A DNA stretch of 64,000 nucleotides from Paenibacillus sonchi (lineage in GTDB: Bacteria > Bacillota > Bacilli > Paenibacillales > Paenibacillaceae). Shown in pieces: positions 1-64,000 of the stretch (positions are counted from its first letter, which is position 1; each line of letters opens with the position of its first letter). The notes under the pieces are model-generated. The model did not search any database. It had not been told where the DNA came from and worked only from the letters and a program-made list of their open reading frames with translations. The stretch is from positions 62,001 to 126,000 of the forward strand of contig NZ_CP068595.1 in assembly GCF_016772475.1 (NCBI RefSeq), written 5' to 3'. The position numbers and the translations under genes are program-made.

Positions 1-2225
1 TTCCCATATTCGCCTGCCGCGAGCACTTCCCGCTCTGCCTTGCGGTCATAGATCCGAACCAATTGGCCAGCTGCATTCCATTCCAGAATATACAGCGGTG
101 TGGTCAGAACAGAATCCTTCCAAACAAATGGAATATCCTCTTCACAGACATCCATTGCATTTGCCTTAATTAAAGTTGTCCCCATCATTGGCACCGCAGG
201 AACCTCGATTAACCATTCATTTCCTAGGCGCTGGGAGCGCAAGACGCGGCCCGCTTCGTCCCTCCATTGCTTATTCTCTGTATCCGCACAGACTACAGTT
301 ACCAGATCAGTCCGATCAAAAAAGGCACTATTACAGACTGTATACTCTGTATCACAAGGTTCGCCGGACAAAGCTATAAGTCCCTTCAACGCCTCATTAG
401 CAGCACTTCTGCCTATCCGCTCTGCTTCCGCATACTCGATTCGGCTATCCTCATACACCTCCCGGATGGAAGAGCCGGGAATAATATCGTGAAACTGGTT
501 GCGCAAGATAATCTTCCATCCTTCAAACAGTTCCTGTGCCGGATACTTGGTGAAAGTACCTGATTCAGCCGCCATCATCACCTGCAGCCATTCCGCTTCA
601 CGGAACAACAATTCCAGCTTCCGATTCATTCTTTTGTTGTAGGCCTGGCTGGTATAGGTACCTCTGTGGTATTCCAGATACAGCTCTCCATCCCAAGTAT
701 GGACATACTGGTCAGTGTGCTTGATTGTTTCATTTAACCTTTCAAAATACTCGTCGGCCCGGCCTGTTTTTACATTTGGGATTCCAGGAATATATTCCAG
801 ACGACGGCGCATTTCAAGCATTTCCCGGTTCACTCCACCACCACCGTCGCCGTACCCATAAGAGAGCAGCAACTCACGATTCAGGTTTTTGTCACGGTAT
901 TTATCCCAGATTCCCTGGATGGAGTATGGCTCGATCGTACCATTGTAAGTGTAATAAGAGGCACTTGATTCTGGCCCTTCCGGAGTGGTAATGAAATGGG
1001 TCAATACCTCGCTGCCGTCAATCCCTCTCCACTGGAACGTATCATGCGGCATGCGGTTGTACTGGTTCCAGCTTATCTTTGTTGTCATGAAAGTGTCGAT
1101 GCCCGATTTGCGCAGAATCTGTGGCAAGGCCCAACTGTATCCGAAGACATCCGGCAGCCACAGGTATTTGCATTCCACGCCCAACTCTTCCCTGAAGAAC
1201 TTCGTCCCGTACAGAATCTGGCGAACAAGTGACTCTCCGCTAGTCAGGTTGCAATCTGCTTCCAGCCACATCGCTCCGCCAGCTTCCCAGCGTCTCTCAC
1301 TAACCCGCTCGACGATTTCCGCGAACAATTCGGGGTAATCCTGCTTGATATATTCATAGAGCTGCGGTTGTGTCTGCAGGAAGATATATTCAGGGAATTG
1401 CTTCATCAGCCGAAGCACGGTGGAGAAGGAGCGGGCTGCTTTCTCCCGTGTATGGGTTAGCCGCCACAGCCAGGCAACATCAATATGCGTATGTCCGACG
1501 GCAGTCACCGTTACCGGATGCTCCTTCTTCAGTTCGGCCATCTGTGTTCGCAATAGTACGTCTGCTTCCAGAATGGAGGAATAGAAAGCTTCACTACCGG
1601 GCTTCGACCAATCCAGTATGTTAAACGCTCTGTTTAGAAGCATTAACAGCTCGTGCTTCTCCGTCTGATTGTCTGCAAGCTGTCTGCAAACCGCCAGCGC
1701 CGCCCGGCCGGTATAATACAAATTGTCCGCCGCTTCATCCAGATAAGTCAGTTCCGCCCGATGGAAGCGGTGCTCTTGGGAAGCCGGTTTTCCGCCGCCC
1801 TCAAGTCCTGACCACAGCCGGAAAGTTAATTCCAGGGTGCAGCCTGCCGTATCGCTCTCCAGAAATACTTCCTGATGGTTGCTATCCACCCCCTGATACG
1901 GTTTGCCGTTCAGGAACAATAGAGACTCGAAGCCGCTATTGTTACCCGCTCCGGTTCTGCCGAAGTCGAAGCGTGCAACAATCCTTCTGCCTTCCCATTC
2001 CCGAGGGATAACCACCCTCTTGTGCAGCCACAGATACATATCGCGGCCAGTCCAGCAGTCCCCCAGGCGGTAAGTCTTAGTGCTTTCCAGAACCGGAGGA
2101 TATGTACCGTTCTCCCCCTCTTCATCTTCCATCGCCAGCCACTCCTCAAGAACTATACTTTCCCTATGTCTATAAGTCTCCAACTCGGTAATGCGCGCAG
2201 ACAGTTTTTCTTCCGTCCAAAACAT
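1..2225 (-). CDS. Alpha-mannosidase, glycoside hydrolase family 38 (3' end cut by window edge)
   Basis: The leftward frame is open from an ATG at 2225, with AGGAGG just upstream (2232-2237), to the window edge, so the C-terminus is missing. About residues 244-255 read GHTHIDVAWLWR, the zinc-binding and catalytic signature of GH38; further on PDVFGYSWALPQIL matches the region holding the nucleophilic Asp. GH38 enzymes hydrolyse alpha-linked mannose and bind zinc. No signal peptide is visible (it begins MFWTEEKLSARI), so it should act in the cytoplasm. It is the last visible gene of module A, 27 bp after the PL8 gene, and is presumably co-transcribed with it. In the proposed pathway it would remove the alpha-mannose left on the glucan backbone after PL8 and GH88 have acted. 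Family assignment is firm; the natural substrate is inferred from context. Confidence 0.9.
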   Translation of the reverse strand, partial: MFWTEEKLSARITELETYRHRESIVLEEWLAMEDEEGENGTYPPVLESTKTYRLGDCWTGRDMYLWLHKRVVIPREWEGRRIVARFDFGRTGAGNNSGFESLLFLNGKPYQGVDSNHQEVFLESDTAGCTLELTFRLWSGLEGGGKPASQEHRFHRAELTYLDEAADNLYYTGRAALAVCRQLADNQTEKHELLMLLNRAFNILDWSKPGSEAFYSSILEADVLLRTQMAELKKEHPVTVTAVGHTHIDVAWLWRLTHTREKAARSFSTVLRLMKQFPEYIFLQTQPQLYEYIKQDYPELFAEIVERVSERRWEAGGAMWLEADCNLTSGESLVRQILYGTKFFREELGVECKYLWLPDVFGYSWALPQILRKSGIDTFMTTKISWNQYNRMPHDTFQWRGIDGSEVLTHFITTPEGPESSASYYTYNGTIEPYSIQGIWDKYRDKNLNRELLLSYGYGDGGGGVNREMLEMRRRLEYIPGIPNVKTGRADEYFERLNETIKHTDQYVHTWDGELYLEYHRGTYTSQAYNKRMNRKLELLFREAEWLQVMMAAESGTFTKYPAQELFEGWKIILRNQFHDIIPGSSIREVYEDSRIEYAEAERIGRSAANEALKGLIALSGEPCDTEYTVCNSAFFDRTDLVTVVCADTENKQWRDEAGRVLRSQRLGNEWLIEVPAVPMMGTTLIKANAMDVCEEDIPFVWKDSVLTTPLYILEWNAAGQLVRIYDRKAEREVLAAGEYG

Positions 2226-2252
2226 ACTTCAACCTCCTATTCATAGTCATGT

Positions 2253-4499
2253 TTATATTCCAAACTCAACTTGGAACGACTCTCCTCCTGCACCGTCAGG
2301 ATCAAACCAAAGCTTCACCTTGCCGATTTCACTATGCTCAACAGCTATTCGGTCTGACTTGTTAATCACACGGGTAACAGGCATATTAATTTCGATTTCG
2401 ATCGGACGGCTCTGCATTTGAGTCGGATCGGCTATTGCCAAGGTCAAGCTTGTCGAATTCTTCTGCAGGATAAGGGATGCTTGACTACTACAAGCAATAA
2501 TCCCGCTTCTATACCAGCCTGACTTCCAGAAATGCACTGCTGCTATTCCCAATTCCGAATCTTCTACCGCATGCACCTGATCATTTAATTCCAAGATTCT
2601 CAGACTTGAATGCTCAGCGAAACTAGCCGTTTCCTCTTCGTTAAAACCAGGCAGGAGCACATATACGTAGTGGTCGCCCTGAGGGGCTTCACCATGATCA
2701 AACCACAACGTTTGGTAGAACCTTTCGATTCTCTCAGGGGAACCGAAATCGTTAATTTCCTTCCAACTGCCTTGCCGCTGCTCGCACAAGGCATGTACAC
2801 TGCATTGTTGAGGAAAGAAGATACCTACATCCGCTTCGTCCACACTGCCGGTCATATGAATCCATTTGGGGTGAATTGTATCCACATTGCCAAGATTCCG
2901 GCATATCTTTTTCCCGTCCGCTCGAATGCTATTATCACCACAGTGATTTAATTTCCGGTTTTCGATTATCGTTTCCACTTTAGCCGAATTACAGCCCTTA
3001 ATATCCGAACCTAAGGCAACGATACGGTTTCCGAACAAAAACCAGCTTTTGAGCGCTGTTAGTCCATCGGCTTCATTAACTACATCCTTAAGCTCCATGG
3101 CAATGGCGCCGTATCGGTTATGAAGCACAGCCCCGCCAACAAAAGTCCGGTTGCTTAAGCGGCCTTGCCCGGCTCCATCCTTCTGCCGTGCGTCTGTTAC
3201 TGTAGTTCCAGGCAGGCGGTATGGATCAACCGTCGGCCAGTAGCAATCCGCATAATGTCCCAAGTCATTATTGTACAGATGGCTCATTCCATACGAAGTA
3301 TACCAGCCCTTCAGATTTTCTCTGTTGATAGATTCATAACTATATATCCGGCTGGAGAACATACTGATGGAGAAAGCAAATCCAGGACCCTGCAGCACCG
3401 CCCGATCCATATGTGCAAACATCTTGCAGAAAGCCTCTTCCCAGGCAGGCTGTATTTGTTCATTGTCCAGCAATGCTCTAGCTTGTTCTGCAGTATCCGG
3501 CGGTGATCCGGCTATATAGGATTTATATGTGTCCGCAACAATCCACCCTTTCACTCTGGAGAGCAGCCGTGCCTGATCCGCCTCATCCAGTATGCGCGAG
3601 AAGCGTAAGCAGGAGGTGATGACCGAATGTCCGCTTTCATGATTCTGCGAATCCTCCCGAGAGACTTCCCTGCCGCTCACCATATCCAGCATAGATCCCC
3701 TGAACACAAGCGGTACAAAGGAACGGTCAATCCACTTGGCCGTTAAATCCCTTGCCTCACCAGGCATTTCCCAAGGGGTAGCGTGAAGCCACACCATCAG
3801 GCGAACCACATCATGCAGCAGTGAAACCCCATATCCGCCAGTGTAGGCATACTTGTCATGCTGTATAAAGGAGCCATCCTCGTAGAATCCATCCCCTTCA
3901 CTGGCATTCCTGAACAGCGGAAGCAACGCGCTTCGAGCGGCGACCATCTTCTGCCTATCGTCCTGAATAACGGCCACCAAGGCAACCGCAGAAGATTTCC
4001 AGACCAGATTCGCTCCTGTTGAAGGCGGGGCCTTAGCTGTGAACCACTGCGCATGAAACGCCGGATTGCCCACATATTTGTCTACAGGGAGGAGCAAACG
4101 CTCTATAAGCTCTTTATCCAGCAACTCTTCCATGAGAAATAGGGTCTCGAGCAGAGCGATCGGCACACCAATCTCCCAATACCACCAGTTTCCATAGGGC
4201 TGACACATTTCGTTGTATCTATGCTCAGACAGCCATTCTAATCCATAAATGATCTTTAGCCTTAATGTATAGTCCATATAATAGGGACACTTGGAAGACT
4301 TCAGAGCGATCGACATCTCTCTCAAGCGGCCGATGATCATAAATAAATCAGAAGCATTCTCCTGATACGGAATATCAGCCCACAGCAGCTCCTGATGAAA
4401 GAGCATCGTTTGCTGAGCATTGCTGACCTTCTGCAGTGATTCATGACGAAGCGTATCTCCAGAGATATATTGCAACCATTTGTTTTTTAAGTTCAGCAT
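2253..4499 (-). CDS. Polysaccharide lyase family 8 (xanthan/hyaluronan-type lyase), cytoplasmic
   Basis: The protein is about 748 residues with the PL8 alpha/alpha-toroid followed by beta-sandwich domains. Catalytic-type residues are visible, numbered from the upstream Met at 4505: Asn166 in STGANLVWKSS, His216 in GSFIQHDKYAYTGG and Tyr225 in TGGYG, plus an Arg-rich GREVSR segment. The Asn-His-Tyr spacing resembles that of PL8 xanthan lyases. Family members cleave next to uronic acid by beta-elimination, leaving a 4,5-unsaturated uronate. There is no signal peptide, unlike the secreted xanthan lyase of Bacillus sp. GL1, so I infer an intracellular enzyme acting on imported oligosaccharides. 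I chose the second Met (4499) because AAGGAG lies 9 nt upstream of it but only 3 nt from the Met at 4505. The GH88 gene lies upstream and GH38 downstream. Hyaluronan or chondroitin specificity is not excluded by sequence alone. Confidence 0.88.
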   Translation of the reverse strand: MLNLKNKWLQYISGDTLRHESLQKVSNAQQTMLFHQELLWADIPYQENASDLFMIIGRLREMSIALKSSKCPYYMDYTLRLKIIYGLEWLSEHRYNEMCQPYGNWWYWEIGVPIALLETLFLMEELLDKELIERLLLPVDKYVGNPAFHAQWFTAKAPPSTGANLVWKSSAVALVAVIQDDRQKMVAARSALLPLFRNASEGDGFYEDGSFIQHDKYAYTGGYGVSLLHDVVRLMVWLHATPWEMPGEARDLTAKWIDRSFVPLVFRGSMLDMVSGREVSREDSQNHESGHSVITSCLRFSRILDEADQARLLSRVKGWIVADTYKSYIAGSPPDTAEQARALLDNEQIQPAWEEAFCKMFAHMDRAVLQGPGFAFSISMFSSRIYSYESINRENLKGWYTSYGMSHLYNNDLGHYADCYWPTVDPYRLPGTTVTDARQKDGAGQGRLSNRTFVGGAVLHNRYGAIAMELKDVVNEADGLTALKSWFLFGNRIVALGSDIKGCNSAKVETIIENRKLNHCGDNSIRADGKKICRNLGNVDTIHPKWIHMTGSVDEADVGIFFPQQCSVHALCEQRQGSWKEINDFGSPERIERFYQTLWFDHGEAPQGDHYVYVLLPGFNEEETASFAEHSSLRILELNDQVHAVEDSELGIAAVHFWKSGWYRSGIIACSSQASLILQKNSTSLTLAIADPTQMQSRPIEIEINMPVTRVINKSDRIAVEHSEIGKVKLWFDPDGAGGESFQVEFGI

Positions 4500-4633
4500 G
4501 GGCATTCTCTCCTTGAGCCAAATTTTCTCCCCTTAAGCATAGAATGAGCGTGCCTGCATATCTATGCAGAATACACAGGAAATCGTGATCAAATCCATGC
4601 TTCTTGAAGAAACATGAATACCCGTTATTCCTC

Positions 4634-5755
4634 CTACCAGAACATACGTAAATTTTGACGGATACGAAGTAATGCCTCTAAGAAGAAATAATCTCCCCAA
4701 ATCGTACACTCGTCGATTCCCCAGCCTCTAGGCTTGTTATATACCCCATGTTTTAATAGACCGTTTGATTTCGGATGATCCACTGTAGTATATAATTCGG
4801 ATAACGACTCAAGCATCTCATGGGCAATACTTGTATACTTGAGTTTGTCCGTATCGTCTGCCGGCAAGTGCTTGACCATCTCCAGCATCCCGCAAATAGC
4901 AATGGCAGCAGCCGAACTGTCCCGCTCCTGATTATCTCCATCCTTGAACACCAGATCCCAAAATACAACTTTATCTACAGGTAGATGTGATACAAAATAA
5001 TCTGTTACCGCTTTGGCTGTCTGTAGCAACGAAATATCACCCGTATATACATAACTAAGCGTGAATCCATAAATCCCCCATGCTTGTCCGCGGGCCCAGC
5101 AAGAATCATCAGCATAACCTTGATGGGTATTTCCATATTTAGGTGCGCCTGAAATCGGGTCCATATAAAAAGTATGGTAGGTGGAATGATCAGGCCGCAC
5201 AAGATAAGCAGCCGATTGCTTTGCATGTCTATGAGCCATCTCAGCATACCGGACATTTCCTGTCTCAGACGCCGCCCAATACAACAGGGGCAAATTCATT
5301 AGACAATCAATAATCATCCGTCCACGCTCAACAGGATTCTGCAAGTTTCCCCAAGCCTGAATGATTCCCGCCGTATCAAAGTAACGCTCTGTCAGCAAGT
5401 CGGCAGCCTTCAGGGCCATTTCCTTCGCTTCGGCATTTCCTGTAATCCGGTAAGCCGCAACCGCAGATAGACTATACAAGAATCCCAAATCATGCGTATC
5501 GGTTTCGATTTTCCCTTCCACTCTGTGTCTAAAGCTGGCTAGCTGATGCTCCGCAGCCTTCCTATATTTCTCTTCATTCGTTGCTTCATAGGCAAGCCAG
5601 AGTATTCCATTCCAGAATCCTGTCGTCCAATCCACATTTCCGGTGCCTGAGTAGATCAAATTGTGGCTGGAAGCAGCTGGAAAGCTATCTGTGAATTGCA
5701 GCAGGTTACCGTCAATTCGTTCCAAAACGAATTGTTCTATCGGGTTAAGATTCAT
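4634..5755 (-). CDS. Unsaturated glucuronyl hydrolase, glycoside hydrolase family 88
   Basis: This 373-residue protein matches the usual length of the GH88 unsaturated glucuronyl hydrolase of Bacillus sp. GL1 (377 residues). The two key aspartates are in place: Asp89 in TDTHDLGFLYS and Asp150 in MIIDCLMNLP. The N-terminal DWTTGFWNGILWLAYE and C-terminal IWGDYFFLEALLR are family hallmarks. The enzyme hydrates the double bond of the unsaturated uronate made by a lyase and releases it from the oligosaccharide. It has no signal peptide and should work in the cytoplasm. The start overlaps the end of the response-regulator gene by 11 nt, with GGAGG 5 nt upstream. The PL8 gene follows 134 bp downstream, which pairs the enzyme with its product-forming lyase. 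A second, divergent GH88 gene lies at 15116-16219. Confidence 0.92.
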   Translation of the reverse strand: MNLNPIEQFVLERIDGNLLQFTDSFPAASSHNLIYSGTGNVDWTTGFWNGILWLAYEATNEEKYRKAAEHQLASFRHRVEGKIETDTHDLGFLYSLSAVAAYRITGNAEAKEMALKAADLLTERYFDTAGIIQAWGNLQNPVERGRMIIDCLMNLPLLYWAASETGNVRYAEMAHRHAKQSAAYLVRPDHSTYHTFYMDPISGAPKYGNTHQGYADDSCWARGQAWGIYGFTLSYVYTGDISLLQTAKAVTDYFVSHLPVDKVVFWDLVFKDGDNQERDSSAAAIAICGMLEMVKHLPADDTDKLKYTSIAHEMLESLSELYTTVDHPKSNGLLKHGVYNKPRGWGIDECTIWGDYFFLEALLRIRQNLRMFW

Positions 5756-7378
5756 ATTTACCTCCAGAATTTTGTATTATCCCATTGGGTTTGTCGGAAT
5801 TACTTTGTTTCCTATAGGCCATCGGACTAACCTGAAATAGCTTTTTGAATGCTTTGGAGAAATATGATAAATTGCTGAACCCGGCAATCAGAGCAATTTC
5901 ACTTATGGGTTTGTTGCTGCCCCGAAGTAGTTTTTTACTGAGCTGCATCTTCCGGGATAAAATATATTCTGTCAGTGATTCCTGTGTCTCTTTCTTGAAT
6001 AACCTGGATAAATAAGCTGGATTCAAATGTACCAGTTCTGATAGTTCCATACGTTCAATTCTTTCATCTAAATGAGCCTCAATATATTCCTTTACCTGTC
6101 TTACAATAGAGTCTTCGTTCATCTTTATCGCATGGATAGCCATACCGGTCACTTTTATCGCCCATTCCTCCATCTGGTTAATCGTCTTAGGGAATGACGT
6201 CGGTTCAAGAACCCCAGCTTCTCCGAAAACTTCTTGTATAGACTTTCCTTGTTTTTGCAGTACCAAATAGATACATTGCAGCACATTATGATAATAGATC
6301 AGAAGCGCCTCCGCATTGCCTCCTTCATCTTTGAGTCGAGAAAGTGTCTTATGAATTTGCTGACGAAGGATTACTCCTTCATCTTGTTCAATTAGAGCCG
6401 GCCAATCCGATAGATTTACAGATGGAAGTCGAGCAAACTTCTCGTTAGCCGAGATGAATAAATGTACAGAATGTGACTTTGCAATATTGTCATATTCCAT
6501 TTTGAGCAAATGTTCATACCCTTGTTTGGTCTGCTCAATAGGTAATTTCTCCCCAATATAACAGGAGGCTCTACAGTAGAAATGCCGTTCACAATAGGTG
6601 ATGAAATTCTCACAACGTCCCAAGAGCACTTCGATAGCTACTGGCTGCAGCATTTCACAGTACACAATGACAAGATTCACTCCGTTCCGGTCCTGCACGG
6701 TACAACCGGGGAATCCATCCAGAATCATTTCCTCCGCTACTTTACGCATGGCATATTCCATTAACTCTTCGTCCCGTTCGGTGAAGACCTGAGTCCATTG
6801 TTCAATACTAATGAGTATAGGCAATACATTCATCTGCCCTGGGTCAAAAGAGACTTTGAATTCATGTAGCGTTTGTTCCAGTCGTTCAGCAGTAGTAGAC
6901 AGTCTTGCAGACAGTAAATCTTGCCAAAAACGCTCAACAAGAACATTTTTTTCGACTCCCAGAAGGCCTGGGCGATTTGTTGTGTCTGTTTCCACTCTCT
7001 CTCCTCTTTGATTGAAACAATAATCCTGCCTACAACATGTTGCAATGTGTCATAATCTACAGGTTTGAGTAAATAATCTTGAGTTCCAAGCTGGATCGCC
7101 CGTTGCGCATACTTAAAATCGGCATGGCAGGTCAAAAAAAGCGTAGCTATATCAGGATAATTCTCACGAATCCACGCAATGAGTTCAAAACCGTCACCTT
7201 CAGGCATTTCAATATCGCAAATCACAACATGAATCTGAGCCTCACGGATAATCTCTTTGGCACTCTGAATATTGTAAGCCTCATAAACACCCGAGAAGCC
7301 TAAAGACGACCATTTCACCCCTAATCTCAGCCCTTCAACCGCATAAATTTCGTCATCTACGATTAACAGGTTAAACAT
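5745..7378 (-). pseudogene. YesN-like response regulator with AraC-type DNA-binding domain, interrupted by a -1 frameshift
   Basis: The first frame (from 7378) encodes a CheY-like receiver with Asp55 in VVICDIEMPEG and Lys in DYLLKPVD. The second frame (to 5745) encodes the linker and a C-terminal AraC/XylS helix-turn-helix pair ending near SYFSKAFKKLFQVSPMAYR. They meet at a run of seven A residues on the coding strand (6946-6952). One extra A would give a continuous protein of about 544 residues, close to the 548-residue paralogue at 21642-23288. The start ATG overlaps the kinase stop by 8 nt (GATGTTTAA), with GGAGG upstream. The regulator should be phosphorylated by the adjacent kinase and control module A. 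A GTG at 6995, with GAGGAG 5 nt upstream in the second frame, could also start a separate DNA-binding protein. The break may be a sequencing error, a real mutation, or slippage at A7. Confidence 0.8.
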
Positions 7379-9113
7379 CCGGAAATTCGCCTCCATCACT
7401 TTGCATAGGAATCCTCACGGTGACAGCCACCCCATGGGAGTCCAGATTTGAGAAACTCATCCCAGCCTGACCCCGATAGAATATTTTCAACTGATTGTAT
7501 ACGCTCCAGATTCCAGTGTGTTCTCTTGTAAATGAGCTGGTCTCCATTAATCCAGATAATGATTCAACAAGCTGAGCCGGAAATTTCTTTCCATTGTTCT
7601 CGATTGTAATCTCACAGAAATCTGTTATGCCGTCAGTGATGCGATGAATCCGTACCTTAACTTGAAATACGCTCTTTCCTGTCGTAAATCCATGCTTCAA
7701 CGCATTTTCCACAAATGGATGAATCGTTAGAGGCGGAATTCGGACATTTTTTAGTGAGTCTTCAATGTCAAAGTCATATTCTAAATGCTTGGGAAACCTC
7801 AGCTTTTGGATTTCAATATAGTGTTCAATATTGTCCATCTCTTCCCATATGTGTATCGAATGTTCTCTCAGACGGGCAAAGAAACGCAAATAATTAACCA
7901 TGTGGGAAGACATGCGCTGAATCAAGTCATATTTTCGCGCTTCCGCCAAATTATAAATAATATTAAGTGAATTATATAAAAAATGGGGATTCATCTGCAG
8001 CTGCAGCTGCTTCAGTTCTGCTTTATGTGAGCGTATCTCTTCCTCATACATACTAATTTTCAAATCCTGAATCTGAGAGGCCATGGAGTTAAAGGTAGCG
8101 CTGATCAAAGAAAATTCATGAGACAAATTCGTTGATAACCTGGTATCAAGATTCCCTTTACTGATTTGTCGCATGCCTTTGATCAGATAATGAATAGGCC
8201 GAAGCACTAGTTTTTGCAGGTTTACCAGCAAGAAGAATAGTACGAGCGCAGCAGCAAAAGGAACGGCGTAACTTATTCGTTGAAATAATGGAACCTGTTG
8301 CAGAATCACATTTTCCGGTATTAGAGTTATAATCTCTAAATCCGCAAGCCGTAAGGTATGCTGGACGAGCAAATACCGTTCTTCTCCCCTTACAGTTTGA
8401 TAGGACTTAGTCTTAGCATGAATTACCGCGCTCACCGCGTCAGCTGTATCCGGAGGAGCCGTTGTGAGCCATTCCCCCTTGCGGTCCAGGAAAAATGCTT
8501 CCATATGCCGTTCTTCAGAGACGGACTGAAGAGGTAATAGCAAGTCATCGTTTCGGATGAGCGCACCGACATAAGTATTGGTATCCGTCTCAACAATGCG
8601 TAACAGATATTGTTCATTTCCAATCCGGCAATGTCTCCAGCCTTCAACAAAGGCTTGCAAATTCGATGCTTCGTTTGGAGAAAATAGTCTTTTGATATAC
8701 TGCTCGCTTTGGCTGGATTCTTGGAAAGACTTTTGAGAGGTCTGCACCATGATCAAATCTTGATTAAATGGATTGTATACAAAATTCAGGTAAAAGCTTG
8801 TATTGTAAGTAGAATCCGAGTACAGCTTGTTGACAACCTGTGATAGGGTTATTGTGTATCTGTCCTTATTGTCAAGGGTGTACACCAAAGAACGTATAAG
8901 AGGCTCCTGATTCGCCAATTTATACAAATAGCTGCTCCCATTTTCTAAGGTCTGATCGATTTGGTCACCGTACAAGGTTAGAAGGGCTGAGTTGTAATTA
9001 GCCACTTGCTTCCTGACGACCTGGCTGGAATAGTGATTGGTGTACAACAAAAAGCAAACAAGGGGGATCGTAATGACACTAAATAAGAGAATTACCTTCA
9101 CCCGTAAAGTCAC
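7371..9113 (-). CDS. YesM-like sensor histidine kinase
   Basis: The protein is about 580 residues. It has an N-terminal membrane segment (VILLFSVITIPLVCFLLY), an extracytoplasmic sensor region, a second membrane segment (PFAAALVLFFLLV), a HAMP domain, a His_kinase domain with His377 in MNPHFLYNSLN, and a HATPase domain with PFVENALKHG. The frame is open further upstream to 9293, but that stretch overlaps the coding end of the binding-protein gene. I chose the GTG at 9113, preceded by GGGGGAG at 8 nt, giving the normal family length. It should autophosphorylate in response to an extracellular sugar signal, possibly via the adjacent binding protein, and donate phosphate to the regulator whose start it overlaps. 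A strong hairpin separates it from the upstream gene and may lower its expression relative to the binding protein. Confidence 0.9.
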   Translation of the reverse strand: MTLRVKVILLFSVITIPLVCFLLYTNHYSSQVVRKQVANYNSALLTLYGDQIDQTLENGSSYLYKLANQEPLIRSLVYTLDNKDRYTITLSQVVNKLYSDSTYNTSFYLNFVYNPFNQDLIMVQTSQKSFQESSQSEQYIKRLFSPNEASNLQAFVEGWRHCRIGNEQYLLRIVETDTNTYVGALIRNDDLLLPLQSVSEERHMEAFFLDRKGEWLTTAPPDTADAVSAVIHAKTKSYQTVRGEERYLLVQHTLRLADLEIITLIPENVILQQVPLFQRISYAVPFAAALVLFFLLVNLQKLVLRPIHYLIKGMRQISKGNLDTRLSTNLSHEFSLISATFNSMASQIQDLKISMYEEEIRSHKAELKQLQLQMNPHFLYNSLNIIYNLAEARKYDLIQRMSSHMVNYLRFFARLREHSIHIWEEMDNIEHYIEIQKLRFPKHLEYDFDIEDSLKNVRIPPLTIHPFVENALKHGFTTGKSVFQVKVRIHRITDGITDFCEITIENNGKKFPAQLVESLSGLMETSSFTREHTGIWSVYNQLKIFYRGQAGMSFSNLDSHGVAVTVRIPMQSDGGEFPDV

Positions 9114-9173
9114 TTGCCTGTCTCCCCCTTCTGCTTCGCTTTTCTCCTCATCGTTTCCAACCCTGTAACAAGG

Positions 9174-9211
9174 GGAAAGAATGAACCCTCTACCGAGGGT
9201 CCATTCTTTCC
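9174..9211 (-). promoter_or_regulatory. Intercistronic hairpin between binding-protein and kinase genes
   Basis: A 17-bp stem with one mismatch (9174-9190 pairing with 9195-9211) and a 4-nt loop lies just after the binding-protein stop codon. On the transcribed strand no long U-run follows, so it looks like an mRNA-stabilising or partial-termination hairpin. This is a known way to make more binding protein than downstream products. A comparable hairpin follows the second binding-protein gene at 16255-16285. Confidence 0.7.
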
Positions 9212-9231
9212 GAAACCACATTCGAATCTGT

Positions 9232-10767
9232 TTACTTATTTGCTGCAACCCATTCATCCAATTGTTTTTGTTTCTCTGCGATAACTTTATCAAGCCCGGC
9301 TTCCTTTAACTTCTGAATATATTCTGGCAAAAATTCTTCAGGATCTATAGAACCTGTAAATAGAGGCGCGCCAAATTGAGATTTAACGTTAACGCAAGCA
9401 GCCACCTCATTCTTGACATTAGCCGGGTCCCACACGAACCCAAGTGCTGGAGATTTGACCGAACTTTCATTGAACGCTTTGAACTTATCCCACTTCTGCG
9501 GATCTTCATTGCTCCACAGAGCGGTGTTCATCTGATTGCCGAACATCCAGGCTGTACCCGGATTATAGCCGCTGCTCTGGGCGGTTACTCCTTCCGGATA
9601 GCTTAATATGCCCTCCGCGTTCTTAACATAATGCTTCCCTTCAATGCCAAAATCAAGCAGGTTGATCAGATATTTATCGGTGTACAGCAAATTCAGAAAC
9701 ATCATTGCTCTTTCAGGATTCGCCGAGGTCCGTGAGATTGCCATCATAGCCCCTGTCGCTTCACCAGTGGTGGTTTGCGGTTTTGTGAAATCTTTTTGTA
9801 CTAATTCTACACCAAGTGTTGAACTCATTTCTGCATCTTTCCCTGGTTTAGTCGCAGCCGCAAAGGCAAATCCCTTGCCTGCCTTCATAAGGTTATACAG
9901 TTGGTCATCTTTAATGGTCGGCGCATCTTTATTAACATACCCTGCCAAATTCCATTTCCGCATCAGATCAATGGTGCTTTTAATCTTATCGGTCTCCAGA
10001 AGATTAACAACCTTCATATCCTTGTTCTCTGGATCAAGTACACCATAGGAATCTCCAAGGTTGTCAAGCGTATATCCACCAATCATACCTGTCAGGTTGA
10101 ATGATCCAGCTGCAAGCAAAGGTGTTACACCGGGTTCGTTCTCCTTAATTTGTTGAAATACTGGAGTCAAGTCGTCCAGATTATTGATAGAATCCAGATC
10201 AATCTTATACTTCTCAATTAAATCTTTTCTGAATAGCATTCCAGCAGAACCGGCAAATTCTTTCAACGTCGGTACTGCAAAGCTACGGCCATCAATTTGA
10301 CTGCCTTTAATCCAGTCTGAGCCTAGCGTTTCTGTAATTCCTTGACCATATTTCGCCAATAAATCATCCATCTGTATATATTGGCCTTTAATTGCATTAG
10401 AATTATAAGACAAGTATGATGCCGTGAAAATCAGATCAAACTTTTCATTGGAGGCAAACATCAAATTAGCTTTGTCATTCCACGCCCCCCAGTCAATCGG
10501 CTTCAGCTCAATGGTAGCATTTATTTTCTCCGTCAAATATTTATTCATCTCTTCCTGAACCAAATTCAAATCTGCTGGCGTAGTGCTGGGATAATACATT
10601 ACCAATTTGTAAGGATCCAATGCTTTATCTTGGGTATTAGTAAAAGAGGAAGCGTTTTCGTTATTTCCCACTTTATTATTCGTATTATTCCCTGCTCCTC
10701 CGCAAGCGGAGATTAATACTGCCATCAATGATATCAAAGTTAATAGCGTTCCAAGTTGTTTTTTCAT
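9232..10767 (-). CDS. ABC transporter solute-binding lipoprotein (LplA-like)
   Basis: The 511-residue protein starts with a lipoprotein signal peptide and lipobox (MAVLISACGG), so it should be anchored on the outer face of the membrane at the Cys. The mature part has the extracellular solute-binding fold, and the C-terminal section resembles the DUF3502 domain of LplA/YtcQ proteins (ending EKQKQLDEWVAANK). It should capture an oligosaccharide and deliver it to the two permeases encoded immediately upstream. No ATPase gene is present, as is usual for this class, which shares an MsmK-type ATPase encoded elsewhere. The gene ends just before the hairpin at 9174-9211. Substrate is inferred from the locus, not from the sequence. 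Confidence 0.92.
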   Translation of the reverse strand: MKKQLGTLLTLISLMAVLISACGGAGNNTNNKVGNNENASSFTNTQDKALDPYKLVMYYPSTTPADLNLVQEEMNKYLTEKINATIELKPIDWGAWNDKANLMFASNEKFDLIFTASYLSYNSNAIKGQYIQMDDLLAKYGQGITETLGSDWIKGSQIDGRSFAVPTLKEFAGSAGMLFRKDLIEKYKIDLDSINNLDDLTPVFQQIKENEPGVTPLLAAGSFNLTGMIGGYTLDNLGDSYGVLDPENKDMKVVNLLETDKIKSTIDLMRKWNLAGYVNKDAPTIKDDQLYNLMKAGKGFAFAAATKPGKDAEMSSTLGVELVQKDFTKPQTTTGEATGAMMAISRTSANPERAMMFLNLLYTDKYLINLLDFGIEGKHYVKNAEGILSYPEGVTAQSSGYNPGTAWMFGNQMNTALWSNEDPQKWDKFKAFNESSVKSPALGFVWDPANVKNEVAACVNVKSQFGAPLFTGSIDPEEFLPEYIQKLKEAGLDKVIAEKQKQLDEWVAANK

Positions 10768-10890
10768 ACTTCAAACCCCCATTATAGTTTGGCGCTTGCT
10801 CTTACGGACCCTCATTTTGTTTCCAAATCATAAACTGCCTTTATTCAATATTTTGAGAACCACCCCCTTTACTAACTGTATGGAATAAGG

Positions 10891-11781
10891 TCAGCCTTTT
10901 ACAGCTCCCACTGTTAAACCTTGCACCAGATAACGTTGAAAGAACGGATATGCAAGCACGATTGGACCTATCCCTACAACAGCCATTGCCATTCTTACAG
11001 TCTCTGTTGGAATCGAGGCCAGGAGACTCGAGGCATTTCCAGTCCCACTCTGCTGCGAGATAAACTGAATATCCATCAGCGTCTTTTGCATGACATACTG
11101 TAAACTATAAAACTTGGAATCGGAGATGAAGATCAGTGAATTAAACCAGTCATTCCAAAAAGCCAAAGTATTGAACAATCCTATGGTAGCTAAAACCGGA
11201 AGTGAAAGGGGCAGAATAATTTGCCACCAAATCCGGAACTCCCCCGCACCATCAATAGTTGCTGATTCATTCAGAGCAGAGGGAAGATTCTGAAAGAAGG
11301 TCCTCATAATCAGAACATTGAATCCACTCATAAGAAGGCCGGGCAGAATAAGCGCCAAAAGACTGTCTTTAACATTCACTAGATTGGTATAGACCATATA
11401 CCAGGGTACTAGACCGCCCCCAAAAAGAATTGTAAAAAAAACGAAAAAAGAAAAAAAGTTGCGAAGCGGAAATTCGTGCCGGGAAATCGGATAAGCATAT
11501 AATGCTGTGATCAATAAGCTGATTACCGTCCCGATGATCGTAACTGACAACGTTACCCCATAAGCATGAAGGATATTAACCCGGTCTTGCCACAGAAATG
11601 AATAGGCTGCGAGACTGAATTTCTCAGGGATGAACGAATATCCGGAAACAAAGATTGAACTTTCATCCGATAAGGAGACCGACAGAACGAGTATAACCGG
11701 CATCAGAATGATAATAACTCCTAAGATGAATACAATATGAAGCATGATTTGAGATAGAGATGATTTCTTATTTACCCGCAT
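10891..11781 (-). CDS. Carbohydrate ABC transporter permease (LplC/YtcP-like, MalG class)
   Basis: This roughly 296-residue membrane protein has six predicted transmembrane segments and a BPD_transp_1 domain with the EAA-type loop (NESATIDGAGEFRIWWQIILPL). It ends with the typical QRYLVQGLTVGAVKG tail of this family. I chose the ATG at 11781, which has GGAGG 8 nt upstream, rather than the longer reading to 11796 that abuts the previous stop. It should form the membrane channel together with the product of the gene directly upstream. The binding-protein gene follows 123 bp downstream. Confidence 0.93.
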   Translation of the reverse strand: MRVNKKSSLSQIMLHIVFILGVIIILMPVILVLSVSLSDESSIFVSGYSFIPEKFSLAAYSFLWQDRVNILHAYGVTLSVTIIGTVISLLITALYAYPISRHEFPLRNFFSFFVFFTILFGGGLVPWYMVYTNLVNVKDSLLALILPGLLMSGFNVLIMRTFFQNLPSALNESATIDGAGEFRIWWQIILPLSLPVLATIGLFNTLAFWNDWFNSLIFISDSKFYSLQYVMQKTLMDIQFISQQSGTGNASSLLASIPTETVRMAMAVVGIGPIVLAYPFFQRYLVQGLTVGAVKG

Positions 11782-11796
11782 GTGTTTCCCCTCCAC

Positions 11797-12723
11797 TTAG
11801 AATAAAGCATTCTCTTTGCTTACTTTTCTTACGATTAGATTGACACTCAGGATCAGAACGAAACCAACTATAGATTGAAACAGTCCCGCAGCAGAAGACA
11901 TCCCTAAATCCCCCATATTAATCAGGGCCCGATATACATAGGTATCAATAACATTCGTCGTTTGGAGAAGAGAACCTGAATTCATTGGGACTTGATAGAA
12001 TAAACCAAAATCCGAGAAGAAAATTCTCCCCACTTGCATGAGGGTCATTGTGATGATAACAGGGGCAATTAAGGGAAGCGTTATTCTGGAGAACTGCTTC
12101 CATTTGTTCGCTCCATCAATTAAAGCAGCTTCATAATATTCTTTGTCCAGACCGATGATCGCAGCAAGATAAATAATACTCAAATAGCCGGCGCTCTTCC
12201 ATGTATTCACAATCATTAGAATGTATGGCCACGCTTTGGCTTCGTTATACCAATTCATAGGCTCTAATCCAAGCCATGGCAGAACTTTATGGTTAAGGTA
12301 TCCGTAATCCGCGCTCAAAAAAGCAAAGACCAGATACCCAAGAATCACGGCAGAAAATAAATGCGGCAATAAAACGACGCTTTGATAAAAACGTGCGGCC
12401 AGTTTATTCCGCAGCTCATTTAATAACACAGCAAGACCGACCGAGAAGATCAAATTAATGATAATGAATCCTGAATTGTACAATAGAGTATTTCTAATGA
12501 TGATATAAGCATCGTTAGTATTAAAGAGAAACTCAAAGTTTTTGAATCCCACCCAGTCACTACCCAATATGCCCTGTGCATAATTGATATTTTTGAAGGC
12601 AATGATGACCCCAAACATAGGTATATAATTATTCAGAATCAAGTACAGAAAGCCAGGAAGCATCATTAACAACAACACTTTGTTTTTTTCGAGAAACTTC
12701 CGGATAGGCTTATGTGGCTTCAT
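11797..12723 (-). CDS. Carbohydrate ABC transporter permease (LplB-like, MalF class)
   Basis: The roughly 308-residue protein has about six membrane segments and the EAA loop (YEAALIDGANKWKQFSRITL). The N-terminus contains LLLMMLPGFLYLILNNYIPM and a following IAFKNINY segment typical of LplB proteins. I chose the ATG at 12723, with AAGGTGGG 7 nt upstream, over the in-frame GTG at 12735. It is the first gene of module A, 15 bp before the second permease gene. The region 12724-12918 upstream should hold the module A promoter, though I could not pick a convincing one. A paralogue with the same role lies at 18881-19816. Confidence 0.93.
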   Translation of the reverse strand: MKPHKPIRKFLEKNKVLLLMMLPGFLYLILNNYIPMFGVIIAFKNINYAQGILGSDWVGFKNFEFLFNTNDAYIIIRNTLLYNSGFIIINLIFSVGLAVLLNELRNKLAARFYQSVVLLPHLFSAVILGYLVFAFLSADYGYLNHKVLPWLGLEPMNWYNEAKAWPYILMIVNTWKSAGYLSIIYLAAIIGLDKEYYEAALIDGANKWKQFSRITLPLIAPVIITMTLMQVGRIFFSDFGLFYQVPMNSGSLLQTTNVIDTYVYRALINMGDLGMSSAAGLFQSIVGFVLILSVNLIVRKVSKENALF

Positions 12724-12852
12724 AGTTTGTCCCACCTTTTTCTTTTCTATGAACTAATCATACGTTATAGAAACATCGGAGACACACCGCTCAGATGACC
12801 TGATTTTGTACTTTCGTGACATATAGCAAGCCGTATTATTCCGCGCGAACGC

Positions 12853-12891
12853 CAAGCAGCGATTCTCCAATAATGGCAGAATCGCTGCTTG
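12853..12891 (-). terminator. Strong hairpin between modules B and A
   Basis: A perfect 14-bp stem (12853-12866 with 12878-12891) with an 11-nt loop lies 28 bp after the GH92 stop. It is the right place for a terminator of module B, although no clear U-run follows on the leftward strand. It may terminate only partly or protect mRNA ends, so read-through into module A remains possible. Confidence 0.6.
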
Positions 12892-12918
12892 ACTAATTGT
12901 TTTCACATCATAAATTGT

Positions 12919-15080
12919 TTAGTATGGATTTTTACGATTTCTCCATTCTTTGAGCGGTGAAGGTGGAATAAAGCTCCCCCACTCCCCGGGTTCAGAACCA
13001 AGCTCCAGGAGAAGTGTGCCTCCTCCGGCGATTTCTTCATGACGCACCCAGGCCCGGTTCAATGCCTGACCGTTGAAGGAAGCAGACAGAATATACTTTT
13101 TACCGGACCCGCTACCTTCTCCTTGTGTTTCAATCGTCAGAGGAACCGGGTTCTCCTGCGCTCCCAAGAGCAAGGTCGTCCTATTGAACAATGGAGGAAC
13201 TAGGAAATAGAGGTCTTGACCCATCAAAGGGTACAACCCCATAGCTGAACAGATGAAGAAGGCACTCTGGCAGCCCATATCCTCGTTATCCCCTAATCCA
13301 TCACGTTCAGCCCGGAAGTATTTCTCCAGACATTCCCGGACCCGGTCAGCCGCCCGGTCGGGTCTTCCCGCATAAATATATAAATAAGGAATATGCAGCA
13401 TGGTTTCTTTCGAGTTATAGAATCCACAGTCAAAAAAATGGTCTAAATGCCTGATAAAAGCTTCTTTCCCTCCATGCCGTTCGACCAGTCCATGAAAGTC
13501 ATGATGTGTGCTGAACGACCATTGCAGACTGGTTCCCTCGTAGAAATAAGGATCATTCCAAGAATCCGGCAGGCAGTATAAGGGGTCAAATGACCCTGCC
13601 CAATCCCCGCCTGGAAGTCGGGGCGCAAAGCATTTAAGATCCTCCCGCCATAAATTCCATAGCTTCTCCGAGCTTTGATAATACTCCTCGGCCGTCTCTT
13701 CCTGATCTAGAGTCTCGGCCAATCGGCCGATACACCAGTCCTGATAGGCATATTCCATATGACGAGACACACAGTTCTTCTTCACATCCGTGGACAAGTA
13801 CCCCAGAGTATGGTAATCCTTAAGATGACGGCCGTAGAGCCAGGTATCCGGCGACGGAACCTCATTATTCTTGCGCATCTGCTTCAGGGCTTTCGCATAG
13901 TCGATTCCCTCAAGCTTCTTCAGCGCCGCTTCACAGAACAGCACATCTGCGGAGCTCCCCCCTTGAATCATGGCGCTATGTCCCATAATCCAGGCATCCG
14001 GCAGCCAGCCCGTATGATCTGCGATATCCAGCAGACAATTCAGGATATCCACTTCAAGCTGCGGGTCGAGCAGTGTAATCAACGAATTGGCATTCCGCAC
14101 GCTGTCCCACAGCGCATACAGATCGGTGTAATGCCGTACCCCTGATTCCCAGGCGAAGTTCTCGTCGTCTACTCCCAAGTCACTCGGCATACAGAACAGA
14201 CGGGTCATCAGGGTATAGAACAGCCGGGTATGCTCCCCGCTTCCCCCTTCCACCGTGACTCTGCTGAGTTTATCCTCCCAGATGTTACTGGCCGCCTGTT
14301 GTATGTCATCGAATCCGGCGGATGCTTCCCGGTCCACACTGGCTCTGGCCTTGCTGACACTTACATAAGATATACCAGTCTTTGCCACCAGGACTCCACA
14401 GTCGCCGAAGCTAAGGGAAGCCTTACAATTCGCGCCACCCACAGACGACCCTTGGCGTACTCCGCCCGCATCCATCAGCATATGGCTCTGTATCGGCTGA
14501 TCGAAGCGGATATAGAAGTAGACGGAATAAGGGAATTCATGCCCCCAGCCCCCGCGCAGGTCGCAGCGGCCAGCCAGCTCATATTCAGACAGAACTTCAA
14601 TATATCCCCCGGTCGAAACTCCGGTGGTCTTGCCGGGTTCATCTCCGCCAACCTGAATCACCGCCCCGGCATCAATCAGCAGGCCCGCTGAGTCCGCTGC
14701 ACTGAAGGTGTAACGGTGGACCCCGGTCCGCATCGTGCTGGTCAATTCAGCCTGGATGGCGGCAGGCAGCAGCTTCACGCTGTAATAGCCTGCTTCGGCA
14801 TGTTCATTCCCCTTCTCATAGGGGTCCAACTGAAACCGCGGCATTCCGGTATAGGGGTGAAGCCGACATTGCCATAACGCCCGCCGCCCCCGGTTCCGCT
14901 GACATGCGTATGACTGAACCGGATAATCGGCCGCGAGCTGTCGTACCCGTGGGATAGCTGCGGCGGCAAGGTATCCGGTCCCAGCCTTACGATGCTGTTT
15001 GGCAGATATGGCCCGCACAGGCAGTTATTCTCCCCGTCCACGCCGATGAACGGATCTACATCATCCACTCTTCTCCTCAA
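12919..15080 (-). pseudogene. Alpha-mannosidase, glycoside hydrolase family 92, interrupted by a -1 frameshift
   Basis: The N-terminal part (from a TTG at 15080, with AGGAGG 7 nt upstream) carries the GH92 opening: VDPFIGVDGENN followed by RFSHTHVSGTGGGGRYGNV. The remainder is in another frame and carries YFYEGTSLQWSF with the likely acid Glu, and GDNEDMGCQSAFFICSAMG, both family hallmarks. The frames meet at a run of four C residues on the coding strand (14854-14857). A fifth C restores GFTPYTGMPRFQLDP and a protein of 720 residues, normal for the family. GH92 enzymes are calcium-dependent exo-alpha-mannosidases. No signal peptide is visible, so a cytoplasmic role is likely. It is the last gene of module B, 35 bp after GH88. 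I suspect a homopolymer base-calling error rather than a dead gene. Confidence 0.82.
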
Positions 15081-15115
15081 CTTTGATCCTCCTTCATTAC
15101 CAAGAGCCGTTTCCT

Positions 15116-16219
15116 CTACCAAAAGATTTCGCTCTCTCCCTTGAGCTTCAGCAAAGCTTCCAGAAAGAAATAGTCGCCGTAAATGATCGGCACCTCGACT
15201 TCGGCATTGGCCGGGAAGCTGCCGGTTCCCTTGGTTATGAGCGCTTCTTCCGCCGGGTCTTCCGGCGCGTAATGGCGGAACAGCGATTCTGTGATGGCTG
15301 CTCCGAGCTTCCGGTACCGTTCGGCTTCTTCACCCTCCAGCAGATAGGCCATCTCCAGCATTCCGCTGGCCGCGCAGGCAGCAGCGGTTGAATCTTTGGC
15401 CCATAACTGATCGGCAGGCGCCCGGAAATCCCAGGGTGGCACAAGATCCTCCGGCAGTTGTGCAGCGAAGTAATCCGCTGCTGCTCTGGCGGCATTCATG
15501 AACCGGATGTCACCCGTATACCGGTATCCGATCGCAAATCCGTAGATCGCCCAGGCCGATCCGCGCGACCAGGCGGAATCCGGACTATACCCTTGTCCGC
15601 CCAGCGCTTCGATCCGCTCTCCCGTCTCGGGATCGAACCGGACGATATGATGCACCGAGCCGTCCTCCCGGATGAATTCCCGCAGCGCCATTTCCGAATG
15701 GGCGACGGCGATGTGACGGTATCGCGGGTCCTGTAGTTCCCCGCTGGCCCAATACAGCAGTCCAAGATTCATCATGCAGTCGATGATCGCCAGACCTTCA
15801 CTGCCTTCATGCAGCCAGGCACGGATGAAACTCCCCTTGAGATTGAACCGGCTGGCTAGATGACTGGCAGCAATCAGCCCTCTTCTCCGGGACAGCCTGT
15901 TACCGGTGAGCTTGTAATCGGCAACCGCTGACAGACTCCAGAGGAAGCCGTTATCGTGATGGAGCTGTTCATATTCCTGAAGAGGCGCGTCTAATTGCTC
16001 CTCGCAGCTCTCGGCAATGCGCCGGTATTCCTCATCGCCTGTGGCCCGGTAAGCCAGCCACAGAATGCCCGGCCAGAATCCGTTGGTCCAGCAATCCGGG
16101 TCACGCGCATCATATTGTCCGCCGTAAGTGGCATTGGGGAAGGTGGCTCCGATTCGGCCCCGTGTGCGGCTTAATTTGTTCTGGGCATAGTCCCAGGCTT
16201 CGTTGATCCAAGTCTCCAT
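15116..16219 (-). CDS. Second unsaturated glucuronyl hydrolase-type enzyme, glycoside hydrolase family 88
   Basis: This 367-residue protein has the same layout as the GH88 at 4634-5755. It has CWTNGFWPGILWLAYRAT near the N-terminus, an Asp in LHHDNGFLWS, the second Asp in LAIIDCMMNLGLLYW, and the C-terminal IIYGDYFFLEALLKLK. The start at 16219 has GGGAG 9 nt upstream; the in-frame extension to 16288 has no good ribosome site. It should remove unsaturated uronate from lyase products in the cytoplasm. The two GH88 proteins are clearly paralogous but quite different over most of their length, so they may act on different oligosaccharides, for example differently substituted ones. It lies between the second binding-protein gene and GH92 in module B. 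Confidence 0.9.
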   Translation of the reverse strand: METWINEAWDYAQNKLSRTRGRIGATFPNATYGGQYDARDPDCWTNGFWPGILWLAYRATGDEEYRRIAESCEEQLDAPLQEYEQLHHDNGFLWSLSAVADYKLTGNRLSRRRGLIAASHLASRFNLKGSFIRAWLHEGSEGLAIIDCMMNLGLLYWASGELQDPRYRHIAVAHSEMALREFIREDGSVHHIVRFDPETGERIEALGGQGYSPDSAWSRGSAWAIYGFAIGYRYTGDIRFMNAARAAADYFAAQLPEDLVPPWDFRAPADQLWAKDSTAAACAASGMLEMAYLLEGEEAERYRKLGAAITESLFRHYAPEDPAEEALITKGTGSFPANAEVEVPIIYGDYFFLEALLKLKGESEIFW

Positions 16220-16250
16220 TTCTATCGTCTCCCTTTCCCTTGTACAGGTG

Positions 16251-16285
16251 AAAAGCAAGATGCCCTGAAACAACAGGCATCCTGC
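16251..16285 (-). promoter_or_regulatory. Intercistronic hairpin after the second binding-protein gene
   Basis: An interrupted stem (16255-16267 with 16274-16285) followed by a short U-run on the leftward strand (16251-16254) lies between the binding-protein gene and GH88. It looks like a leaky terminator or mRNA-stabilising hairpin, and parallels the one after the first binding-protein gene. Confidence 0.6.
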
Positions 16286-16303
16286 CATGATTCAACCCAT
16301 CAA

Positions 16304-17875
16304 TTACTGTTCTGCTTTCCAGGCATCAATCTGGGTCTGCAATTCTGCCTTGACCTTCTCAATGCCGGCCTTTTTTAATTTTTCATTGCGTTCCTCAAGC
16401 ATTTTGGCAGGATCAGGAATCGCCCCCGTGCTTGCGGCCCGGTATTCACCGATGACCGAGGTAAGCTGGGTGATCTCGTTTTTAACCGGCGACTCGTCGA
16501 ATACGAAGCCTAACAGCGGAGAGCGTTTGGCTGCATCATTGAATTCCTTCCAGCTGGAATACAAATCATCCGGCTGACCCGGCTTCAGATAATTGATCAG
16601 CTGGTTGCCGATCACCCAGAACAGGGCAGTCCCGCCATACCCGGAATCGGCAATCGGCTCAATCCGGTTCTCGCTAATCTTCTTATAGTGGGTTTCTTCA
16701 ATCCCGTTAACGAACAGGTTCACGGCATAAGGATCGGTATGCAGCGCATTTAATACCATCATAGCCCGTTCCGGATCTTTGGAGGTGCGGGAGATGGAGA
16801 ACATCGATCCGGCAGCGAGATCAGTGGTCACGATAGGCTCTTCGATCACCTTGGAGACGAAGTCATATTTATTGTCCGAGGCAATTTTCAGTTCAATGTC
16901 TGCACCCGGCTTCCAGACCGCCTGCTGCATCCAGATTTTACCCTGCTTTCTTAAATCGCCGATCTCAGTCGTTGTTGTAGCGGCATCGCTGTTGATGTAG
17001 CCCTTCTCATAATAGCTGCGGTTCAGCTCATACTCCGCTTTGGCGATTGATGAAATTTCCGGATCAACCACCGACTTTATCTGGATGTTATCTGTATTTG
17101 TGTAGTCATATAAGAACAAAGGAATCTTGTTAGGCGTCGGCCCGATGGCGCGGAAGTTGGAGCGGGTTTCATACATCATCCCTTCACCCGATTCCTTAAT
17201 GAAATCCAGAATTAGTTCCGGCTCTTTCTCCTTAAGCAGCTTGAACCAGGGTTCAAAGTCTGACATCGTCTTAATATCCTCAATAGGGATATTGTATTTG
17301 TCGATGATATCCTTCCGGTACGTGTAGGCCTTGCCCTGGGTAATCTCTTTATTTGTTGGAATTCCATACAATTTCCCTTTGTAGCGCGGAGCCTCAAGAT
17401 AGATCGGATTCAGGTTCTCCGAGATGCCCTGCCCGTATTTGGCCAGCAGGTCATCCAGATCCAGGAAGGCGCCTTTGGCAACGTTTCCGAAGAAATTAAG
17501 CCATGATGCTGTAAACACAAGATCCATCGGCTCTCCGGCATTGAGCATCAGCTCGGTCTTCTGCTTGTATTCGCTGGATGCAATCGGTTGAAGATCAACA
17601 GTTGCATTAAATTTCTCTTTGAAATATTCACTGAGCTTGGCTTCCACCAGCGCATCATCCCGCTGCGGCGCACCGAAGTAGATGATCGAAACCTCGTAAG
17701 GCTTCAGTGATTCCGTACTACCGGCAGGCTCCGGACTACTCGTGCTGGCCGCGCCATTAGAAACTGCCGATTCGGAAGAACCCCCGTTATTACTGCCAGA
17801 GCATGCTTGCAAGGATAACGCGAGAACCAGAACGATCGCCGTAAATAGCGATTTGCGCCCTTTTAACTTTTTCAT
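16304..17875 (-). CDS. ABC transporter solute-binding lipoprotein (LplA-like), module B
   Basis: The 523-residue protein has a lipoprotein signal with lipobox (LALSLQACSGS), then a low-complexity Ser/Gly/Ala linker and an extracellular solute-binding domain. It shares blocks with the module A binding protein, for example DDLLAKYGQGISE and SRTSKDPERAMMVLN. The C-terminus (KAGIEKVKAELQTQIDAWK) is again DUF3502-like. It should bind an oligosaccharide outside the cell for the two permeases encoded upstream. The sequence has clearly diverged from its paralogue, so the two importers may prefer different sugars. Confidence 0.92.
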   Translation of the reverse strand: MKKLKGRKSLFTAIVLVLALSLQACSGSNNGGSSESAVSNGAASTSSPEPAGSTESLKPYEVSIIYFGAPQRDDALVEAKLSEYFKEKFNATVDLQPIASSEYKQKTELMLNAGEPMDLVFTASWLNFFGNVAKGAFLDLDDLLAKYGQGISENLNPIYLEAPRYKGKLYGIPTNKEITQGKAYTYRKDIIDKYNIPIEDIKTMSDFEPWFKLLKEKEPELILDFIKESGEGMMYETRSNFRAIGPTPNKIPLFLYDYTNTDNIQIKSVVDPEISSIAKAEYELNRSYYEKGYINSDAATTTTEIGDLRKQGKIWMQQAVWKPGADIELKIASDNKYDFVSKVIEEPIVTTDLAAGSMFSISRTSKDPERAMMVLNALHTDPYAVNLFVNGIEETHYKKISENRIEPIADSGYGGTALFWVIGNQLINYLKPGQPDDLYSSWKEFNDAAKRSPLLGFVFDESPVKNEITQLTSVIGEYRAASTGAIPDPAKMLEERNEKLKKAGIEKVKAELQTQIDAWKAEQ

Positions 17876-17952
17876 ATTAACCCTCCCTGTATGATAATGC
17901 TTTTATATAGAACGGCAGACAGAATGTGCTGTTTGCCGGTTCCACCGCAGCT

Positions 17953-18864
17953 TTAGCCTTTTACTGCCCCCACTGTCAGGCCTTTGACGAAATATTTCTG
18001 AAAAAAAGGATACGCGATCAGGATCGGCCCCATCCCTATGACAGCCATTGCCATCTGCAGGGATTCGTTCGGAAGGTTCTTCATCATCGTTGGATTCTGG
18101 GCGGCCAATTCCACATTATTGCGCAGGTACTGCACGTCGTTGAGAACACGCATCATCAAATACTGCAGCGGATATTTGTTCTCACTACTGATATACAGCA
18201 GGGCATTGAACCAGTCATTCCAATAACCGATCGTACTGAACAAGGCCATGGTCGCCAGAACAGGCAACGAGAGCGGCAGAACGATCCGCAGGAAGATTCT
18301 AAGCTCACCCGCACCGTCTATTCTAGCCGATTCGATGACCGCAGGATGAATGGTCGTCTGGAAGAAGGTCCGCATAATAATGACGTTGAACGGCACGATC
18401 AGCATGGGCAGAATCAGCGCCATATAAGAATCCTTGATATCCAGCACTTGAGTGTAAATTAGATATCTGCTGACCATCCCGCCATTAAACAACATCGTGA
18501 AGAACAAAAAGAACGTAAATGCGTTACGGAACGGATAATCCGCACGTGAAATGGGATACGCATACAGTGCCATCAACAACACGCTAAGCGCTGTGCCAAG
18601 AATGGTTATGGTAAGACTCACCCGATATCCCGACAAAATAGTCTGAAAATCTTTAAAGATGGATTCGTAGGCAATGAACGACCACTTATTCGGAAAAAAG
18701 CTGTACCCCTGAGTCAGAATAGATTGCCCATCTGTGAAAGATACAATAATTACAAGCAGAACAGGCAAAAAGCAAAGGAGTGAGAGAATCACAAAAGCTG
18801 TGTTTAGAATCAAATTGGACATTGCGGAAATTCCGCCTATACGGTTGCCGGTGTCATTAGCCAT
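17953..18864 (-). CDS. Carbohydrate ABC transporter permease (LplC/YtcP-like), module B
   Basis: This 303-residue inner-membrane protein has six predicted membrane segments, the EAA loop (IESARIDGAGELRIFLRIVL) and the typical tail QKYFVKGLTVGAVKG. The ATG at 18864 has AAGGAG 7 nt upstream. It starts 16 bp after the partner permease stop and is followed by the binding-protein gene. Together these three genes encode an importer lacking its own ATPase. Confidence 0.93.
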   Translation of the reverse strand: MANDTGNRIGGISAMSNLILNTAFVILSLLCFLPVLLVIIVSFTDGQSILTQGYSFFPNKWSFIAYESIFKDFQTILSGYRVSLTITILGTALSVLLMALYAYPISRADYPFRNAFTFFLFFTMLFNGGMVSRYLIYTQVLDIKDSYMALILPMLIVPFNVIIMRTFFQTTIHPAVIESARIDGAGELRIFLRIVLPLSLPVLATMALFSTIGYWNDWFNALLYISSENKYPLQYLMMRVLNDVQYLRNNVELAAQNPTMMKNLPNESLQMAMAVIGMGPILIAYPFFQKYFVKGLTVGAVKG

Positions 18865-18880
18865 GATGGTTCTCCTTTAT

Positions 18881-19816
18881 TTAGAATAGAGCCTGTTCCG
18901 GGTCGATTTTTCTGACCATGCTGTTGGTTGCAATAACCATAATGAATCCAACCACCGATTGTACCAGCGCCGTGGCCGAAGACATCCCGATATCGTTTAA
19001 TTGCATCAAAGCGCGGTATACATACGTATCCACGGTATCCGTTACCGGATACAGCGCCCCTGAATTCATTGGAACCTGGAAGAACAGTCCAAAGTCAGAA
19101 CTAAAAATACTTCCCATCGACAGAATGGTCATAATAATAATGACTGGTCGGATAAAAGGAATCGTAATGTTCGTAATCTGCTTCCACTTGGAAGCCCCGT
19201 CGATGAGCGCAGCCTCATAGTATTCCGGATCTATTCCGGCGATAGCCGCGATGTAGATCACAGCACCGAAGCCTGCATGCTTCCATGCGTTGACAAACAC
19301 CAGGATATAAGGCCAGTAGCCCTTCTCCGAATACCAGAATACCGGATCATGCCCAAAGGCTTTGAGTACGGTTGCATTGATGAATCCGTGATCCGGCTGC
19401 AGGAAAGCGTATACGAGATAACTCACCACTACCATAGACAGAAAGTGTGGCAGGATAATAAAGCTCTGGTAAGCTTTAGCCAAAAACCGCCGCCGGATCT
19501 CATTGATGGCAACCGCGATCGATACCGACAGCACCAGGTTCATAATCATAAAGGTCAGGCTGTACAGGAGCGTGTTTCTTACAATTCTCCACATATCCCC
19601 CGAAGAGAATAAGAATTTGAAATTATCAATTCCTACCCATGGACTCCCCCAAATTCCGTCAATGTAATTCACATTCTTGAACGCAATAAATATACCGAAC
19701 ATCGGCAAATAACTGTGCGCCAGAAGGACAAGAACAGCCGGCAGCATCATCAGTGTCAGCGCCTTGTACTTCCACATGGCATGGATAAATCTTGTAAAAC
19801 CGGTGGCTCTAGTCAT
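18881..19816 (-). CDS. Carbohydrate ABC transporter permease (LplB-like), module B
   Basis: The roughly 311-residue protein has six membrane segments, the LplB-type N-terminal LTLMMLPAVLVLLAHSYLPM and the EAA loop (YEAALIDGASKWKQITNITI). I chose the ATG at 19816, with AGGAG 8 nt upstream, over the in-frame start at 19834. The gene follows the histidine kinase gene after about 105 bp. It should pair with the permease encoded at 17953-18864. Confidence 0.93.
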   Translation of the reverse strand: MTRATGFTRFIHAMWKYKALTLMMLPAVLVLLAHSYLPMFGIFIAFKNVNYIDGIWGSPWVGIDNFKFLFSSGDMWRIVRNTLLYSLTFMIMNLVLSVSIAVAINEIRRRFLAKAYQSFIILPHFLSMVVVSYLVYAFLQPDHGFINATVLKAFGHDPVFWYSEKGYWPYILVFVNAWKHAGFGAVIYIAAIAGIDPEYYEAALIDGASKWKQITNITIPFIRPVIIIMTILSMGSIFSSDFGLFFQVPMNSGALYPVTDTVDTYVYRALMQLNDIGMSSATALVQSVVGFIMVIATNSMVRKIDPEQALF

Positions 19817-19921
19817 GTCCATTACTCCTTTCATGGACTTATTATAGAACCATCTCTATACGGCTACGATGATGTATTCCTGTAAAAACGTGATCTTTAA
19901 ACGTCCGTTTGCCGCTACACG

Positions 19922-21664
19922 TCATTCGGGCCGGCGCAGGGGCAGGGTGATAATCGCCCGGGTCCCCCCTTCCTCGCTTCGTTCATAGGTTAACCCGAAC
20001 GCCTCCCCGTAATGGAGCTGAATACGCTGATGCACATTTCGAATTCCGTATCCCTTCGCACTATGCTCTCCCTGCATAATGGCAGAGAGCTCCTCTAGAT
20101 TTACAGGCAGGTGCCCATTGTCCTCTACGATGAAGCGGAGTGTATCTTCACTTTTAACGGCAGATACCCGTAACTCTCCTTCTCCATCCATTCCGCGCAC
20201 GCCATGAATAATGGCATTTTCAATCAGAGGCTGAATAATTACCTTGGGAGTTTCATAGTCTCTTAGCGTTTCATCAATCTGCCACCAGACTTCAAAGGTG
20301 TCCGGGTAGCGTTTTTCTTGCAACCGTGTATAGGCCTTCGCATGCTCTATCTCTTCACCAATAGTAATCATTTTCCGGCCTCTGCTTAGACCAATACGCA
20401 GCAGCATGGACAAGTCCCTGACCATTTCGCCTACCTCGGCATTGCCGCTGTCTAGCGCATACCAGTATATCGAGTCCAAGGTATTGTACAGATAATGAGG
20501 GGTGATCTGGGATTGGAGCATCAGCAGCTCATACTCCTTCTGTTTCAGCTGCATCACATAATTTTCTTCAATCGAATAATCCAGTCTTTTGGTCATTTTC
20601 ACAAATGATCCATGCAGAATGCCGAATTCATCATTCCTGAGCGGCTCTTCAGACCATGACAGCGTTTTGCCGGGTTCATATACTTTCATAACAGAAACAA
20701 GCTTCACTACGGGCTTAACAACAAGTCTTACCAAATAGAGAACAAACGTGAGGACAAAAGCTAAAAAAATGATGGAGATGAACACAAGCATCTTTTGCAC
20801 CCAGATTTGTTTACCGGTAATGGACGCTAACGGGATCTTGTACAATAATCTAGTGTGAAATTTAGAGCTGTCCGAATAGGCGTAAAGCCACTCTTCCCCG
20901 CCTTCTTCTGCGAAGGTGTATCCATAAGAGGCCTCAGGTTCTATATTCTTGTGAAGCTCCGCCGGAGAAATGCTGCCTGAACCGGCTGACATTAACAGCT
21001 CCTCATTATCATTGAATAAAAAAACACCAGCAGTAGAGGGCAGCTCCACAGATACCATATCCCGGGTTAAAAGAACCTCTACCTTATTGACAACCAGTAG
21101 GCCGATAGCCTCATCATAATTTCTGGGATTGAGAATACTGCGCATGAAGGAGAGCGTTTTCTCTCCTGAATCTGAATGCGTGATGCGCAGTGCCCCGCCT
21201 CCACTGAGATCCATGCCGCTTACCATAGCGTCAGGCAATCCGCTATTATCTTTATCTAAATATTTGAATCCTTTTGTTTTATGGGAAAGATCAAAAGGCG
21301 TATCCCGCCGCTCTATATTTTTCAAATAAATCGCGTATTCCGTGCTGCCGGTAGACCAGCTCTCCAGAATGTTATCGGCCTGCTGGATTTCATTCAGTGT
21401 GTCAATTCCTGTCCAAAAGCTGTACCCTGCCGGATTGCTGAAAAACTGACTATCCAGCAGCGTTATCGTCCTGTCATTGATCGCCGATATGGTTTTATCT
21501 ATTGTCGTATGATTTTGTTTAACCAGTTGCAGTGTTGTACTGCCGACTTCCTCCTTTATGGTGTCTACAGCCACATAAGCTGAAATCCATCCCACCACTA
21601 TAAAGGGGAGGACAATAAACACAAGGAAGGCCAGCGTGACTTTATGTTTCAGTTTCAGCTTCAT
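19922..21664 (-). CDS. YesM-like sensor histidine kinase, module B
   Basis: The 580-residue protein has an N-terminal membrane segment (VTLAFLVFIVLPFIVVGWI), a sensor region, a second membrane segment near MLVFISIIFLAFVLTFVLYL, HAMP, His390 in SQITPHYLYNTLD, and a HATPase domain with IIQPLIENAIIHG. I chose the ATG at 21664, with AGGAGG upstream. It overlaps the end of the regulator gene by 23 nt, indicating translational coupling. It should sense an extracellular carbohydrate cue and phosphorylate the module B regulator. It is the same length as the module A kinase, but module B has the regulator first and the kinase second. Confidence 0.92.
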   Translation of the reverse strand: MKLKLKHKVTLAFLVFIVLPFIVVGWISAYVAVDTIKEEVGSTTLQLVKQNHTTIDKTISAINDRTITLLDSQFFSNPAGYSFWTGIDTLNEIQQADNILESWSTGSTEYAIYLKNIERRDTPFDLSHKTKGFKYLDKDNSGLPDAMVSGMDLSGGGALRITHSDSGEKTLSFMRSILNPRNYDEAIGLLVVNKVEVLLTRDMVSVELPSTAGVFLFNDNEELLMSAGSGSISPAELHKNIEPEASYGYTFAEEGGEEWLYAYSDSSKFHTRLLYKIPLASITGKQIWVQKMLVFISIIFLAFVLTFVLYLVRLVVKPVVKLVSVMKVYEPGKTLSWSEEPLRNDEFGILHGSFVKMTKRLDYSIEENYVMQLKQKEYELLMLQSQITPHYLYNTLDSIYWYALDSGNAEVGEMVRDLSMLLRIGLSRGRKMITIGEEIEHAKAYTRLQEKRYPDTFEVWWQIDETLRDYETPKVIIQPLIENAIIHGVRGMDGEGELRVSAVKSEDTLRFIVEDNGHLPVNLEELSAIMQGEHSAKGYGIRNVHQRIQLHYGEAFGLTYERSEEGGTRAIITLPLRRPE

Positions 21665-23288
21665 CCCGCTTCCCTCCTCTGGTCTTTTTCCGAAATTCTG
21701 CCGGTGTAAGACCCAACACTCTTTTGAACATCCGGCTGAAGTGCTCAGGCGATTCATAACCTACCGCGTAGGCGATTTCATATCGTTTCTTGTCCGTAGT
21801 ACTCATCAGACGCTTGGCTTCTTCCATCCGCAGTGCCGTAACATAATCCCAGAGGTTGGTTTTCATGTCGCGTTTGAAAATATAACCAAGATGTGCTGCA
21901 CTGAAATGGACCTCTTCGGAAATATCCTGAATTTTCAGCGCCGGATTACGGTAATTTTTCTGGATGTAGCTGGTAATCCGTGAGATTACGTTCTGATCTC
22001 TGGCTTGGGAGAGCTCCTGCAAAAATAGAACCGAATCCTCAATATAACGATGCAACCGCTCCAGCTTCTGCTGTCCGGTAAGCCCCTGGAACACCATATC
22101 CGGGTTGAAATCATAGAGGGAAACCCCGTTACCCTGTCCGTATTCTACCAGCAGTCCGTAAATCCGGTAGATCAGCATGCCGCAATAGCTGTTCATAACC
22201 TCCTGTGACTGATCAGACACCAGCAGCTGACTAAGTATTATTTGCGGATTCACGTACCCTATTGATTCTACCGCTGATTTCATCTGCTCCATGAACTCAC
22301 TAACCTTGCCCATCCACACCACCATACTCAGATTATCCTGCACGGCGAGGTCGTGATAATAGAAGACTCTCTGTCCAGGATGGACTTTGTTCCACTCCGC
22401 GGCCGTATCCGCTTCATCCATCAGCTCAGGGAGCCTCAGTACATCCCCGGCTAGTGTGCTGAGGCCGACCGTCGCCTCTACATTCAGATACTGCTTCAGA
22501 TTCATAGCGATCATCTGCCCGATCATATGAATCCGGGAGTGTACTCTAACCTGTGGGTCCTCCATTTCCTCGGCAGACAGCTGGATAATGCTGATGATGG
22601 AATGGCCGAAGCCGTTGAAGGTCAAGCTGTTCCATTCCGATAGCGTTTCGTTCATAATATTGATCGCGGCATATTTCAATAATTTGCGGTCATGCAGGGT
22701 CACCTTCTTATGGCTGAAGCCGGCCTGGCTATAATCAATGCGGCTGGAGATCACGCCAAAGAATTGCCCTGTCAACAGCTCCCCCAGCTCACCGGTCACA
22801 TCTTCGATATCCTTCTGCGTCAGATTGCGCTGCGTAACCAGCTCCATCAGCCACTCGTTGCGCCTGGATTGCTCCTGAATCTGCCTGCTGTCCTCCGGTG
22901 AGTTTGTTCCAGGAAGCTCCTTTTGGGTCAGCGCTTTGCGTACTACACGGAGCAGTTCTGTCCGCTCTACCGGCTTCACCAGATAATCCTTAGCACCGAG
23001 CCGTAGCGATTTTTTGGCAAAATCAAACTTCTCATGGGCAGAAATGACAATCACCGGGACATTCCACTGCTCCATATAGATGTTTTCCATTAATTCAATT
23101 CCGCTCATCCTGCCCATCTGTATATCGGTAAGCACCAGATCAAAGCTGTCCATCCGTAAATAATCTATCGCTTCGAATCCATTGATTGCCGTTTCAACAT
23201 CAGTGATGTTCATATCCGAAGCGAGCAGGAAATTCCGGATCCCCGCACTCACTCTCGGCTCATCATCTACAACGAGAATTTTATACAT
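21642..23288 (-). CDS. YesN-like response regulator with AraC-type DNA-binding domain, module B
   Basis: About 548 residues. The receiver domain has Asp55 in LVLTDIQMGR and Lys in DYLVKPVERTE. A long linker follows, and the C-terminal AraC-type double helix-turn-helix ends with YESPEHFSRMFKRVLGLTP. The start at 23288 is preceded by a G-rich ribosome site (GGGGGG); the in-frame Met at 23300 is less well placed. It is the first gene of module B and diverges from the GH9 gene across a 313-bp region, so it may control both transcripts. It is the intact counterpart of the frameshifted regulator at 5745-7378. Confidence 0.92.
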   Translation of the reverse strand: MYKILVVDDEPRVSAGIRNFLLASDMNITDVETAINGFEAIDYLRMDSFDLVLTDIQMGRMSGIELMENIYMEQWNVPVIVISAHEKFDFAKKSLRLGAKDYLVKPVERTELLRVVRKALTQKELPGTNSPEDSRQIQEQSRRNEWLMELVTQRNLTQKDIEDVTGELGELLTGQFFGVISSRIDYSQAGFSHKKVTLHDRKLLKYAAINIMNETLSEWNSLTFNGFGHSIISIIQLSAEEMEDPQVRVHSRIHMIGQMIAMNLKQYLNVEATVGLSTLAGDVLRLPELMDEADTAAEWNKVHPGQRVFYYHDLAVQDNLSMVVWMGKVSEFMEQMKSAVESIGYVNPQIILSQLLVSDQSQEVMNSYCGMLIYRIYGLLVEYGQGNGVSLYDFNPDMVFQGLTGQQKLERLHRYIEDSVLFLQELSQARDQNVISRITSYIQKNYRNPALKIQDISEEVHFSAAHLGYIFKRDMKTNLWDYVTALRMEEAKRLMSTTDKKRYEIAYAVGYESPEHFSRMFKRVLGLTPAEFRKKTRGGKRDEAETET

Positions 23289-23531
23289 GATGCCCCCCAT
23301 TTTTCATTGAAAATTCACCGTATGTCAACGCCAGACGGTATCAAGAATACCCTTTGTCTCACAGTACACTCGCTATAAATAAGCGTAGATGATCTATTTT
23401 ATCTTTTTTGTGATCTATATCAGGATTTTTTATCGCAAGGCTCTGGGCGGCCTAGTTACAGTCATAGTATAGATCACATATTTCATGTAATTCATCATCG
23501 ATTAGTGATAGTAACTCTTTTATGCTCTATT

Positions 23532-23545
23532 TGCAAGCGTTTTCA
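23532..23545 (+). promoter_or_regulatory. Probable cre site (CcpA carbon catabolite repression)
   Basis: TGCAAGCGTTTTCA matches the Gram-positive cre consensus TGWAANCGNTNWCA at all but one position and lies 57 bp before the GH9 start. Such sites let CcpA repress catabolic genes when preferred sugars are present. The divergent region 23289-23601 holds no gene; I found no convincing -35/-10 pair in it. Confidence 0.55.
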
Positions 23546-23601
23546 TATTTGAAGAGAGGAGATTATGTTACGCGATATTCAACAATGAGGAGGTTAAAAA
23601 G

Positions 23602-26600
23602 ATGTTCAGAAGAAGCCAATTCACCTTGAAACTCAGAAAATTATTTTCTGTAAGCCTTAGTCTGTTGTTAATTATATGTACTCTTACTCTATCACCCAAA
23701 CCCACCATGGCTGCGGTTACACCATTGCCAGGACCCGAACACCCTCTCCTGTATGATGATTTTGCCGGTGGGGGACTATTCAAACAAAATTGGATGAACT
23801 GGTACAATCAGGACGGTGGTAGTGGTACTTTCATAAAAACGACAGAAGGCACTCGTTCCATTGGAAAGTTCACACAAACCCCAAGTTCCTCCTCTTCTTG
23901 GGCCAAGTTTCAACCTATGAACGAGACCTTTGACCTGTCAGGCTATCGTTATATGAACCTTTCTCTGCAGAATGCAGGGTATGCCCAGTCACTAATTCGT
24001 GTTGTTATCGGCGATGGCACTACAAATTACAATCTGACCGGAGGTTATGTTCCCGCATCGAATACCTGGACTGACCTGCAGTTTGATCTGGATGCATTGA
24101 TGCCTAAGATTCAGAAGAAGAAAGTCAAACTGGAAATTTGGCTTAGACAAGCCGGAGGAACTTACGGGGAGATGCTAATCGATGACATTGTGTTTACAAC
24201 GGCATCCAGTGGTACCGCTCCCCAGTTAAGCCCGGCAGGGATGAGCGCGAATACAGATAGCAGCTATAACCAGAACACTAATTTTACCTTCGAAGCCACC
24301 TATATCGACCCAGATAATGAGGCTCCATTTGCAGTTCAGGTGATCATTGATGACATTGCCTATAACATGCGTGAAACGGATCAAGCCGATGTAACCTACA
24401 CAGACGGTAAACACTACAGGTTCATGACGAAGCTTCCGGCGGGGGCCCATTCCTACTATTTCCGCACCTCAGATACGACTTCGAATGAAGTCAATACTGG
24501 AATTCAAAATTTGAATGTAGTTCAATCCTCTTCTGTGATTGATATTGTTGTAAGCCAAGCCGGCTACAGTGCAGACGATGTAAAGAACGCAAAATTGATA
24601 TCAACCACAACAGTCACAGACGCTACTTATGAAATATTGGATGGAACTACTGTTATCGCCTCAGGAACCATGACCTATGAAGGCCTTTATTGGAACAAAC
24701 ATGTCTACTCTATCGGCTTCTCAGACGTCACTGCTTCCGGGAACAGCTACAGGGTGCGGAGTAATCAGGTTTATTCCTACTCGTTTGAAATCACACCGAA
24801 CCTATGGGATCAATACAAGGATGAAATGACTGCTTTCTACCGTCTTCAACGTGCCTCAGTAGCCACAAGTGATGCTTATCCTGAGGGTTACAGCAGTGTA
24901 GCTCCCTCAGCTAAGCTCTACCATGCCGCAGGCCACCTGGATGACGCCCAGTCTGCTGACGGCCTCACCCATTATGATCTGACGGGCAGCTGGTACGATG
25001 CCGGCGATTACGGCAAATACGGCGGCAACCAATGGGTAGGTGCGGAGATTGCTTTGGCTTATACGCGGTATGCAGACAAAGACAGCGTAAAGTACGATAA
25101 CGACAGCAATGGTATTCCGGATCTGGTTGACGAAGCGGTCTTCGGCAGTGAATATCTGATTAAGTTCGCCGACCAATTGGGCGGGGAAATGTATAATCTC
25201 AGAAATAACGCTTCTTTCGTTCATCCCGAGAAATCTACCGACAATATCTCCGGCACAGCCGATGACCGGAAGCTGACGGATCTAAGTGTCGGCGGCTCCG
25301 CCAAGTCAGCGGGCACTCTTGCCGCCACAGCGCGCGCGATCCGCACGGCGATTAACGAAGGTGACATCGCGTCATCTCAGATTGCAGAGCTTACGGATTT
25401 TGCCAACCAATGCGAGACTGCCGCGGTTACCTTTTATAATTATGTGGTCGCCAATCCTGACGGTCCCATCGGATCTTATTCCACCAGAGGAGGCATCCCC
25501 AATTCCAAGCTGCTGGCTGATGTTGAGTTGTACTTGCTGACCGGCGATATCCAGTATCGGAATGCAGCTACGGCTACAATAAGCGCATTGACCTTGAGTG
25601 ACATCTCCTCCACCAACTACTGGGATATGAGCCCTATGTCCATGGCCGAATTCTATCCGGTTGCCGATGCTGAAACACAATCCCATATTCATAGCCTCTT
25701 AAAAGGGCAAGCAGATTTCTTCCTCTCCATGTCCGATGATATACCGTATGGTGTACTGAACCAGTTCAAAAATTTCGGTGTAAACGAACCTCATGCTTCT
25801 TATCTAGGGGACATGCTGCGGTACTATGAATTATTTGGTGATCCTGCGGCACTGCAGGCGGTCGTGAAGGGAATGTACTGGCTGTTCGGAGAGAATCCCT
25901 GGAATATCAGCTGGGTATCAGGCATTGGTACCCATCATGTGATGTTCCCACACACCCGCTATAATGAGGAATCCAATACTGCGGGTGATACCGGGATTAT
26001 CCTTCCCGGTGCCATGGTCAGCGGACCCAATATGAAAGATCCCAAAAATAAGAGCAGTGTAAGTCCCTGGTATGAGGACCGTTCCCTCTATCTGGATGAT
26101 ACGAATCAGTGGCGCTATAACGAGTTCAGCATTAGCATTCAAGCAGGACTCCTATATACAGTCATGGGACTCAGTGCAACTCCGGGAACAGGTGTGGACA
26201 ATGCAGCCAAGCCGCCCGCCTTGCCGTTACTTTCTCCAGTGATCGGAGAATGGATCCGCGGAAATGTAACTGTTTTTGCCCAGGCGGGAGATCAGCTGAG
26301 CGATGTTGAATATGCAGCAACCGGATTGCCTTATCAACCCATGACCGTCTCAGGGAATGTGTATTCGACTGTAAGCGGTGCGGTCTACGGTGCGGTCTAC
26401 GCTGCGGTCATCGATGAGAGCCAATCCTTGCCTTATACGAACCGGAGAGTGGATGTCCGTGCCAAAGATCCTTCCGGCGCATACACCTACAGCTCGACTC
26501 ATTACACCGTTGCTCCACCGTTGCCGGACCCCTCCACTCCGCTGTTATATGATGATTTTGGAGGAGCTGGCTTCTGGGGTGGCTCTGCTGCCAACACGAC

Positions 26601-27336
26601 ATGGGTCAACTGGTATAACCAAAATGGCGGAACGGGAACGTTCACCAAGCTTACAGCAGACGGACGTTCTGTCGGCAAATTCACTCAGGTTCCGGCAAAT
26701 GTGAATTCAGCGGCTAAATTTCAGGCATGGAACGATGTGGTCGATCTGAGCGGCTACCAATATTTGAATATCACGCTTAAGAATCCTGCATCTCCTGACC
26801 TCAGGACCCGGATTGAAATCTATGACGGCAAAAGAACATATAATCTAACTGGAGGATGGGTAGAAGTTCCAGCCAATTGGAGCGATCTGCAATTTGATCT
26901 CAATGCACTTACCCCGGCCATTGACAAAAAGGCACTAAAGTTGTCTATTTGGCTCAAACAAAATACAGTCACTCCAGGAGAAATGCTAATTGATGAAATT
27001 AAGGCTACGAATAAAGTCAGCGGAAGTGCGCCAACGTTAACTTCAGGAGGAGTAGATCAACCCCAAGGCACTCCACAAACGGAGTTTACTTTTACTGTCA
27101 CTTATACAGATGCAGACAATCAGGCCCCATTTACAATGGAGCTTGTCTTAGACGGCGTCGTTCGAAAAATGCAGCCTGCTGTTCCGGGTGACACTAATTA
27201 TTCAGACGGCAGAATCTATCAATACAGTACAAAGCTACCTCCTGGTCAGCATTCATACTACTTCAACACCACCGATACTTTCACCGATGCCGTAAGTACA
27301 GAAGTTCAGAGTGCTCCTGAAGTCAGCCTTGAATAG
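23602..27336 (+). CDS. Secreted multimodular glycoside hydrolase family 9 endoglucanase/xanthanase
   Basis: The 1244-residue protein starts with a long signal peptide (hydrophobic LFSVSLSLLLIICTLTL, probable cleavage near residue 38). The module order is: beta-sandwich carbohydrate-binding-like module (about 48-200), Ig-like module (about 205-305), GH9 N-terminal Ig-like domain beginning near VVSQAGYSADD, GH9 catalytic domain (about 400-860), Ig-like stretch, then a second copy of the first two modules (about 977-1240). Catalytic residues are visible: Asp466 and Asp469 in WYDAGDYGKYG, the HVMFPHTR region, and Glu841 in RYNEFSISIQAG. The layout resembles the GH9 endo-xanthanase described from Paenibacillus nanensis, whose C-terminal module binds xanthan. 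It should cut the cellulose-like backbone outside the cell. The start has AGGAGG 8 nt upstream. Plain cellulase activity is the main alternative. Confidence 0.9.
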   Translation: MFRRSQFTLKLRKLFSVSLSLLLIICTLTLSPKPTMAAVTPLPGPEHPLLYDDFAGGGLFKQNWMNWYNQDGGSGTFIKTTEGTRSIGKFTQTPSSSSSWAKFQPMNETFDLSGYRYMNLSLQNAGYAQSLIRVVIGDGTTNYNLTGGYVPASNTWTDLQFDLDALMPKIQKKKVKLEIWLRQAGGTYGEMLIDDIVFTTASSGTAPQLSPAGMSANTDSSYNQNTNFTFEATYIDPDNEAPFAVQVIIDDIAYNMRETDQADVTYTDGKHYRFMTKLPAGAHSYYFRTSDTTSNEVNTGIQNLNVVQSSSVIDIVVSQAGYSADDVKNAKLISTTTVTDATYEILDGTTVIASGTMTYEGLYWNKHVYSIGFSDVTASGNSYRVRSNQVYSYSFEITPNLWDQYKDEMTAFYRLQRASVATSDAYPEGYSSVAPSAKLYHAAGHLDDAQSADGLTHYDLTGSWYDAGDYGKYGGNQWVGAEIALAYTRYADKDSVKYDNDSNGIPDLVDEAVFGSEYLIKFADQLGGEMYNLRNNASFVHPEKSTDNISGTADDRKLTDLSVGGSAKSAGTLAATARAIRTAINEGDIASSQIAELTDFANQCETAAVTFYNYVVANPDGPIGSYSTRGGIPNSKLLADVELYLLTGDIQYRNAATATISALTLSDISSTNYWDMSPMSMAEFYPVADAETQSHIHSLLKGQADFFLSMSDDIPYGVLNQFKNFGVNEPHASYLGDMLRYYELFGDPAALQAVVKGMYWLFGENPWNISWVSGIGTHHVMFPHTRYNEESNTAGDTGIILPGAMVSGPNMKDPKNKSSVSPWYEDRSLYLDDTNQWRYNEFSISIQAGLLYTVMGLSATPGTGVDNAAKPPALPLLSPVIGEWIRGNVTVFAQAGDQLSDVEYAATGLPYQPMTVSGNVYSTVSGAVYGAVYAAVIDESQSLPYTNRRVDVRAKDPSGAYTYSSTHYTVAPPLPDPSTPLLYDDFGGAGFWGGSAANTTWVNWYNQNGGTGTFTKLTADGRSVGKFTQVPANVNSAAKFQAWNDVVDLSGYQYLNITLKNPASPDLRTRIEIYDGKRTYNLTGGWVEVPANWSDLQFDLNALTPAIDKKALKLSIWLKQNTVTPGEMLIDEIKATNKVSGSAPTLTSGGVDQPQGTPQTEFTFTVTYTDADNQAPFTMELVLDGVVRKMQPAVPGDTNYSDGRIYQYSTKLPPGQHSYYFNTTDTFTDAVSTEVQSAPEVSLE

Positions 27337-27397
27337 TGTATTTGTGGTTAAGCAAATGTTTGGCAATATTTATTATAAAGTACACTCTTTAGCTCAG

Positions 27398-27430
27398 ACG
27401 ACGAACGATAATAACGTTCGTCGTTTTATT
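27398..27430 (+). terminator. Rho-independent terminator after the GH9 gene
   Basis: A perfect 10-bp stem (27398-27407 with 27415-27424), a 7-nt loop and a TTTTATT tail follow the GH9 stop by about 60 bp. The rest of 27337-27563 is AT-rich and shows nothing else. Confidence 0.85.
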
Positions 27431-27563
27431 ATTAAATGCTATGTAAGAAAATATAATAATTTCATTTAAATTCGAAATCATTTTGGATAATTTAACAATA
27501 TTTTGTCTAAAGTTGTTTTTTCAAAAAAATTCCCCATTTAAGTACGAAAGGAGATGTTAGAAG

Positions 27564-27950
27564 TTGAAAAACGGACAAAAAGAAATATTGGCTGTTGAGA
27601 AAGGATTTAGTCGTTATATTCAAACATGTCTTTTTCATACCAGCCGGGATTTTTTCATGAAAATTGATCGTGAGTATCATCGTACCGAGCCACTAAATGA
27701 AGATTTCGACACCGATGCCCTTAATGTCACTATCAATTTCTTTTCTTCTACTTTATATGTGGAAGCTCACGAATATCTGCGTTCCGCTATTCAGACATTG
27801 AATCCAATGGAAAAAAAGCTATTGTTTCTAAAATTTTATGACGAAAAAACCGATGCCGAAATAGCTCATTCATTTGGATTGACTCAACAAGCCATCAGTA
27901 AATCAAAAAAACTACTGCTGGACAAGCTTAAAAATCAATTGGAGGTGTAA
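27564..27950 (+). CDS. Sigma-70 region 4-like protein (Tn916 Orf7 type)
   Basis: The 128-residue protein has a C-terminal sigma-70 region 4-type helix-turn-helix: MEKKLLFLKFYDEKTDAEIA followed by HSFGLTQQAISKSKKLLLDK. The N-terminal half is unlike full sigma factors. The start is a TTG with AAAGGAG 10 nt upstream. Small proteins of this type regulate excision and transfer in Tn916-family elements. The next element gene starts 73 bp downstream in the same direction. An independent ECF-like regulator is a weaker alternative. Confidence 0.7.
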   Translation: MKNGQKEILAVEKGFSRYIQTCLFHTSRDFFMKIDREYHRTEPLNEDFDTDALNVTINFFSSTLYVEAHEYLRSAIQTLNPMEKKLLFLKFYDEKTDAEIAHSFGLTQQAISKSKKLLLDKLKNQLEV

Positions 27951-28023
27951 AGTTCGGCGAATTCACCGCATCCGTCCCCCCCTCTTCCTCGAATTAGAAA
28001 CCTTTGAGGAAAGGGGAAAACGA

Positions 28024-28224
28024 ATGCGGGAAGTAATTGAATTGATTCTGTTAGCCCAAAATGGGGATAGTGATGCTGAGGAAGAATTAATTTTTCGGTA
28101 TGAACGCCTTATCCATAAGTATGCTTGGCATAACAATCAATATAGCGAAGACTGTAAACAACAATTAGTCATTGCATTTATTTTAGCTGTTCGTCGATTT
28201 GATTTAAAACGCTACCTTTCGTAA
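28024..28224 (+). CDS. Conjugative-transposon-type helix-turn-helix protein (Tn916 Orf8 type)
   Basis: This 66-residue protein (VIELILLAQNGDSDAEEELI then FRYERLIHKYA) fits the short HTH_16 domain found beside the Orf7-type sigma protein in Tn916-like elements. The C-terminal AVRRFDLKRYL matches the family ending. It has AAAGGGG 7 nt before the ATG. It probably works with the preceding protein in controlling element genes. The small size limits certainty. Confidence 0.65.
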   Translation: MREVIELILLAQNGDSDAEEELIFRYERLIHKYAWHNNQYSEDCKQQLVIAFILAVRRFDLKRYLS

Positions 28225-28841
28225 ACGTTATTTATCCCCTTGTGTTCAGTCTTGGCATTTCAATTGCCAAAGTTAATTTAGACTGGCCTATGGGTAAGCA
28301 TAAACCATTAAAATTCCGGCATTAGGTTTCTAGCCAGGAAAATACAAATCCAAAAAATTAATATACTAATTAGCAGTTAATTATCCCTTTTTTTTCGATT
28401 TCAGTTGTGATTTTTGTTACTTGTACCCACTTTATCATAGAGGATATTTTTAAAATATATATTATGAAATCCTCTGTATATTGATTAAACTAAACTGCCT
28501 TTACGTTCTTTGACAACCCTATATACCTTGTATCAAGTACATTACTCCTGCCTCTGTAATTTCAGAAGCGACGAAGCGGAAACGCCAAGACAGTCTCTTG
28601 TTGGTATTTATGCCTTACTAGAGACCCGAGCGATTTACTTCTGGCTAAAATCATTCTATGGTGGGATGAATCGCCATGATCTGCAAGAGTGATAATGATA
28701 CTTCTGCCTGGCCAACGTTACGGTACTGGGGGCAGCCCGCTCGGATGAGGGGAACTTCGTAAATTACGAAGTTATGATGTCAGCTTACCACTGACAGCTT
28801 GATATGAGCTTTAATTCTAAGAATACAAAGGAGACTACCGA
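28225..28841. other. Gene-free stretch inside the integrative element
   Basis: I see no convincing gene in these 617 bases. Small inverted repeats are present: TTGGCA/TGCCAA (28252-28270), a perfect 10-bp palindrome (28753-28773), and TGTCAG/CTGACA (28778-28796). A 60-codon open frame near 28510 has no ribosome site or recognisable family. Confidence 0.6.
28753..28773. repeat. Perfect palindrome upstream of the excisionase gene
   Basis: AACTTCGTAA (28753-28762) and TTACGAAGTT (28764-28773) are perfect inverted copies around one central base. It sits 69 bp before the excisionase start, where an operator, recombination accessory site or relaxase site could lie. Function is unknown. Confidence 0.55.
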
Positions 28842-29111
28842 ATGCTGAAAGATTGCCTTGTAGCTTCAAGTCCACAAGACATTTACACCTTAATGTTCTT
28901 AAAATTTCCGGATGTTGTTAATGTTATGCAGATGTGCGACATGCTAGGAGGGATCAGTACAAAATCCGCTTACAAACTGCTTCAATCCAACCAGATTGAT
29001 TATTTCAAAATCGGCAGATCTTATAAAATCCCCAAAGTAAATATAATCGTTTATCTTCATCGCATTATGAATAATAACCCACCGCTTCACTATGTCGCTT
29101 TACCGCATTGA
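28842..29111 (+). CDS. Excisionase-like MerR/HTH_17-type DNA-binding protein
   Basis: The 89-residue protein contains a winged-helix excisionase pattern: VMQMCDMLGGISTKSAYKLL followed by IDYFKIGRSYKIPKVNIIVY. This is the usual form of small recombination directionality factors and of HTH_17 proteins. AAAGGAG lies 8 nt before the ATG. The integrase gene starts 77 bp downstream in the same direction, the typical xis-int order. It should bias the recombinase towards excision. Confidence 0.8.
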   Translation: MLKDCLVASSPQDIYTLMFLKFPDVVNVMQMCDMLGGISTKSAYKLLQSNQIDYFKIGRSYKIPKVNIIVYLHRIMNNNPPLHYVALPH

Positions 29112-29188
29112 ATTATTTTTCCCATACGTGTTATACTTAATACGTCAATGGTAGGATCAGTGCGGGCTGCTATGAAGGAGGGATATTC

Positions 29189-30400
29189 ATGGTAGCAGGC
29201 CACCTACAAGAAAAAAAAGGTCTTTTTTATATGGTCTTGAATTGCAAGGATGAAGAAGGTAAGAGAAAGCCAAAATGGATTCCTACTGGCCTTACAGTAA
29301 AAGGAAACAAAAAAAGAGCAGAAGCATTGCTATTAGAGACAAGAAGGGAATTTACTCTTCTTTTAAATGCTACTGAGGAAGAACCGATAGTTGAAGAAAT
29401 TGTCGAAGAAATGTCAGCCGAAGAGCCAGTCGAACAGGGACCACTTTTTTCTGTCTACATGCTTCAGTGGCTAGCAATGATGAAGCACAAGGTTGAATTT
29501 ATCACTTACGCATCTTACCACAACGTCATAACTAATCATATCGTACCTTACTTTGAAGAAAAAGGCCTCTTTCTCAAAGAATTATTACCAAGTCACATTC
29601 AAGAATATTATCAGTACGAGCTAGATGAAAATGGAGTGACAACCAATACGGTTCTCCATTACCATGCTAATATTCGCAAAGCGCTAAAACATGCGCTTAA
29701 AAATGATTTAATTAATACCAATCCGGCGGATAAGATCGAACGACCAAAGAAGAATGATTTTGTCGGCAGTTTTTATAACCATCAAGAAATTAATTTACTT
29801 TTTGGCATAGTAAAAGGTGAACTAATTGAACTAGCTGTCATTCTTGCTGCCTTTTATGGATTGCGAAGAAGTGAAGTGATTGGACTTAAGTGGACTGCCA
29901 TCAATTTCGTTAATAAAACGATTAGTATTCGTCATACTGTAACACCGGTTTATTTTGAGGGAAAAGAACACATCATTGAAAAGGACCGAACTAAAAACAA
30001 ACCGAGTCGCCGCACCTTACCTCTTGTGCCAGCCTTTGAGGAGTTACTGCTGTGTATTCGTGAACTTCAAGCGCTTAATAAAGCCATATGTGGTAAATCC
30101 TACTGCACTGATTACGAGGAGTATATCTATCTGGACAAGTTGGGACAACGAGTTAAACCCGGCTATATCACACAAAACTTTACTAGAACTCTTAAAAAAA
30201 ATGGTTTACGCCATATTCGCTATCATGACCTGCGTCATAGTTGTGCAAGCCTCTTACTCGCCAATGGAGTAAGTATGAAAGAAATTCAGGAATGGCTGGG
30301 ACACAGCAACTATTCTACAACAGCCGATATTTACTCTCATTTGGAATACAGTTCAAAAGTATCTTCAGCATCGGCGATGAGCAATATTTTGGTCTTTTAA
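29189..30400 (+). CDS. Tyrosine recombinase, site-specific integrase
   Basis: The 403-residue protein has an N-terminal arm-binding domain (VAGHLQEKKGLFYMVLNC), a core-binding SAM-like domain (VYMLQWLAMMKHKVEF) and a C-terminal catalytic domain. Catalytic residues are visible: Arg in FYGLRRSEVIGLKW, HxxR in RYHDLRHSCASLL, His in WLGHSNYSTT and Tyr in ADIYSHLE. GGAGGG precedes the ATG at 29189. It should integrate and excise the element, probably at the tRNA-Leu 3' end 169 bp downstream. It looks full length. Confidence 0.93.
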   Translation: MVAGHLQEKKGLFYMVLNCKDEEGKRKPKWIPTGLTVKGNKKRAEALLLETRREFTLLLNATEEEPIVEEIVEEMSAEEPVEQGPLFSVYMLQWLAMMKHKVEFITYASYHNVITNHIVPYFEEKGLFLKELLPSHIQEYYQYELDENGVTTNTVLHYHANIRKALKHALKNDLINTNPADKIERPKKNDFVGSFYNHQEINLLFGIVKGELIELAVILAAFYGLRRSEVIGLKWTAINFVNKTISIRHTVTPVYFEGKEHIIEKDRTKNKPSRRTLPLVPAFEELLLCIRELQALNKAICGKSYCTDYEEYIYLDKLGQRVKPGYITQNFTRTLKKNGLRHIRYHDLRHSCASLLLANGVSMKEIQEWLGHSNYSTTADIYSHLEYSSKVSSASAMSNILVF

Positions 30401-30405
30401 TAAAA

Positions 30406-30449
30406 AAGATCGTAATCCCCTCATCATTTCATGAGAGTCATACGATCTT
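30406..30449 (+). terminator. Possible hairpin after the integrase gene
   Basis: A 9-bp stem (AAGATCGTA at 30406-30414 with TACGATCTT at 30441-30449), containing an inner CTCAT/ATGAG pairing, follows the integrase stop by 6 bp. There is no clear U-run, so termination is uncertain. Confidence 0.4.
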
Positions 30450-30455
30450 CTCCTC

Positions 30456-30516
30456 GTTCTCTCCTTCGGAAAAAGGAGAGAACTACAGGAGAGAACTCGT
30501 TAAAAAGTTCTCTCCT
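30456..30516. repeat. Nested, mutually exclusive inverted repeats between integrase and tRNA-Leu
   Basis: The core GTTCTCTCC occurs at 30456-30464 and again within 30507-30515. Its complement GGAGAGAAC occurs at 30475-30483 and at 30488-30496. The first two copies form an 11-bp stem (30456-30466 with 30473-30483), and the last two form another 11-bp stem (30487-30497 with 30506-30516). The location just outside the tRNA 3' end suits recombinase arm-binding sites, but a folding switch in RNA is also possible. Confidence 0.6.
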
Positions 30517-30568
30517 AAACTGTTTCAAAAACCAAGGTTTTTCGGAAAAAACCCTTATAAATCAAGGA

Positions 30569-30654
30569 TGCCGAGGACGGGGGTCGAACCCGTACGGTAC
30601 TCACGTACCGCAGGATTTTAAGTCCTGTGCGTCTGCCTATTCCGCCACCCCGGC
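30569..30654 (-). tRNA. tRNA-Leu (anticodon UAA)
   Basis: The leftward 86-nt sequence begins GCCGGGGTGGCGGAATAGG and ends with CCTCGGC plus discriminator A, pairing as the acceptor stem. The anticodon loop CTTAAAA gives anticodon TAA. It has the long variable arm expected for tRNA-Leu and a normal TTCGAAC arm. CCA is not encoded. Its 3' end faces the integrase gene, making it the likely attachment site. Confidence 0.95.
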
Positions 30655-30686
30655 ATGGTAGAAGCGTTGATAACGCGACAAGAAAT

Positions 30687-30715
30687 ATGATATCACGTAT
30701 CCGGGGGATACGCAA
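30687..30715 (-). promoter_or_regulatory. Probable sigma-A promoter of tRNA-Leu
   Basis: A -35 box TTGCGT (30710-30715) and a -10 box TATCAT (30687-30692) are separated by 17 nt, with the tRNA 5' end 33 bp downstream. Confidence 0.6.
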
Positions 30716-30745
30716 TCTATATTTTTCATAACGTTTGAGGTTAAC

Positions 30746-30778
30746 AAAAAAGGCCCGGTCAGCCGGAGCCGATGGGCC
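30746..30778 (-). terminator. Rho-independent terminator of the WGxxGxxG-type gene
   Basis: A GC-rich stem closed by GGCCC/GGGCC (30752-30756 with 30774-30778) is followed on the leftward strand by six U residues (30746-30751). Confidence 0.8.
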
Positions 30779-30800
30779 ATGTGCAGCTTGAACAGATCGA

Positions 30801-31178
30801 CTAATGGCGATCGCGTTCGCCGCTTCTGTTTCTCATACCGGCCAGACCAAGCAGACCGACCAATCCCAGCCAGCCCCAATTGGAACCCCTGTTGTTATTC
30901 GTATTAGTCGTGGTGTTGGTAGCCCGGTATCTGCCGGTCTGCGTAGTATTTGTTAGTGGAGAAACGGTGTTGTTATCTCCGGCGCGGTTATGCATAGTAC
31001 CCGTTGTGCCTGTTGTGCCAGTGGTGTTGTTCATCATGGTGCTGCCCTGCTCATTCATCATACGGGTGCCGTTTCCGTCAAACCCAGTTGTACCGGTAGC
31101 GGTGGATGCATATCCTACGCCAAGCAGACTCATGGACAAAACGGTGCCGCAGGCAAAGGTTGTTATCAGCTTCTTCAA
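30801..31178 (-). CDS. Small secreted protein with WGxxGxxG-type C-terminal segment
   Basis: This 125-residue protein has a signal peptide (MKKLITTFACGTVLSMSLLG, cleavage probably after YAS), a Thr/Asn/Gly-rich middle, and the C-terminal motif WGWLGLVGLLGLAG followed by the basic tail MRNRSGERDR. That arrangement is typical of the WGxxGxxG-CTERM proteins common in Paenibacillus and probably acts as a membrane-retention tail. The start is a TTG with GGGGGT 8 nt upstream. No enzymatic domain is present, and function is unknown. Short TTGT- and TNTN-type repeats occupy the middle. Confidence 0.8.
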   Translation of the reverse strand: MKKLITTFACGTVLSMSLLGVGYASTATGTTGFDGNGTRMMNEQGSTMMNNTTGTTGTTGTMHNRAGDNNTVSPLTNTTQTGRYRATNTTTNTNNNRGSNWGWLGLVGLLGLAGMRNRSGERDRH

Positions 31179-31249
31179 GATGTTGTACCCCCTTGTGTGG
31201 TTTGTCCCTGATAATTTCCCCCTGCGGCGTCGAATCTATGCAAGAAATT

Positions 31250-31936
31250 TTATATGGTCACCACATTCACTGTCTTGCTGGCAGGATCATAAGTCACCTT
31301 GGCGCCAAGCGCTTCAGCCAATGCCCGTATGGGGACGTAAGTAGTCCCGTTATCCAATACTCCGACTGTAAGCTTCACTCCGTTCAGGGTGATCGAAATC
31401 TCCACATCTTTATTCACTTCATCCTCACCCCCGTTGATCCGTTCCAGGGCCTCCTTCACCTGATCTGCGGCCGGGCGGCGGCCTGCCTTCAGGTCTTGAA
31501 TAGTCAGTCCAAAAGCCATCTGCAAATGGGAATAATCCTTAAAAGAAGTCCAGTCTCCGCCCCATTCAAGTCCCAGCTTTTTGGCTTCCTGTACGACCTC
31601 TTGCCAGTCTGCGAGCTTGTCTTCGTCCCCATCCCGCCTCATGTCCCAGGAGATGTTCTGTCCATCCGGCAGCAGCAGTGCAAAGTCCATCGCCAGTCCG
31701 TAATTATGAAAGCTGCTGCCGCCCCGCGCGTTGGTTACAATCGGTCCCTTCCTGGTTCGGCCCTGCGCGTACAGGGCATTCTGTTCAGCTATGGTCCGCA
31801 GGCCCTGGGTGATGACAATCGGGATGCCCCGGGCATAACAACGCTGTATCAAAACATGGGCAGCTGCCAGCAGGACGGGATGGAGACCGCCGAGCCGGGC
31901 TGCCGATTTGCTGTTCACCTGATCCAAAGTCAGCAT
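31250..31936 (-). CDS. M15-family peptidoglycan peptidase with a copper-amine-oxidase-N-like C-terminal domain
   Basis: The 228-residue protein has an M15C-type peptidase domain (residues about 1-145). Metal-binding residues are in SFHNYGLAMDFAL and YSHLQMAF, and ITQGLRTIAEQNALYAQGR is the usual substrate-region block of L-Ala-D-Glu or D-Ala-D-Ala peptidases. The C-terminal part (ITLNGVKLTVGVLDNGTTYV then PIRALAEALGAKV) matches the copper amine oxidase N-terminal-like domain that Paenibacillus uses as a wall-associated module. No signal peptide is visible, as in phage endolysins; the ribosome site (GGGGGTGATC) is also phage-like. It may be a domesticated endolysin. The cleaved bond is not certain. 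Confidence 0.85.
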   Translation of the reverse strand: MLTLDQVNSKSAARLGGLHPVLLAAAHVLIQRCYARGIPIVITQGLRTIAEQNALYAQGRTRKGPIVTNARGGSSFHNYGLAMDFALLLPDGQNISWDMRRDGDEDKLADWQEVVQEAKKLGLEWGGDWTSFKDYSHLQMAFGLTIQDLKAGRRPAADQVKEALERINGGEDEVNKDVEISITLNGVKLTVGVLDNGTTYVPIRALAEALGAKVTYDPASKTVNVVTI

Positions 31937-32008
31937 TAGATCACCCCCTGGTATAGTAGATGCCTTCTGCTCCGCCGTTGCTTGTACGCTTTTCCCTGAT
32001 TGTAAAAG

Positions 32009-32030
32009 AAAAAACCCCGGGCATCCGGGG
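32009..32030 (-). terminator. Terminator-like hairpin upstream of the M15 peptidase gene
   Basis: CCCCGG (32015-32020) pairs with CCGGGG (32025-32030), followed leftward by six U residues (32009-32014). No leftward gene ends here, so it could end antisense or upstream transcription or act in a leader of the peptidase gene. Confidence 0.6.
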
Positions 32031-32114
32031 CATTTGCATCTTTATGGATTACCGTTTTCCTGGATGGTTCCCGCCCAAACAGGCCAATATAAAAGCGAAA
32101 GGTGGGAAGACCTC

Positions 32115-32276
32115 ATGGAAATTCACAGTGACAGCTACAAGGTAGCAGCCTTGAGCGATCAGGGGGACGCGGTGGAGATTATCCGCCAGGCTGAAGCGGC
32201 CATAGCCCAAATCAACGGGAACAAACCGGTGACCCTAATCGCTTATGAGAGAACTGAGCCCAGCTCCAACAAATAA
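32115..32276 (+). CDS. Small conserved-type hypothetical protein (53 residues)
   Basis: The ATG at 32115 has AAAGGTGGG 8 nt upstream, so I prefer it to the longer frame from 32034. The protein begins MEIHSDSYKVAALSDQGDAV and has no signal peptide or membrane segment. The composition is acidic, with Glu/Ala-rich helices. I do not recognise a family. It stands alone in orientation between leftward genes. Confidence 0.55.
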   Translation: MEIHSDSYKVAALSDQGDAVEIIRQAEAAIAQINGNKPVTLIAYERTEPSSNK

Positions 32277-32308
32277 AACCAGGATTTTGATGAACCCTTC
32301 GGCAATTT

Positions 32309-32493
32309 CAAGTGGAAAAAGGGGCACTAATTTTGCTCAAGCATCCTATTCTCCGCAGATGAAGTGGAAAAAGGGCAACTAATTCAGGCCATTTCGCTTC
32401 TGACAAAGGAATATGGCACAATTAAGTATCCTTTTTCCACTTCAAGCTCACAATTGTTCATTTTGGGGAGAAATAAGTTCCCTTTTTCCAACT
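32309..32493. repeat. Four-copy short repeat (two direct, two inverted)
   Basis: AGTGGAAAAAGGGGCACTAA (from 32311) and AGTGGAAAAAGGGCAACTAA (from 32363) are near-identical direct copies. Inverted relatives lie at about 32421-32443 (TATCCTTTTTCCACTT) and 32474-32493 (AAGTTCCCTTTTTCCAACTA). The copies can pair into long stem-loops. No gene is seen in 32277-32546. Similar motifs may recur in the genome as a dispersed intergenic repeat; I cannot test that here. Confidence 0.6.
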
Positions 32494-32546
32494 AGCACTG
32501 CTCACCTGCTTCATCGCAAGCAGCAGTTTGGAGAAAGGTCTGCCGC

Positions 32547-32882
32547 TCAGACGATGTACGCTTCGACAATATCATCGACCTGAATCCACTTCCATTCCTC
32601 CGCCCACTGCAGCTTGATCTCACGCGAGTGGGTGTGAATGGAAGTCACAAAGCCGTTCAGCTGCTTGTTCCCGCAAGGATCATGCAGCACTACTGTTACC
32701 CGGACATGGCTCCGCAGCGACAGCGCCAGCGTGCATTCAATCTCCTCCAGCTTCTGCTCATCCAGAACGGGCTTTCCCCGGTCCAGCATCTCCCGTTCAT
32801 CCTTCGGTATCCGGCTTTTGTGCTCTGGCAGCAGCACTCTGCTGCTCTCCCACAGGCCGTACTCTTCCAGCTTCTTGCCCAT
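32547..32882 (-). CDS. YolD-like family protein
   Basis: The 111-residue protein fits the YolD-like family: RGKPVLDEQKLEEIECTL in the middle and the C-terminal KLQWAEEWKWIQVDDIVEAY. Family members are small, DNA-damage-inducible, and often sit beside a Y-family DNA polymerase; here no polymerase gene is next to it. A promoter and LexA-type box lie upstream, so it is probably SOS-controlled. The molecular function of the family is not settled. Confidence 0.85.
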   Translation of the reverse strand: MGKKLEEYGLWESSRVLLPEHKSRIPKDEREMLDRGKPVLDEQKLEEIECTLALSLRSHVRVTVVLHDPCGNKQLNGFVTSIHTHSREIKLQWAEEWKWIQVDDIVEAYIV

Positions 32883-32942
32883 TGTGCTATTCCTCCTCCA
32901 AGGATGACCTGATTCATTTCAGTCATTGCGCTCCACACAAAG

Positions 32943-32987
32943 CGAACGTATGTTTGTATTATATGCGCATTTCCGCTTGTTAAGCAA
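32943..32987 (-). promoter_or_regulatory. SOS promoter: -35/-10 boxes with LexA (DinR) box, upstream of yolD-like gene
   Basis: CGAACGTATGTTTG (32943-32956) fits the Bacillus-type LexA consensus CGAACNNNNGTTCG with one change. It lies directly downstream of a -10 TATAAT (32958-32963) and a -35 TTGCTT (32982-32987) spaced by 18 nt. LexA bound there would block transcription of the YolD-like gene until DNA damage. Confidence 0.75.
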
Positions 32988-33011
32988 TCAGAAAAAAATG
33001 ACAGAACCGCA

Positions 33012-33054
33012 AGCAAAAGGCGCCCACAGTATTCGCTGTGCAGCGCCTTTTGCT
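33012..33054 (-). terminator. Strong hairpin after the lipoprotein gene
   Basis: A 12-bp perfect outer stem (33012-33023 with 33043-33054) plus an inner CACAG/CTGTG stem lies 47 bp after the leftward lipoprotein stop. The CTTTTGC ends give a short U-tract in both directions. Confidence 0.65.
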
Positions 33055-33100
33055 GTCCAATGACAGGGAAGCCTTGATTCTACCTTAGCAGGGTTTCGCT

Positions 33101-33763
33101 TTATTTAATCTCTGTTACGGAAGTTCCCTTACCGGTCTGCGGATTCACCTGGATATCTGTTGTGCCAGTGTTGGCTTGGCTGTCTGTATCCGGCTGAGAA
33201 TCCGCAGCAGTCCCGGTCCCTGCACCAGCCAGCGTGTCCGTGGCCGCACTTCCCGGTTCAATCAGCCCTGCCGCCACTCTGGCCTCATTCAGCTTGGAGA
33301 TGCCATACAGCATCGCCACATCCGCCTGCTGGTTCATGTCCTGGAATTCCTCGGCAGTAACATCCGGGGAAACCGCACTTTTCGAGGCTTTCTCCTTGAT
33401 GGAATACGCACTCTGGAACGCAATTACCGATTCTTTAAGCAGCTTCCGGATGTTCTCCGGCAGGCTTTTGGAGATCTTCACATCCTTGACTTCATCGGCG
33501 ATATCCGAAGCGGTGTCCTGAAAATCATCCACTGCTTTCTCCATCTCACTGTCACTGGCTTTTCCTGTTGAATACGAAGTTAAGGCTGTGTTGAATGCCT
33601 CCAATGAGGACTTGCCCATTTCATCGAACTTTGACATTTCATTATAAAAATTTTGCACGTTCTCCTGCACCTCTTCATGGGAAGCAGGCGCTAAGTTATT
33701 ATTGCTGCAGGCGCTTAGAATTCCAACCATCATCAGCAACGCCGCCAGTAAGGCTTGTCTCAT
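33101..33763 (-). CDS. Helical lipoprotein of unknown function
   Basis: The 220-residue protein has a lipoprotein signal with lipobox (MMVGILSACSN), an acidic alpha-helical middle with coiled-coil character (EEVQENVQNFYNEMSKFDEM), and a disordered Ser/Thr/Gly/Asp-rich C-terminal tail (DTLAGAGTGTAADSQPDTD). I chose the ATG at 33763, with GGAGGG upstream, over the in-frame extension to 33814. The helical body may be a DUF-type lipoprotein fold, but I do not recognise a family. It is probably held on the outer membrane face. Confidence 0.75.
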   Translation of the reverse strand: MRQALLAALLMMVGILSACSNNNLAPASHEEVQENVQNFYNEMSKFDEMGKSSLEAFNTALTSYSTGKASDSEMEKAVDDFQDTASDIADEVKDVKISKSLPENIRKLLKESVIAFQSAYSIKEKASKSAVSPDVTAEEFQDMNQQADVAMLYGISKLNEARVAAGLIEPGSAATDTLAGAGTGTAADSQPDTDSQANTGTTDIQVNPQTGKGTSVTEIK

Positions 33764-33967
33764 ATTAAGTATCCCTCCACTTAACAGAATAATAGCGAGT
33801 TTTGTAAAGTGCAACTGAAAATAATGTAAAAGTAGCAGAGATGAAACTTTTTGCAGAATTGAAGCGTATTTTGGGCAGATACAAACAACAAAGATCCCCA
33901 GTAGTGACTGGAAATCCTTGTTATACTATAATGATTTCAACATGAATGATAGAGAGGAAGATAGCTT

Positions 33968-34468
33968 ATGCCTTACTGCACAAGCTGTGGCGCAGAATAC
34001 AAGCAAGGGGCCAAATTTTGCGGAGAATGCGGCGCAAGCACTACCGGAGGCGCAGCTGCACCTGAACGCCGGGAGGCATCCGGAGCAGCACCAGGTTCCG
34101 GCTCCGGACCTGAAACAAAGTTGTGGCAGGGCAAGCCGGCCGGCATCTCCGACCGCATCAAAGGCATCGTGCGCCTGAATACAACCACATACACCATCAC
34201 CAGCCAGCGCATTATGGTCAAAACCGGGCTGATCGGGAAGGACGTGGAAGAAATCGAGCTGCTGCGGGTCAATGATTTTTCTGTGGCCCAGTCCATACCC
34301 CAGCGAATACTGGGTATCGGAACACTTACAGTATTCTCGGATGATGCTTCATCGCCACAGCTGCTTTTCCACCGGATCCGCCAGCCCCAAACGGTGAAGG
34401 ATGTGCTGCGCCAAGCCGTACGCAATGAGAAAATCGCCAACAATATCAGCTACCGGGAACAAATCTGA
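33968..34468 (+). CDS. Zinc-ribbon plus bacterial PH-domain protein
   Basis: The 166-residue protein starts with a zinc-ribbon of two CxxC pairs (YCTSCGAEY and FCGECGAS), followed by an Ala/Gly/Pro-rich linker and a bacterial PH-like domain (LNTTTYTITSQRIMVKTG, then VEEIELLRVNDFSVAQS). Bacterial PH domains of this type are usually membrane-associated or signalling-related; there is no membrane segment here. GAGGAAG lies upstream of the ATG. The precise role is unknown. Confidence 0.8.
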   Translation: MPYCTSCGAEYKQGAKFCGECGASTTGGAAAPERREASGAAPGSGSGPETKLWQGKPAGISDRIKGIVRLNTTTYTITSQRIMVKTGLIGKDVEEIELLRVNDFSVAQSIPQRILGIGTLTVFSDDASSPQLLFHRIRQPQTVKDVLRQAVRNEKIANNISYREQI

Positions 34469-34485
34469 CCCGCTGGCCAACCTGT

Positions 34486-35973
34486 TTAAGGAAGATAGAA
34501 TGCCCCGGCCGGAATGACGCTTTTCACCTGGCTGGGGCTTTCCCACATCAGTACCACCCGCGCATCCCCCTGGTTCTCATAATACTCCACCTTCAGCTCA
34601 TGCAGCTTCCCGGCAATCAGATTCACCTGTCCCTGCCGCTCCTGTCCGCTCTGCTTCATCCAGCTGTCAATCACCAGCACCCCGTCAATCCACACGCGGA
34701 TGCCGTCGTCCGAGGACGAATAAATCGTGTAGCTCTCCGTGTATGCGGCACTCAGCCTGCCGCTCCAGCGCACCGAGAAGGAATCAGCAGGGAGTGCCGG
34801 ATCGGGAGCCGCCTGCCGCCAGTTATAGTTAATGCCGGAATCGGTCCGGGTGATCGCCGGCGTGCCGCTGAGCGATGCATTGCTGTAATATTGCCCGTAC
34901 AGGCCCGGCATGGGGCCAGCTTCAGACATAGAGGCATACTGCGCCGCCTTCGCCGCGTATTCCTTCCTGGTGAGCACAAAGGAATCGTTCATAAAAGCCT
35001 TGATGACCGCATCGCTGTTCTTCTCATACAGCAGCTTTCCCCAGCTCATCTGGTAGGACCATTTACGCTGGGTTTTGGCCAGCACCGCCGGGGACGGAAG
35101 CTCCCCGTTCTCGCCTATGGCGATCAGCTTGCCGCGTCCCAGATTCCACATGGCATCATGGTGGCTCTGCTTGAAATCCGCTTCATAGATATCCAGCGCC
35201 AACACATCCACCTTGCCGGCACCAGGGTAATAGTCGGCCGGTTCATCGGACCACTGGTTTTTGGCATTGGGACTCCACACCCACAGCAGATTATGCAGCT
35301 TGTGATAGACTGTGTACCGGTCGAACATGAGGTTCCACAACTTGCTGAACGAGCTTTTTTGGCCCCACCAGAACCAGCCGCCGTTCATCTCATGGTAGGG
35401 ACGCCAGAGCACCGGCACGCCCGCATTAGCAAGCTTTTTCAAAGACTGTGCTGTCTTGTCCAGCTCCGCGATCAGCGCTTTGTACTTAACAGTACCCGGA
35501 GTAATATATTTGGCAAAATCCGCCTCGCTAAGGCTCATCGAGACATTCGACCAAGCCGGAGCGGTCCCCGGCAAATTCTGATGATAGCTCATGGTGACGA
35601 TTCCGCCCGCCTGATGCCACCGGATTGCGCTGTCTACCACTGCCTGCCGCTGGCTGCTGATCTGTTGCTCCGTCTGATTCTCAATCGCCCCCAGCTCATA
35701 GCCGTGGAGCGCGGCATATTGTCCGCTGGTCGTCTTCAGCCTGGCGCTGAATTCATCCGGGCTCTCCAGATAATCATGCTGCCCGCTGATCATTCCTTGT
35801 CCCTGCAAGCGGTATAATGTTTGCAGCAGCTTCCGGGCCGGAGACGCAAGCGCAGCATCTGCAGGGGCCATCTGCACATTCCGGAATGCCGCCTGCCATT
35901 GTACATCCCCGACCAGCCGTGATGCAGATTCCAGCAAATCCCGAAGGATACGCGATTCCATCTTTTCCACCAT
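34486..35973 (-). CDS. Glycoside hydrolase family 26 (beta-mannanase-type) with C-terminal PA14 domain
   Basis: The 495-residue protein has a GH26 catalytic domain (about 40-330). SGQHDYLESPDEF is near the start, the acid/base Glu is in WRPYHEMNGGWFWWG, and the likely nucleophile Glu is in LIAIGENGELP. The C-terminus (about 355-495) is a PA14-like sugar-binding beta-barrel (GLYGQYYSNASLSGTP; SSSDDGIRVWIDG). GH26 enzymes usually cut beta-1,4-mannan or related glucans. Oddly, no signal peptide is seen although PA14 modules are usually extracellular, and an in-frame stop lies a few codons upstream. The start could also be the Met at 35961. It stands apart from the carbohydrate locus. Confidence 0.88.
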   Translation of the reverse strand: MVEKMESRILRDLLESASRLVGDVQWQAAFRNVQMAPADAALASPARKLLQTLYRLQGQGMISGQHDYLESPDEFSARLKTTSGQYAALHGYELGAIENQTEQQISSQRQAVVDSAIRWHQAGGIVTMSYHQNLPGTAPAWSNVSMSLSEADFAKYITPGTVKYKALIAELDKTAQSLKKLANAGVPVLWRPYHEMNGGWFWWGQKSSFSKLWNLMFDRYTVYHKLHNLLWVWSPNAKNQWSDEPADYYPGAGKVDVLALDIYEADFKQSHHDAMWNLGRGKLIAIGENGELPSPAVLAKTQRKWSYQMSWGKLLYEKNSDAVIKAFMNDSFVLTRKEYAAKAAQYASMSEAGPMPGLYGQYYSNASLSGTPAITRTDSGINYNWRQAAPDPALPADSFSVRWSGRLSAAYTESYTIYSSSDDGIRVWIDGVLVIDSWMKQSGQERQGQVNLIAGKLHELKVEYYENQGDARVVLMWESPSQVKSVIPAGAFYLP

Positions 35974-36225
35974 CCTATCCCTTTTTTCTACATCTTATGG
36001 GAAACTGTCGGACAAGTGCACGGCGAATTGACATAAAACCGGCATAAATATGCAGCACGCATTAAAAAATCTGTTATATCCGTTCTCCCTTCTTTTGCTA
36101 ATTTCAGTATTCTAAAGGAAGCTATAATTAAGCTATACTGATTAAGTCTACGCTTATGGAAGCAGTGTCTCACCCTCTTGAGCCATGCTTTCAGCTTAGC
36201 TATCAAAAATTTAGGAGGCAGCAAC

Positions 36226-36666
36226 GTGAAGTCCAAGAAATTCATCCCAAGTCTCATCATCACAGTGCTGCTCTTGATTGCCGCTTACTGGTTCGAACAG
36301 AACGGTGATCTGCCTGGCAGCCGGCCGGCTGCAGAAGATACAGACGTTGTCCAGTTGATGTTCCCGAGCGACCGTTTCCCGGAGACGGCCCGCCACATTC
36401 AGGAAGCTATCCGCAGCGGGGAGTCTAGTATCTGCACGATTGACCGGCAGGAAGCAGACGAAAACCGCAAGGAATCTCTAAAGGGGGTGCCCACCAAAAA
36501 AGGCTATGACCGTGACGAATGGCCGATGGCCATGTGCGAGGAAGGCGGCAGCGGAGCCGACATTGAATACATAACGCCTAGCGACAACCGGGGCGCCGGA
36601 AGCTGGGTTGGCAACCAGCTGGAGGGACTGCCCGACGGTACGCGGGTAGAATTCATGTTTAAATAG
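36226..36666 (+). CDS. NucA/NucB-type deoxyribonuclease, membrane-anchored or secreted
   Basis: About 147 residues. The N-terminal hydrophobic segment (FIPSLIITVLLLIAAYWF) acts as a signal or anchor. The C-terminal half has the NucA/NucB signature: YDRDEWPMAMCEEGG followed by YITPSDNRGAGSWVGNQL. These enzymes are extracellular or sporulation-associated DNases. I chose the GTG at 36226, with GGAGG 7 nt upstream, over the frame from 36178. No obvious partner gene is nearby. Confidence 0.87.
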   Translation: MKSKKFIPSLIITVLLLIAAYWFEQNGDLPGSRPAAEDTDVVQLMFPSDRFPETARHIQEAIRSGESSICTIDRQEADENRKESLKGVPTKKGYDRDEWPMAMCEEGGSGADIEYITPSDNRGAGSWVGNQLEGLPDGTRVEFMFK

Positions 36667-36863
36667 CGGGGATGATGTCAATAATCCCGATTGCCTGCCC
36701 GGTCAGCTTTTCCATACCATATCCTATGTGCTCACATTAACCCCTTCCTCTAAAGAAACAGGAATAGTTGTATGCAACACATGCGAACAAACGTTCCTTA
36801 TGCAACTATGCAGATAAAAGGCGTAAAATAGGTGGGGTATTATTTCACACGCGGAGAGCTAGG

Positions 36864-37043
36864 GTGTTCTATATCTGTTATCGGGGGAAAAAACTGTATG
36901 GCCCTATGTCTGAAGAGGAGGCCTTAAAAGAATGGTTTGCGCTTGCAGGAACGGTCAGGGAACTGTATATCATTGAAACGGATGAGGCCACAGGAAAAAT
37001 CAAACGCCAGATCGGACCTTCTGCCCGCAGGAAAAAGAAATAG
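36864..37043 (+). CDS. Small basic hypothetical protein (59 residues)
   Basis: The GTG at 36864 with GGAG 7 nt upstream gives the protein VFYICYRGKKLYGPMSEEEA, ending with IKRQIGPSARRKKK. An in-frame ATG at 36768 lacks a ribosome site. The YRGKKLYGPMS block suggests a small beta-sheet domain like the GYF_2-type display-and-regulate proteins, but that is weak. Function is unknown. Confidence 0.5.
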   Translation: MFYICYRGKKLYGPMSEEEALKEWFALAGTVRELYIIETDEATGKIKRQIGPSARRKKK

Positions 37044-37097
37044 AAATAGCCCTATCCGGCACTTTGCCAGACAGGGCGGCACTGGCTGATGAAATGT

Positions 37098-37250
37098 TTA
37101 GAATATACAGGCTTTAGTGATAATAACCAGCAAAATGAACAATACCAGAATTGCACCTGTGGAAGTAAAAGGACTGCAAACCGGCACTACTGGACCCTGA
37201 TTCACACCACCAACATTATTACAACCGCAACCATAATCTGCTCCCATCAT
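37098..37250 (-). CDS. YjcZ-family small sporulation-type membrane protein
   Basis: A 50-residue leftward frame starts MMGADYGCGCNNVGG and ends with the membrane segment GAILVLFILLVIITKACIF. The GxxLVLFILLVII segment is the hallmark of YjcZ/YhaL-type small spore proteins. AGGAGG lies 5-8 nt before the two alternative Met codons (37250, 37247). It is shorter than common gene-length cut-offs. Function is unknown; relatives are found in spores. Confidence 0.75.
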   Translation of the reverse strand: MMGADYGCGCNNVGGVNQGPVVPVCSPFTSTGAILVLFILLVIITKACIF

Positions 37251-37465
37251 TCATTCCTCCTCACAAATATTGACTACAGCACAGAATATGTAGAAGGGAA
37301 ACAGGCCGTATGGGCCAATCGGCAAAGAAATACCATTCACCTAATCAATTGTGCCCGTGCAGTCGATATACTAAGGGAAGCCAATAAACCTAAGTTTTGC
37401 TTTCGGAGCAGGTTTTACGGTATTCAGGGCATAACGCTCACTAACTTTGTTTAGGAGGTGCGAAA

Positions 37466-37642
37466 ATGGATATTGCCGCTCTATCGGTATCGATGAACCA
37501 GGCCGGTCTGAAACAGGCTGTAGGCCTGCAGGTGCTCAGCATTGCCAAGAATCAGGCTGAAATCCAGGGTCAGAATTTAGCGCAAATGCTTTCACAGAGC
37601 TTGGACCCAAACTTAGGAAAAACACTTGATATTAAGGTTTGA
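37466..37642 (+). CDS. YjfB-family small protein
   Basis: This 58-residue protein (MDIAALSVSMNQAGLKQAVG, later LAQMLSQSLDPNLGKTLDI) fits the YjfB family. AGGAGG lies 7 nt before the ATG. YjfB-type proteins are small and conserved in motile Firmicutes; their role is not established. A terminator follows at 37690-37710. Confidence 0.8.
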   Translation: MDIAALSVSMNQAGLKQAVGLQVLSIAKNQAEIQGQNLAQMLSQSLDPNLGKTLDIKV

Positions 37643-37689
37643 TTGCTTTATGCTAAGATACATAAGAACACAGGTTCGCAGAACCCACT

Positions 37690-37710
37690 AAGCCCTCCGG
37701 GCTTTTCTTT
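37690..37710 (+). terminator. Rho-independent terminator after the YjfB-like gene
   Basis: AAGCCC (37690-37695) pairs with GGGCTT (37699-37704) across a 3-nt loop and is followed by TTCTTT. Confidence 0.75.
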
Positions 37711-37755
37711 TGGCCACAAATACGAACATACGATCTTATTTTCGAGGTGAAGCAC

Positions 37756-38298
37756 ATGCATTCCTATTATCAAATGACTGCTCTGGAGAAGTGGACGGAG
37801 GATTTGTATGAACGGCTGGAGATCGTGAAGCCGGCACAAATATCGATTGCCTATATTGCCGAGCGCCTGAATATCTGGGTTCATTATCTGGATGTGAGGA
37901 GTAAAGGGATCGAGGCCTCTGCCGGGATGTACAGCATGTTCATCGACAATCGGCTTCCTGAAGAACTGCAGCGCCTGGAATTCCTGCACGAGCTTTGCCA
38001 CCTGCTCCGTCATGCCGGCAGCCACACACTGATGCCTGAGCAATTCACGCAAGCAGAGAAGGATGAATCGGAGCGGTTTATTCTGTATGCAGCCATGCCT
38101 TACTCTATGATCTCGAAGATGACACTGCCCGAGCTGCGGGAAGATGCGATTCAGGAGCTTGCCGCAGCTTTTCAGGTCCCTTGCGAGCTGGCTCTGCAGC
38201 GGATTGACCAGATTCAGCGCCGGGTATTCCAGGGACAGCTGATTGCCGTGATGGAGCGGAACGAGGACAGAAAATTAATCCACAGACATATTCGGTGA
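37756..38298 (+). CDS. ImmA/IrrE-family metallopeptidase
   Basis: The 180-residue protein has the zinc-peptidase motif HELCH in LEFLHELCHLLRHAG, with a third ligand likely in the following helix (DESERFILYAAMP). This fits the ImmA/IrrE family, which cleave repressors of mobile elements or stress regulons. I chose the ATG at 37756, with AGGTG 6 nt upstream; a GTG at 37747 is in frame. No HTH repressor gene is adjacent, so the target is unknown. The next small gene starts 84 bp downstream in the same direction. Confidence 0.85.
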   Translation: MHSYYQMTALEKWTEDLYERLEIVKPAQISIAYIAERLNIWVHYLDVRSKGIEASAGMYSMFIDNRLPEELQRLEFLHELCHLLRHAGSHTLMPEQFTQAEKDESERFILYAAMPYSMISKMTLPELREDAIQELAAAFQVPCELALQRIDQIQRRVFQGQLIAVMERNEDRKLIHRHIR

Positions 38299-38381
38299 AC
38301 GCAGCGGGGATAATAATACACATTATACAGAGCAGAGCCTCCAGACTAAAAGGCAAAATTAATCCGATAAGGGGGAGCAGT

Positions 38382-38543
38382 ATGGAAGCCATCCAAGTTA
38401 TCCAGCTATTATTAACCCACCCGGATTACAGCGTGGACGCAGTACACCCCGAAATCCCGGATTTTGTCGGCATCGAAGCCATTGAAGTAGATCATGAAAC
38501 CCAGACCTTCTCCATTCTATTGCAGGAGCCGCAAGATGATTGA
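38382..38543 (+). CDS. Small acidic hypothetical protein (53 residues)
   Basis: The protein begins MEAIQVIQLLLTHPDYSVDA and is strongly acidic; it has no membrane segment. GGGGGAG lies upstream of the ATG. It follows the ImmA/IrrE gene by 84 bp and may be co-transcribed with it; a terminator follows at 38587. I do not recognise a family. Confidence 0.55.
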   Translation: MEAIQVIQLLLTHPDYSVDAVHPEIPDFVGIEAIEVDHETQTFSILLQEPQDD

Positions 38544-38586
38544 TGTCTTAACATAAGCCATACAATCTGGCCGGCGAACCAAAAGT

Positions 38587-38620
38587 GGCCCTGCCGTAAT
38601 CCGGCAGGGCCTATATATTT
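38587..38620 (+). terminator. Rho-independent terminator after the small acidic gene
   Basis: GGCCCTGCCG (38587-38596) and CGGCAGGGCC (38602-38611) form a perfect 10-bp stem, followed by TATATATTT. Confidence 0.8.
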
Positions 38621-38869
38621 GAATCAGGGGATAACGCTGCATACCGGGCGATTTCCCCTTGTTGCCAGTCGGATTGATCCAGTAGATCAATAAAAGCTAT
38701 CTATCCCTCCGTCAAGAGTTTGTCATATTTTATAACATAATTATGTTTTTGTTAGCTTAAATCCGTGTAAATAATACTATAATCGCCAAACCCTAAATAT
38801 TTTTTACATAATTATGCATTCGGTGTGATTATATATACCGCAAACAGCCAGACTAGGAGATGACAGCTT

Positions 38870-39259
38870 TTGAAAATAACCCTTCCGCACGATGTCCCCC
38901 TGCACCTTTATATTCCGGTAGCCAAAGTGTTTTACCCTTTCCCTATTTATTTCCTGCGCCTGGCCGCTCCCGTCCCCTATGAAAAGAGCATCTCCAGAAT
39001 CCTCAACTCATTGAACGAAAACAGCTATTCTTCCATTGATAAAGTGCAGAATGCCACGATTGGAGAACTGAGACAGGTTAGAAATTTCGGTGAAAAAGGA
39101 CTTGTTATCCTTCTCGAGCTCTTGCACACCTTATCCCGGCAGCCTGAATTAGTCCTCGAAACCGAAAAGCTTGATCACAGCCTCCGTGCTGAACTGGATC
39201 ATCTCAAGCAGGTGATGCCTGTAAAGTTGCAGCTGCTGGATATAGGGATTGAAGTGTAG
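38870..39259 (+). CDS. RNA polymerase alpha-CTD-like helix-hairpin-helix protein
   Basis: The 129-residue protein has a middle segment SSIDKVQNATIGELRQVRNF then GEKGLVILLELLH. This is the helix-hairpin-helix pattern of the RNA polymerase alpha C-terminal domain. The N-terminal third is hydrophobic and Pro-rich (LYIPVAKVFYPFPIYFLRLA) and does not look like an alpha N-terminal domain. The start is a TTG with AGGAG about 9 nt upstream. Stand-alone alpha-CTD-like proteins are known in Bacilli with unclear roles; DNA binding is a reasonable guess. Confidence 0.65.
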   Translation: MKITLPHDVPLHLYIPVAKVFYPFPIYFLRLAAPVPYEKSISRILNSLNENSYSSIDKVQNATIGELRQVRNFGEKGLVILLELLHTLSRQPELVLETEKLDHSLRAELDHLKQVMPVKLQLLDIGIEV

Positions 39260-39427
39260 TTATATGCGAAGAACAATAACGCCAAACGTCATATCCGAAA
39301 AAGAAGCAGCATGAGCGCCACATTCCTGCTGGGTGCTGCCATTCTGGCTTAGGCTGCAATATACCATTCCTGATTTTCTCCCTTGTTCTAGCCTCCTACT
39401 TCTAACTCCTGTATAGACATAAACATA

Positions 39428-39456
39428 GCAAAAACCCCTTGCTACGCAAGGGGTTT
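39428..39456 (-). terminator. Rho-independent terminator of the tRNA pair
   Basis: AAACCCCTTG (39432-39441) pairs perfectly with CAAGGGGTTT (39447-39456), followed leftward by a U-run, just after tRNA-Ile2. Confidence 0.85.
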
Positions 39457-39463
39457 CGAGAAG

Positions 39464-39537
39464 TGGGCCCTACAGGACTCGAACCTGTGACCAATCGGTT
39501 ATGAGCCGACCGCTCTAACCAACTGAGCTAAGGGCCC
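39464..39537 (-). tRNA. tRNA-Ile2 (CAU anticodon, lysidine-modified type)
   Basis: The leftward 74-nt sequence begins GGGCCCTTAGCTCAGTTGG and closes with AGGGCCC plus A. The anticodon loop CTCATAA gives CAT. The acceptor and D-arm sequence resemble Bacillus tRNA-Ile2 rather than elongator or initiator tRNA-Met, so I call it Ile(k2CAU). CCA is not encoded. Confidence 0.88.
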
Positions 39538-39580
39538 GGATCTAGGATTCCGTATATACAATGGCTGTCTGAGAAAATAA

Positions 39581-39661
<81 letters not shown>

Positions 39662-39693
39662 TCAGTAATCATATTCAAACAGCGACAATAGAT

Positions 39694-39723
39694 AATATAC
39701 ATCATATCCGGGTCAAAAGTCAA
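39694..39723 (-). promoter_or_regulatory. Probable sigma-A promoter of the tRNA-fMet/tRNA-Ile2 pair
   Basis: A -35 TTGACT (39718-39723) and a -10 TATATT (39694-39699) are spaced by 18 nt, with the tRNA-fMet 5' end 33 bp downstream. Confidence 0.6.
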
Positions 39724-39744
39724 GGATGATTTTGGTTAATGGGT

Positions 39745-39909
39745 TCAGGGCAGGAACCGTACCCCATAGCGGCCCTTGCGCGAACGGTATATTTCCACAA
39801 AACGCGGGTCATGGTAGCCGTAGATCCAGCCGTCCTGCTCCAGCCTCTTGGCCAGGCAGCCTGCTTGAAATCTTGTCCTGAACAGCTTCGCAAAGTAGAT
39901 CCAATTCAT
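39745..39909 (-). CDS. Small basic hypothetical protein (54 residues)
   Basis: A 54-residue leftward frame begins MNWIYFAKLFRTRFQAGCLA and ends YRSRKGRYGVRFLP. AGGAGAAGAGGGG lies upstream of the ATG. It is basic and aromatic-rich, with no membrane segment. I do not recognise a family; a small nucleic-acid-binding protein is possible. Confidence 0.55.
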   Translation of the reverse strand: MNWIYFAKLFRTRFQAGCLAKRLEQDGWIYGYHDPRFVEIYRSRKGRYGVRFLP

Positions 39910-40040
39910 CGTCCCCTCTTCTCCTTTTCACCAAGTGATGGCCTTCCGCTGTGAAGTTATTATACCCCGTTTCAGACGAAAATCTTAGGCCGAACCGGGA
40001 AGAGGGGCTGCCAAATTCTGTGTGGGTTTGCTTCAGACTG

Positions 40041-40066
40041 AAAACCCCTCACTGCTAAAGTGAGGG
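40041..40066 (-). terminator. Rho-independent terminator of the pyr operon
   Basis: CCCTCACT (40046-40053) pairs with AGTGAGGG (40059-40066), and four U residues follow leftward. It lies 33 bp after the pyrE stop. Confidence 0.8.
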
Positions 40067-40099
40067 ATTCGTATACTTATATGTCTGTATCCTGGGTTT

Positions 40100-40747
40100 T
40101 TACTTCTGCACACCAAACGATGCCGGATCTTTACGCCAGGATTGCAGCAGCTCCACATCCGTGTCGGCGATGGTTCCCTGCCCCAGGGCTACATCAATTA
40201 GAGTGGTGTAGTTGGACAGGGTCTGCAGCGGCACACCTGCTGCCGCGAACGCTTCGGTGGCGCGGTCCAGCTCGTAGCTGAAAATAGCCAGCACGACCAG
40301 CGGAACGCCTCCCGCTTCCTGTACAGCCTGAGCGGCCTTGATAGAGCTGCCGCCGGTGGAGATCAGGTCCTCGATTACAATGACCTTCTGTCCCGGGGAG
40401 ATCAGGCCCTCGATCTGGTTCTGCTTGCCGTGGCCTTTGGCCTTGTCGCGGATGTAAGCCATCGGCAGGTTCAGCTTGTCTGCTACCCAGGCCGCATGCG
40501 GGATGCCCGCAGTAGCTGTGCCTGCAATAACTTCAGCATCCGGGTAGGTGCTGGCAATTGTCTCGACGAAGGCGTCGGCGATGTAGCCCCGGACTTCCGG
40601 GAAGGACAGTGTCAGACGGTTATCACAGTAGATAGGTGATTTAATGCCGGAGGTCCAGGTAAAAGGGTCCTGCGGACGCAGCGCTACCGCACCGATCTTC
40701 AGCAGGTAACGGGCAATTTGTTCACTTTTATTCAATAATGGGCTCAT
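40100..40747 (-). CDS. pyrE: Orotate phosphoribosyltransferase
   Basis: The 215-residue protein has the phosphoribosyltransferase signature [18 protein letters not shown] for PRPP binding and the [13 protein letters not shown] loop typical of PyrE. It converts orotate and PRPP to orotidine 5'-phosphate in the cytoplasm. Its ATG overlaps the pyrF stop by 4 nt, so the two are translationally coupled. It is the last gene of the pyr operon. Confidence 0.96.
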
Positions 40748-41523
40748 GCTTGGGTCATCTCCTCAATAATGGTAAGTGCGGCCTGGCGCGGATCTGCTGC
40801 CGCCGTAATCGGTCGTCCGACGACCAGGAAGTGGCTGCCCTGGCGGATCGCTTGACCAGGTGTCATGACACGGGACTGGTCATCCAGGGAAGCTCCGGCA
40901 GGACGTATCCCAGGCGTCACTGTACGGAAGTCCGGGCCGCAGGCAGCAGCAATGACTGCCGCTTCCTGCGGGGAGGCCACAACGCCGTGCAGGCCCGCCT
41001 CAGCCGCTAGCCTGGCATACCGCACAACGGTGTCCTTTACCGTCCCGGATATGCCGATCTCACGGTTCATCATCTCCTGGCTGGTGCTTGTAAGCTGTGT
41101 GACTGCGATAATGAGCGGAATATGCAGCGACGGGTGCAGGCTGACGGCCTTGGCCGCACCTTCGAGCGCAGCAGCCATCATCGCCGTTCCCCCGGCTGCG
41201 TGCACGTTGAACATATCCACGCCCAGCAGGGTCAGGCTCTCTGCCCCGCCGCGAACGGTGTTGGGGATATCATGCATTTTGACATCCAGAAAGACGGAAT
41301 AACCGCGCGCCTTCAGCTCTCTGATGAAGCCGGGGCCTGCTGCATAAAACAGCTGCATGCCCACCTTCATATAACATGGAATGCCTTCCAGCTTATCGAT
41401 TAACAGACTCGCCTGTTCCACATCCGGAACATCGAGGGCAACCATCAGCCGCCCGGCCATTTCCTCCCGCTTTTCAACTTGTGCAACCGTCTCAAGCCCA
41501 TGCTGCGTGGCAGCCTGCTCCAT
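40744..41523 (-). CDS. pyrF: Orotidine 5'-phosphate decarboxylase
   Basis: About 259 residues. It has the start of the barrel in [13 protein letters not shown] and the catalytic block [13 protein letters not shown] with the Lys-Asp pair; [15 protein letters not shown] is the phosphate-binding end. It decarboxylates OMP to UMP. I chose the ATG at 41523, with GGGAGAGG 8 nt upstream; the frame is open to 41577. Compared with the usual 238 residues it has a short N-terminal extension. pyrF follows carB directly; in Bacillus pyrK and pyrD stand between them and are missing here. Confidence 0.94.
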
Positions 41524-41640
41524 TTGCCGATCCTCTCCCTTTGTCATCGATCCAACGCTCCTTGCCATGCGGTACACCGCATGTTTTATTTACGCATAAG
41601 GGTATGTTCTGTCAGGGATTTTGTCCCCGGGCACAGCGGA

Positions 41641-41664
41641 ACGGTCTGCGCTAACGCAAACCGT
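41641..41664 (-). promoter_or_regulatory. Intercistronic hairpin between carB and pyrF
   Basis: ACGGTCTGCG (41641-41650) pairs with CGCAAACCGT (41655-41664) with one mismatch, in the 182-bp gap between carB and pyrF. No U-run follows, so mRNA processing or stabilisation is more likely than termination. Confidence 0.45.
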
Positions 41665-41705
41665 CCCTGTAGCCGCCCAAAAGGCGGCCTGGTTCATTTC
41701 ATCCA

Positions 41706-44700
41706 TTATTGTCCGACAAAAGCAGGCATCGACTGCGACGAGAAGTTGATCGTCTGAAGCATTCTCAGCAGTGCAGTTACGGTATCGAGCGAAGTCATAC
41801 ATACGACGCCGTTCTCTACCGCTTCACGGCGGATGCGGAAGCCGTCGCGCTCCGGTGTTTTACCTTTGGTCAGGGTATTGAAGACGAAGTTGGCTTGACC
41901 GCTGCGAATCAGATCGAGGATGGTCGGCTCTCCCTCATCCAGCTTATTGACGTTCATCACGTTCAGGCCCGCTTGTTCAAGCGCAAGGGCCGTGCCGCCG
42001 GTGGCAATGATTTTGTAGCCCATGGCGTGGAAGCCCTTCATCAGCTCTACGGCTTCGGCCTTGTCTTTGTCCGCAACCGTTACGATGATGGCTCCGGTGG
42101 CTGGAATTTTCATGCCTGCCCCGATCAGCCCTTTGTAGAGGGCTTTGGCATACAGTTTATCGCGGCCCATAACCTCGCCGGTCGATTTCATTTCCGGTCC
42201 GAGTGTAGGCTCTACTCTGCGCAGCTTGGCAAAAGAGAACACCGGCACTTTGACCGAAACATAGTCGCTCTCCGGCCACAGGCCTTCAGTGTAACCCTCC
42301 TCTTTCAGCTTGCCGCCGAGAATGGTTTTGGTGGCCAGATGGGCCATCGGAATGCCGGTCACCTTGCTGAGGAAAGGAACCGTACGCGAGGAGCGCGGGT
42401 TGACCTCGATGACATACACTTCATTTTGATAAATGACAAACTGGATATTCACCAGCCCGACCGTTTTCAATTCTTTGGCGATCTTGATCGTGATGTCAGC
42501 GATCTTCTGCTTCAGGCCTTCATCCAGATACTGCGGAGGATATACGGCGATGGAGTCGCCGGAGTGAACCCCTGCGCGCTCAACATGCTCCATGATGCCC
42601 GGGATGACTACCGTCTCGCCGTCGCAGATGGCATCGACTTCAACCTCTTTGCCCAGCATGTAACGGTCGATCAGCACCGGATGCTCCGGATTGACCTTCA
42701 CTGCTTCAGCCATGTAGTTCAGCAGCTCCGTATCATTGTATACGATCTCCATGGCACGGCCGCCCAGTACATAAGAAGGACGGACCAGCACCGGATAGCC
42801 AAGCGATTGAGCAGTCTCTACCGCTTCATCGATGTTGATGACCGTTTTGCCCTTCGGTTGGGCGATATCCAGACGGGCCAGCAGCGCTTCGAACTTCTTG
42901 CGGTCCTCGGCTTCATCGATGCTGTCCAGGCTGGTGCCCAGAATATTCACACCGGCCGCAGCCAGCGGTGCAGCCAGGTTAATTGCCGTCTGGCCGCCGA
43001 ATTGGACGATGACCCCGATTGGATTTTCCTGGGCAATAACATTCATGACATCCTCAAAGAACAGCGGTTCAAAGTACAACCGGTCCGAGGTATTGAAGTC
43101 CGTAGAAACTGTCTCCGGATTGTTATTGATAATTACAGCTTCATAGCCGGCTTTTTGAATCGCCCAAACCGCATGAACCGTAGAATAGTCGAATTCGATG
43201 CCCTGGCCGATGCGGATCGGACCGGAGCCCAGCACGATTACTTTCTGCTTATTGGAATGAATAACCTCATTCTCAGTTTCGTAGGTCGAGTAATAGTATG
43301 GCGTAGAGGCTTCGAATTCAGCGGCGCAGGTATCCACCATTTTGAATACCGGAACCAGCCCCTGCTGCAGACGCAGCACGCGCACCTCGGATTCCTTCGT
43401 CTGCTCAAGGCCAGGACGTCCTTCGGCGCGGATCTCGGCAATCGCTCGGTCAGTGAAACCCTTGCGCTTCGCTTGATAGAGTGTTTCCGGCGACAGTGCT
43501 GCTTCGCTGCGGATCACCTCTTCAAAGTTCACCAGGCCTTCGATCTTGGAGAGGAACCACCAGTCCACGCTGGTAATATCCTGAATCTCCTGCAGGCCGT
43601 AACCACGGCGGAACGCTTCAGCAATCAGGAACAGGCGCTCATCATCTGCCTTGGCAAGTCTTGTGCGCAGCACACTGTCTTCCAGCTGCTCTGCGCCAGG
43701 AAGCCTGAAACGGTGGAGGCCGATTTCCAGGGAACGGATCGCCTTGTGAATCGACTCTTCGAAGGTACGGCCAATCGCCATAACCTCACCGGTTGCTTTC
43801 ATCTGCGTGCCCAGCTTGCGGTTCGCATAGATGAACTTGTCAAACGGCCAGCGCGGAATTTTGCTGACGATATAGTCCAGTGTCGGCTCGAAGCAAGCAT
43901 ACGTCTGGCCGGTAACCGGATTGACGATTTCATCCAGCGTGTAGCCCAGGGCGATTTTGGCTGCCATCTTGGCAATCGGATAACCGGTAGCCTTCGATGC
44001 CAGCGCCGAGGAACGGCTGACACGCGGGTTCACTTCAATCACATAATACTGGTAGCTCTGCGGGTCGAGCGCGAACTGCACATTGCAGCCGCCTTCGATG
44101 TTCAGCGCACGGATGATCTTCAAGGAGGCGCTGCGCAGCATCTGGTACTCACGGTCCGACAGGGTCTGGCTTGGCGCTACGACAATACTGTCGCCTGTGT
44201 GTACGCCAACCGGGTCAAAGTTCTCCATGTTGCAGACCACGATACAGTTGTCGTTCGCGTCGCGCATCACCTCATATTCGACTTCCTTCATGCCGGCGAT
44301 GCTCTTCTCCACTAAGCATTGGCCGATCGGGCTGTACCGGATACCTGCTTTGACAGTCTCGCGCAGCTCTTCCTCGTTGTCGCAAATCCCGCCGCCCGTT
44401 CCACCCAGCGTGTACGCAGGGCGGACGATCAGCGGGTAGCCGATTCCGGCTGCGAAGCCCATGGCTTCCTCCACACTGGTGATGATCGTACTCTCCGGTA
44501 CCGGCTGCTCCAGCTCGCGCATCAGCTCGCGGAACAAATCGCGGTCCTCCGCCTTCTCGATGGATTCCAGCTGTGTACCCAGCAGCTTCACGTTCTCCTG
44601 CTCCAGTACGCCTGCGCGGGCCAGCTCCACAGCCATGTTCAGTCCGGTCTGTCCCCCCAGTGTTGGCAGCAGTCCATCGGGACGCTCCTGGCGGATAATC

Positions 44701-44927
44701 CCGGTCACAAATTCAAGGGTGATCGGCTCGATGTATACCTTATCCGCCATATTGGTATCGGTCATGATGGTAGCCGGGTTGCTGTTAATCAGCACAACCT
44801 CCACGCCTTCTTCTTTCAGCGCCTGGCAGGCCTGGGTTCCGGCATAGTCGAACTCGGCAGCCTGGCCGATGACGATCGGGCCGGAGCCGATGACGAGGAT
44901 TTTCTTAAGCTTATCGTTCTTGGGCAT
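41706..44927 (-). CDS. carB: Carbamoyl-phosphate synthase large subunit
   Basis: The 1073-residue protein has the two homologous ATP-grasp halves (about 1-400 and 550-930), each with the GSGPIVIGQ or [10 protein letters not shown] nucleotide loop. A C-terminal allosteric MGS-like domain contains [17 protein letters not shown]. It makes carbamoyl phosphate from bicarbonate, ammonia from the small subunit, and two ATP. The ATG is one base after the carA stop. As part of a PyrR-controlled operon it is the pyrimidine-type subunit (PyrAB). The frame is intact over its whole length. Confidence 0.96.
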
Positions 44928-44928
44928 G

Positions 44929-46106
44929 TTATAGCGCTCCTTTCACGGCTTCGAGCTGCGGTGTAATAGTTGGTGCCGTGATTCTGGCGTTGGCCGCAAG
45001 CTGCGCCTGGCGCGAGCCTGCCGGCGTCTTGGCCTTATGATCGGCAATCATTTGCAGGAAACGGTCGAACAAATAGCTGCTGTCATGCGGTCCCGGCGCC
45101 GCTTCCGGATGGTATTGCACCGAAAATGCGGGGTAACGGGTATGCTTCAGTCCTTCAACGGTCTTATCATTGTTGTTGATATGTGTCACTTCCAGGTCGG
45201 TCTTCCGCACAGACTCCTCGTTAACCGTGTAGCCATGGTTCTGGGAGGTGATGAAGCAGCGTCCGCTTTCGAGTTCTTTTACCGGATGGTTGCCGCCGCG
45301 GTGGCCGAATTTAAGCTTCTCCGTATCCGCACCGCAAGCCAGTGCGAACAATTGATGCCCCAGGCAGATGCCGAAGATCGGATATTCGCCGAGCAGCTCG
45401 GAGATCGTCTTCACGGCGTAAGGCACATCCTTCGGGTCCCCGGGGCCGTTGGAGAGCTGAATGCCGTCGGGATTCAGGCGGCGGATCTCATCTGCGGTCA
45501 CATCATGCGGCACAACAACCACATCGCAGCCGCGGTTGTTCAGTTCACGCAGGATACCGGTTTTGGCGCCGTAATCGACAAGCACAATCCGCTCCTTGTT
45601 GCCAGGGCTGTTATAGGCTGCCGTAGTAGAGGTGCGGGCTACCTGGTTGCGCAGCTCTTCAATGGTCGTGTCACCCATCATTTCCATGAGCTCTTCCACA
45701 CGCTTATTGGAGGTGGTAAGGATCGCCTTCATGGTGCCGTAATGGCGGATAATGCGGGTGAGCATCCGGGTATCAATTTCGCTGATTCCGGGAATGCCAT
45801 ATTCCTTCAGCAAATCGTCTACGCTGTATTCCGCGCGCCAGTTGCTCGGCACCGCCTCATGGCGGCGCACGACAAAGCCGTGCACGAATGGGCGCACAGA
45901 TTCAAAATCATCGCGGGTGATGCCGTAGTTTCCGATCAGGGGTAAGTCATGGTCACGATCTGGCCGCAGTAGGAAGGGTCCGACAGCACCTCCTGATAAC
46001 CCGTAATCCCTGTGTTAAAAACAACCTCCCCCGTCTTCTCGCCTTCCGCACCAAATGCGGTGCCGGTGAACAGCGTTCCGTCCTGAAGCAGCAATCTCGC
46101 CTGCAT
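44929..46106 (-). pseudogene. carA: Carbamoyl-phosphate synthase small subunit, interrupted by a -1 frameshift
   Basis: The start at 46106 (AAGGAG 9 nt upstream) gives [15 protein letters not shown] and runs through [19 protein letters not shown] to a stop right after MTYP. The remainder is in the next frame, beginning near IGNYGITRDDFESVRPF, and holds the glutamine amidotransferase domain with the catalytic Cys in FGICLGHQLFALACG and His in QYHPEAAPGP. The break lies at a C4 run on the coding strand (45939-45942); a fifth C restores MTYPLIGNYG and a 392-residue protein. The subunit supplies ammonia to CarB. Loss would make the cell depend on other carbamoyl phosphate sources, so an error in the sequence is the likelier reading. 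Confidence 0.88.
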
Positions 46107-46241
46107 TTCCTTCCACTCCTTCTGGTTTCTGTAGTCTGGTTCTTATGTCTGGCCTCAATTAACCGGAGCAGGCGCACGAAAATGCCGCCGTATGTCAACC
46201 TGCCCCATACAGCCGGCAGCTTCGTCCTACCCGTCCGTCCG

Positions 46242-47516
46242 TTATTCTTCAGTCCATACGGCTGTGCCGTTTACCCATGTTTTGACCGGCCAGCCTTTAA
46301 GCTTCCATCCGCCAAAAGGTGTATTGCGTCCTTTGCTGGCAAACGAAGCGGGATCAACTTCCTTTTCTTCCGTAAGATCAATCAGTGTCAGGTCCGCAGG
46401 CAGCCCAACCGTGAGGCTGCCTGTATTCAGCCGGAATACCCGGGCCGGATCAGCCGTCATGCGCTGTACCAGCAGCGACAGGTCCCATTTGCCGGTTGCG
46501 ACAAAAGCGGTATACAGCAGCGGGAACGCTGTCTCAAAGCCCACGATGCCGAATGGCGCAAGCTGCATGCCTTTGGCTTTTTCTTCTTCGCTGTGCGGTG
46601 CATGATCGGTAACGATAATATCGATTGTACCGTCCAGGAGCCCGGCGATGCAGGCCTCCACATCGCGGCGCGAGCGCAGCGGCGGGTTCATTTTCCAATT
46701 GGCGTCCAGCCCCGGAATGTCTTCTTCCGAGAGCAGCAGATGATGCGGGCATACCTCTGCGGTCACCTTAATGCCGATCTCCTTCGCCTGGCGGATCAGC
46801 CGAACAGATTGTTCTGTGCTGACATGGCAGACATGGTAGTGTACCCCGGTTGCCTCAGCGAGCAGAATATCACGTCCGACATGAATGGCCTCCGATTCAT
46901 TCGGTATCCCCTTCAATCCATGCTTGGCGGCAAAAGTGCCTTCGGCTACCGCGCAGCCTTCCACCAGCGAGTTGTCTTCACAGTGGGCAATCACCGGCAT
47001 ATCCAGCCCTGCCGCGATCTTCATCGCATCCTTCATCATCTGGGCGCTCTGTACACCCACGCCGTCATCCGTGAAGCCAATCGCTCCAGCCTCTTTCAAG
47101 GCGGCAAAATCAGTCAGCTCACGTCCAAGCTCATTCTTCGTAATGGCTGCGTATGGCAGCACCTTCACCAGTCCGGCTTCAGCGGCTTTATCCTTCACGA
47201 ACTGTACAATTTCCGGACTGTCCGTTACAGGGCGGGTATTCGGCATACAGGCGATTGTAGTGAATCCGCCTTTTGCTGCTGAACGTGCTCCAGTTTCGAT
47301 GGTTTCCTTATGCTCAAAACCCGGCTCGCGCAGATGCACATGCATATCGATCAGCCCCGGAATCAGCAGTCTGCCTTCCGCTTCAATCATCTCTCCGGCT
47401 TCATCCACAGCCTCGCTGCCGTCCTTGATTGCGGAGATAATTCCATCCTGCACCACGATATGTTTGCGCTCTAGCACACCTTCCCTATTCAGTACACTGG
47501 CGTTCTTGATGATCAC
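46242..47516 (-). CDS. pyrC: Dihydroorotase
   Basis: The 424-residue protein has the zinc motif DMHVHLREPG, later VIAHCEDNSL and ITDHAPHSEEEK, typical of class I dihydroorotases. It cyclises carbamoyl aspartate to dihydroorotate. I chose the GTG at 47516, with GGAG 10 nt upstream; the frame is open to 47645, but that stretch lacks the family pattern and would approach pyrB. It lies between pyrB and carA, the Bacillus order. Confidence 0.95.
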   Translation of the reverse strand: MIIKNASVLNREGVLERKHIVVQDGIISAIKDGSEAVDEAGEMIEAEGRLLIPGLIDMHVHLREPGFEHKETIETGARSAAKGGFTTIACMPNTRPVTDSPEIVQFVKDKAAEAGLVKVLPYAAITKNELGRELTDFAALKEAGAIGFTDDGVGVQSAQMMKDAMKIAAGLDMPVIAHCEDNSLVEGCAVAEGTFAAKHGLKGIPNESEAIHVGRDILLAEATGVHYHVCHVSTEQSVRLIRQAKEIGIKVTAEVCPHHLLLSEEDIPGLDANWKMNPPLRSRRDVEACIAGLLDGTIDIIVTDHAPHSEEEKAKGMQLAPFGIVGFETAFPLLYTAFVATGKWDLSLLVQRMTADPARVFRLNTGSLTVGLPADLTLIDLTEEKEVDPASFASKGRNTPFGGWKLKGWPVKTWVNGTAVWTEE

Positions 47517-47625
47517 GGTTATGATTCTCCTTTTACCCGCAGGCGTTCGGCCGCGAGCTCTGTAGTTATTATATAATAAAAATTCATCTTTGTGTATAAT
47601 TATTAAACAGATTGTGTCAGGTTTT

Positions 47626-49322
<1,697 letters not shown>

Positions 49323-49351
49323 GAATTAAAGGCGCATATTCAACTACAAGG

Positions 49352-49380
49352 ATTATGACAGATGTTGCGGCGGGTGTCAA
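49352..49380 (-). promoter_or_regulatory. Sigma-A promoter of the pyr operon
   Basis: A perfect -35 TTGACA (49375-49380) and a -10 CATAAT (49352-49357) are spaced by 17 nt, directly upstream of the PyrR leader. Confidence 0.8.
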
Positions 49381-50477
49381 ATAGGGGAGTGAACAAAAAA
49401 ACTGTTGTTATGGTGAAAGGCGTAACTCCGGTGAATGTTTGGACTTCCGGCCGCTGTTGTCTCCAGATGTTCTGAATATAGTCGCTGGTAGCGGACAACA
49501 TCCGGAGACAAAGGCGGACGCTACCGCTCCTACAGTTCCAAACTTCCCCTCCGTTACTTCGCACCATAAAATCAGGCTTTTAGTTCAATAGCTTAAAGCA
49601 AAAAAGCCAGCTTCTTTATCACGAAGCTGGTGGGTAATTAGCGGCTGAAGAAGGAAGGGTGGCTGGGTAGAAATGTTGTACAGAAAGCATAATATAGCCC
49701 CCATAAGTAAGCTAAAAGCAAAAGTTGTTGCAAGAAATGCAGGATTACCAGCGGATTGAGCGCAAAAATATTGAGAATGTTGCACTACATGCAGGATTTG
49801 AGCAGATGAGGCGCTCATAGTGAAGAAAAGTTGTAATCTTTACAAAAAATTCACTTCGAAGCTGGAAATAGAGAATTTAATCTTTTCCTCCCGTCCCCCC
49901 GATAAGCGCACAACCGCCGAGAAATGAGAAGGATAATTTATTGCGTGAAGCATATAAATTATATTTGAACAAAATCACCCAGGCAGGTGAATAACAACAC
50001 GGAGCTTACCGCCGCAGGGATCTCCCCACCGCTCCAAAATCAACGGGGGCATACTGAAGACGGATCGTTGTATGATAGGAAGGCTTAGCGTTCTTTGACT
50101 TGCTTAGAGCTCATAGTTATACTACATGCACAACGCTCGCCCAGAGTGTTGTTAAACCACATACACAACCTTGCCCAAAAGTCCATTAAGACATGCATTG
50201 GGGACCGTATGATTATGGTGTGGGTCTTTCTGCGGACACGATGAGCTCCCTTCGCGATCTATCCGCAGCCGTTGCGGACAGGAAAGCCGTTATTGAAGGA
50301 AGATTCGTCCATTCCGCAGGACAACGGACTGAGATGCCTCTATTTGTCCTTTCCCCTTTTTTTCCAGGCTCCATCGAACGATATAACGGCTCCTCAGTCC
50401 GTAACTACTGAAAAAACAAGATTTTCGGCAAAATAAGGGCTCCTCAGTCCGCTTCAGTATATAAATTCTTATCTTGT
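49381..50477. other. Long intergenic region between pyr promoter and dapL
   Basis: I find no supportable gene in these 1.1 kb. Open frames at 49585-49818 (leftward, 77 codons) and 50193-50411 lack ribosome sites and known families. Short inverted and direct repeats are present, for example TTGTCTCC (49457-49464) against GGAGACAA (49505-49512), and CTCCTCAGTCCG near 50391 and 50441. A terminator lies at 49600-49630. Confidence 0.55.
49600..49630 (-). terminator. Orphan rho-independent terminator
   Basis: CCAGCTTC (49607-49614) pairs with GAAGCTGG (49623-49630) and is followed leftward by a U-run (49600-49605). No recognisable leftward gene precedes it, which hints at a small RNA or unrecognised short peptide gene between about 49640 and 49830. 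Confidence 0.65.
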
Positions 50478-50510
50478 AAAAAAAGCCGCCGCAGATTTCT
50501 CCGCAGCAGC
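50478..50510 (-). terminator. Rho-independent terminator of dapL
   Basis: A GC-rich stem with several G-U pairs (50485-50495 with 50500-50510) is followed leftward by seven U residues. It lies 32 bp after the dapL stop. Confidence 0.8.
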
Positions 50511-50542
50511 CTTAAAAACTACATCGCTAAGCTTAATTAAAA

Positions 50543-51796
50543 TTAAAATTCAAATTCAACGTCGCTAAGGCGTCTCTGAATTTCCGAGATGACGCGTTTC
50601 TCTTCTTCCTCGCCCTTGGCGATGAAGGTTACAGAGAAACGGACGAACGGGCCGGCATCATCCCATGGCACGGTGGAAATCAGCTTCTCGCGGATCAGGA
50701 ACTGCGAGAAGTCTTCGCCGGATTCAAAACGGCGTCCGCCCTTAATGCCTTTTGGAGCAGCCACATAAAGGAAAAATGAGCCTTTTGGTTTCTCGGCAGA
50801 GAAGCCCAGGCTGTTCAGCGCATCCACCAGCATGTTGTGGCGGCGGGAATACTTGGCGGCAATCGCTTCGGTGATTTCAGGATGCTCCAGGCCATAAGCC
50901 GCTGCCTTTTGAATAGCGATAAATTGACCGGAATCATTGTTGTCCTTCACATCGCTGAACGCCTTGACTACCAGCGGGTTGCCGGCTACGAACCCGATTC
51001 TCCAGCCGGTCATGTTATAGGACTTGGACAAGGAGTGCAGCTCAACGCCGACATCCTTCGCACCCGGTACGGACAGGAAGCTGAGCGGCTTCATACCGTC
51101 ATAGGTCAAGGCGGCGTATGGCGCATCGTGAATGACAACTACATCATATTTTTTCGCCCAGGCTACCACTTCACTGAAAAATTCAGGAGTTGCGCTGGCG
51201 CCCGTCGGGTTGTTCGGATAGTTCAGATAGATCAGCTTCGCTTTGCGGGCAACCTCTTCCGGAATGGAATTCAGGTCAGGCAGGAAGTTGTTTTCTTTCT
51301 TCAGCTCCACAGTGAACACTTGTCCACCCAGATATTTCGTGTGTGTGCCCAGCACCGGATAACCCGGAACTGTCATAATCGTAATGTCCCCCGGGTTAAT
51401 GAAGCAGGATGGCAGCATCGCCAGCGCAGGCTTCGAACCAATGGAGTGCACGACCTCAGTTACAGGGTCAATGCCGTCCACTCTGAAAACTTCCTTCAGG
51501 TAAGCGGCGGCGGCGGCTTTGAACTCCGGGATTCCGTTGTCGGAATATCCGCGGTTTTCTTCTTTGGCGGCTTCTACCGCGAGTTTGGCGACGATCCCTT
51601 CGTCCGCCATTTCATCAGGCTCGCCCACACCCATATCAATCAGCTCAATATTCGGAAAATCCTGTTTCGCCGACGCTTTGGCGCGTTTGATTTTCTCAAA
51701 TTTGTAGATGGCTGTATCTTTGCCATAATTCGCACCGCCGATGCGGTCCGCAAAATTAGTCTGAATGAAGGTCTCCTGATATTGTTCAATACTCAT
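50543..51796 (-). CDS. dapL: LL-diaminopimelate aminotransferase
   Basis: The 417-residue fold-type I PLP enzyme has Lys in VELHSLSKSYNMTGWRIGF and the blocks IELIDMGVGEPDEMADEG, NRGYSDNGIPEFK and YLNYPNNPTGA. These match DapL, which converts tetrahydrodipicolinate directly to LL-diaminopimelate for lysine and peptidoglycan. The length fits the family (about 410). GAGG lies 8 nt before the ATG. It is transcribed alone. Another aspartate-aminotransferase-like activity is the less likely alternative. Confidence 0.9.
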   Translation of the reverse strand: MSIEQYQETFIQTNFADRIGGANYGKDTAIYKFEKIKRAKASAKQDFPNIELIDMGVGEPDEMADEGIVAKLAVEAAKEENRGYSDNGIPEFKAAAAAYLKEVFRVDGIDPVTEVVHSIGSKPALAMLPSCFINPGDITIMTVPGYPVLGTHTKYLGGQVFTVELKKENNFLPDLNSIPEEVARKAKLIYLNYPNNPTGASATPEFFSEVVAWAKKYDVVVIHDAPYAALTYDGMKPLSFLSVPGAKDVGVELHSLSKSYNMTGWRIGFVAGNPLVVKAFSDVKDNNDSGQFIAIQKAAAYGLEHPEITEAIAAKYSRRHNMLVDALNSLGFSAEKPKGSFFLYVAAPKGIKGGRRFESGEDFSQFLIREKLISTVPWDDAGPFVRFSVTFIAKGEEEEKRVISEIQRRLSDVEFEF

Positions 51797-51992
51797 AATC
51801 TTTGCCTCATCTCCTGCTTTTTTTGTTCCTACATAAACTGAACTTATGATTTTTGTATTTCAGGATGGGCGTGACTCCAGAGAATGCCACTTTCCCTCTT
51901 ATTCTTAATATCTCAAGTTCAATTTGTATATGTTCTAAATATGCCGCAAAGCCGCCTTCAAAACCATGGATTTATAATCACTTGATTTGTAC

Positions 51993-52967
51993 TTATCTGC
52001 TCCGCAGAGCAAACAGCACTTCTTCCATATCGGCCGGAATGGGCGCACTGTACTCCATATATTCACCGGTGGAGGGATGCACAAACCCCAGAACAGCGGC
52101 ATGCAGGGCCTGTCCGTTCATAGTCGTCCCTTTGCTGCGTCCGTAGATGGGATCTCCGACCAGCGGATGACCGATAAACTTCATATGCACACGAATCTGG
52201 TGCGTGCGTCCGGTCTCCAGCTGCAGCTCCAGCAGGGTACAATCCCCAAACCGCTCCAGCACGGTAAAATGGGTCACAGACCGTTTGCTGTTCTTCTCTG
52301 TTACGGTATAGAGCTTGCGGTCATGCGGATCACGGCCAATAGGCGCATCTACCGTACCTTGGTCATGGGACAGGTTACCGTGCACTACAGCGATGTAGCG
52401 GCGGGTTACGCTATGCTCCTTGAGCTGGGCTGCGAGCGATGCATGGCTGGCATCATTTTTAGCGGCCATAATCAGTCCGGAGGTGTCTTTATCAATACGG
52501 TGCACAATCCCCGGACGAATCTCGCCGTTAATGCCGGACAGGTCCTTGCAATGATACATCAGCGCATTGACCAGTGTGCCGGACGGATGGCCGACTGCCG
52601 GATGAACCACCATCCCGCGCGGTTTATTTACAACAATAACATCGCTGTCTTCATAGACCACTTCAAGCGGAATATCCTCCGCAATCAGGTCTGTTGCTTC
52701 AGCTTCCGGTACAGCAACTGCAACCACATCGCCTTCGGCCAGCTTATAGTTGGCTTTTACCGGAGCGCCGTTTACGGTTACATGTCCTCCGCTGATCCAC
52801 ATCTGCACCTGGGAGCGTGAAATGTCATCTTCCCAAGACTCTGTAATGTATTTATCGATCCGCTCCCGGGCATTCTCTCCGGCAACAGTCCATTCCGTGA
52901 CGTCCCTTTCTTCTTCGAAGGCACCGGAGGGCACCTGCTGATTGACGTCCTTGTTCAACTCATTCAT
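51993..52967 (-). CDS. rluD: RluD/YlyB-family 23S rRNA pseudouridine synthase
   Basis: The 324-residue protein has an N-terminal S4 RNA-binding domain (SRSQVQMWISGGHVTVNG) and the catalytic block VHRIDKDTSGLIMAAK with the essential Asp. GRTHQIRVHM and GHPLVGDPIYG follow. It isomerises uridines in large-subunit rRNA. The ATG overlaps the lspA stop, as in the Bacillus lspA-ylyB pair. The N-terminal extension before S4 (about 25 residues) is acidic. Confidence 0.92.
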   Translation of the reverse strand: MNELNKDVNQQVPSGAFEEERDVTEWTVAGENARERIDKYITESWEDDISRSQVQMWISGGHVTVNGAPVKANYKLAEGDVVAVAVPEAEATDLIAEDIPLEVVYEDSDVIVVNKPRGMVVHPAVGHPSGTLVNALMYHCKDLSGINGEIRPGIVHRIDKDTSGLIMAAKNDASHASLAAQLKEHSVTRRYIAVVHGNLSHDQGTVDAPIGRDPHDRKLYTVTEKNSKRSVTHFTVLERFGDCTLLELQLETGRTHQIRVHMKFIGHPLVGDPIYGRSKGTTMNGQALHAAVLGFVHPSTGEYMEYSAPIPADMEEVLFALRSR

Positions 52968-53463
52968 TCCCTTCCTTGACTTCCTTGGTTTCCTTAACCT
53001 CGTTGATTTCTTCTCCGCTCTTCATATCAAGCAGCGTATCCAGAATAATCAGCCCCACCCCGATCACGATGCAGGAATCCGCTACATTAAAGATCGGAAA
53101 GGTGTAGCTGCCGAAATTGAACATCAGGAAGTCAACAACCTCTCCGTTCAAAAGCCGGTCCAGAAAATTGCCTACAGCTCCGCCGAGTACCAGTGCCAGT
53201 GCAGTGGGCAGCAGCTTGCGGGTTGCTTTTGCCTTGTTCAAATACCAGACAATTCCGGACACAACGATAACGGTGACCACGACAAAAAACCACTGCTGTC
53301 CCTGAAGAATGCCAAAGGCAGCTCCTTGATTGCGGTGGGAGGTGATAATGAAAAAATCCTTGATAACCGGAATCTGCTCGCCGAGCTCCAGCCGGGTAGC
53401 AATCAAATACTTGGTACCCTGGTCTACCAAAAATACGATAAGCGCAATCAGATAGTACACCAC
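52960..53463 (-). CDS. lspA: Lipoprotein signal peptidase (signal peptidase II)
   Basis: About 167 residues with four membrane segments. The two catalytic aspartates are visible in GNFLDRLLNGEVVDFL and FNVADSCIVIG; FNQGAAFG-type HRNQGAAFGI is also present. It cleaves prolipoprotein signal peptides after lipidation. I chose the GTG at 53463, with GGAG 11 nt upstream; a GTG at 53475 is also possible, and the open frame to 53583 is too long for the family. It precedes rluD, the conserved order. Confidence 0.93.
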   Translation of the reverse strand: MVYYLIALIVFLVDQGTKYLIATRLELGEQIPVIKDFFIITSHRNQGAAFGILQGQQWFFVVVTVIVVSGIVWYLNKAKATRKLLPTALALVLGGAVGNFLDRLLNGEVVDFLMFNFGSYTFPIFNVADSCIVIGVGLIILDTLLDMKSGEEINEVKETKEVKEGNE

Positions 53464-53706
53464 AGAAGTTGTCACTCCGTTCTTATTTTTCCCGCTGCAG
53501 GCGGTACGAATACTGTATAAAGACTTGTATATTGTAGCACAGGCCTCGAGAAGCCGTCTATTGCAGGAGGACACAAAGCCCAAGGGACGGGCACTATTTT
53601 CCAGCGCTAAAAAAGGGGTTCCCCGGCCAAGCTATCAGAGAAACACAAGCCGGTGATCCCGGGTTTTGGAACGTTCGTCTTAAGCATTAGAAAGGAGCAA
53701 CCTCCT

Positions 53707-54438
53707 ATGAGCCATCTGACACCACAGCAGCTCTCCGGGCTGCGTGAAAACCTACTGCAGCAGCAGAAGGATATCCACCACAGACTGCAAAACAACGGGC
53801 ATTACGGATTGCAGGATGCCATGCGCGACACGACGGGGGAGCTGTCCCAAATCGACAACCACCCCGGCGATGCCGCCACGGAGCTATACAGCCGCTCTAT
53901 AGATATTTCCCTCCTGGAACGGGACGAGCATGAGCTGGATGAGATCGAAGCCGCACTTTCCGCCATGGAAGAAGGAACCTACGGGATCTGCGCTGTTTGC
54001 GGTCAAGCCATTTCAGTGGAACGCTTGTCAGCTGTTCCTGCCACCCGTTTCTGCAAAGAGCATAATCCCCGTCAAAGCTCGCCTTTCACAAGGCCTGCAG
54101 AAGAGGAATTTCTATCCCCGCCGTTTGGACGCACCAGTCTGGACGAACGCGGGGAACAGAACCGGTTCGACGGTGAAGACGCGTGGCAGATTGTTGAGAG
54201 CTGGGGCAGCTCCAATTCTCCAGCCATGGCCGAGGGCAATGACATTTCTTCTTATAATGATATGGAGATTGAAGCTGACGAAACCGAGGGCTTCGTGGAG
54301 CCTTGGGAGAACTTTATCGCTACCGACATCGCCGGGAACCATATGATGGTCATCAAGGGATCAAGCTACCGCCACTATATGGACAGCGAGGAAGGCAGCT
54401 ACCTTCTCGATCCGCTGAGTAAAAAAGAAAGGGAGTAG
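53707..54438 (+). CDS. TraR/DksA-type zinc-finger protein (YteA/YlyA family)
   Basis: The 243-residue protein has an N-terminal coiled coil (HLTPQQLSGLRENLLQQQKD), the DNHPGDAATELYSRSIDISL block, and a zinc finger with CAVCGQAI and FCKEH. It matches the YteA family of DksA-like sporulation-era proteins, as does YlyA, which sits beside lspA and ileS in Bacillus and acts on sigma-G-dependent transcription. I chose the ATG at 53707, with AAAGGAG 9 nt upstream. It reads opposite to its neighbours. A terminator overlaps its end. Confidence 0.85.
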   Translation: MSHLTPQQLSGLRENLLQQQKDIHHRLQNNGHYGLQDAMRDTTGELSQIDNHPGDAATELYSRSIDISLLERDEHELDEIEAALSAMEEGTYGICAVCGQAISVERLSAVPATRFCKEHNPRQSSPFTRPAEEEFLSPPFGRTSLDERGEQNRFDGEDAWQIVESWGSSNSPAMAEGNDISSYNDMEIEADETEGFVEPWENFIATDIAGNHMMVIKGSSYRHYMDSEEGSYLLDPLSKKERE

Positions 54439-54458
54439 CCTGGGGCTGCTCTTTTTTT
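54433..54458 (+). terminator. Rho-independent terminator of the DksA-like gene
   Basis: GAGTAGCC (54433-54440) pairs with GGCTGCTC (54444-54451), followed by seven U residues. Confidence 0.85.
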
Positions 54459-54527
54459 ACATATATTGGATCCCCCGCAAATTACGTGAATTAGCTTCCA
54501 TGCAAAGGCACACTTTGCGGGGTTATT

Positions 54528-55077
54528 TTAAAAAGTCTTCAGCTCCAGTTGATGCTGTACAATCCGCACAATGTCTGCAATGTAATCGCCGATGATCGGC
54601 AGATTGAGCGCCCCAAGAACCTGAAGCACATAAATGATCGTTGCGGCAAAAAAAGTAAAGCCCAGCGCAATCCCCAACCCCCGCGCCGTTCCCGACAGTA
54701 CATTCAGCCAAACCAGGCGCCAGGGTGAGTTCAGGAGCTGCGTGTATTCGGCAATCCGCGCTTTCTCCATCTGCTGGACCAGCCCGGTTGTCAGCCGGTA
54801 GACCGCATTCAGCTTTTCTTCCGGCGGAATCTCGTTAGGATCACCGCTGATGCCGCGGAAATCCGCAGGAGGCTGGTCCAGGCCATGTGCATTCAAGCGC
54901 ACAGAACGCCCCTGCTTCATTCCCCCGCTCAAACTGACGCGGTGAATGCTTTTCTGGAGTACTGCTGTCTGCCTGACTGCTTATGCCCTGCTGCGTGCTG
55001 CTGCCCGCCCCGGATGTTCTGATTGAGATTCTTCCTGTTTTCCCGAAGCGGTGCTTGTCCTCTTGCCGTCCCTCCAT
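54528..55077 (-). CDS. DUF5665-like membrane protein, N-terminal part in another frame
   Basis: The frame ending at 54528 encodes a conserved C-terminal membrane protein (NPNEIPPEEKLNAVYRLTTG-type region, then LGIALGFTFFAATIIYVLQV) that fits DUF5665. It has no good start of its own; the first candidates (54932 TTG, 54920 ATG) lack a proper ribosome site. A second frame begins at 55077 with GGAGGAG 8 nt upstream and reads MEGRQEDKHRFGKTGRI into a Ser/Gln-rich linker. The two would join if one G were removed from the G5 run near 54922, giving about 182 residues. The frame break is less certain than the other four. Function is unknown. Confidence 0.6.
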
Positions 55078-55120
55078 GGCGTTGACTCCTCCCTAGCGTC
55101 ACTTAAGGTCCACAAAGTAA

Positions 55121-55168
55121 ACGAGCCCGGTCAAAAGAGAGAGGACTCTCTTTAAGCACCGGGCTCGT
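55121..55168 (-). terminator. Rho-independent terminator of ileS
   Basis: A large hairpin with outer 10-bp stem (55121-55130 with 55159-55168) and inner AAAGAGAG/CTCTCTTT stem (55134-55141 with 55146-55153) lies 76 bp after the ileS stop. Confidence 0.8.
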
Positions 55169-55243
55169 CATTTTGCCGCTAACCCCTAGAATCTTATCCT
55201 TTGCCGCTAGTATATGCCATTAAGGGACAGGTAATGCACACCT

Positions 55244-58200
55244 TTAGGCTCCGATATGAATTCCGATCGATTTGCCTCCGGCTTCTACGGTCTCAAACGC
55301 ATGCTCTCCATCGAAATCAACTGTAGTTACCAGCACATTCTCGCGGAGCACATGTTCAAATGCCGTTACTGCCGCTTTCAGCTCGCCGTCCACCTTAAGC
55401 GTCAGCGCAATCCGTTTCTCAATCGGCAGATCCAGGCGTTTGCGGTAATCCTGGACCGCGCGCACGATCTCGCGTACCCAGCCTTCCTGCACCAGCTCCG
55501 GTGTGATCTCCGTATTCAGCGCTACTGTAAGTCCGTACCCGGATGCCGAAGCAAAACCAGGTTTGGCCTGTTTCTCTACAAGCAGCTCCTCAGCGGTAAT
55601 CTGCAGCTCTTCCCCTTCCGGAGATACAATCGCAATAACGCCTTCCTGTACGGTTTTGCGGGTAGCCTCACTATCCAAGGCTTTCAGGAAGCCCTGGAGG
55701 AAGCCGACGTTTTTACCGTATTTTTTACCGGCCACCTTCAGATTGAGCTTCAATGTAAAATCTACAAATCCGCTGTCGCTGTGCTCCACCACAATCTCTT
55801 TGACATTGATTTCATCCTTGATGATCTCTTCGTAATCCGCCAAATGGAAGCTGCGGTCAATCGATACAATCAGCTCGGACAACGGCTGGCGGTTCTTGAT
55901 GCCGGTCTCATTGCGGACGTTGCGGGCCAGCTCAACAATCTGTCTCGCACTCTCCATATCCTGCTCTAGCTCCAGATCGATCAGACTCTCATCGGCCACA
56001 GGATAATCTGCCAAATGCACACTTTCACCGCCGCCCAGATTCATAAAGATATCCTCGGACAGCATCGGTGTAAAGGGAGCCATCAGCGTAGCCGTAGTCA
56101 GCAGAACATGCGTCAATGTGCGGTAAGCATCAAGCTTCTCCTCGCCCAGCCCGCTGCCCCAGAAACGGTCACGGGAACGGCGGATATACCAGTTGCTCAG
56201 CTCATCCACAAAGTTTTCAACCGCCTTGGACGTATTGACGAAGTCATTAACCGCCAGGCCCTTATCCACCAGCAGGATCAGACTGTTCAGACGGGACAGA
56301 ATCCAGCGGTCCAGCTTATGCCCCGATACTTTGAACGGATGATCAGCAGGATCATAGCCGTCGATGCCGGCATACAGCGTCAGGAACGCATGGGTGTTGA
56401 CCAGCGTATCCACAATTTTGGATTTGGTCTCACCAACCAGGCCGCGCGAGAACCGTTTGTTGTTCCATGGCGCGCTGTCGGACAGGATCGCCCAGCGGAA
56501 CGCATCCGTGCCGTATTCGTTCATGATTTCCCAAGGGTCAATGACATTGCCTTTGGATTTGGACATTTTTTGGCCGTTCTCATCAAAGATGTGGCCGTGG
56601 GCAATAACCGCCTTATACGGAGCTTTGCCTTTGAACAGCGTCGATACCGCAAGCAAGCTGTAGAACCAGCCGCGTGTCTGGTCAATCCCTTCGCAGATCA
56701 TGTCTGCCGGATATTGGTCCTCGAACTTGTCTTGATTTTCAAACGGATAGTGGCTTTGGGCGAACGGCATCGAGCCGCTGTCAAACCAGACGTCGATAAC
56801 CTCTGAGGTCCGCACCATTACTCCGCCCTCGCTGAACGGACTGCGCAGCTTGATGTTGTCTACATAAGGCTTGTGGAGCTCGATATCCTCCGGCACCTCT
56901 CCGATCGCCATCGATCTCAGTTCAGCAATGCTGTGCGGCGCAAATTCCTTGCCCGTATCCTGGCAGACCCAGATATTCAGCGGAGTCCCCCAATAGCGGT
57001 TGCGGCTGATGTTCCAGTCCACCAGTTCCTCCAGGAATTTGCCGAAGCGGCCTTCGCGCACGTGATCCGGGTACCAATCCACACTGTTGTTGTTCGCAAT
57101 AAGCTGGTCCTTGATGGCCGTTGTCTGGATAAACCAGCTGTCTGTTGCATAGTAGAGCAGCGGGGTATCGCAGCGCCAGCAGAACGGATAGCTGTGCTCG
57201 TATTTCTCTTTGCTGTACAGCAGGCCTTTCTCGGATAGCACCTTGACAATATCCAGATCGCAATCCTTCACGAACCGTCCGGCAAAATCAGAAACCACAT
57301 CCGTATACTTACCGGAAGTATCTACTACGTTGACAAAGCTGATGCCATTCTCACGGCAGCTTTTATAGTCATCTTCGCCATGTGCCGGAGCCATATGCAC
57401 GATCCCTGTACCGCTGGAATCCGTAACAAAGGATGCGCCGACGATTACATTATGTTTTTCGGCCTGGATATATCCGAATGGCGGTGTATAGCTCTGACCG
57501 ATAAAATCCGTGCCCTTGTGCGTGGACAGGATCGTATATTCACCCTTCAATACCTCTTCCGCGAGATTCTTTGCGAGCACATACACGCCGTCTTCCTGCC
57601 GGGCGCGGACATACTCCATGTCCGGGTTCATCGCCAGTGCCATATGCGCCGGCAGTGTCCAAGGCGTGGTCGTCCAGGCGAGCACATAGTCGCCGCTGCC
57701 GTTCAGCTTGAACTTGGCTGTTGCACTAAGGTCTTTAACCGTCTTGTAGCCCTGCGCCACTTCATGCGAGCTTAGCGTCGTCTGGCAGCTTGGGCAATAC
57801 GGGCTTACCCGGTGTCCGCGGTACAGCAGCCCTTTCTCATGGACCGTTGCAAGAATGTTCCACACGCTCTCGATGTACGTATTGTCCAAGGTAACATACG
57901 GGTGATCCAGATCGGTCCAGTACCCGATGGCTTCCGTGAACTCGCGCCACTGCTTCTCGTACCCGAAGACACTTTCCTTACACTCCTTGATGAACTTCTC
58001 CACACCATATTCTTCGATCTCTTGCTTGCCGGAGATTCCCAGCTTTTTCTGTACGCCGAGTTCTACCGGCAGCCCGTGAGTATCCCAGCCTGCCTTACGC
58101 ACTACCCGGTAGCCTTTCATCGTCTGGTAGCGGCCGATAAAGTCCTTGATGACCCGCCCGAGCACGTGCCCGATATGCGGTACGCCATTGGCCGTCGGCG

Positions 58201-58336
58201 GTCCTTCATAGAACACATAGTTCGGACGGCCTTCACGGTTCTCCATGGATCTGCGGAACGTATTTTCGTCGCTCCATTTCTTCAAAATGCGGACGTCTCT
58301 GGCCCGCGCTTTTTCTTTGACATCTACCTTTTGCAT
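55244..58336 (-). CDS. ileS: Isoleucyl-tRNA synthetase, type-2 (IleS2-like)
   Basis: The 1030-residue class I synthetase has the HIGH box as PHIGHVLGR, the KMSKS box as KMSKSKGNVID, and an editing domain in between. Length and the blocks KAGWDTHGLPVELGVQKKLG and SPYCPSCQTTLSSHEVAQGY fit the type-2 (eukaryote-like) IleRS rather than the roughly 920-residue Bacillus subtilis type. No C-terminal zinc-finger Cys cluster is seen. Type-2 enzymes are generally less sensitive to mupirocin. A T-box leader and promoter lie upstream, with a repeat-rich insertion between them and the start. Confidence 0.93.
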   Translation of the reverse strand: MQKVDVKEKARARDVRILKKWSDENTFRRSMENREGRPNYVFYEGPPTANGVPHIGHVLGRVIKDFIGRYQTMKGYRVVRKAGWDTHGLPVELGVQKKLGISGKQEIEEYGVEKFIKECKESVFGYEKQWREFTEAIGYWTDLDHPYVTLDNTYIESVWNILATVHEKGLLYRGHRVSPYCPSCQTTLSSHEVAQGYKTVKDLSATAKFKLNGSGDYVLAWTTTPWTLPAHMALAMNPDMEYVRARQEDGVYVLAKNLAEEVLKGEYTILSTHKGTDFIGQSYTPPFGYIQAEKHNVIVGASFVTDSSGTGIVHMAPAHGEDDYKSCRENGISFVNVVDTSGKYTDVVSDFAGRFVKDCDLDIVKVLSEKGLLYSKEKYEHSYPFCWRCDTPLLYYATDSWFIQTTAIKDQLIANNNSVDWYPDHVREGRFGKFLEELVDWNISRNRYWGTPLNIWVCQDTGKEFAPHSIAELRSMAIGEVPEDIELHKPYVDNIKLRSPFSEGGVMVRTSEVIDVWFDSGSMPFAQSHYPFENQDKFEDQYPADMICEGIDQTRGWFYSLLAVSTLFKGKAPYKAVIAHGHIFDENGQKMSKSKGNVIDPWEIMNEYGTDAFRWAILSDSAPWNNKRFSRGLVGETKSKIVDTLVNTHAFLTLYAGIDGYDPADHPFKVSGHKLDRWILSRLNSLILLVDKGLAVNDFVNTSKAVENFVDELSNWYIRRSRDRFWGSGLGEEKLDAYRTLTHVLLTTATLMAPFTPMLSEDIFMNLGGGESVHLADYPVADESLIDLELEQDMESARQIVELARNVRNETGIKNRQPLSELIVSIDRSFHLADYEEIIKDEINVKEIVVEHSDSGFVDFTLKLNLKVAGKKYGKNVGFLQGFLKALDSEATRKTVQEGVIAIVSPEGEELQITAEELLVEKQAKPGFASASGYGLTVALNTEITPELVQEGWVREIVRAVQDYRKRLDLPIEKRIALTLKVDGELKAAVTAFEHVLRENVLVTTVDFDGEHAFETVEAGGKSIGIHIGA

Positions 58337-58380
58337 TGATGGTCAATCCTTCCATGGTTTTGTCTTAAAACCTCTTCGAT

Positions 58381-58890
58381 CCCTCCCAAACCCTCCCTTA
58401 GCCAAGGGAGGGCCCCGAGGGCTCCGCCCTCTGGACACCCGGAACATTGTCTAACTTCCGGGGAGAGGCGGGTTTTGATCAACTGTTGTCGTAATGCCCG
58501 CTTATCGCCGCAAGCGGCACGCTCTACCTCAGGCCGCCTCCCGCCAAGGCCTGGCATTGCCCTTGGCGACCCGCCCGCGAACCCGAAGGGCAGCGCTTGG
58601 TGGGGAGCCTCTCGCGGCGGGGCGGAGCCGCCGCTGCCTTGCCCGGGCGACCCGCCCGCGAACCCGTAGGGCAGCGCTTGGCGGGGTGCCTCTCGCTTTT
58701 GTTTTTCGCCCTTCCGCATGGAAGGCCCCGCAGGCGTCCCCGTCAGGGGAGCCTAAGAAGGGCCGCTCCCCCGCCGAACAAATCCTTTCCCTTCCGCAGA
58801 CGCCCCTCTTTCCACGAACAATCCCTTGTTGCGGGTGTCCAGAGGGCGGCCAGCCCTTGGGGTCCCCCTTAGAAGGGGGATTTAGGGGGA
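58381..58890. repeat. Palindrome-flanked repetitive insertion in the ileS leader
   Basis: The segment is bounded by inverted arms: CCCTCTGGACACCCG at the inner end of the left arm (58381-58441) and its complement in the right arm (58832-58890), alike over about 55-60 bp. Inside are two near-identical 50-bp direct copies (58566-58615 and 58647-58696). No gene is supportable. It looks like a non-autonomous repeat element that landed between the T-box terminator and ileS. Confidence 0.65.
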
Positions 58891-58900
58891 TGATCAACGT

Positions 58901-59172
58901 AAAAAATGCGCCGCCCCGCCCCCAAGGGGCGAGACGACGCTCGCGATACCACCCTAATTCTGTGCCTCATGCACATCCGCAAAGGATGTGTATTCAGTAC
59001 AATCTCAGTTCCGCGCAGCATGCTGGCCGCACGGGTCCGGGATAACGTCCGGCAGACGGCTTAGGCCTACACACGTATGGAACGCTTCAGCTTAGCTTCT
59101 AGGGGAAGATCTTCCGAGCAAGGCGTGAACAATCGGCTCGCAGCAATCACCGACTCTCTGGAGAACATTACC
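58901..59172 (-). promoter_or_regulatory. T-box riboswitch of ileS
   Basis: The leftward leader starts with a Stem I-like GAGAGTCGGTGATTGCTG segment (near 59146-59163). It has a likely isoleucine specifier ATC (59108-59110) in GGAAGATCTTCC, and the T-box sequence AATTAGGGTGGTATCGCGA (58941-58959). The GC-rich terminator (58907-58940) is followed by six U residues (58901-58906). Uncharged tRNA-Ile should stabilise the antiterminator and allow ileS expression. The specifier position is my reading and less certain than the T-box itself. Confidence 0.9.
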
Positions 59173-59227
59173 TTATCGTACTTGTCCCGTCATCGAATAG
59201 ATATGAACAGATTACAGATATGTTCTA

Positions 59228-59256
59228 GTTATAGACGTTTTAAGCAGAAATGTCAA
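59228..59256 (-). promoter_or_regulatory. Sigma-A promoter of the ileS T-box transcript
   Basis: A perfect -35 TTGACA (59251-59256) and a -10 TATAAC (59228-59233) are separated by 17 nt, just upstream of the T-box leader. Confidence 0.8.
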
Positions 59257-59333
59257 TCTTGAAGACGGAAGCAACCCTCCGCAGCAGGGAGGGCTGCGGT
59301 GTACATTGAACGGCCCGAAAGGCTGTCTGCCGC

Positions 59334-59819
59334 TCAGAGCGCGTTCTCGCTTACCTCGCGGCTCTCCAAGGCGTTCCAGTCGTCGGTGGACAGCAGCTCC
59401 AGCTGCGCTTCCAGCAGCGTCCGGAAACGGGTGCGGTAGATGGAAGCCTGCTTGCGCAGCTCTTCCGTCTCGATCGCAACCTTGCGGGATTTAGATAATG
59501 CTTCGTTAATGATCCGGTCGGCGTTTTTCTCCGCTTCCTTGATGATCAGCTGGGACTCCTTTTTGGAGTTGTTTTTCACATCATCGGCTGCTTCCTGAGC
59601 AACGAGAATCGTTTTGGACAGGCTCTCTTCGATGTTCACAAAATGATCGAGCCGCTCCTGAAGGGACAAAAGCTGGTTGTGCAGCTCCTTATTTTCACGG
59701 ATGACGCTCTCATAATCCTTGATGACCTGATCCAGAAATTCGTTGACCTCATCCTCATCATAACCGCGGATTCTCCTGGAGAACTCCTTGTTATGTATAT
59801 CGAGTGGTGTTAATGGCAT
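59334..59819 (-). CDS. divIVA: Septum-site/pole protein DivIVA
   Basis: About 161 residues. It has the conserved N-terminal lipid-binding block MPLTPLDIHNKEFSRRIRGY then DEDEVNEFLDQV, followed by long coiled coils. DivIVA binds negatively curved membrane at poles and septa. I chose the ATG at 59819 with GGAGG 8 nt upstream. It lies between ylmH and ileS, as in Bacillus. The 321 bases between it and ylmH (59820-60140) show no gene or clear signal. Confidence 0.93.
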   Translation of the reverse strand: MPLTPLDIHNKEFSRRIRGYDEDEVNEFLDQVIKDYESVIRENKELHNQLLSLQERLDHFVNIEESLSKTILVAQEAADDVKNNSKKESQLIIKEAEKNADRIINEALSKSRKVAIETEELRKQASIYRTRFRTLLEAQLELLSTDDWNALESREVSENAL

Positions 59820-60140
59820 GCTGTGCACCTCCTAGAAATTTCGGACCTCTTGTGCCCCTGAACCCTTATCTATCCGCAGACAAAATAGAAAGACTATATT
59901 TAAGTAGAAGCAGCTGTGGCCCTCCTTAAGAGAACAGTATCCGTTTCAGCGGAACTATAAGACCAGCCACTTGCAAAATATTATCTGCCCTTATAGCTCA
60001 TGTATACGCGAATCACGGAATTCACTCGGCTGCCGCTGGGGCCGCCTCTTCTACAAGTATCGGCGTTCAGCTTTCAAAATGTTTGGCTCCCTATAGAGAT
60101 ATTCAATTTCGACAGACAGCACTGGATTCCTGCATAGATT

Positions 60141-60923
60141 TCAGACAAATTTGCCGACCTGCACCCGATAGCGGCCTTTTTTGGTCAGAGATCCGATCTC
60201 CAGAATCTTGAACCGGCCAAAACCCTGAATGGAGACCATATCCCCGTCCTTAAGTCCGCAGGAAGGATCTTCCTCAACCTTCCAGTTGACGCGGACCTTG
60301 CCGGCCTTGATGGGCGCAAGAATTTTACTCCGGCTAAGCCGGGTCACATCCGCCGCAATGCCGTCAAGCCGCAGCGAAGCAACCGTCAAGTCTATGGTCT
60401 CCAGCTTCACCTGGCTGCTGCGCAGACCGGATAATGGCAATATCTCTGTACTGACATTTATCCGGTGCACACCGGTCAGGTTCATCGCCAAATAATCGGC
60501 GATGTCCGCCGCCACAACTACATGACAGCCATCCTCGAGCACATGGATATCGCCGATTTTCCCTCTCTTCATTCCCAGCCCCAGGATTGCGCCCATATAA
60601 TCGCCATGTTCCAAGGCCAGAAACTTTTGTTCTCCAGAGGAAATGGCGAGGACCTTCAGCTTCATATCTTCGGCCTCAAGGTCCAGGTAATCGGGAGCCA
60701 CCAATGCCCGCTTCCGTTCTGCTTCCGCCGATCCGCCTTCCCACCTTACAGAAACATCCGGGTGGCGGTTAACCAGCGTCTGCAGAATAAAACCTTGGCG
60801 GGGGTCCAAAAATTCTGTCAGCTTGGATTCATGATACTCTCCTGCACTGGTGACCCACTCCAAGGCCTTGTCCACAAATTGCCGTTCGTCGGGGTGGAAA
60901 TGTCCGTAAATTTCATTCTTCAT
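60141..60923 (-). CDS. ylmH: S4-domain RNA-binding protein YlmH
   Basis: The 260-residue protein has a C-terminal S4 domain (VASLRLDGIAADVTRLSRSK) and the YlmH N-terminal half (HFHPDERQFVDKALEWV; DYMGAILGLGMKRGKIGDI). Family members bind ribosomal or tRNA-bearing complexes and rescue stalled ribosomes; in Bacillus it sits in the same cell-division cluster. The gene follows ylmG by 9 bp. Confidence 0.92.
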   Translation of the reverse strand: MKNEIYGHFHPDERQFVDKALEWVTSAGEYHESKLTEFLDPRQGFILQTLVNRHPDVSVRWEGGSAEAERKRALVAPDYLDLEAEDMKLKVLAISSGEQKFLALEHGDYMGAILGLGMKRGKIGDIHVLEDGCHVVVAADIADYLAMNLTGVHRINVSTEILPLSGLRSSQVKLETIDLTVASLRLDGIAADVTRLSRSKILAPIKAGKVRVNWKVEEDPSCGLKDGDMVSIQGFGRFKILEIGSLTKKGRYRVQVGKFV

Positions 60924-60932
60924 CGCAGCAGC

Positions 60933-61199
60933 CTAAAATACATACGCCACAATATACTGCAATCCGTTCTTGGCAAATTCCAGTACAAACAGGGCAATAA
61001 TCGGGGAGATGTCTATCGTTCCGAACAGTGCCGGAATAATCCGCCGGAAGGGGGTGAGGTACGGTTCCACCAGCTTGCCAAGCAATTCTCCGATGAAGCT
61101 GTCCCGTACATTCGGAAGCCAGGACATAAGGACGTAGAAGATGATCATCACGAAGTAGATGTTGTATAGGATTTCAATAATTAGATTGATTTGGGACAA
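60933..61199 (-). CDS. ylmG: YggT-family membrane protein YlmG
   Basis: The 88-residue protein has two hydrophobic segments (IYFVMIIFYVLMSWLP; ISPIIALFVLEF) around PYLTPFRRIIPALFG, the YggT signature. The start is a TTG. YlmG/YggT proteins affect membrane or division processes; the precise role is unclear. It lies between sepF and ylmH. Confidence 0.9.
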   Translation of the reverse strand: MSQINLIIEILYNIYFVMIIFYVLMSWLPNVRDSFIGELLGKLVEPYLTPFRRIIPALFGTIDISPIIALFVLEFAKNGLQYIVAYVF

Positions 61200-61206
61200 A
61201 GCCCGT

Positions 61207-61650
61207 TCACCTCATTCTGTTGTAGTCTTGATCGTCACCCAGAATCTCCGAAATGGAGCCTTGGATTTCAACGGTATCCGGTGTGCACATAAATATATTG
61301 CCCCCAATTTTGGAAATCCCTCCGCCCAGGGCATAAACGGTTCCGCTGAGAAAATCAATGATCCGCATCGCCTGGTCATTTCGGACCCGCTGCAGATTGA
61401 TTACTACGGTGCGGTGGGCTCTGAGATGGTCGGCGATTTCCTGTGCCTCCTCGTAAGAACGGGGCTCATACAGCACGACTTTTACATTTTTTTGCGAATG
61501 GATACTGACGACGTTCGCCCGCTGATTTTTGCGGGTTTCTACAGGGGCAGGCTCATATTCTTCCTCATCGCGGGAAATTTGCTCCCGCTCTACAATTTCC
61601 TCTTCCTCCTGCAAGCCCAAAAAACTCATAAACCGGTTCATCACGCCCAT
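61207..61650 (-). CDS. sepF: Cell division protein SepF
   Basis: The 147-residue protein has an N-terminal amphipathic anchor ([18 protein letters not shown]), an acidic linker, and the SepF domain ([40 protein letters not shown]). SepF polymers tie FtsZ to the membrane at the septum. I chose the ATG at 61650, which overlaps the ylmE stop (TGATG) and has GGAGG 7 nt upstream. Confidence 0.93.
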
Positions 61651-62342
61651 CAAGCTCCCTCCTCATGGCCTACTAATACCGTACCCAGGCGTACCCAGGT
61701 GGCTCCTTCCTCTATCGCCACTTCAAAATCATTCGACATTCCCATCGACAGCTCTTGTATAGGCTCAGGTGTCAAGGCCAGCAGATTAAGCTTATCGCGA
61801 AGCTCCCTTAACCCGCGGAAAACCGGGCGGGTCTGCTCCGGCTCCGCTTCATAAGGCGCCATAGTCATCAGTCCGATGACCTTAATGCGGTGCAGACCCG
61901 CGATTTCATGCAGAAACCCAGGCACGTCCCCGGGGGCCAGACCGAATTTCGTATCTTCTCCCGAGATATTCACCTGGAGGAAGACGTTCACGGTAATTCC
62001 AGCAGCATCGGCCTTTTTGTGCAATTCTCGCGCCAGTGACCAACGGTCAAGCGAGTGTATATATTGAAATTTGCCAATAACATCCTTGACCTTATTGGTT
62101 TGCAAATGTCCGATGAAATGCCAGGTTCCTTTATGTCCCAGGGCATTCCATTTGGGCTCAGCATCCTGCCAGCGGCTTTCAGCAATATCCTCAAGACCTG
62201 CCTCCAGCACTGCGGATACCGTTTCCAATGATACATATTTCGTCACAGCGATAACCTTGACGTCCGCCACATCCCGGCCGCTTGCTGCACAGGCACGTGC
62301 TACACGTTCCTCTACGCCGGCTATTCTTTCCTGCAGTGTCAA
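61650..62342 (-). CDS. ylmE: PLP homeostasis protein YggS/YlmE
   Basis: The 230-residue TIM-barrel protein has the PLP Lys in [11 protein letters not shown] and the phosphate-binding end [14 protein letters not shown]. Family members hold PLP but have no known enzyme activity and act in vitamin B6 balance. The start is a TTG with AGGAG 9 nt upstream. It follows ylmD by 3 bp and overlaps sepF by 1 nt. Confidence 0.92.
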
Positions 62343-62345
62343 CGT

Positions 62346-63203
62346 TCAGCTCTCCTTTATTCCGATCCAGCTCGTCATTCTTCCTGTAACTCCGTTTTCC
62401 TTCCGGTACGAAAAGAATAAATCCTGATTACAGCTTGTACACCAAGATGTACATTCGATATGAGTCGGCAATATTCCTGCTTTAATCATAATGCGTCGAT
62501 TCATTTCTTTCAAGTTCAGCATGCTTTTACGGTCATCCGCTTCCGATGTTCGGTATAAGTCCTGTGAGGGGCCGGAACCCGCTGCCGTCTTCAGGCCATC
62601 CTCAAGCTGGCGGATATGATCCATGACATAGTCGTCCACTTCATAACAGCAGTCCCCGATTGAAGGTCCGATCCCGGCAAGAATATCCTGCGGGCGGCTG
62701 CCATACCCCGTCTCCATGCGGGCTACCATAGCAGCAGCAATCTCTGCCACGGTTCCTTTCCAGCCCGCATGTGCGAGTCCAACCACTTTCTTCAGGGGAT
62801 CATAGAAGTAGAGCGGCACACAATCGGCATAAAAAGAGGTCAACAGCACACCCGGTACATTCGTGAGCAAACCATCCGTTCCTTGAAACGCCGATGCTCT
62901 GTCCAAACTGCCCCGCCCGCGGTCGTCCGCTTTAACCACAGCTATATCTTTACCGTGGGTTTGCTCTCCGCAGGTCCAGTCCTGCAATGTAAAACCGAGG
63001 CTTTCTGCAAGCAAAGTACGATTCCCGAGCACATCCGACGGTTCATCTCCAACATGAAAAGCACAATTAAAGCTGTCATAAGGCGCTTTGCCTATACCAC
63101 CCTGTCTGCCTGTGAATCCTGCAGTAATTTCGGCATGCTCCGCACGCCAAGGCTCCAAATGAAGCAGCATAGGCGCGCCGCTCTTTTGCATAAACGGTTC
63201 CAT
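62346..63203 (-). CDS. ylmD: YlmD/YfiH-family purine nucleoside phosphorylase (laccase domain)
   Basis: About 285 residues. Metal-binding residues are visible in FYADCVPLYFYDP, LAHAGWKGTVAEIAA and GIGPSIGDCCYEVDDYV. The family was named for polyphenol oxidase but has purine nucleoside phosphorylase and adenosine deaminase activity in tested members. I chose the ATG at 63203 with GAGGTG 5 nt upstream. It is the first gene after the terminator at 63279-63310. Confidence 0.88.
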   Translation of the reverse strand: MEPFMQKSGAPMLLHLEPWRAEHAEITAGFTGRQGGIGKAPYDSFNCAFHVGDEPSDVLGNRTLLAESLGFTLQDWTCGEQTHGKDIAVVKADDRGRGSLDRASAFQGTDGLLTNVPGVLLTSFYADCVPLYFYDPLKKVVGLAHAGWKGTVAEIAAAMVARMETGYGSRPQDILAGIGPSIGDCCYEVDDYVMDHIRQLEDGLKTAAGSGPSQDLYRTSEADDRKSMLNLKEMNRRIMIKAGILPTHIECTSWCTSCNQDLFFSYRKENGVTGRMTSWIGIKES

Positions 63204-63278
63204 TTTTTCACCTCGCCCTAAGTGTACCACAAGATGCCTTCACAGATTTATTTCGTGAACCATATCAATTTTTATATT

Positions 63279-63310
63279 AAAAAAAGACGCACCTTGTCAA
63301 TAAGTGCGCC
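63279..63310 (-). terminator. Rho-independent terminator between ylmC and ylmD
   Basis: A GGCGCAC/GTGCGTC stem (63286-63310) is followed leftward by seven U residues (63279-63285). It overlaps the ylmC stop. Confidence 0.75.
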
Positions 63311-63608
63311 GGTCACTGCGGTCTCCCCGCTCCAGATACATCGGTTCCCGCTCTTCCTGATTTTGCGGCATCCGGATTTCCTCCATCTTGACGAGTACAA
63401 CATCGGCGCCGATCTTCACGATATTCCGCCAGGGAATAATCAGGTCCGTGCCTCCACCGAAGAGGCCCATAAATCGCGTATACCCCGGAATAATGATTGC
63501 ATCGATCACGCCGCGGCGGAGATCAAGTTCCAGATCACTGATCTGCCCCAGCCGCTTCCCGTCGATAATATTGATCACATCCTTCGTCTGGAAATTAGAG
63601 ATTTTCAT
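63297..63608 (-). CDS. ylmC: YlmC/YmxH-family PRC-barrel protein
   Basis: About 103 residues. The PRC-barrel reads MKISNFQTKDVINIIDGKRL then GQISDLELDLRRGVIDAIII, typical of YlmC/YmxH sporulation-associated proteins. A Gln/Glu/Arg-rich tail follows. I chose the ATG at 63608; the ribosome site is weak, and a longer start at 63641 or 63659 is possible. It sits next to sigG, as in Bacillus. Confidence 0.85.
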   Translation of the reverse strand: MKISNFQTKDVINIIDGKRLGQISDLELDLRRGVIDAIIIPGYTRFMGLFGGGTDLIIPWRNIVKIGADVVLVKMEEIRMPQNQEEREPMYLERGDRSDRRTY

Positions 63609-63729
63609 TTTTTTACCGCTACCTATAGAATCGTCGTTCACCTCGCCACCCCTGTACATTCAGACATATAGTCCAATATATGTTATGCAGGCTTGGCCAC
63701 ATGCCTAAATTCAAGTGCCTGTCCAATAA

Positions 63730-63778
63730 AAAGGGCGCCCGGACAGCGATTATTCACCGCACCCGGAACACCCTTGTC
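63730..63778 (-). terminator. Rho-independent terminator of sigG
   Basis: An imperfect GC-rich hairpin closed by AAGGGTG/CGCCCTT (about 63735-63778) is followed leftward by a short U-run; it lies 18 bp after the sigG stop. Confidence 0.7.
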
Positions 63779-63796
63779 CAACCCTGCTATGTGTGT

Positions 63797-64000
63797 TTAA
63801 GACTTAACATGCTTCTGCATCTGCTGAATGGCCGACTTCTCCAGACGGGATACCTGAGCCTGAGAGATGCCAATCTCATCAGCGACCTCCATTTGGGTTT
63901 TGCCTTCAAAAAAACGCATCGACAGAATCCTTTTTTCCCGCTGGCCCAGCCGCTGCATCGCCTCGCGGAGCGCAATTTCCTCGATCCACGACACATCCTT
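63797..64000 (-). CDS. sigG: Sporulation sigma factor SigG, C-terminal end (5' part beyond window)
   Basis: Only the last 67 codons are inside the window. They hold sigma region 4: MQRLGQREKRILSMRFFEG, then KTQMEVADEIGISQAQVSRL. This matches the end of forespore sigma-G, and the neighbours (ylmC, ylmD, ylmE, sepF) follow sigG in Bacillus. Sigma-F or sigma-E fragments are alternatives by sequence, but position favours SigG. Confidence 0.88.
   Translation of the reverse strand, partial: KDVSWIEEIALREAMQRLGQREKRILSMRFFEGKTQMEVADEIGISQAQVSRLEKSAIQQMQKHVKS

Follow-up and report, generated by a model that had tools for sequence, protein, structure and literature searches.

A cluster of xanthan degradation genes from Paenibacillus taichungensis I5 was published in January 2026, and the main text of that report (PMC12827396) gives its length as 35,148 bp. 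The xanthanase and the two xanthan lyases of I5 were assayed and were active, all seven CAZymes were detected in the supernatant of the xanthan-grown culture only, and growth on xanthan and induction by it were both reported. According to the same text, the cluster was present in 1 of 14 strains, the two lyases were called new among xanthan degraders, and the I5 GH9 and PL8 matched P. sonchi at 98.68 and 100%.

The P. sonchi locus was analysed in a window of 64,000 nucleotides, position 1 of which is position 62001 of contig NZ_CP068595.1 (C1), and in the adjoining stretch on the left (L004, C1:42001-62000). Because further genes were found left of the window, the bounds of the locus were set in this analysis at C1:54170-89336 (35,167 bp). 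It shares with the I5 cluster, as described in that paper, the seven CAZymes (GH9, two PL8, two GH88, GH38 and GH92), transporters and regulators, and the likeness rests on inventory, order and length; the spacing of the I5 CAZyme tags (V4D07_03230-03310) fits the order found here when the split YesN1 is counted once. As reported for I5, GH9 and one PL8 (PL8b) have a signal peptide and the other PL8 (PL8a) has none, as judged by eye from the three N-termini, and PL8a is probably intracellular.

Genes were called by scoring Pfam domains against curated cut-offs, and every named gene had at least one domain above cut-off (Table 1). The first-pass annotation had placed a putative xanthan or xanthan-like utilisation locus at positions 1-27336. 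The GH9, PL8, two GH88, GH38, GH92 and two ABC importers that it named were all present with Pfam support. Both of its YesM/YesN systems were also found, but the first YesN was not a single open frame; in all, one YesM and one YesN of the cargo were split. The genes within the proposed span were real, but the window edge cuts the locus, and its continuation to the left holds PL8b together with one more YesM/YesN pair and one more SBP, the third of each. Neither this extension nor the mobile-element setting had been recognised. The statement that the locus lacks a beta-glucosidase and a cellobiose phosphorylase held for the genes scanned there, and the expectation that backbone processing finishes elsewhere agreed with 15 GH3 and 7 GH94 matches (two GH94 strong) elsewhere in the genome.

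Table 1. Features of the xanthan locus and of the right-hand part of element B (window positions unless marked C1).
Feature	Position	Strand	Basis or remark
Right-hand part of element B, carrying the xanthan locus	1..30625		Repeats, backbone genes, empty sites
PL8b, second PL8, with Golvesin_C domain	C1:58094-60886		Left of window
GH38 alpha-mannosidase	1..2225 (complete C1:61070-64225, 1051 aa)	-	Pfam GH38N 306.8 bits; window edge cuts gene
PL8a xanthan lyase	2253..4505	-	Pfam PL8 and structure-chain comparison
GH88a unsaturated glucuronyl hydrolase	4634..5755	-	Pfam and family comparison
YesN1 response regulator	5745..7399	-	Two overlapping frames: receiver 6830-7399, AraC-type HTH 5745-6995
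YesM1 sensor histidine kinase	7371..9293	-	Pfam
SBP1 solute-binding lipoprotein, ABC importer 1 (with DUF3502)	9232..10767	-	Pfam
ABC importer 1 permeases	10891-11796, 11797-12735	-	Pfam
GH92 alpha-mannosidase	12919..15018	-	Pfam and family comparison
GH88b unsaturated glucuronyl hydrolase	15116..16288	-	Pfam 33.1 bits against a cut-off of 26.6 (weakest call)
SBP2 solute-binding lipoprotein, ABC importer 2 (with DUF3502)	16304..17875	-	Pfam
ABC importer 2 permeases	17953-18864, 18881-19834	-	Pfam
YesM2 sensor histidine kinase	19922..21757	-	Pfam
YesN2 response regulator	21642..23300	-	Pfam
GH9 endo-xanthanase, 1244 aa	23602..27336	+	Pfam; signal peptide by eye, predicted secreted
Sigma-like regulator, first gene of right-end module	27564..27950	+	Sigma70_r4, 27.8 bits against a cut-off of 24.1
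Small HTH protein, excisionase-like by position	28842..29111	+	HTH_17, 26.3 bits, just below the cut-off of 27
Tyrosine integrase, 403 aa	29189..30400	+	Phage_integrase and SAM-like N-terminal domains
Right attachment-site copy, 60 bp of tRNA-Leu 3' end	30566..30625		Identical to copies at C1:7457054 and C1:7320260
Intact tRNA-Leu (TAA), integration target	30566..30655	-	

The family-level comparison with characterised enzymes that the first-pass annotation had proposed as a check was run, and it favoured xanthan. GH9 scored 1090.8 bits over residues 314-1241 against 6fhj and, with 6fhn, this entry is presumably the P. nanensis-type xanthanase (the chain itself is labelled just 'protein'; residues are those for 6fhj); the next GH9 scored 73.1 bits. 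PL8b reached 1000.7 bits with 6f2p, a xanthan lyase from Paenibacillus, and 940 with another xanthan lyase, 1j0m, whereas its best chondroitin lyase match gave 386; for PL8a the scores were 476 bits with 6f2p and 335 with the best hyaluronate lyase. Both GH88 proteins matched unsaturated glucuronyl hydrolases (GH88b at 239 bits to a solved one), with conservation in both alignments of the aspartates that we assume to be catalytic, and the best matches of the complete GH38 were Ams1-type alpha-mannosidases. A GH9-type endo-xanthanase, PL8 enzymes nearer to xanthan lyases, GH88, an alpha-mannosidase, an ABC importer and a regulator, as expected of a Gram-positive xanthan utilisation locus, were found together. 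Assignment as such a locus is well supported by family-level resemblance, and hyaluronan, chondroitin or plain cellulose as the substrate was judged unlikely from the GH9 and PL8 score gaps.

The two lyases differed at the equivalents of Tyr315 and Arg612 of 1j0m, which we take to be the pyruvate-binding residues of xanthan lyase. The numbers and roles that we assume for this enzyme concern Asn194, His246, Tyr255, Arg313, Tyr315 and Arg612; a literature search returned no source for these numbers, and a review retrieved by it did not give Tyr315, Arg612 or Arg313. Both equivalents were absent from PL8a, and indeed from all 13 PL8a sequences aligned, relatives included; both were kept in 11 of 11 PL8b sequences. 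The alignments offer a residue-level hypothesis for a division of work between PL8a and PL8b according to pyruvylation, and the missing equivalents fit the failure of the PL8a type on pyruvylated mannose described in the I5 report (PMC12827396). Matches to both lyases, some of them partial, were found in 11 of 12 other Paenibacillus loci; the twin-lyase arrangement recurs across genomes of the genus and is not limited to one strain.

The score gaps of GH9, PL8a and PL8b towards xanthan enzymes, and the retention in PL8b of the residues assumed to bind pyruvate, make it highly improbable that the substrate is some other polymer on which PL8 and GH9 enzymes act, such as hyaluronan, chondroitin or a xanthan-like exopolysaccharide (e.g. 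acetan). This alternative draws on the fact that hyaluronate and chondroitin lyases also belong to PL8, and on GH88a scoring slightly higher against a streptococcal enzyme, whose best entry gives 363 bits and one of whose entries bears the name unsaturated chondroitin disaccharide hydrolase, than it does against 1vd5, at 349 bits. The text of the I5 report allows for unknown xanthan-like substrates, but it also describes the I5 enzymes as active on native xanthan (PMC12827396).

The xanthan locus lies within element B, a stretch of 113,104 bp (C1:7457054-7477532 joined to C1:1-92625) flanked by identical 60-bp direct repeats of the tRNA-Leu 3' end. Within C1:22001-126000, a search with 14-base fragments of the tRNA region revealed no further copies; a genome-wide pattern search did recover other copies of the tRNA 3' end. 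Encoded between the repeats are ParA, ParB, a MobL relaxase (45.5 bits), a VirD4-type coupling protein (T4SS-DNA_transf, 189.7 bits), TrbL, a T2SSE ATPase and a VirB4/TraG-like protein (TraG P-loop, 46.2 bits). With an integrase at one end, direct repeats at both, and a relaxase, a coupling protein and a T4SS ATPase between them, element B, about 113 kb long, resembles an ICE that is predicted to transfer, with the xanthan locus as its cargo. Because element B spans the end and the start of C1, its first 20.5 kb were joined to the rest by inference; homology in a second element (element A) and in genomes G027 and G070 resumes exactly at base 1 of C1, and bases could be missing at the join. What is new here is the mobile-element setting, the type of locus itself being already known (PMC12827396). 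The main text of that paper contains none of 'integrase', 'horizontal', 'transpos' and 'tRNA', and its only 'mobile' refers to a chromatography phase. None of the papers listed by the literature searches, which for one search were 10 of 2,607, described xanthan genes carried by an integrative element.

Relatives provided empty target sites. In G015, G018 and G007 the two flanks adjoin each other at the tRNA, beside which the flank matches span 98 bp (90%), 758 bp (81%) and 126 bp (85%), respectively; here about 250 kb of elements separates these flanks. The chromosomally closest relatives are without the xanthan locus: no xanthanase match was found in G028, G031 or G015, despite 96, 90 and 88% identity beside the tRNA. 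G018 had the locus most like this one, at 90.1% DNA identity across 14.7 kb, while its identity over a chromosomal stretch was 76-83%, a pattern suggesting that the locus has spread horizontally. The extra module containing GH88a was not found in the loci of 12 relatives within the stretches fetched; a search for a near-identical source of this module among 100 genomes of the genus gave matches at the limit set in 23 (own genome included), the best other at 67%. GH9 matched four records of a plasmid collection, all at less than 60% identity and none over 80% of the query.

Carriage on an ICE does not appear to be the usual state of the locus, since none of the 12 relatives showed the integrase next to the core locus within the stretches fetched, and in 7 of the 12 the locus lay 12-16 kb from one conserved chromosomal block. 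A script comparison likewise did not find it in the flanks of 38 named GH9 loci. Four genomes (G087, G114, G116 and G120) carry a copy of the tRNA-Leu end on the contig that holds GH9, 111-150 kb further to the right, which suggests that the broad region is the same, and no coupling-protein match was found in them. All this would suit an ordinary chromosomal xanthan locus lying by chance beside an unrelated integrase and tRNA. Here, however, locus and conjugation genes are together enclosed by the two identical tRNA repeats, flanks that are joined in three relatives are parted by the elements, and the conserved block lies outside the elements, at C1:7298757, making such a chance neighbourhood highly improbable. 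A stronger contender is that element B is decayed or non-autonomous, with self-transfer lost or dependent on another element; we consider this a real possibility, although we lean against it. Several frames are shorter than their counterparts in G027 and G070 (the primase, a helicase/methylase that has 2206 aa there, and three frames whose counterparts measure 330, 314 and 293 aa), and the cargo has the split YesM and YesN. These short and split frames may reflect decay or indel errors of assembly, the latter being suggested by their occurrence in cargo and backbone alike. Against decay, comparison with G027 shows full-length versions of the relaxase, the coupling protein, TrbL, the VirB4-like protein and the integrase. 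The assembly also has a lambda-like contig (C3), its first 20 kb being lambda-like.

We hold with considerable confidence that this is a Gram-positive twin-lyase xanthan utilisation locus and that an ICE-like element of some 113 kb, inserted at the tRNA-Leu(UAA) 3' end, carries it as cargo. Activities of GH9, PL8a and PL8b have been published for a cluster with matching gene content, as described in its main text (PMC12827396); secreted GH9 would cut the cellulose backbone, secreted PL8b would take off the terminal, mostly pyruvylated mannose, and PL8a would remove unpyruvylated or acetylated terminal mannose inside the cell. From gene content we infer the remaining steps: penta- and tetrasaccharides would be imported through two or three ABC importers under YesM/YesN control, GH88 would remove the unsaturated glucuronate and GH38 and GH92 the inner mannose within the cell, and cellobiose would be split by GH3 or GH94 enzymes encoded outside the locus. 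For transfer, the integrase and excisionase would recombine the 60-bp tRNA repeats, the MobL-type relaxase would nick the resulting circle, the VirD4-like coupling protein with VirB4/TrbL-like parts would pass it to a new cell, and the element would re-enter tRNA-Leu there.

Element A lies in tandem with B and is colinear with it. In G027, too, an element of this kind occupies this tRNA-Leu (repeats at 246483 and 345435 of its contig C1), with a backbone up to 94% identical and a different cargo. Element A carries an alpha-galactosidase, a rhamnosidase and several GH3 genes, and the G027 element GH43/GH42/GH28 and lyase-like genes; all three have ABC importers and YesM/YesN systems. A script compared eight elements of this kind, namely A plus a single one from each of seven other genomes, leaving out a second coupling-protein place in G027. 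Importer or YesM/YesN matches followed VirB4 in A, G027, G014, G064, G031 and G070 and not in G071 and G090; since such genes abound in these genomes, the pattern is suggestive only. Within the stretch fetched, G031, G070 and G090 yielded no integrase in the direction of the cargo. Enrichment of YesM kinases was weak: 4 in element B against about 0.9 expected (Poisson P 0.012) and 6 in A and B against about 1.9 (P 0.014), with the 59 YesM matches of the genome reduced to 58, since two of them seem to be fragments of a single gene.

In this soil-type bacterium, a full set of genes for using the food thickener xanthan lies within DNA apparently made for movement between bacteria, and this may account for how the ability spreads. 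Xanthan degraders are unevenly scattered over bacterial species, and conjugative carriage is a testable reason for this that would cover the 1-in-14 case reported in the text on I5 (PMC12827396). We tentatively suggest, with the balance slightly against it, that a tRNA-Leu ICE family ships whole glycan-utilisation loci across Paenibacillus species, that it brought the locus to P. taichungensis I5, and that xanthan-eating strains arise by conjugation.

Element B can be compared with other mobile elements. Tn916/ICEBs1-type integrases occur in ICEs of Bacillota, and ICEBs1 also uses a tRNA-Leu gene. Like these ICEs, element B has a sigma-like gene, a small HTH gene and a tyrosine integrase in a row at its right end, 60-bp tRNA-Leu repeats and a VirD4-like coupling protein; seven of the eight best plasmid relatives listed for the latter are annotated 'CD1115 family', and its identity to all 3289 plasmid records matched is below 60%. 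Unlike them, element B has a MobL-type relaxase, ParAB, Tad-pilus-like genes and a large polysaccharide cargo. In gut Bacteroidetes, polysaccharide utilisation loci, for example for porphyran, are borne on ICEs; there too a conjugative element carries a whole glycan pathway, whereas here the pathway is of the Gram-positive type (ABC importers, YesM/YesN), the host is Paenibacillus and the element is of another kind. Xanthan genes also lie on a mobile replicon beside conjugation genes (mobF and a T4SS protein) in Paenarthrobacter ilicis 6C, as described in the text of a 2025 report (PMC12772297). That replicon is a 147-kb plasmid with a Microbacterium-like gene set without GH88, whereas the locus in P. 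sonchi has a Paenibacillus gene set and lies in an integrated element.

Each of the genes named in the first-pass annotation, which had proposed a xanthan utilization locus in Paenibacillus sonchi, was borne out by an ORF listing and Pfam scans. The source genome comprises 7.78 Mb in three contigs, and the window is C1:62001-126000. The first YesN gene (YesN1) was found as two overlapping frames, and the GH38 gene was truncated by the window edge. Reading leftward past this edge added a second lyase (PL8b) and brought both the YesM/YesN pairs and the solute-binding proteins to three.

The proposed substrate was supported by a family-level search against characterized xanthan lyases, in which both PL8 proteins scored higher with these than with other PL8 types. 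PL8b reached 1000.7 and 940 bits to two solved xanthan lyases vs 386 to chondroitin lyase, and the in-window lyase PL8a reached 476 bits vs 335 for hyaluronate lyase. In the comparison with solved structures, GH9 reached 1090.8 bits with 6fhj, while the next GH9 gave 73.1; we take 6fhj, whose chain carries just the label 'protein', to be the Paenibacillus xanthanase. Both GH88 proteins matched unsaturated glucuronyl hydrolases and, in alignments, conserved two aspartates that are presumably catalytic. GH88a scored slightly higher with a streptococcal enzyme, at 363 bits, than with 1vd5 (349 bits); one entry of the streptococcal enzyme bears the name unsaturated chondroitin disaccharide hydrolase. 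GH88b was closer to 1vd5 (239 vs 213 bits). GH38 and GH92 matched alpha-mannosidases. For splitting cellobiose, the genome has GH3 and GH94 genes outside the locus.

The two lyases were aligned to 1j0m, for which we assume the residue numbering of Arg313, Tyr315 and Arg612 and a pyruvate-binding role of the last two. All three equivalents were kept in PL8b, whereas PL8a kept that of Arg313 and had D and F at the Tyr315 and Arg612 positions. The latter two were both missing in 13 of 13 PL8a sequences (source genome included) and both kept in 11 of 11 PL8b sequences, a PL8b set without relatives G018 (no PL8b obtained) and G113 (failed filter). The structure 6f2p, presumably the P. nanensis xanthan lyase, likewise lacked both equivalents in an alignment with 1j0m. 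In the available text on Paenibacillus taichungensis I5, pyruvylated mannose was removed by PL8b and not by PL8a (PMC12827396). The P. nanensis enzyme is described, in the accessible part of a review, as promiscuous toward pyruvylated and unpyruvylated forms, which, if 6f2p is that enzyme, speaks against a simple residue rule.

A GH9 of the xanthanase kind was found at nearly whole length in 14 of 100 genus genomes, the source genome included, and its surroundings (52-60 kb) were fetched for 12 of the other 13, G027 (66%) being left out. PL8a, GH92, GH88b, SBP2, YesM2/YesN2 and GH9 followed one common order in all 12 relatives. PL8b was matched in 11, though the best segment spanned just 638 aa in G113 and 809 aa in G087, and was not found in the stretch fetched around GH9 in G018. 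Within these stretches GH38 was not found in any relative, and GH88a had no orthologue, its 36-40% matches coinciding with GH88b. The locus here is therefore an enlarged version: GH38 separates the two lyases, and a block of GH88a, YesN1, YesM1, SBP1 and two permeases lies between PL8a and GH92. The integrase that lies beside the locus here was not found in the fetched stretch of any of the 12. When the scan was extended to more named genomes, it yielded 78 GH9 loci, and none of the 38 checked by script (L009-L046; GH9 about 50-93% identical) had this integrase in flanks of up to 10 kb.

Here, GH9 was followed on its 3′ side by a sigma-like gene, a small HTH gene, a tyrosine integrase and an intact tRNA-Leu. 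A 27-bp stretch from the 3′ end of this tRNA had three genomic copies in the same orientation, two of them (C1:7457054 and C1:7320260) outside intact tRNAs, and an identical 60-bp repeat was common to all three. From these repeats, with C1 taken as circular, two elements were bounded: element B, whose cargo includes the xanthan locus, and, adjoining it in tandem on the left, element A, which is also ICE-like and measures 137 kb. Bases may be missing where the end and start of C1 join. The element B backbone comprised ParA, ParB, helicase/methylase, primase pieces, MobL relaxase, VirD4/TraG coupling protein, TrbL, prepilin peptidase, RcpC, T2SSE ATPase, RadC, C39 peptidase and a VirB4/TraG-like protein. 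Of its first 43.1 kb, 29.9 kb were colinear with element A (25.6 kb at 89-94%, the remainder at 65-72%), and its last 2.0 kb aligned at 84%. As read from sequence, element B would be a mobile, ICE-like element, predicted to excise and transfer. Several of its frames were broken, in cargo and backbone alike, through decay or assembly error.

Coordinates of the xanthan locus, the two elements and neighbouring features
Feature	Position	Fetched stretch	Remarks
Xanthan locus	C1:54170-89336		35,167 bp
PL8b	C1:58094-60886	L004	930 aa, Golvesin_C domain
PL8a	window 2253-4505
GH88a	window 4634-5755
GH88b	window 15116-16288
Element B	C1:7457054-7477532 + C1:1-92625		113,104 bp
Element A	C1:7320260-7457113	L112-L106	136,854 bp
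Split sensor kinase	C1:44193-45970	L004:2193-3970	two frames, as YesN1 and several backbone genes; assembly indel errors or decay
Cargo adjoining xanthan locus	C1:47480-54075	L004	RpiR-type regulator, hydantoinase/oxoprolinase-like protein, DctM-like transporter, FAD oxidoreductase
UvrD-like helicase gene and gene without Pfam match	C1:7474582-7477294	L114	element B, beside primase
GH26 protein	window 34486-35973		PA14 domain; beyond element B
Third PL8 gene	C1:2081072-2081764	L003, L008	open frame 1621 aa; distant from xanthan locus

The UvrD-like helicase gene and its neighbour had no counterpart in element A or in the stretches of G027 and G070, and are possibly a defence module. Separately, the first 20 kb of contig C3 (48,499 bp; L188) matched at 100% identity a record of 48,502 bp that is entered as a Salmonella plasmid and has phage genes, and similar records are filed under other hosts in the plasmid collection. 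Its size and genes presumably resemble those of phage lambda, whose DNA is a common sequencing control; C3 is probably an assembly contaminant.

Among the proteins scanned in element A were several GH3, a rhamnosidase, an alpha-galactosidase and one esterase-like protein with an SLH domain; VirB4 and TrbL of this element had shorter frames than in G027. The latter genome carried a like element between the same repeats (its C1:246483 and 345435), with a backbone up to 94% identical and different cargo. Scans of 10 cargo proteins from element A and 8 from the G027 element identified glycoside hydrolases of various families in each, and both cargoes also gave matches to importers and YesM/YesN. 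The coupling protein was at least 86% identical in 8 of 100 genus genomes (source included) and 43% in one more.

In G015, G018 and G007, sequence like the left flank of element A stopped at tRNA-Leu, and the right flank began about 60 bp further on; the flank match adjoining the tRNA spanned only 98 bp in G015 and 126 bp in G007, and 758 bp in G018. These genomes thus show the empty integration site, and imply that the end and start of C1 belong together. As regards possible horizontal transfer of the locus, identity beside the tRNA was highest, among the relatives searched, in G028 (96%), G031 (90%) and G015 (88%), none of which gave a xanthanase match in the search of 100 genus genomes. The most similar locus, that of G018, was 90.1% identical over 14.7 kb vs 76-83% for an 8-kb chromosomal stretch; in G084, G063 and G095 the difference was small (87% vs 82-85%). 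Paenibacillus monticola (L009/G123, taken as G018) carried, on the contig that holds GH9 and about 228 kb away from it, an 88-91% identical integrase with broken frames, and had additional tRNA-repeat copies; the coupling protein had no match in G018 in the genus search. In seven relatives the locus lay 12-16 kb from a block equivalent to C1:7298757, outside both elements here, and in G018 its left side instead matched C1:7.13-7.14 Mb. In G087, G114, G116 and G120 the contig with GH9 also held a tRNA-end copy, 111-150 kb to its right. The xanthan locus is thus seen in at least three settings, and the ICE may have acquired it from the neighbouring region.

No publication in the literature searched described an integrative element that carries a xanthan locus, the nearest published case, from the text available, being a xanthan plasmid of Paenarthrobacter ilicis (PMC12772297). 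As described in the accessible part of Han et al. 2026 (PMC12827396), P. taichungensis I5 has a 35,148-bp cluster of one GH9, two PL8, two GH88, GH38 and GH92 plus transporter and regulator genes. The seven enzymes were each detected only in supernatant from cultures grown on xanthan, and recombinant GH9 and both lyases were active on xanthan. The CAZyme tags there are V4D07_03230 (GH9), 03260, 03265, 03295, 03300, 03305 and 03310 (a PL8); five tags separate GH9 from the first pair, and another five separate that pair from the last four. Gene order here matches this spacing, provided the split YesN1 counts once. We therefore infer, from inventory and the tag spacing given in that text, that the I5 cluster and the locus here are one locus type.
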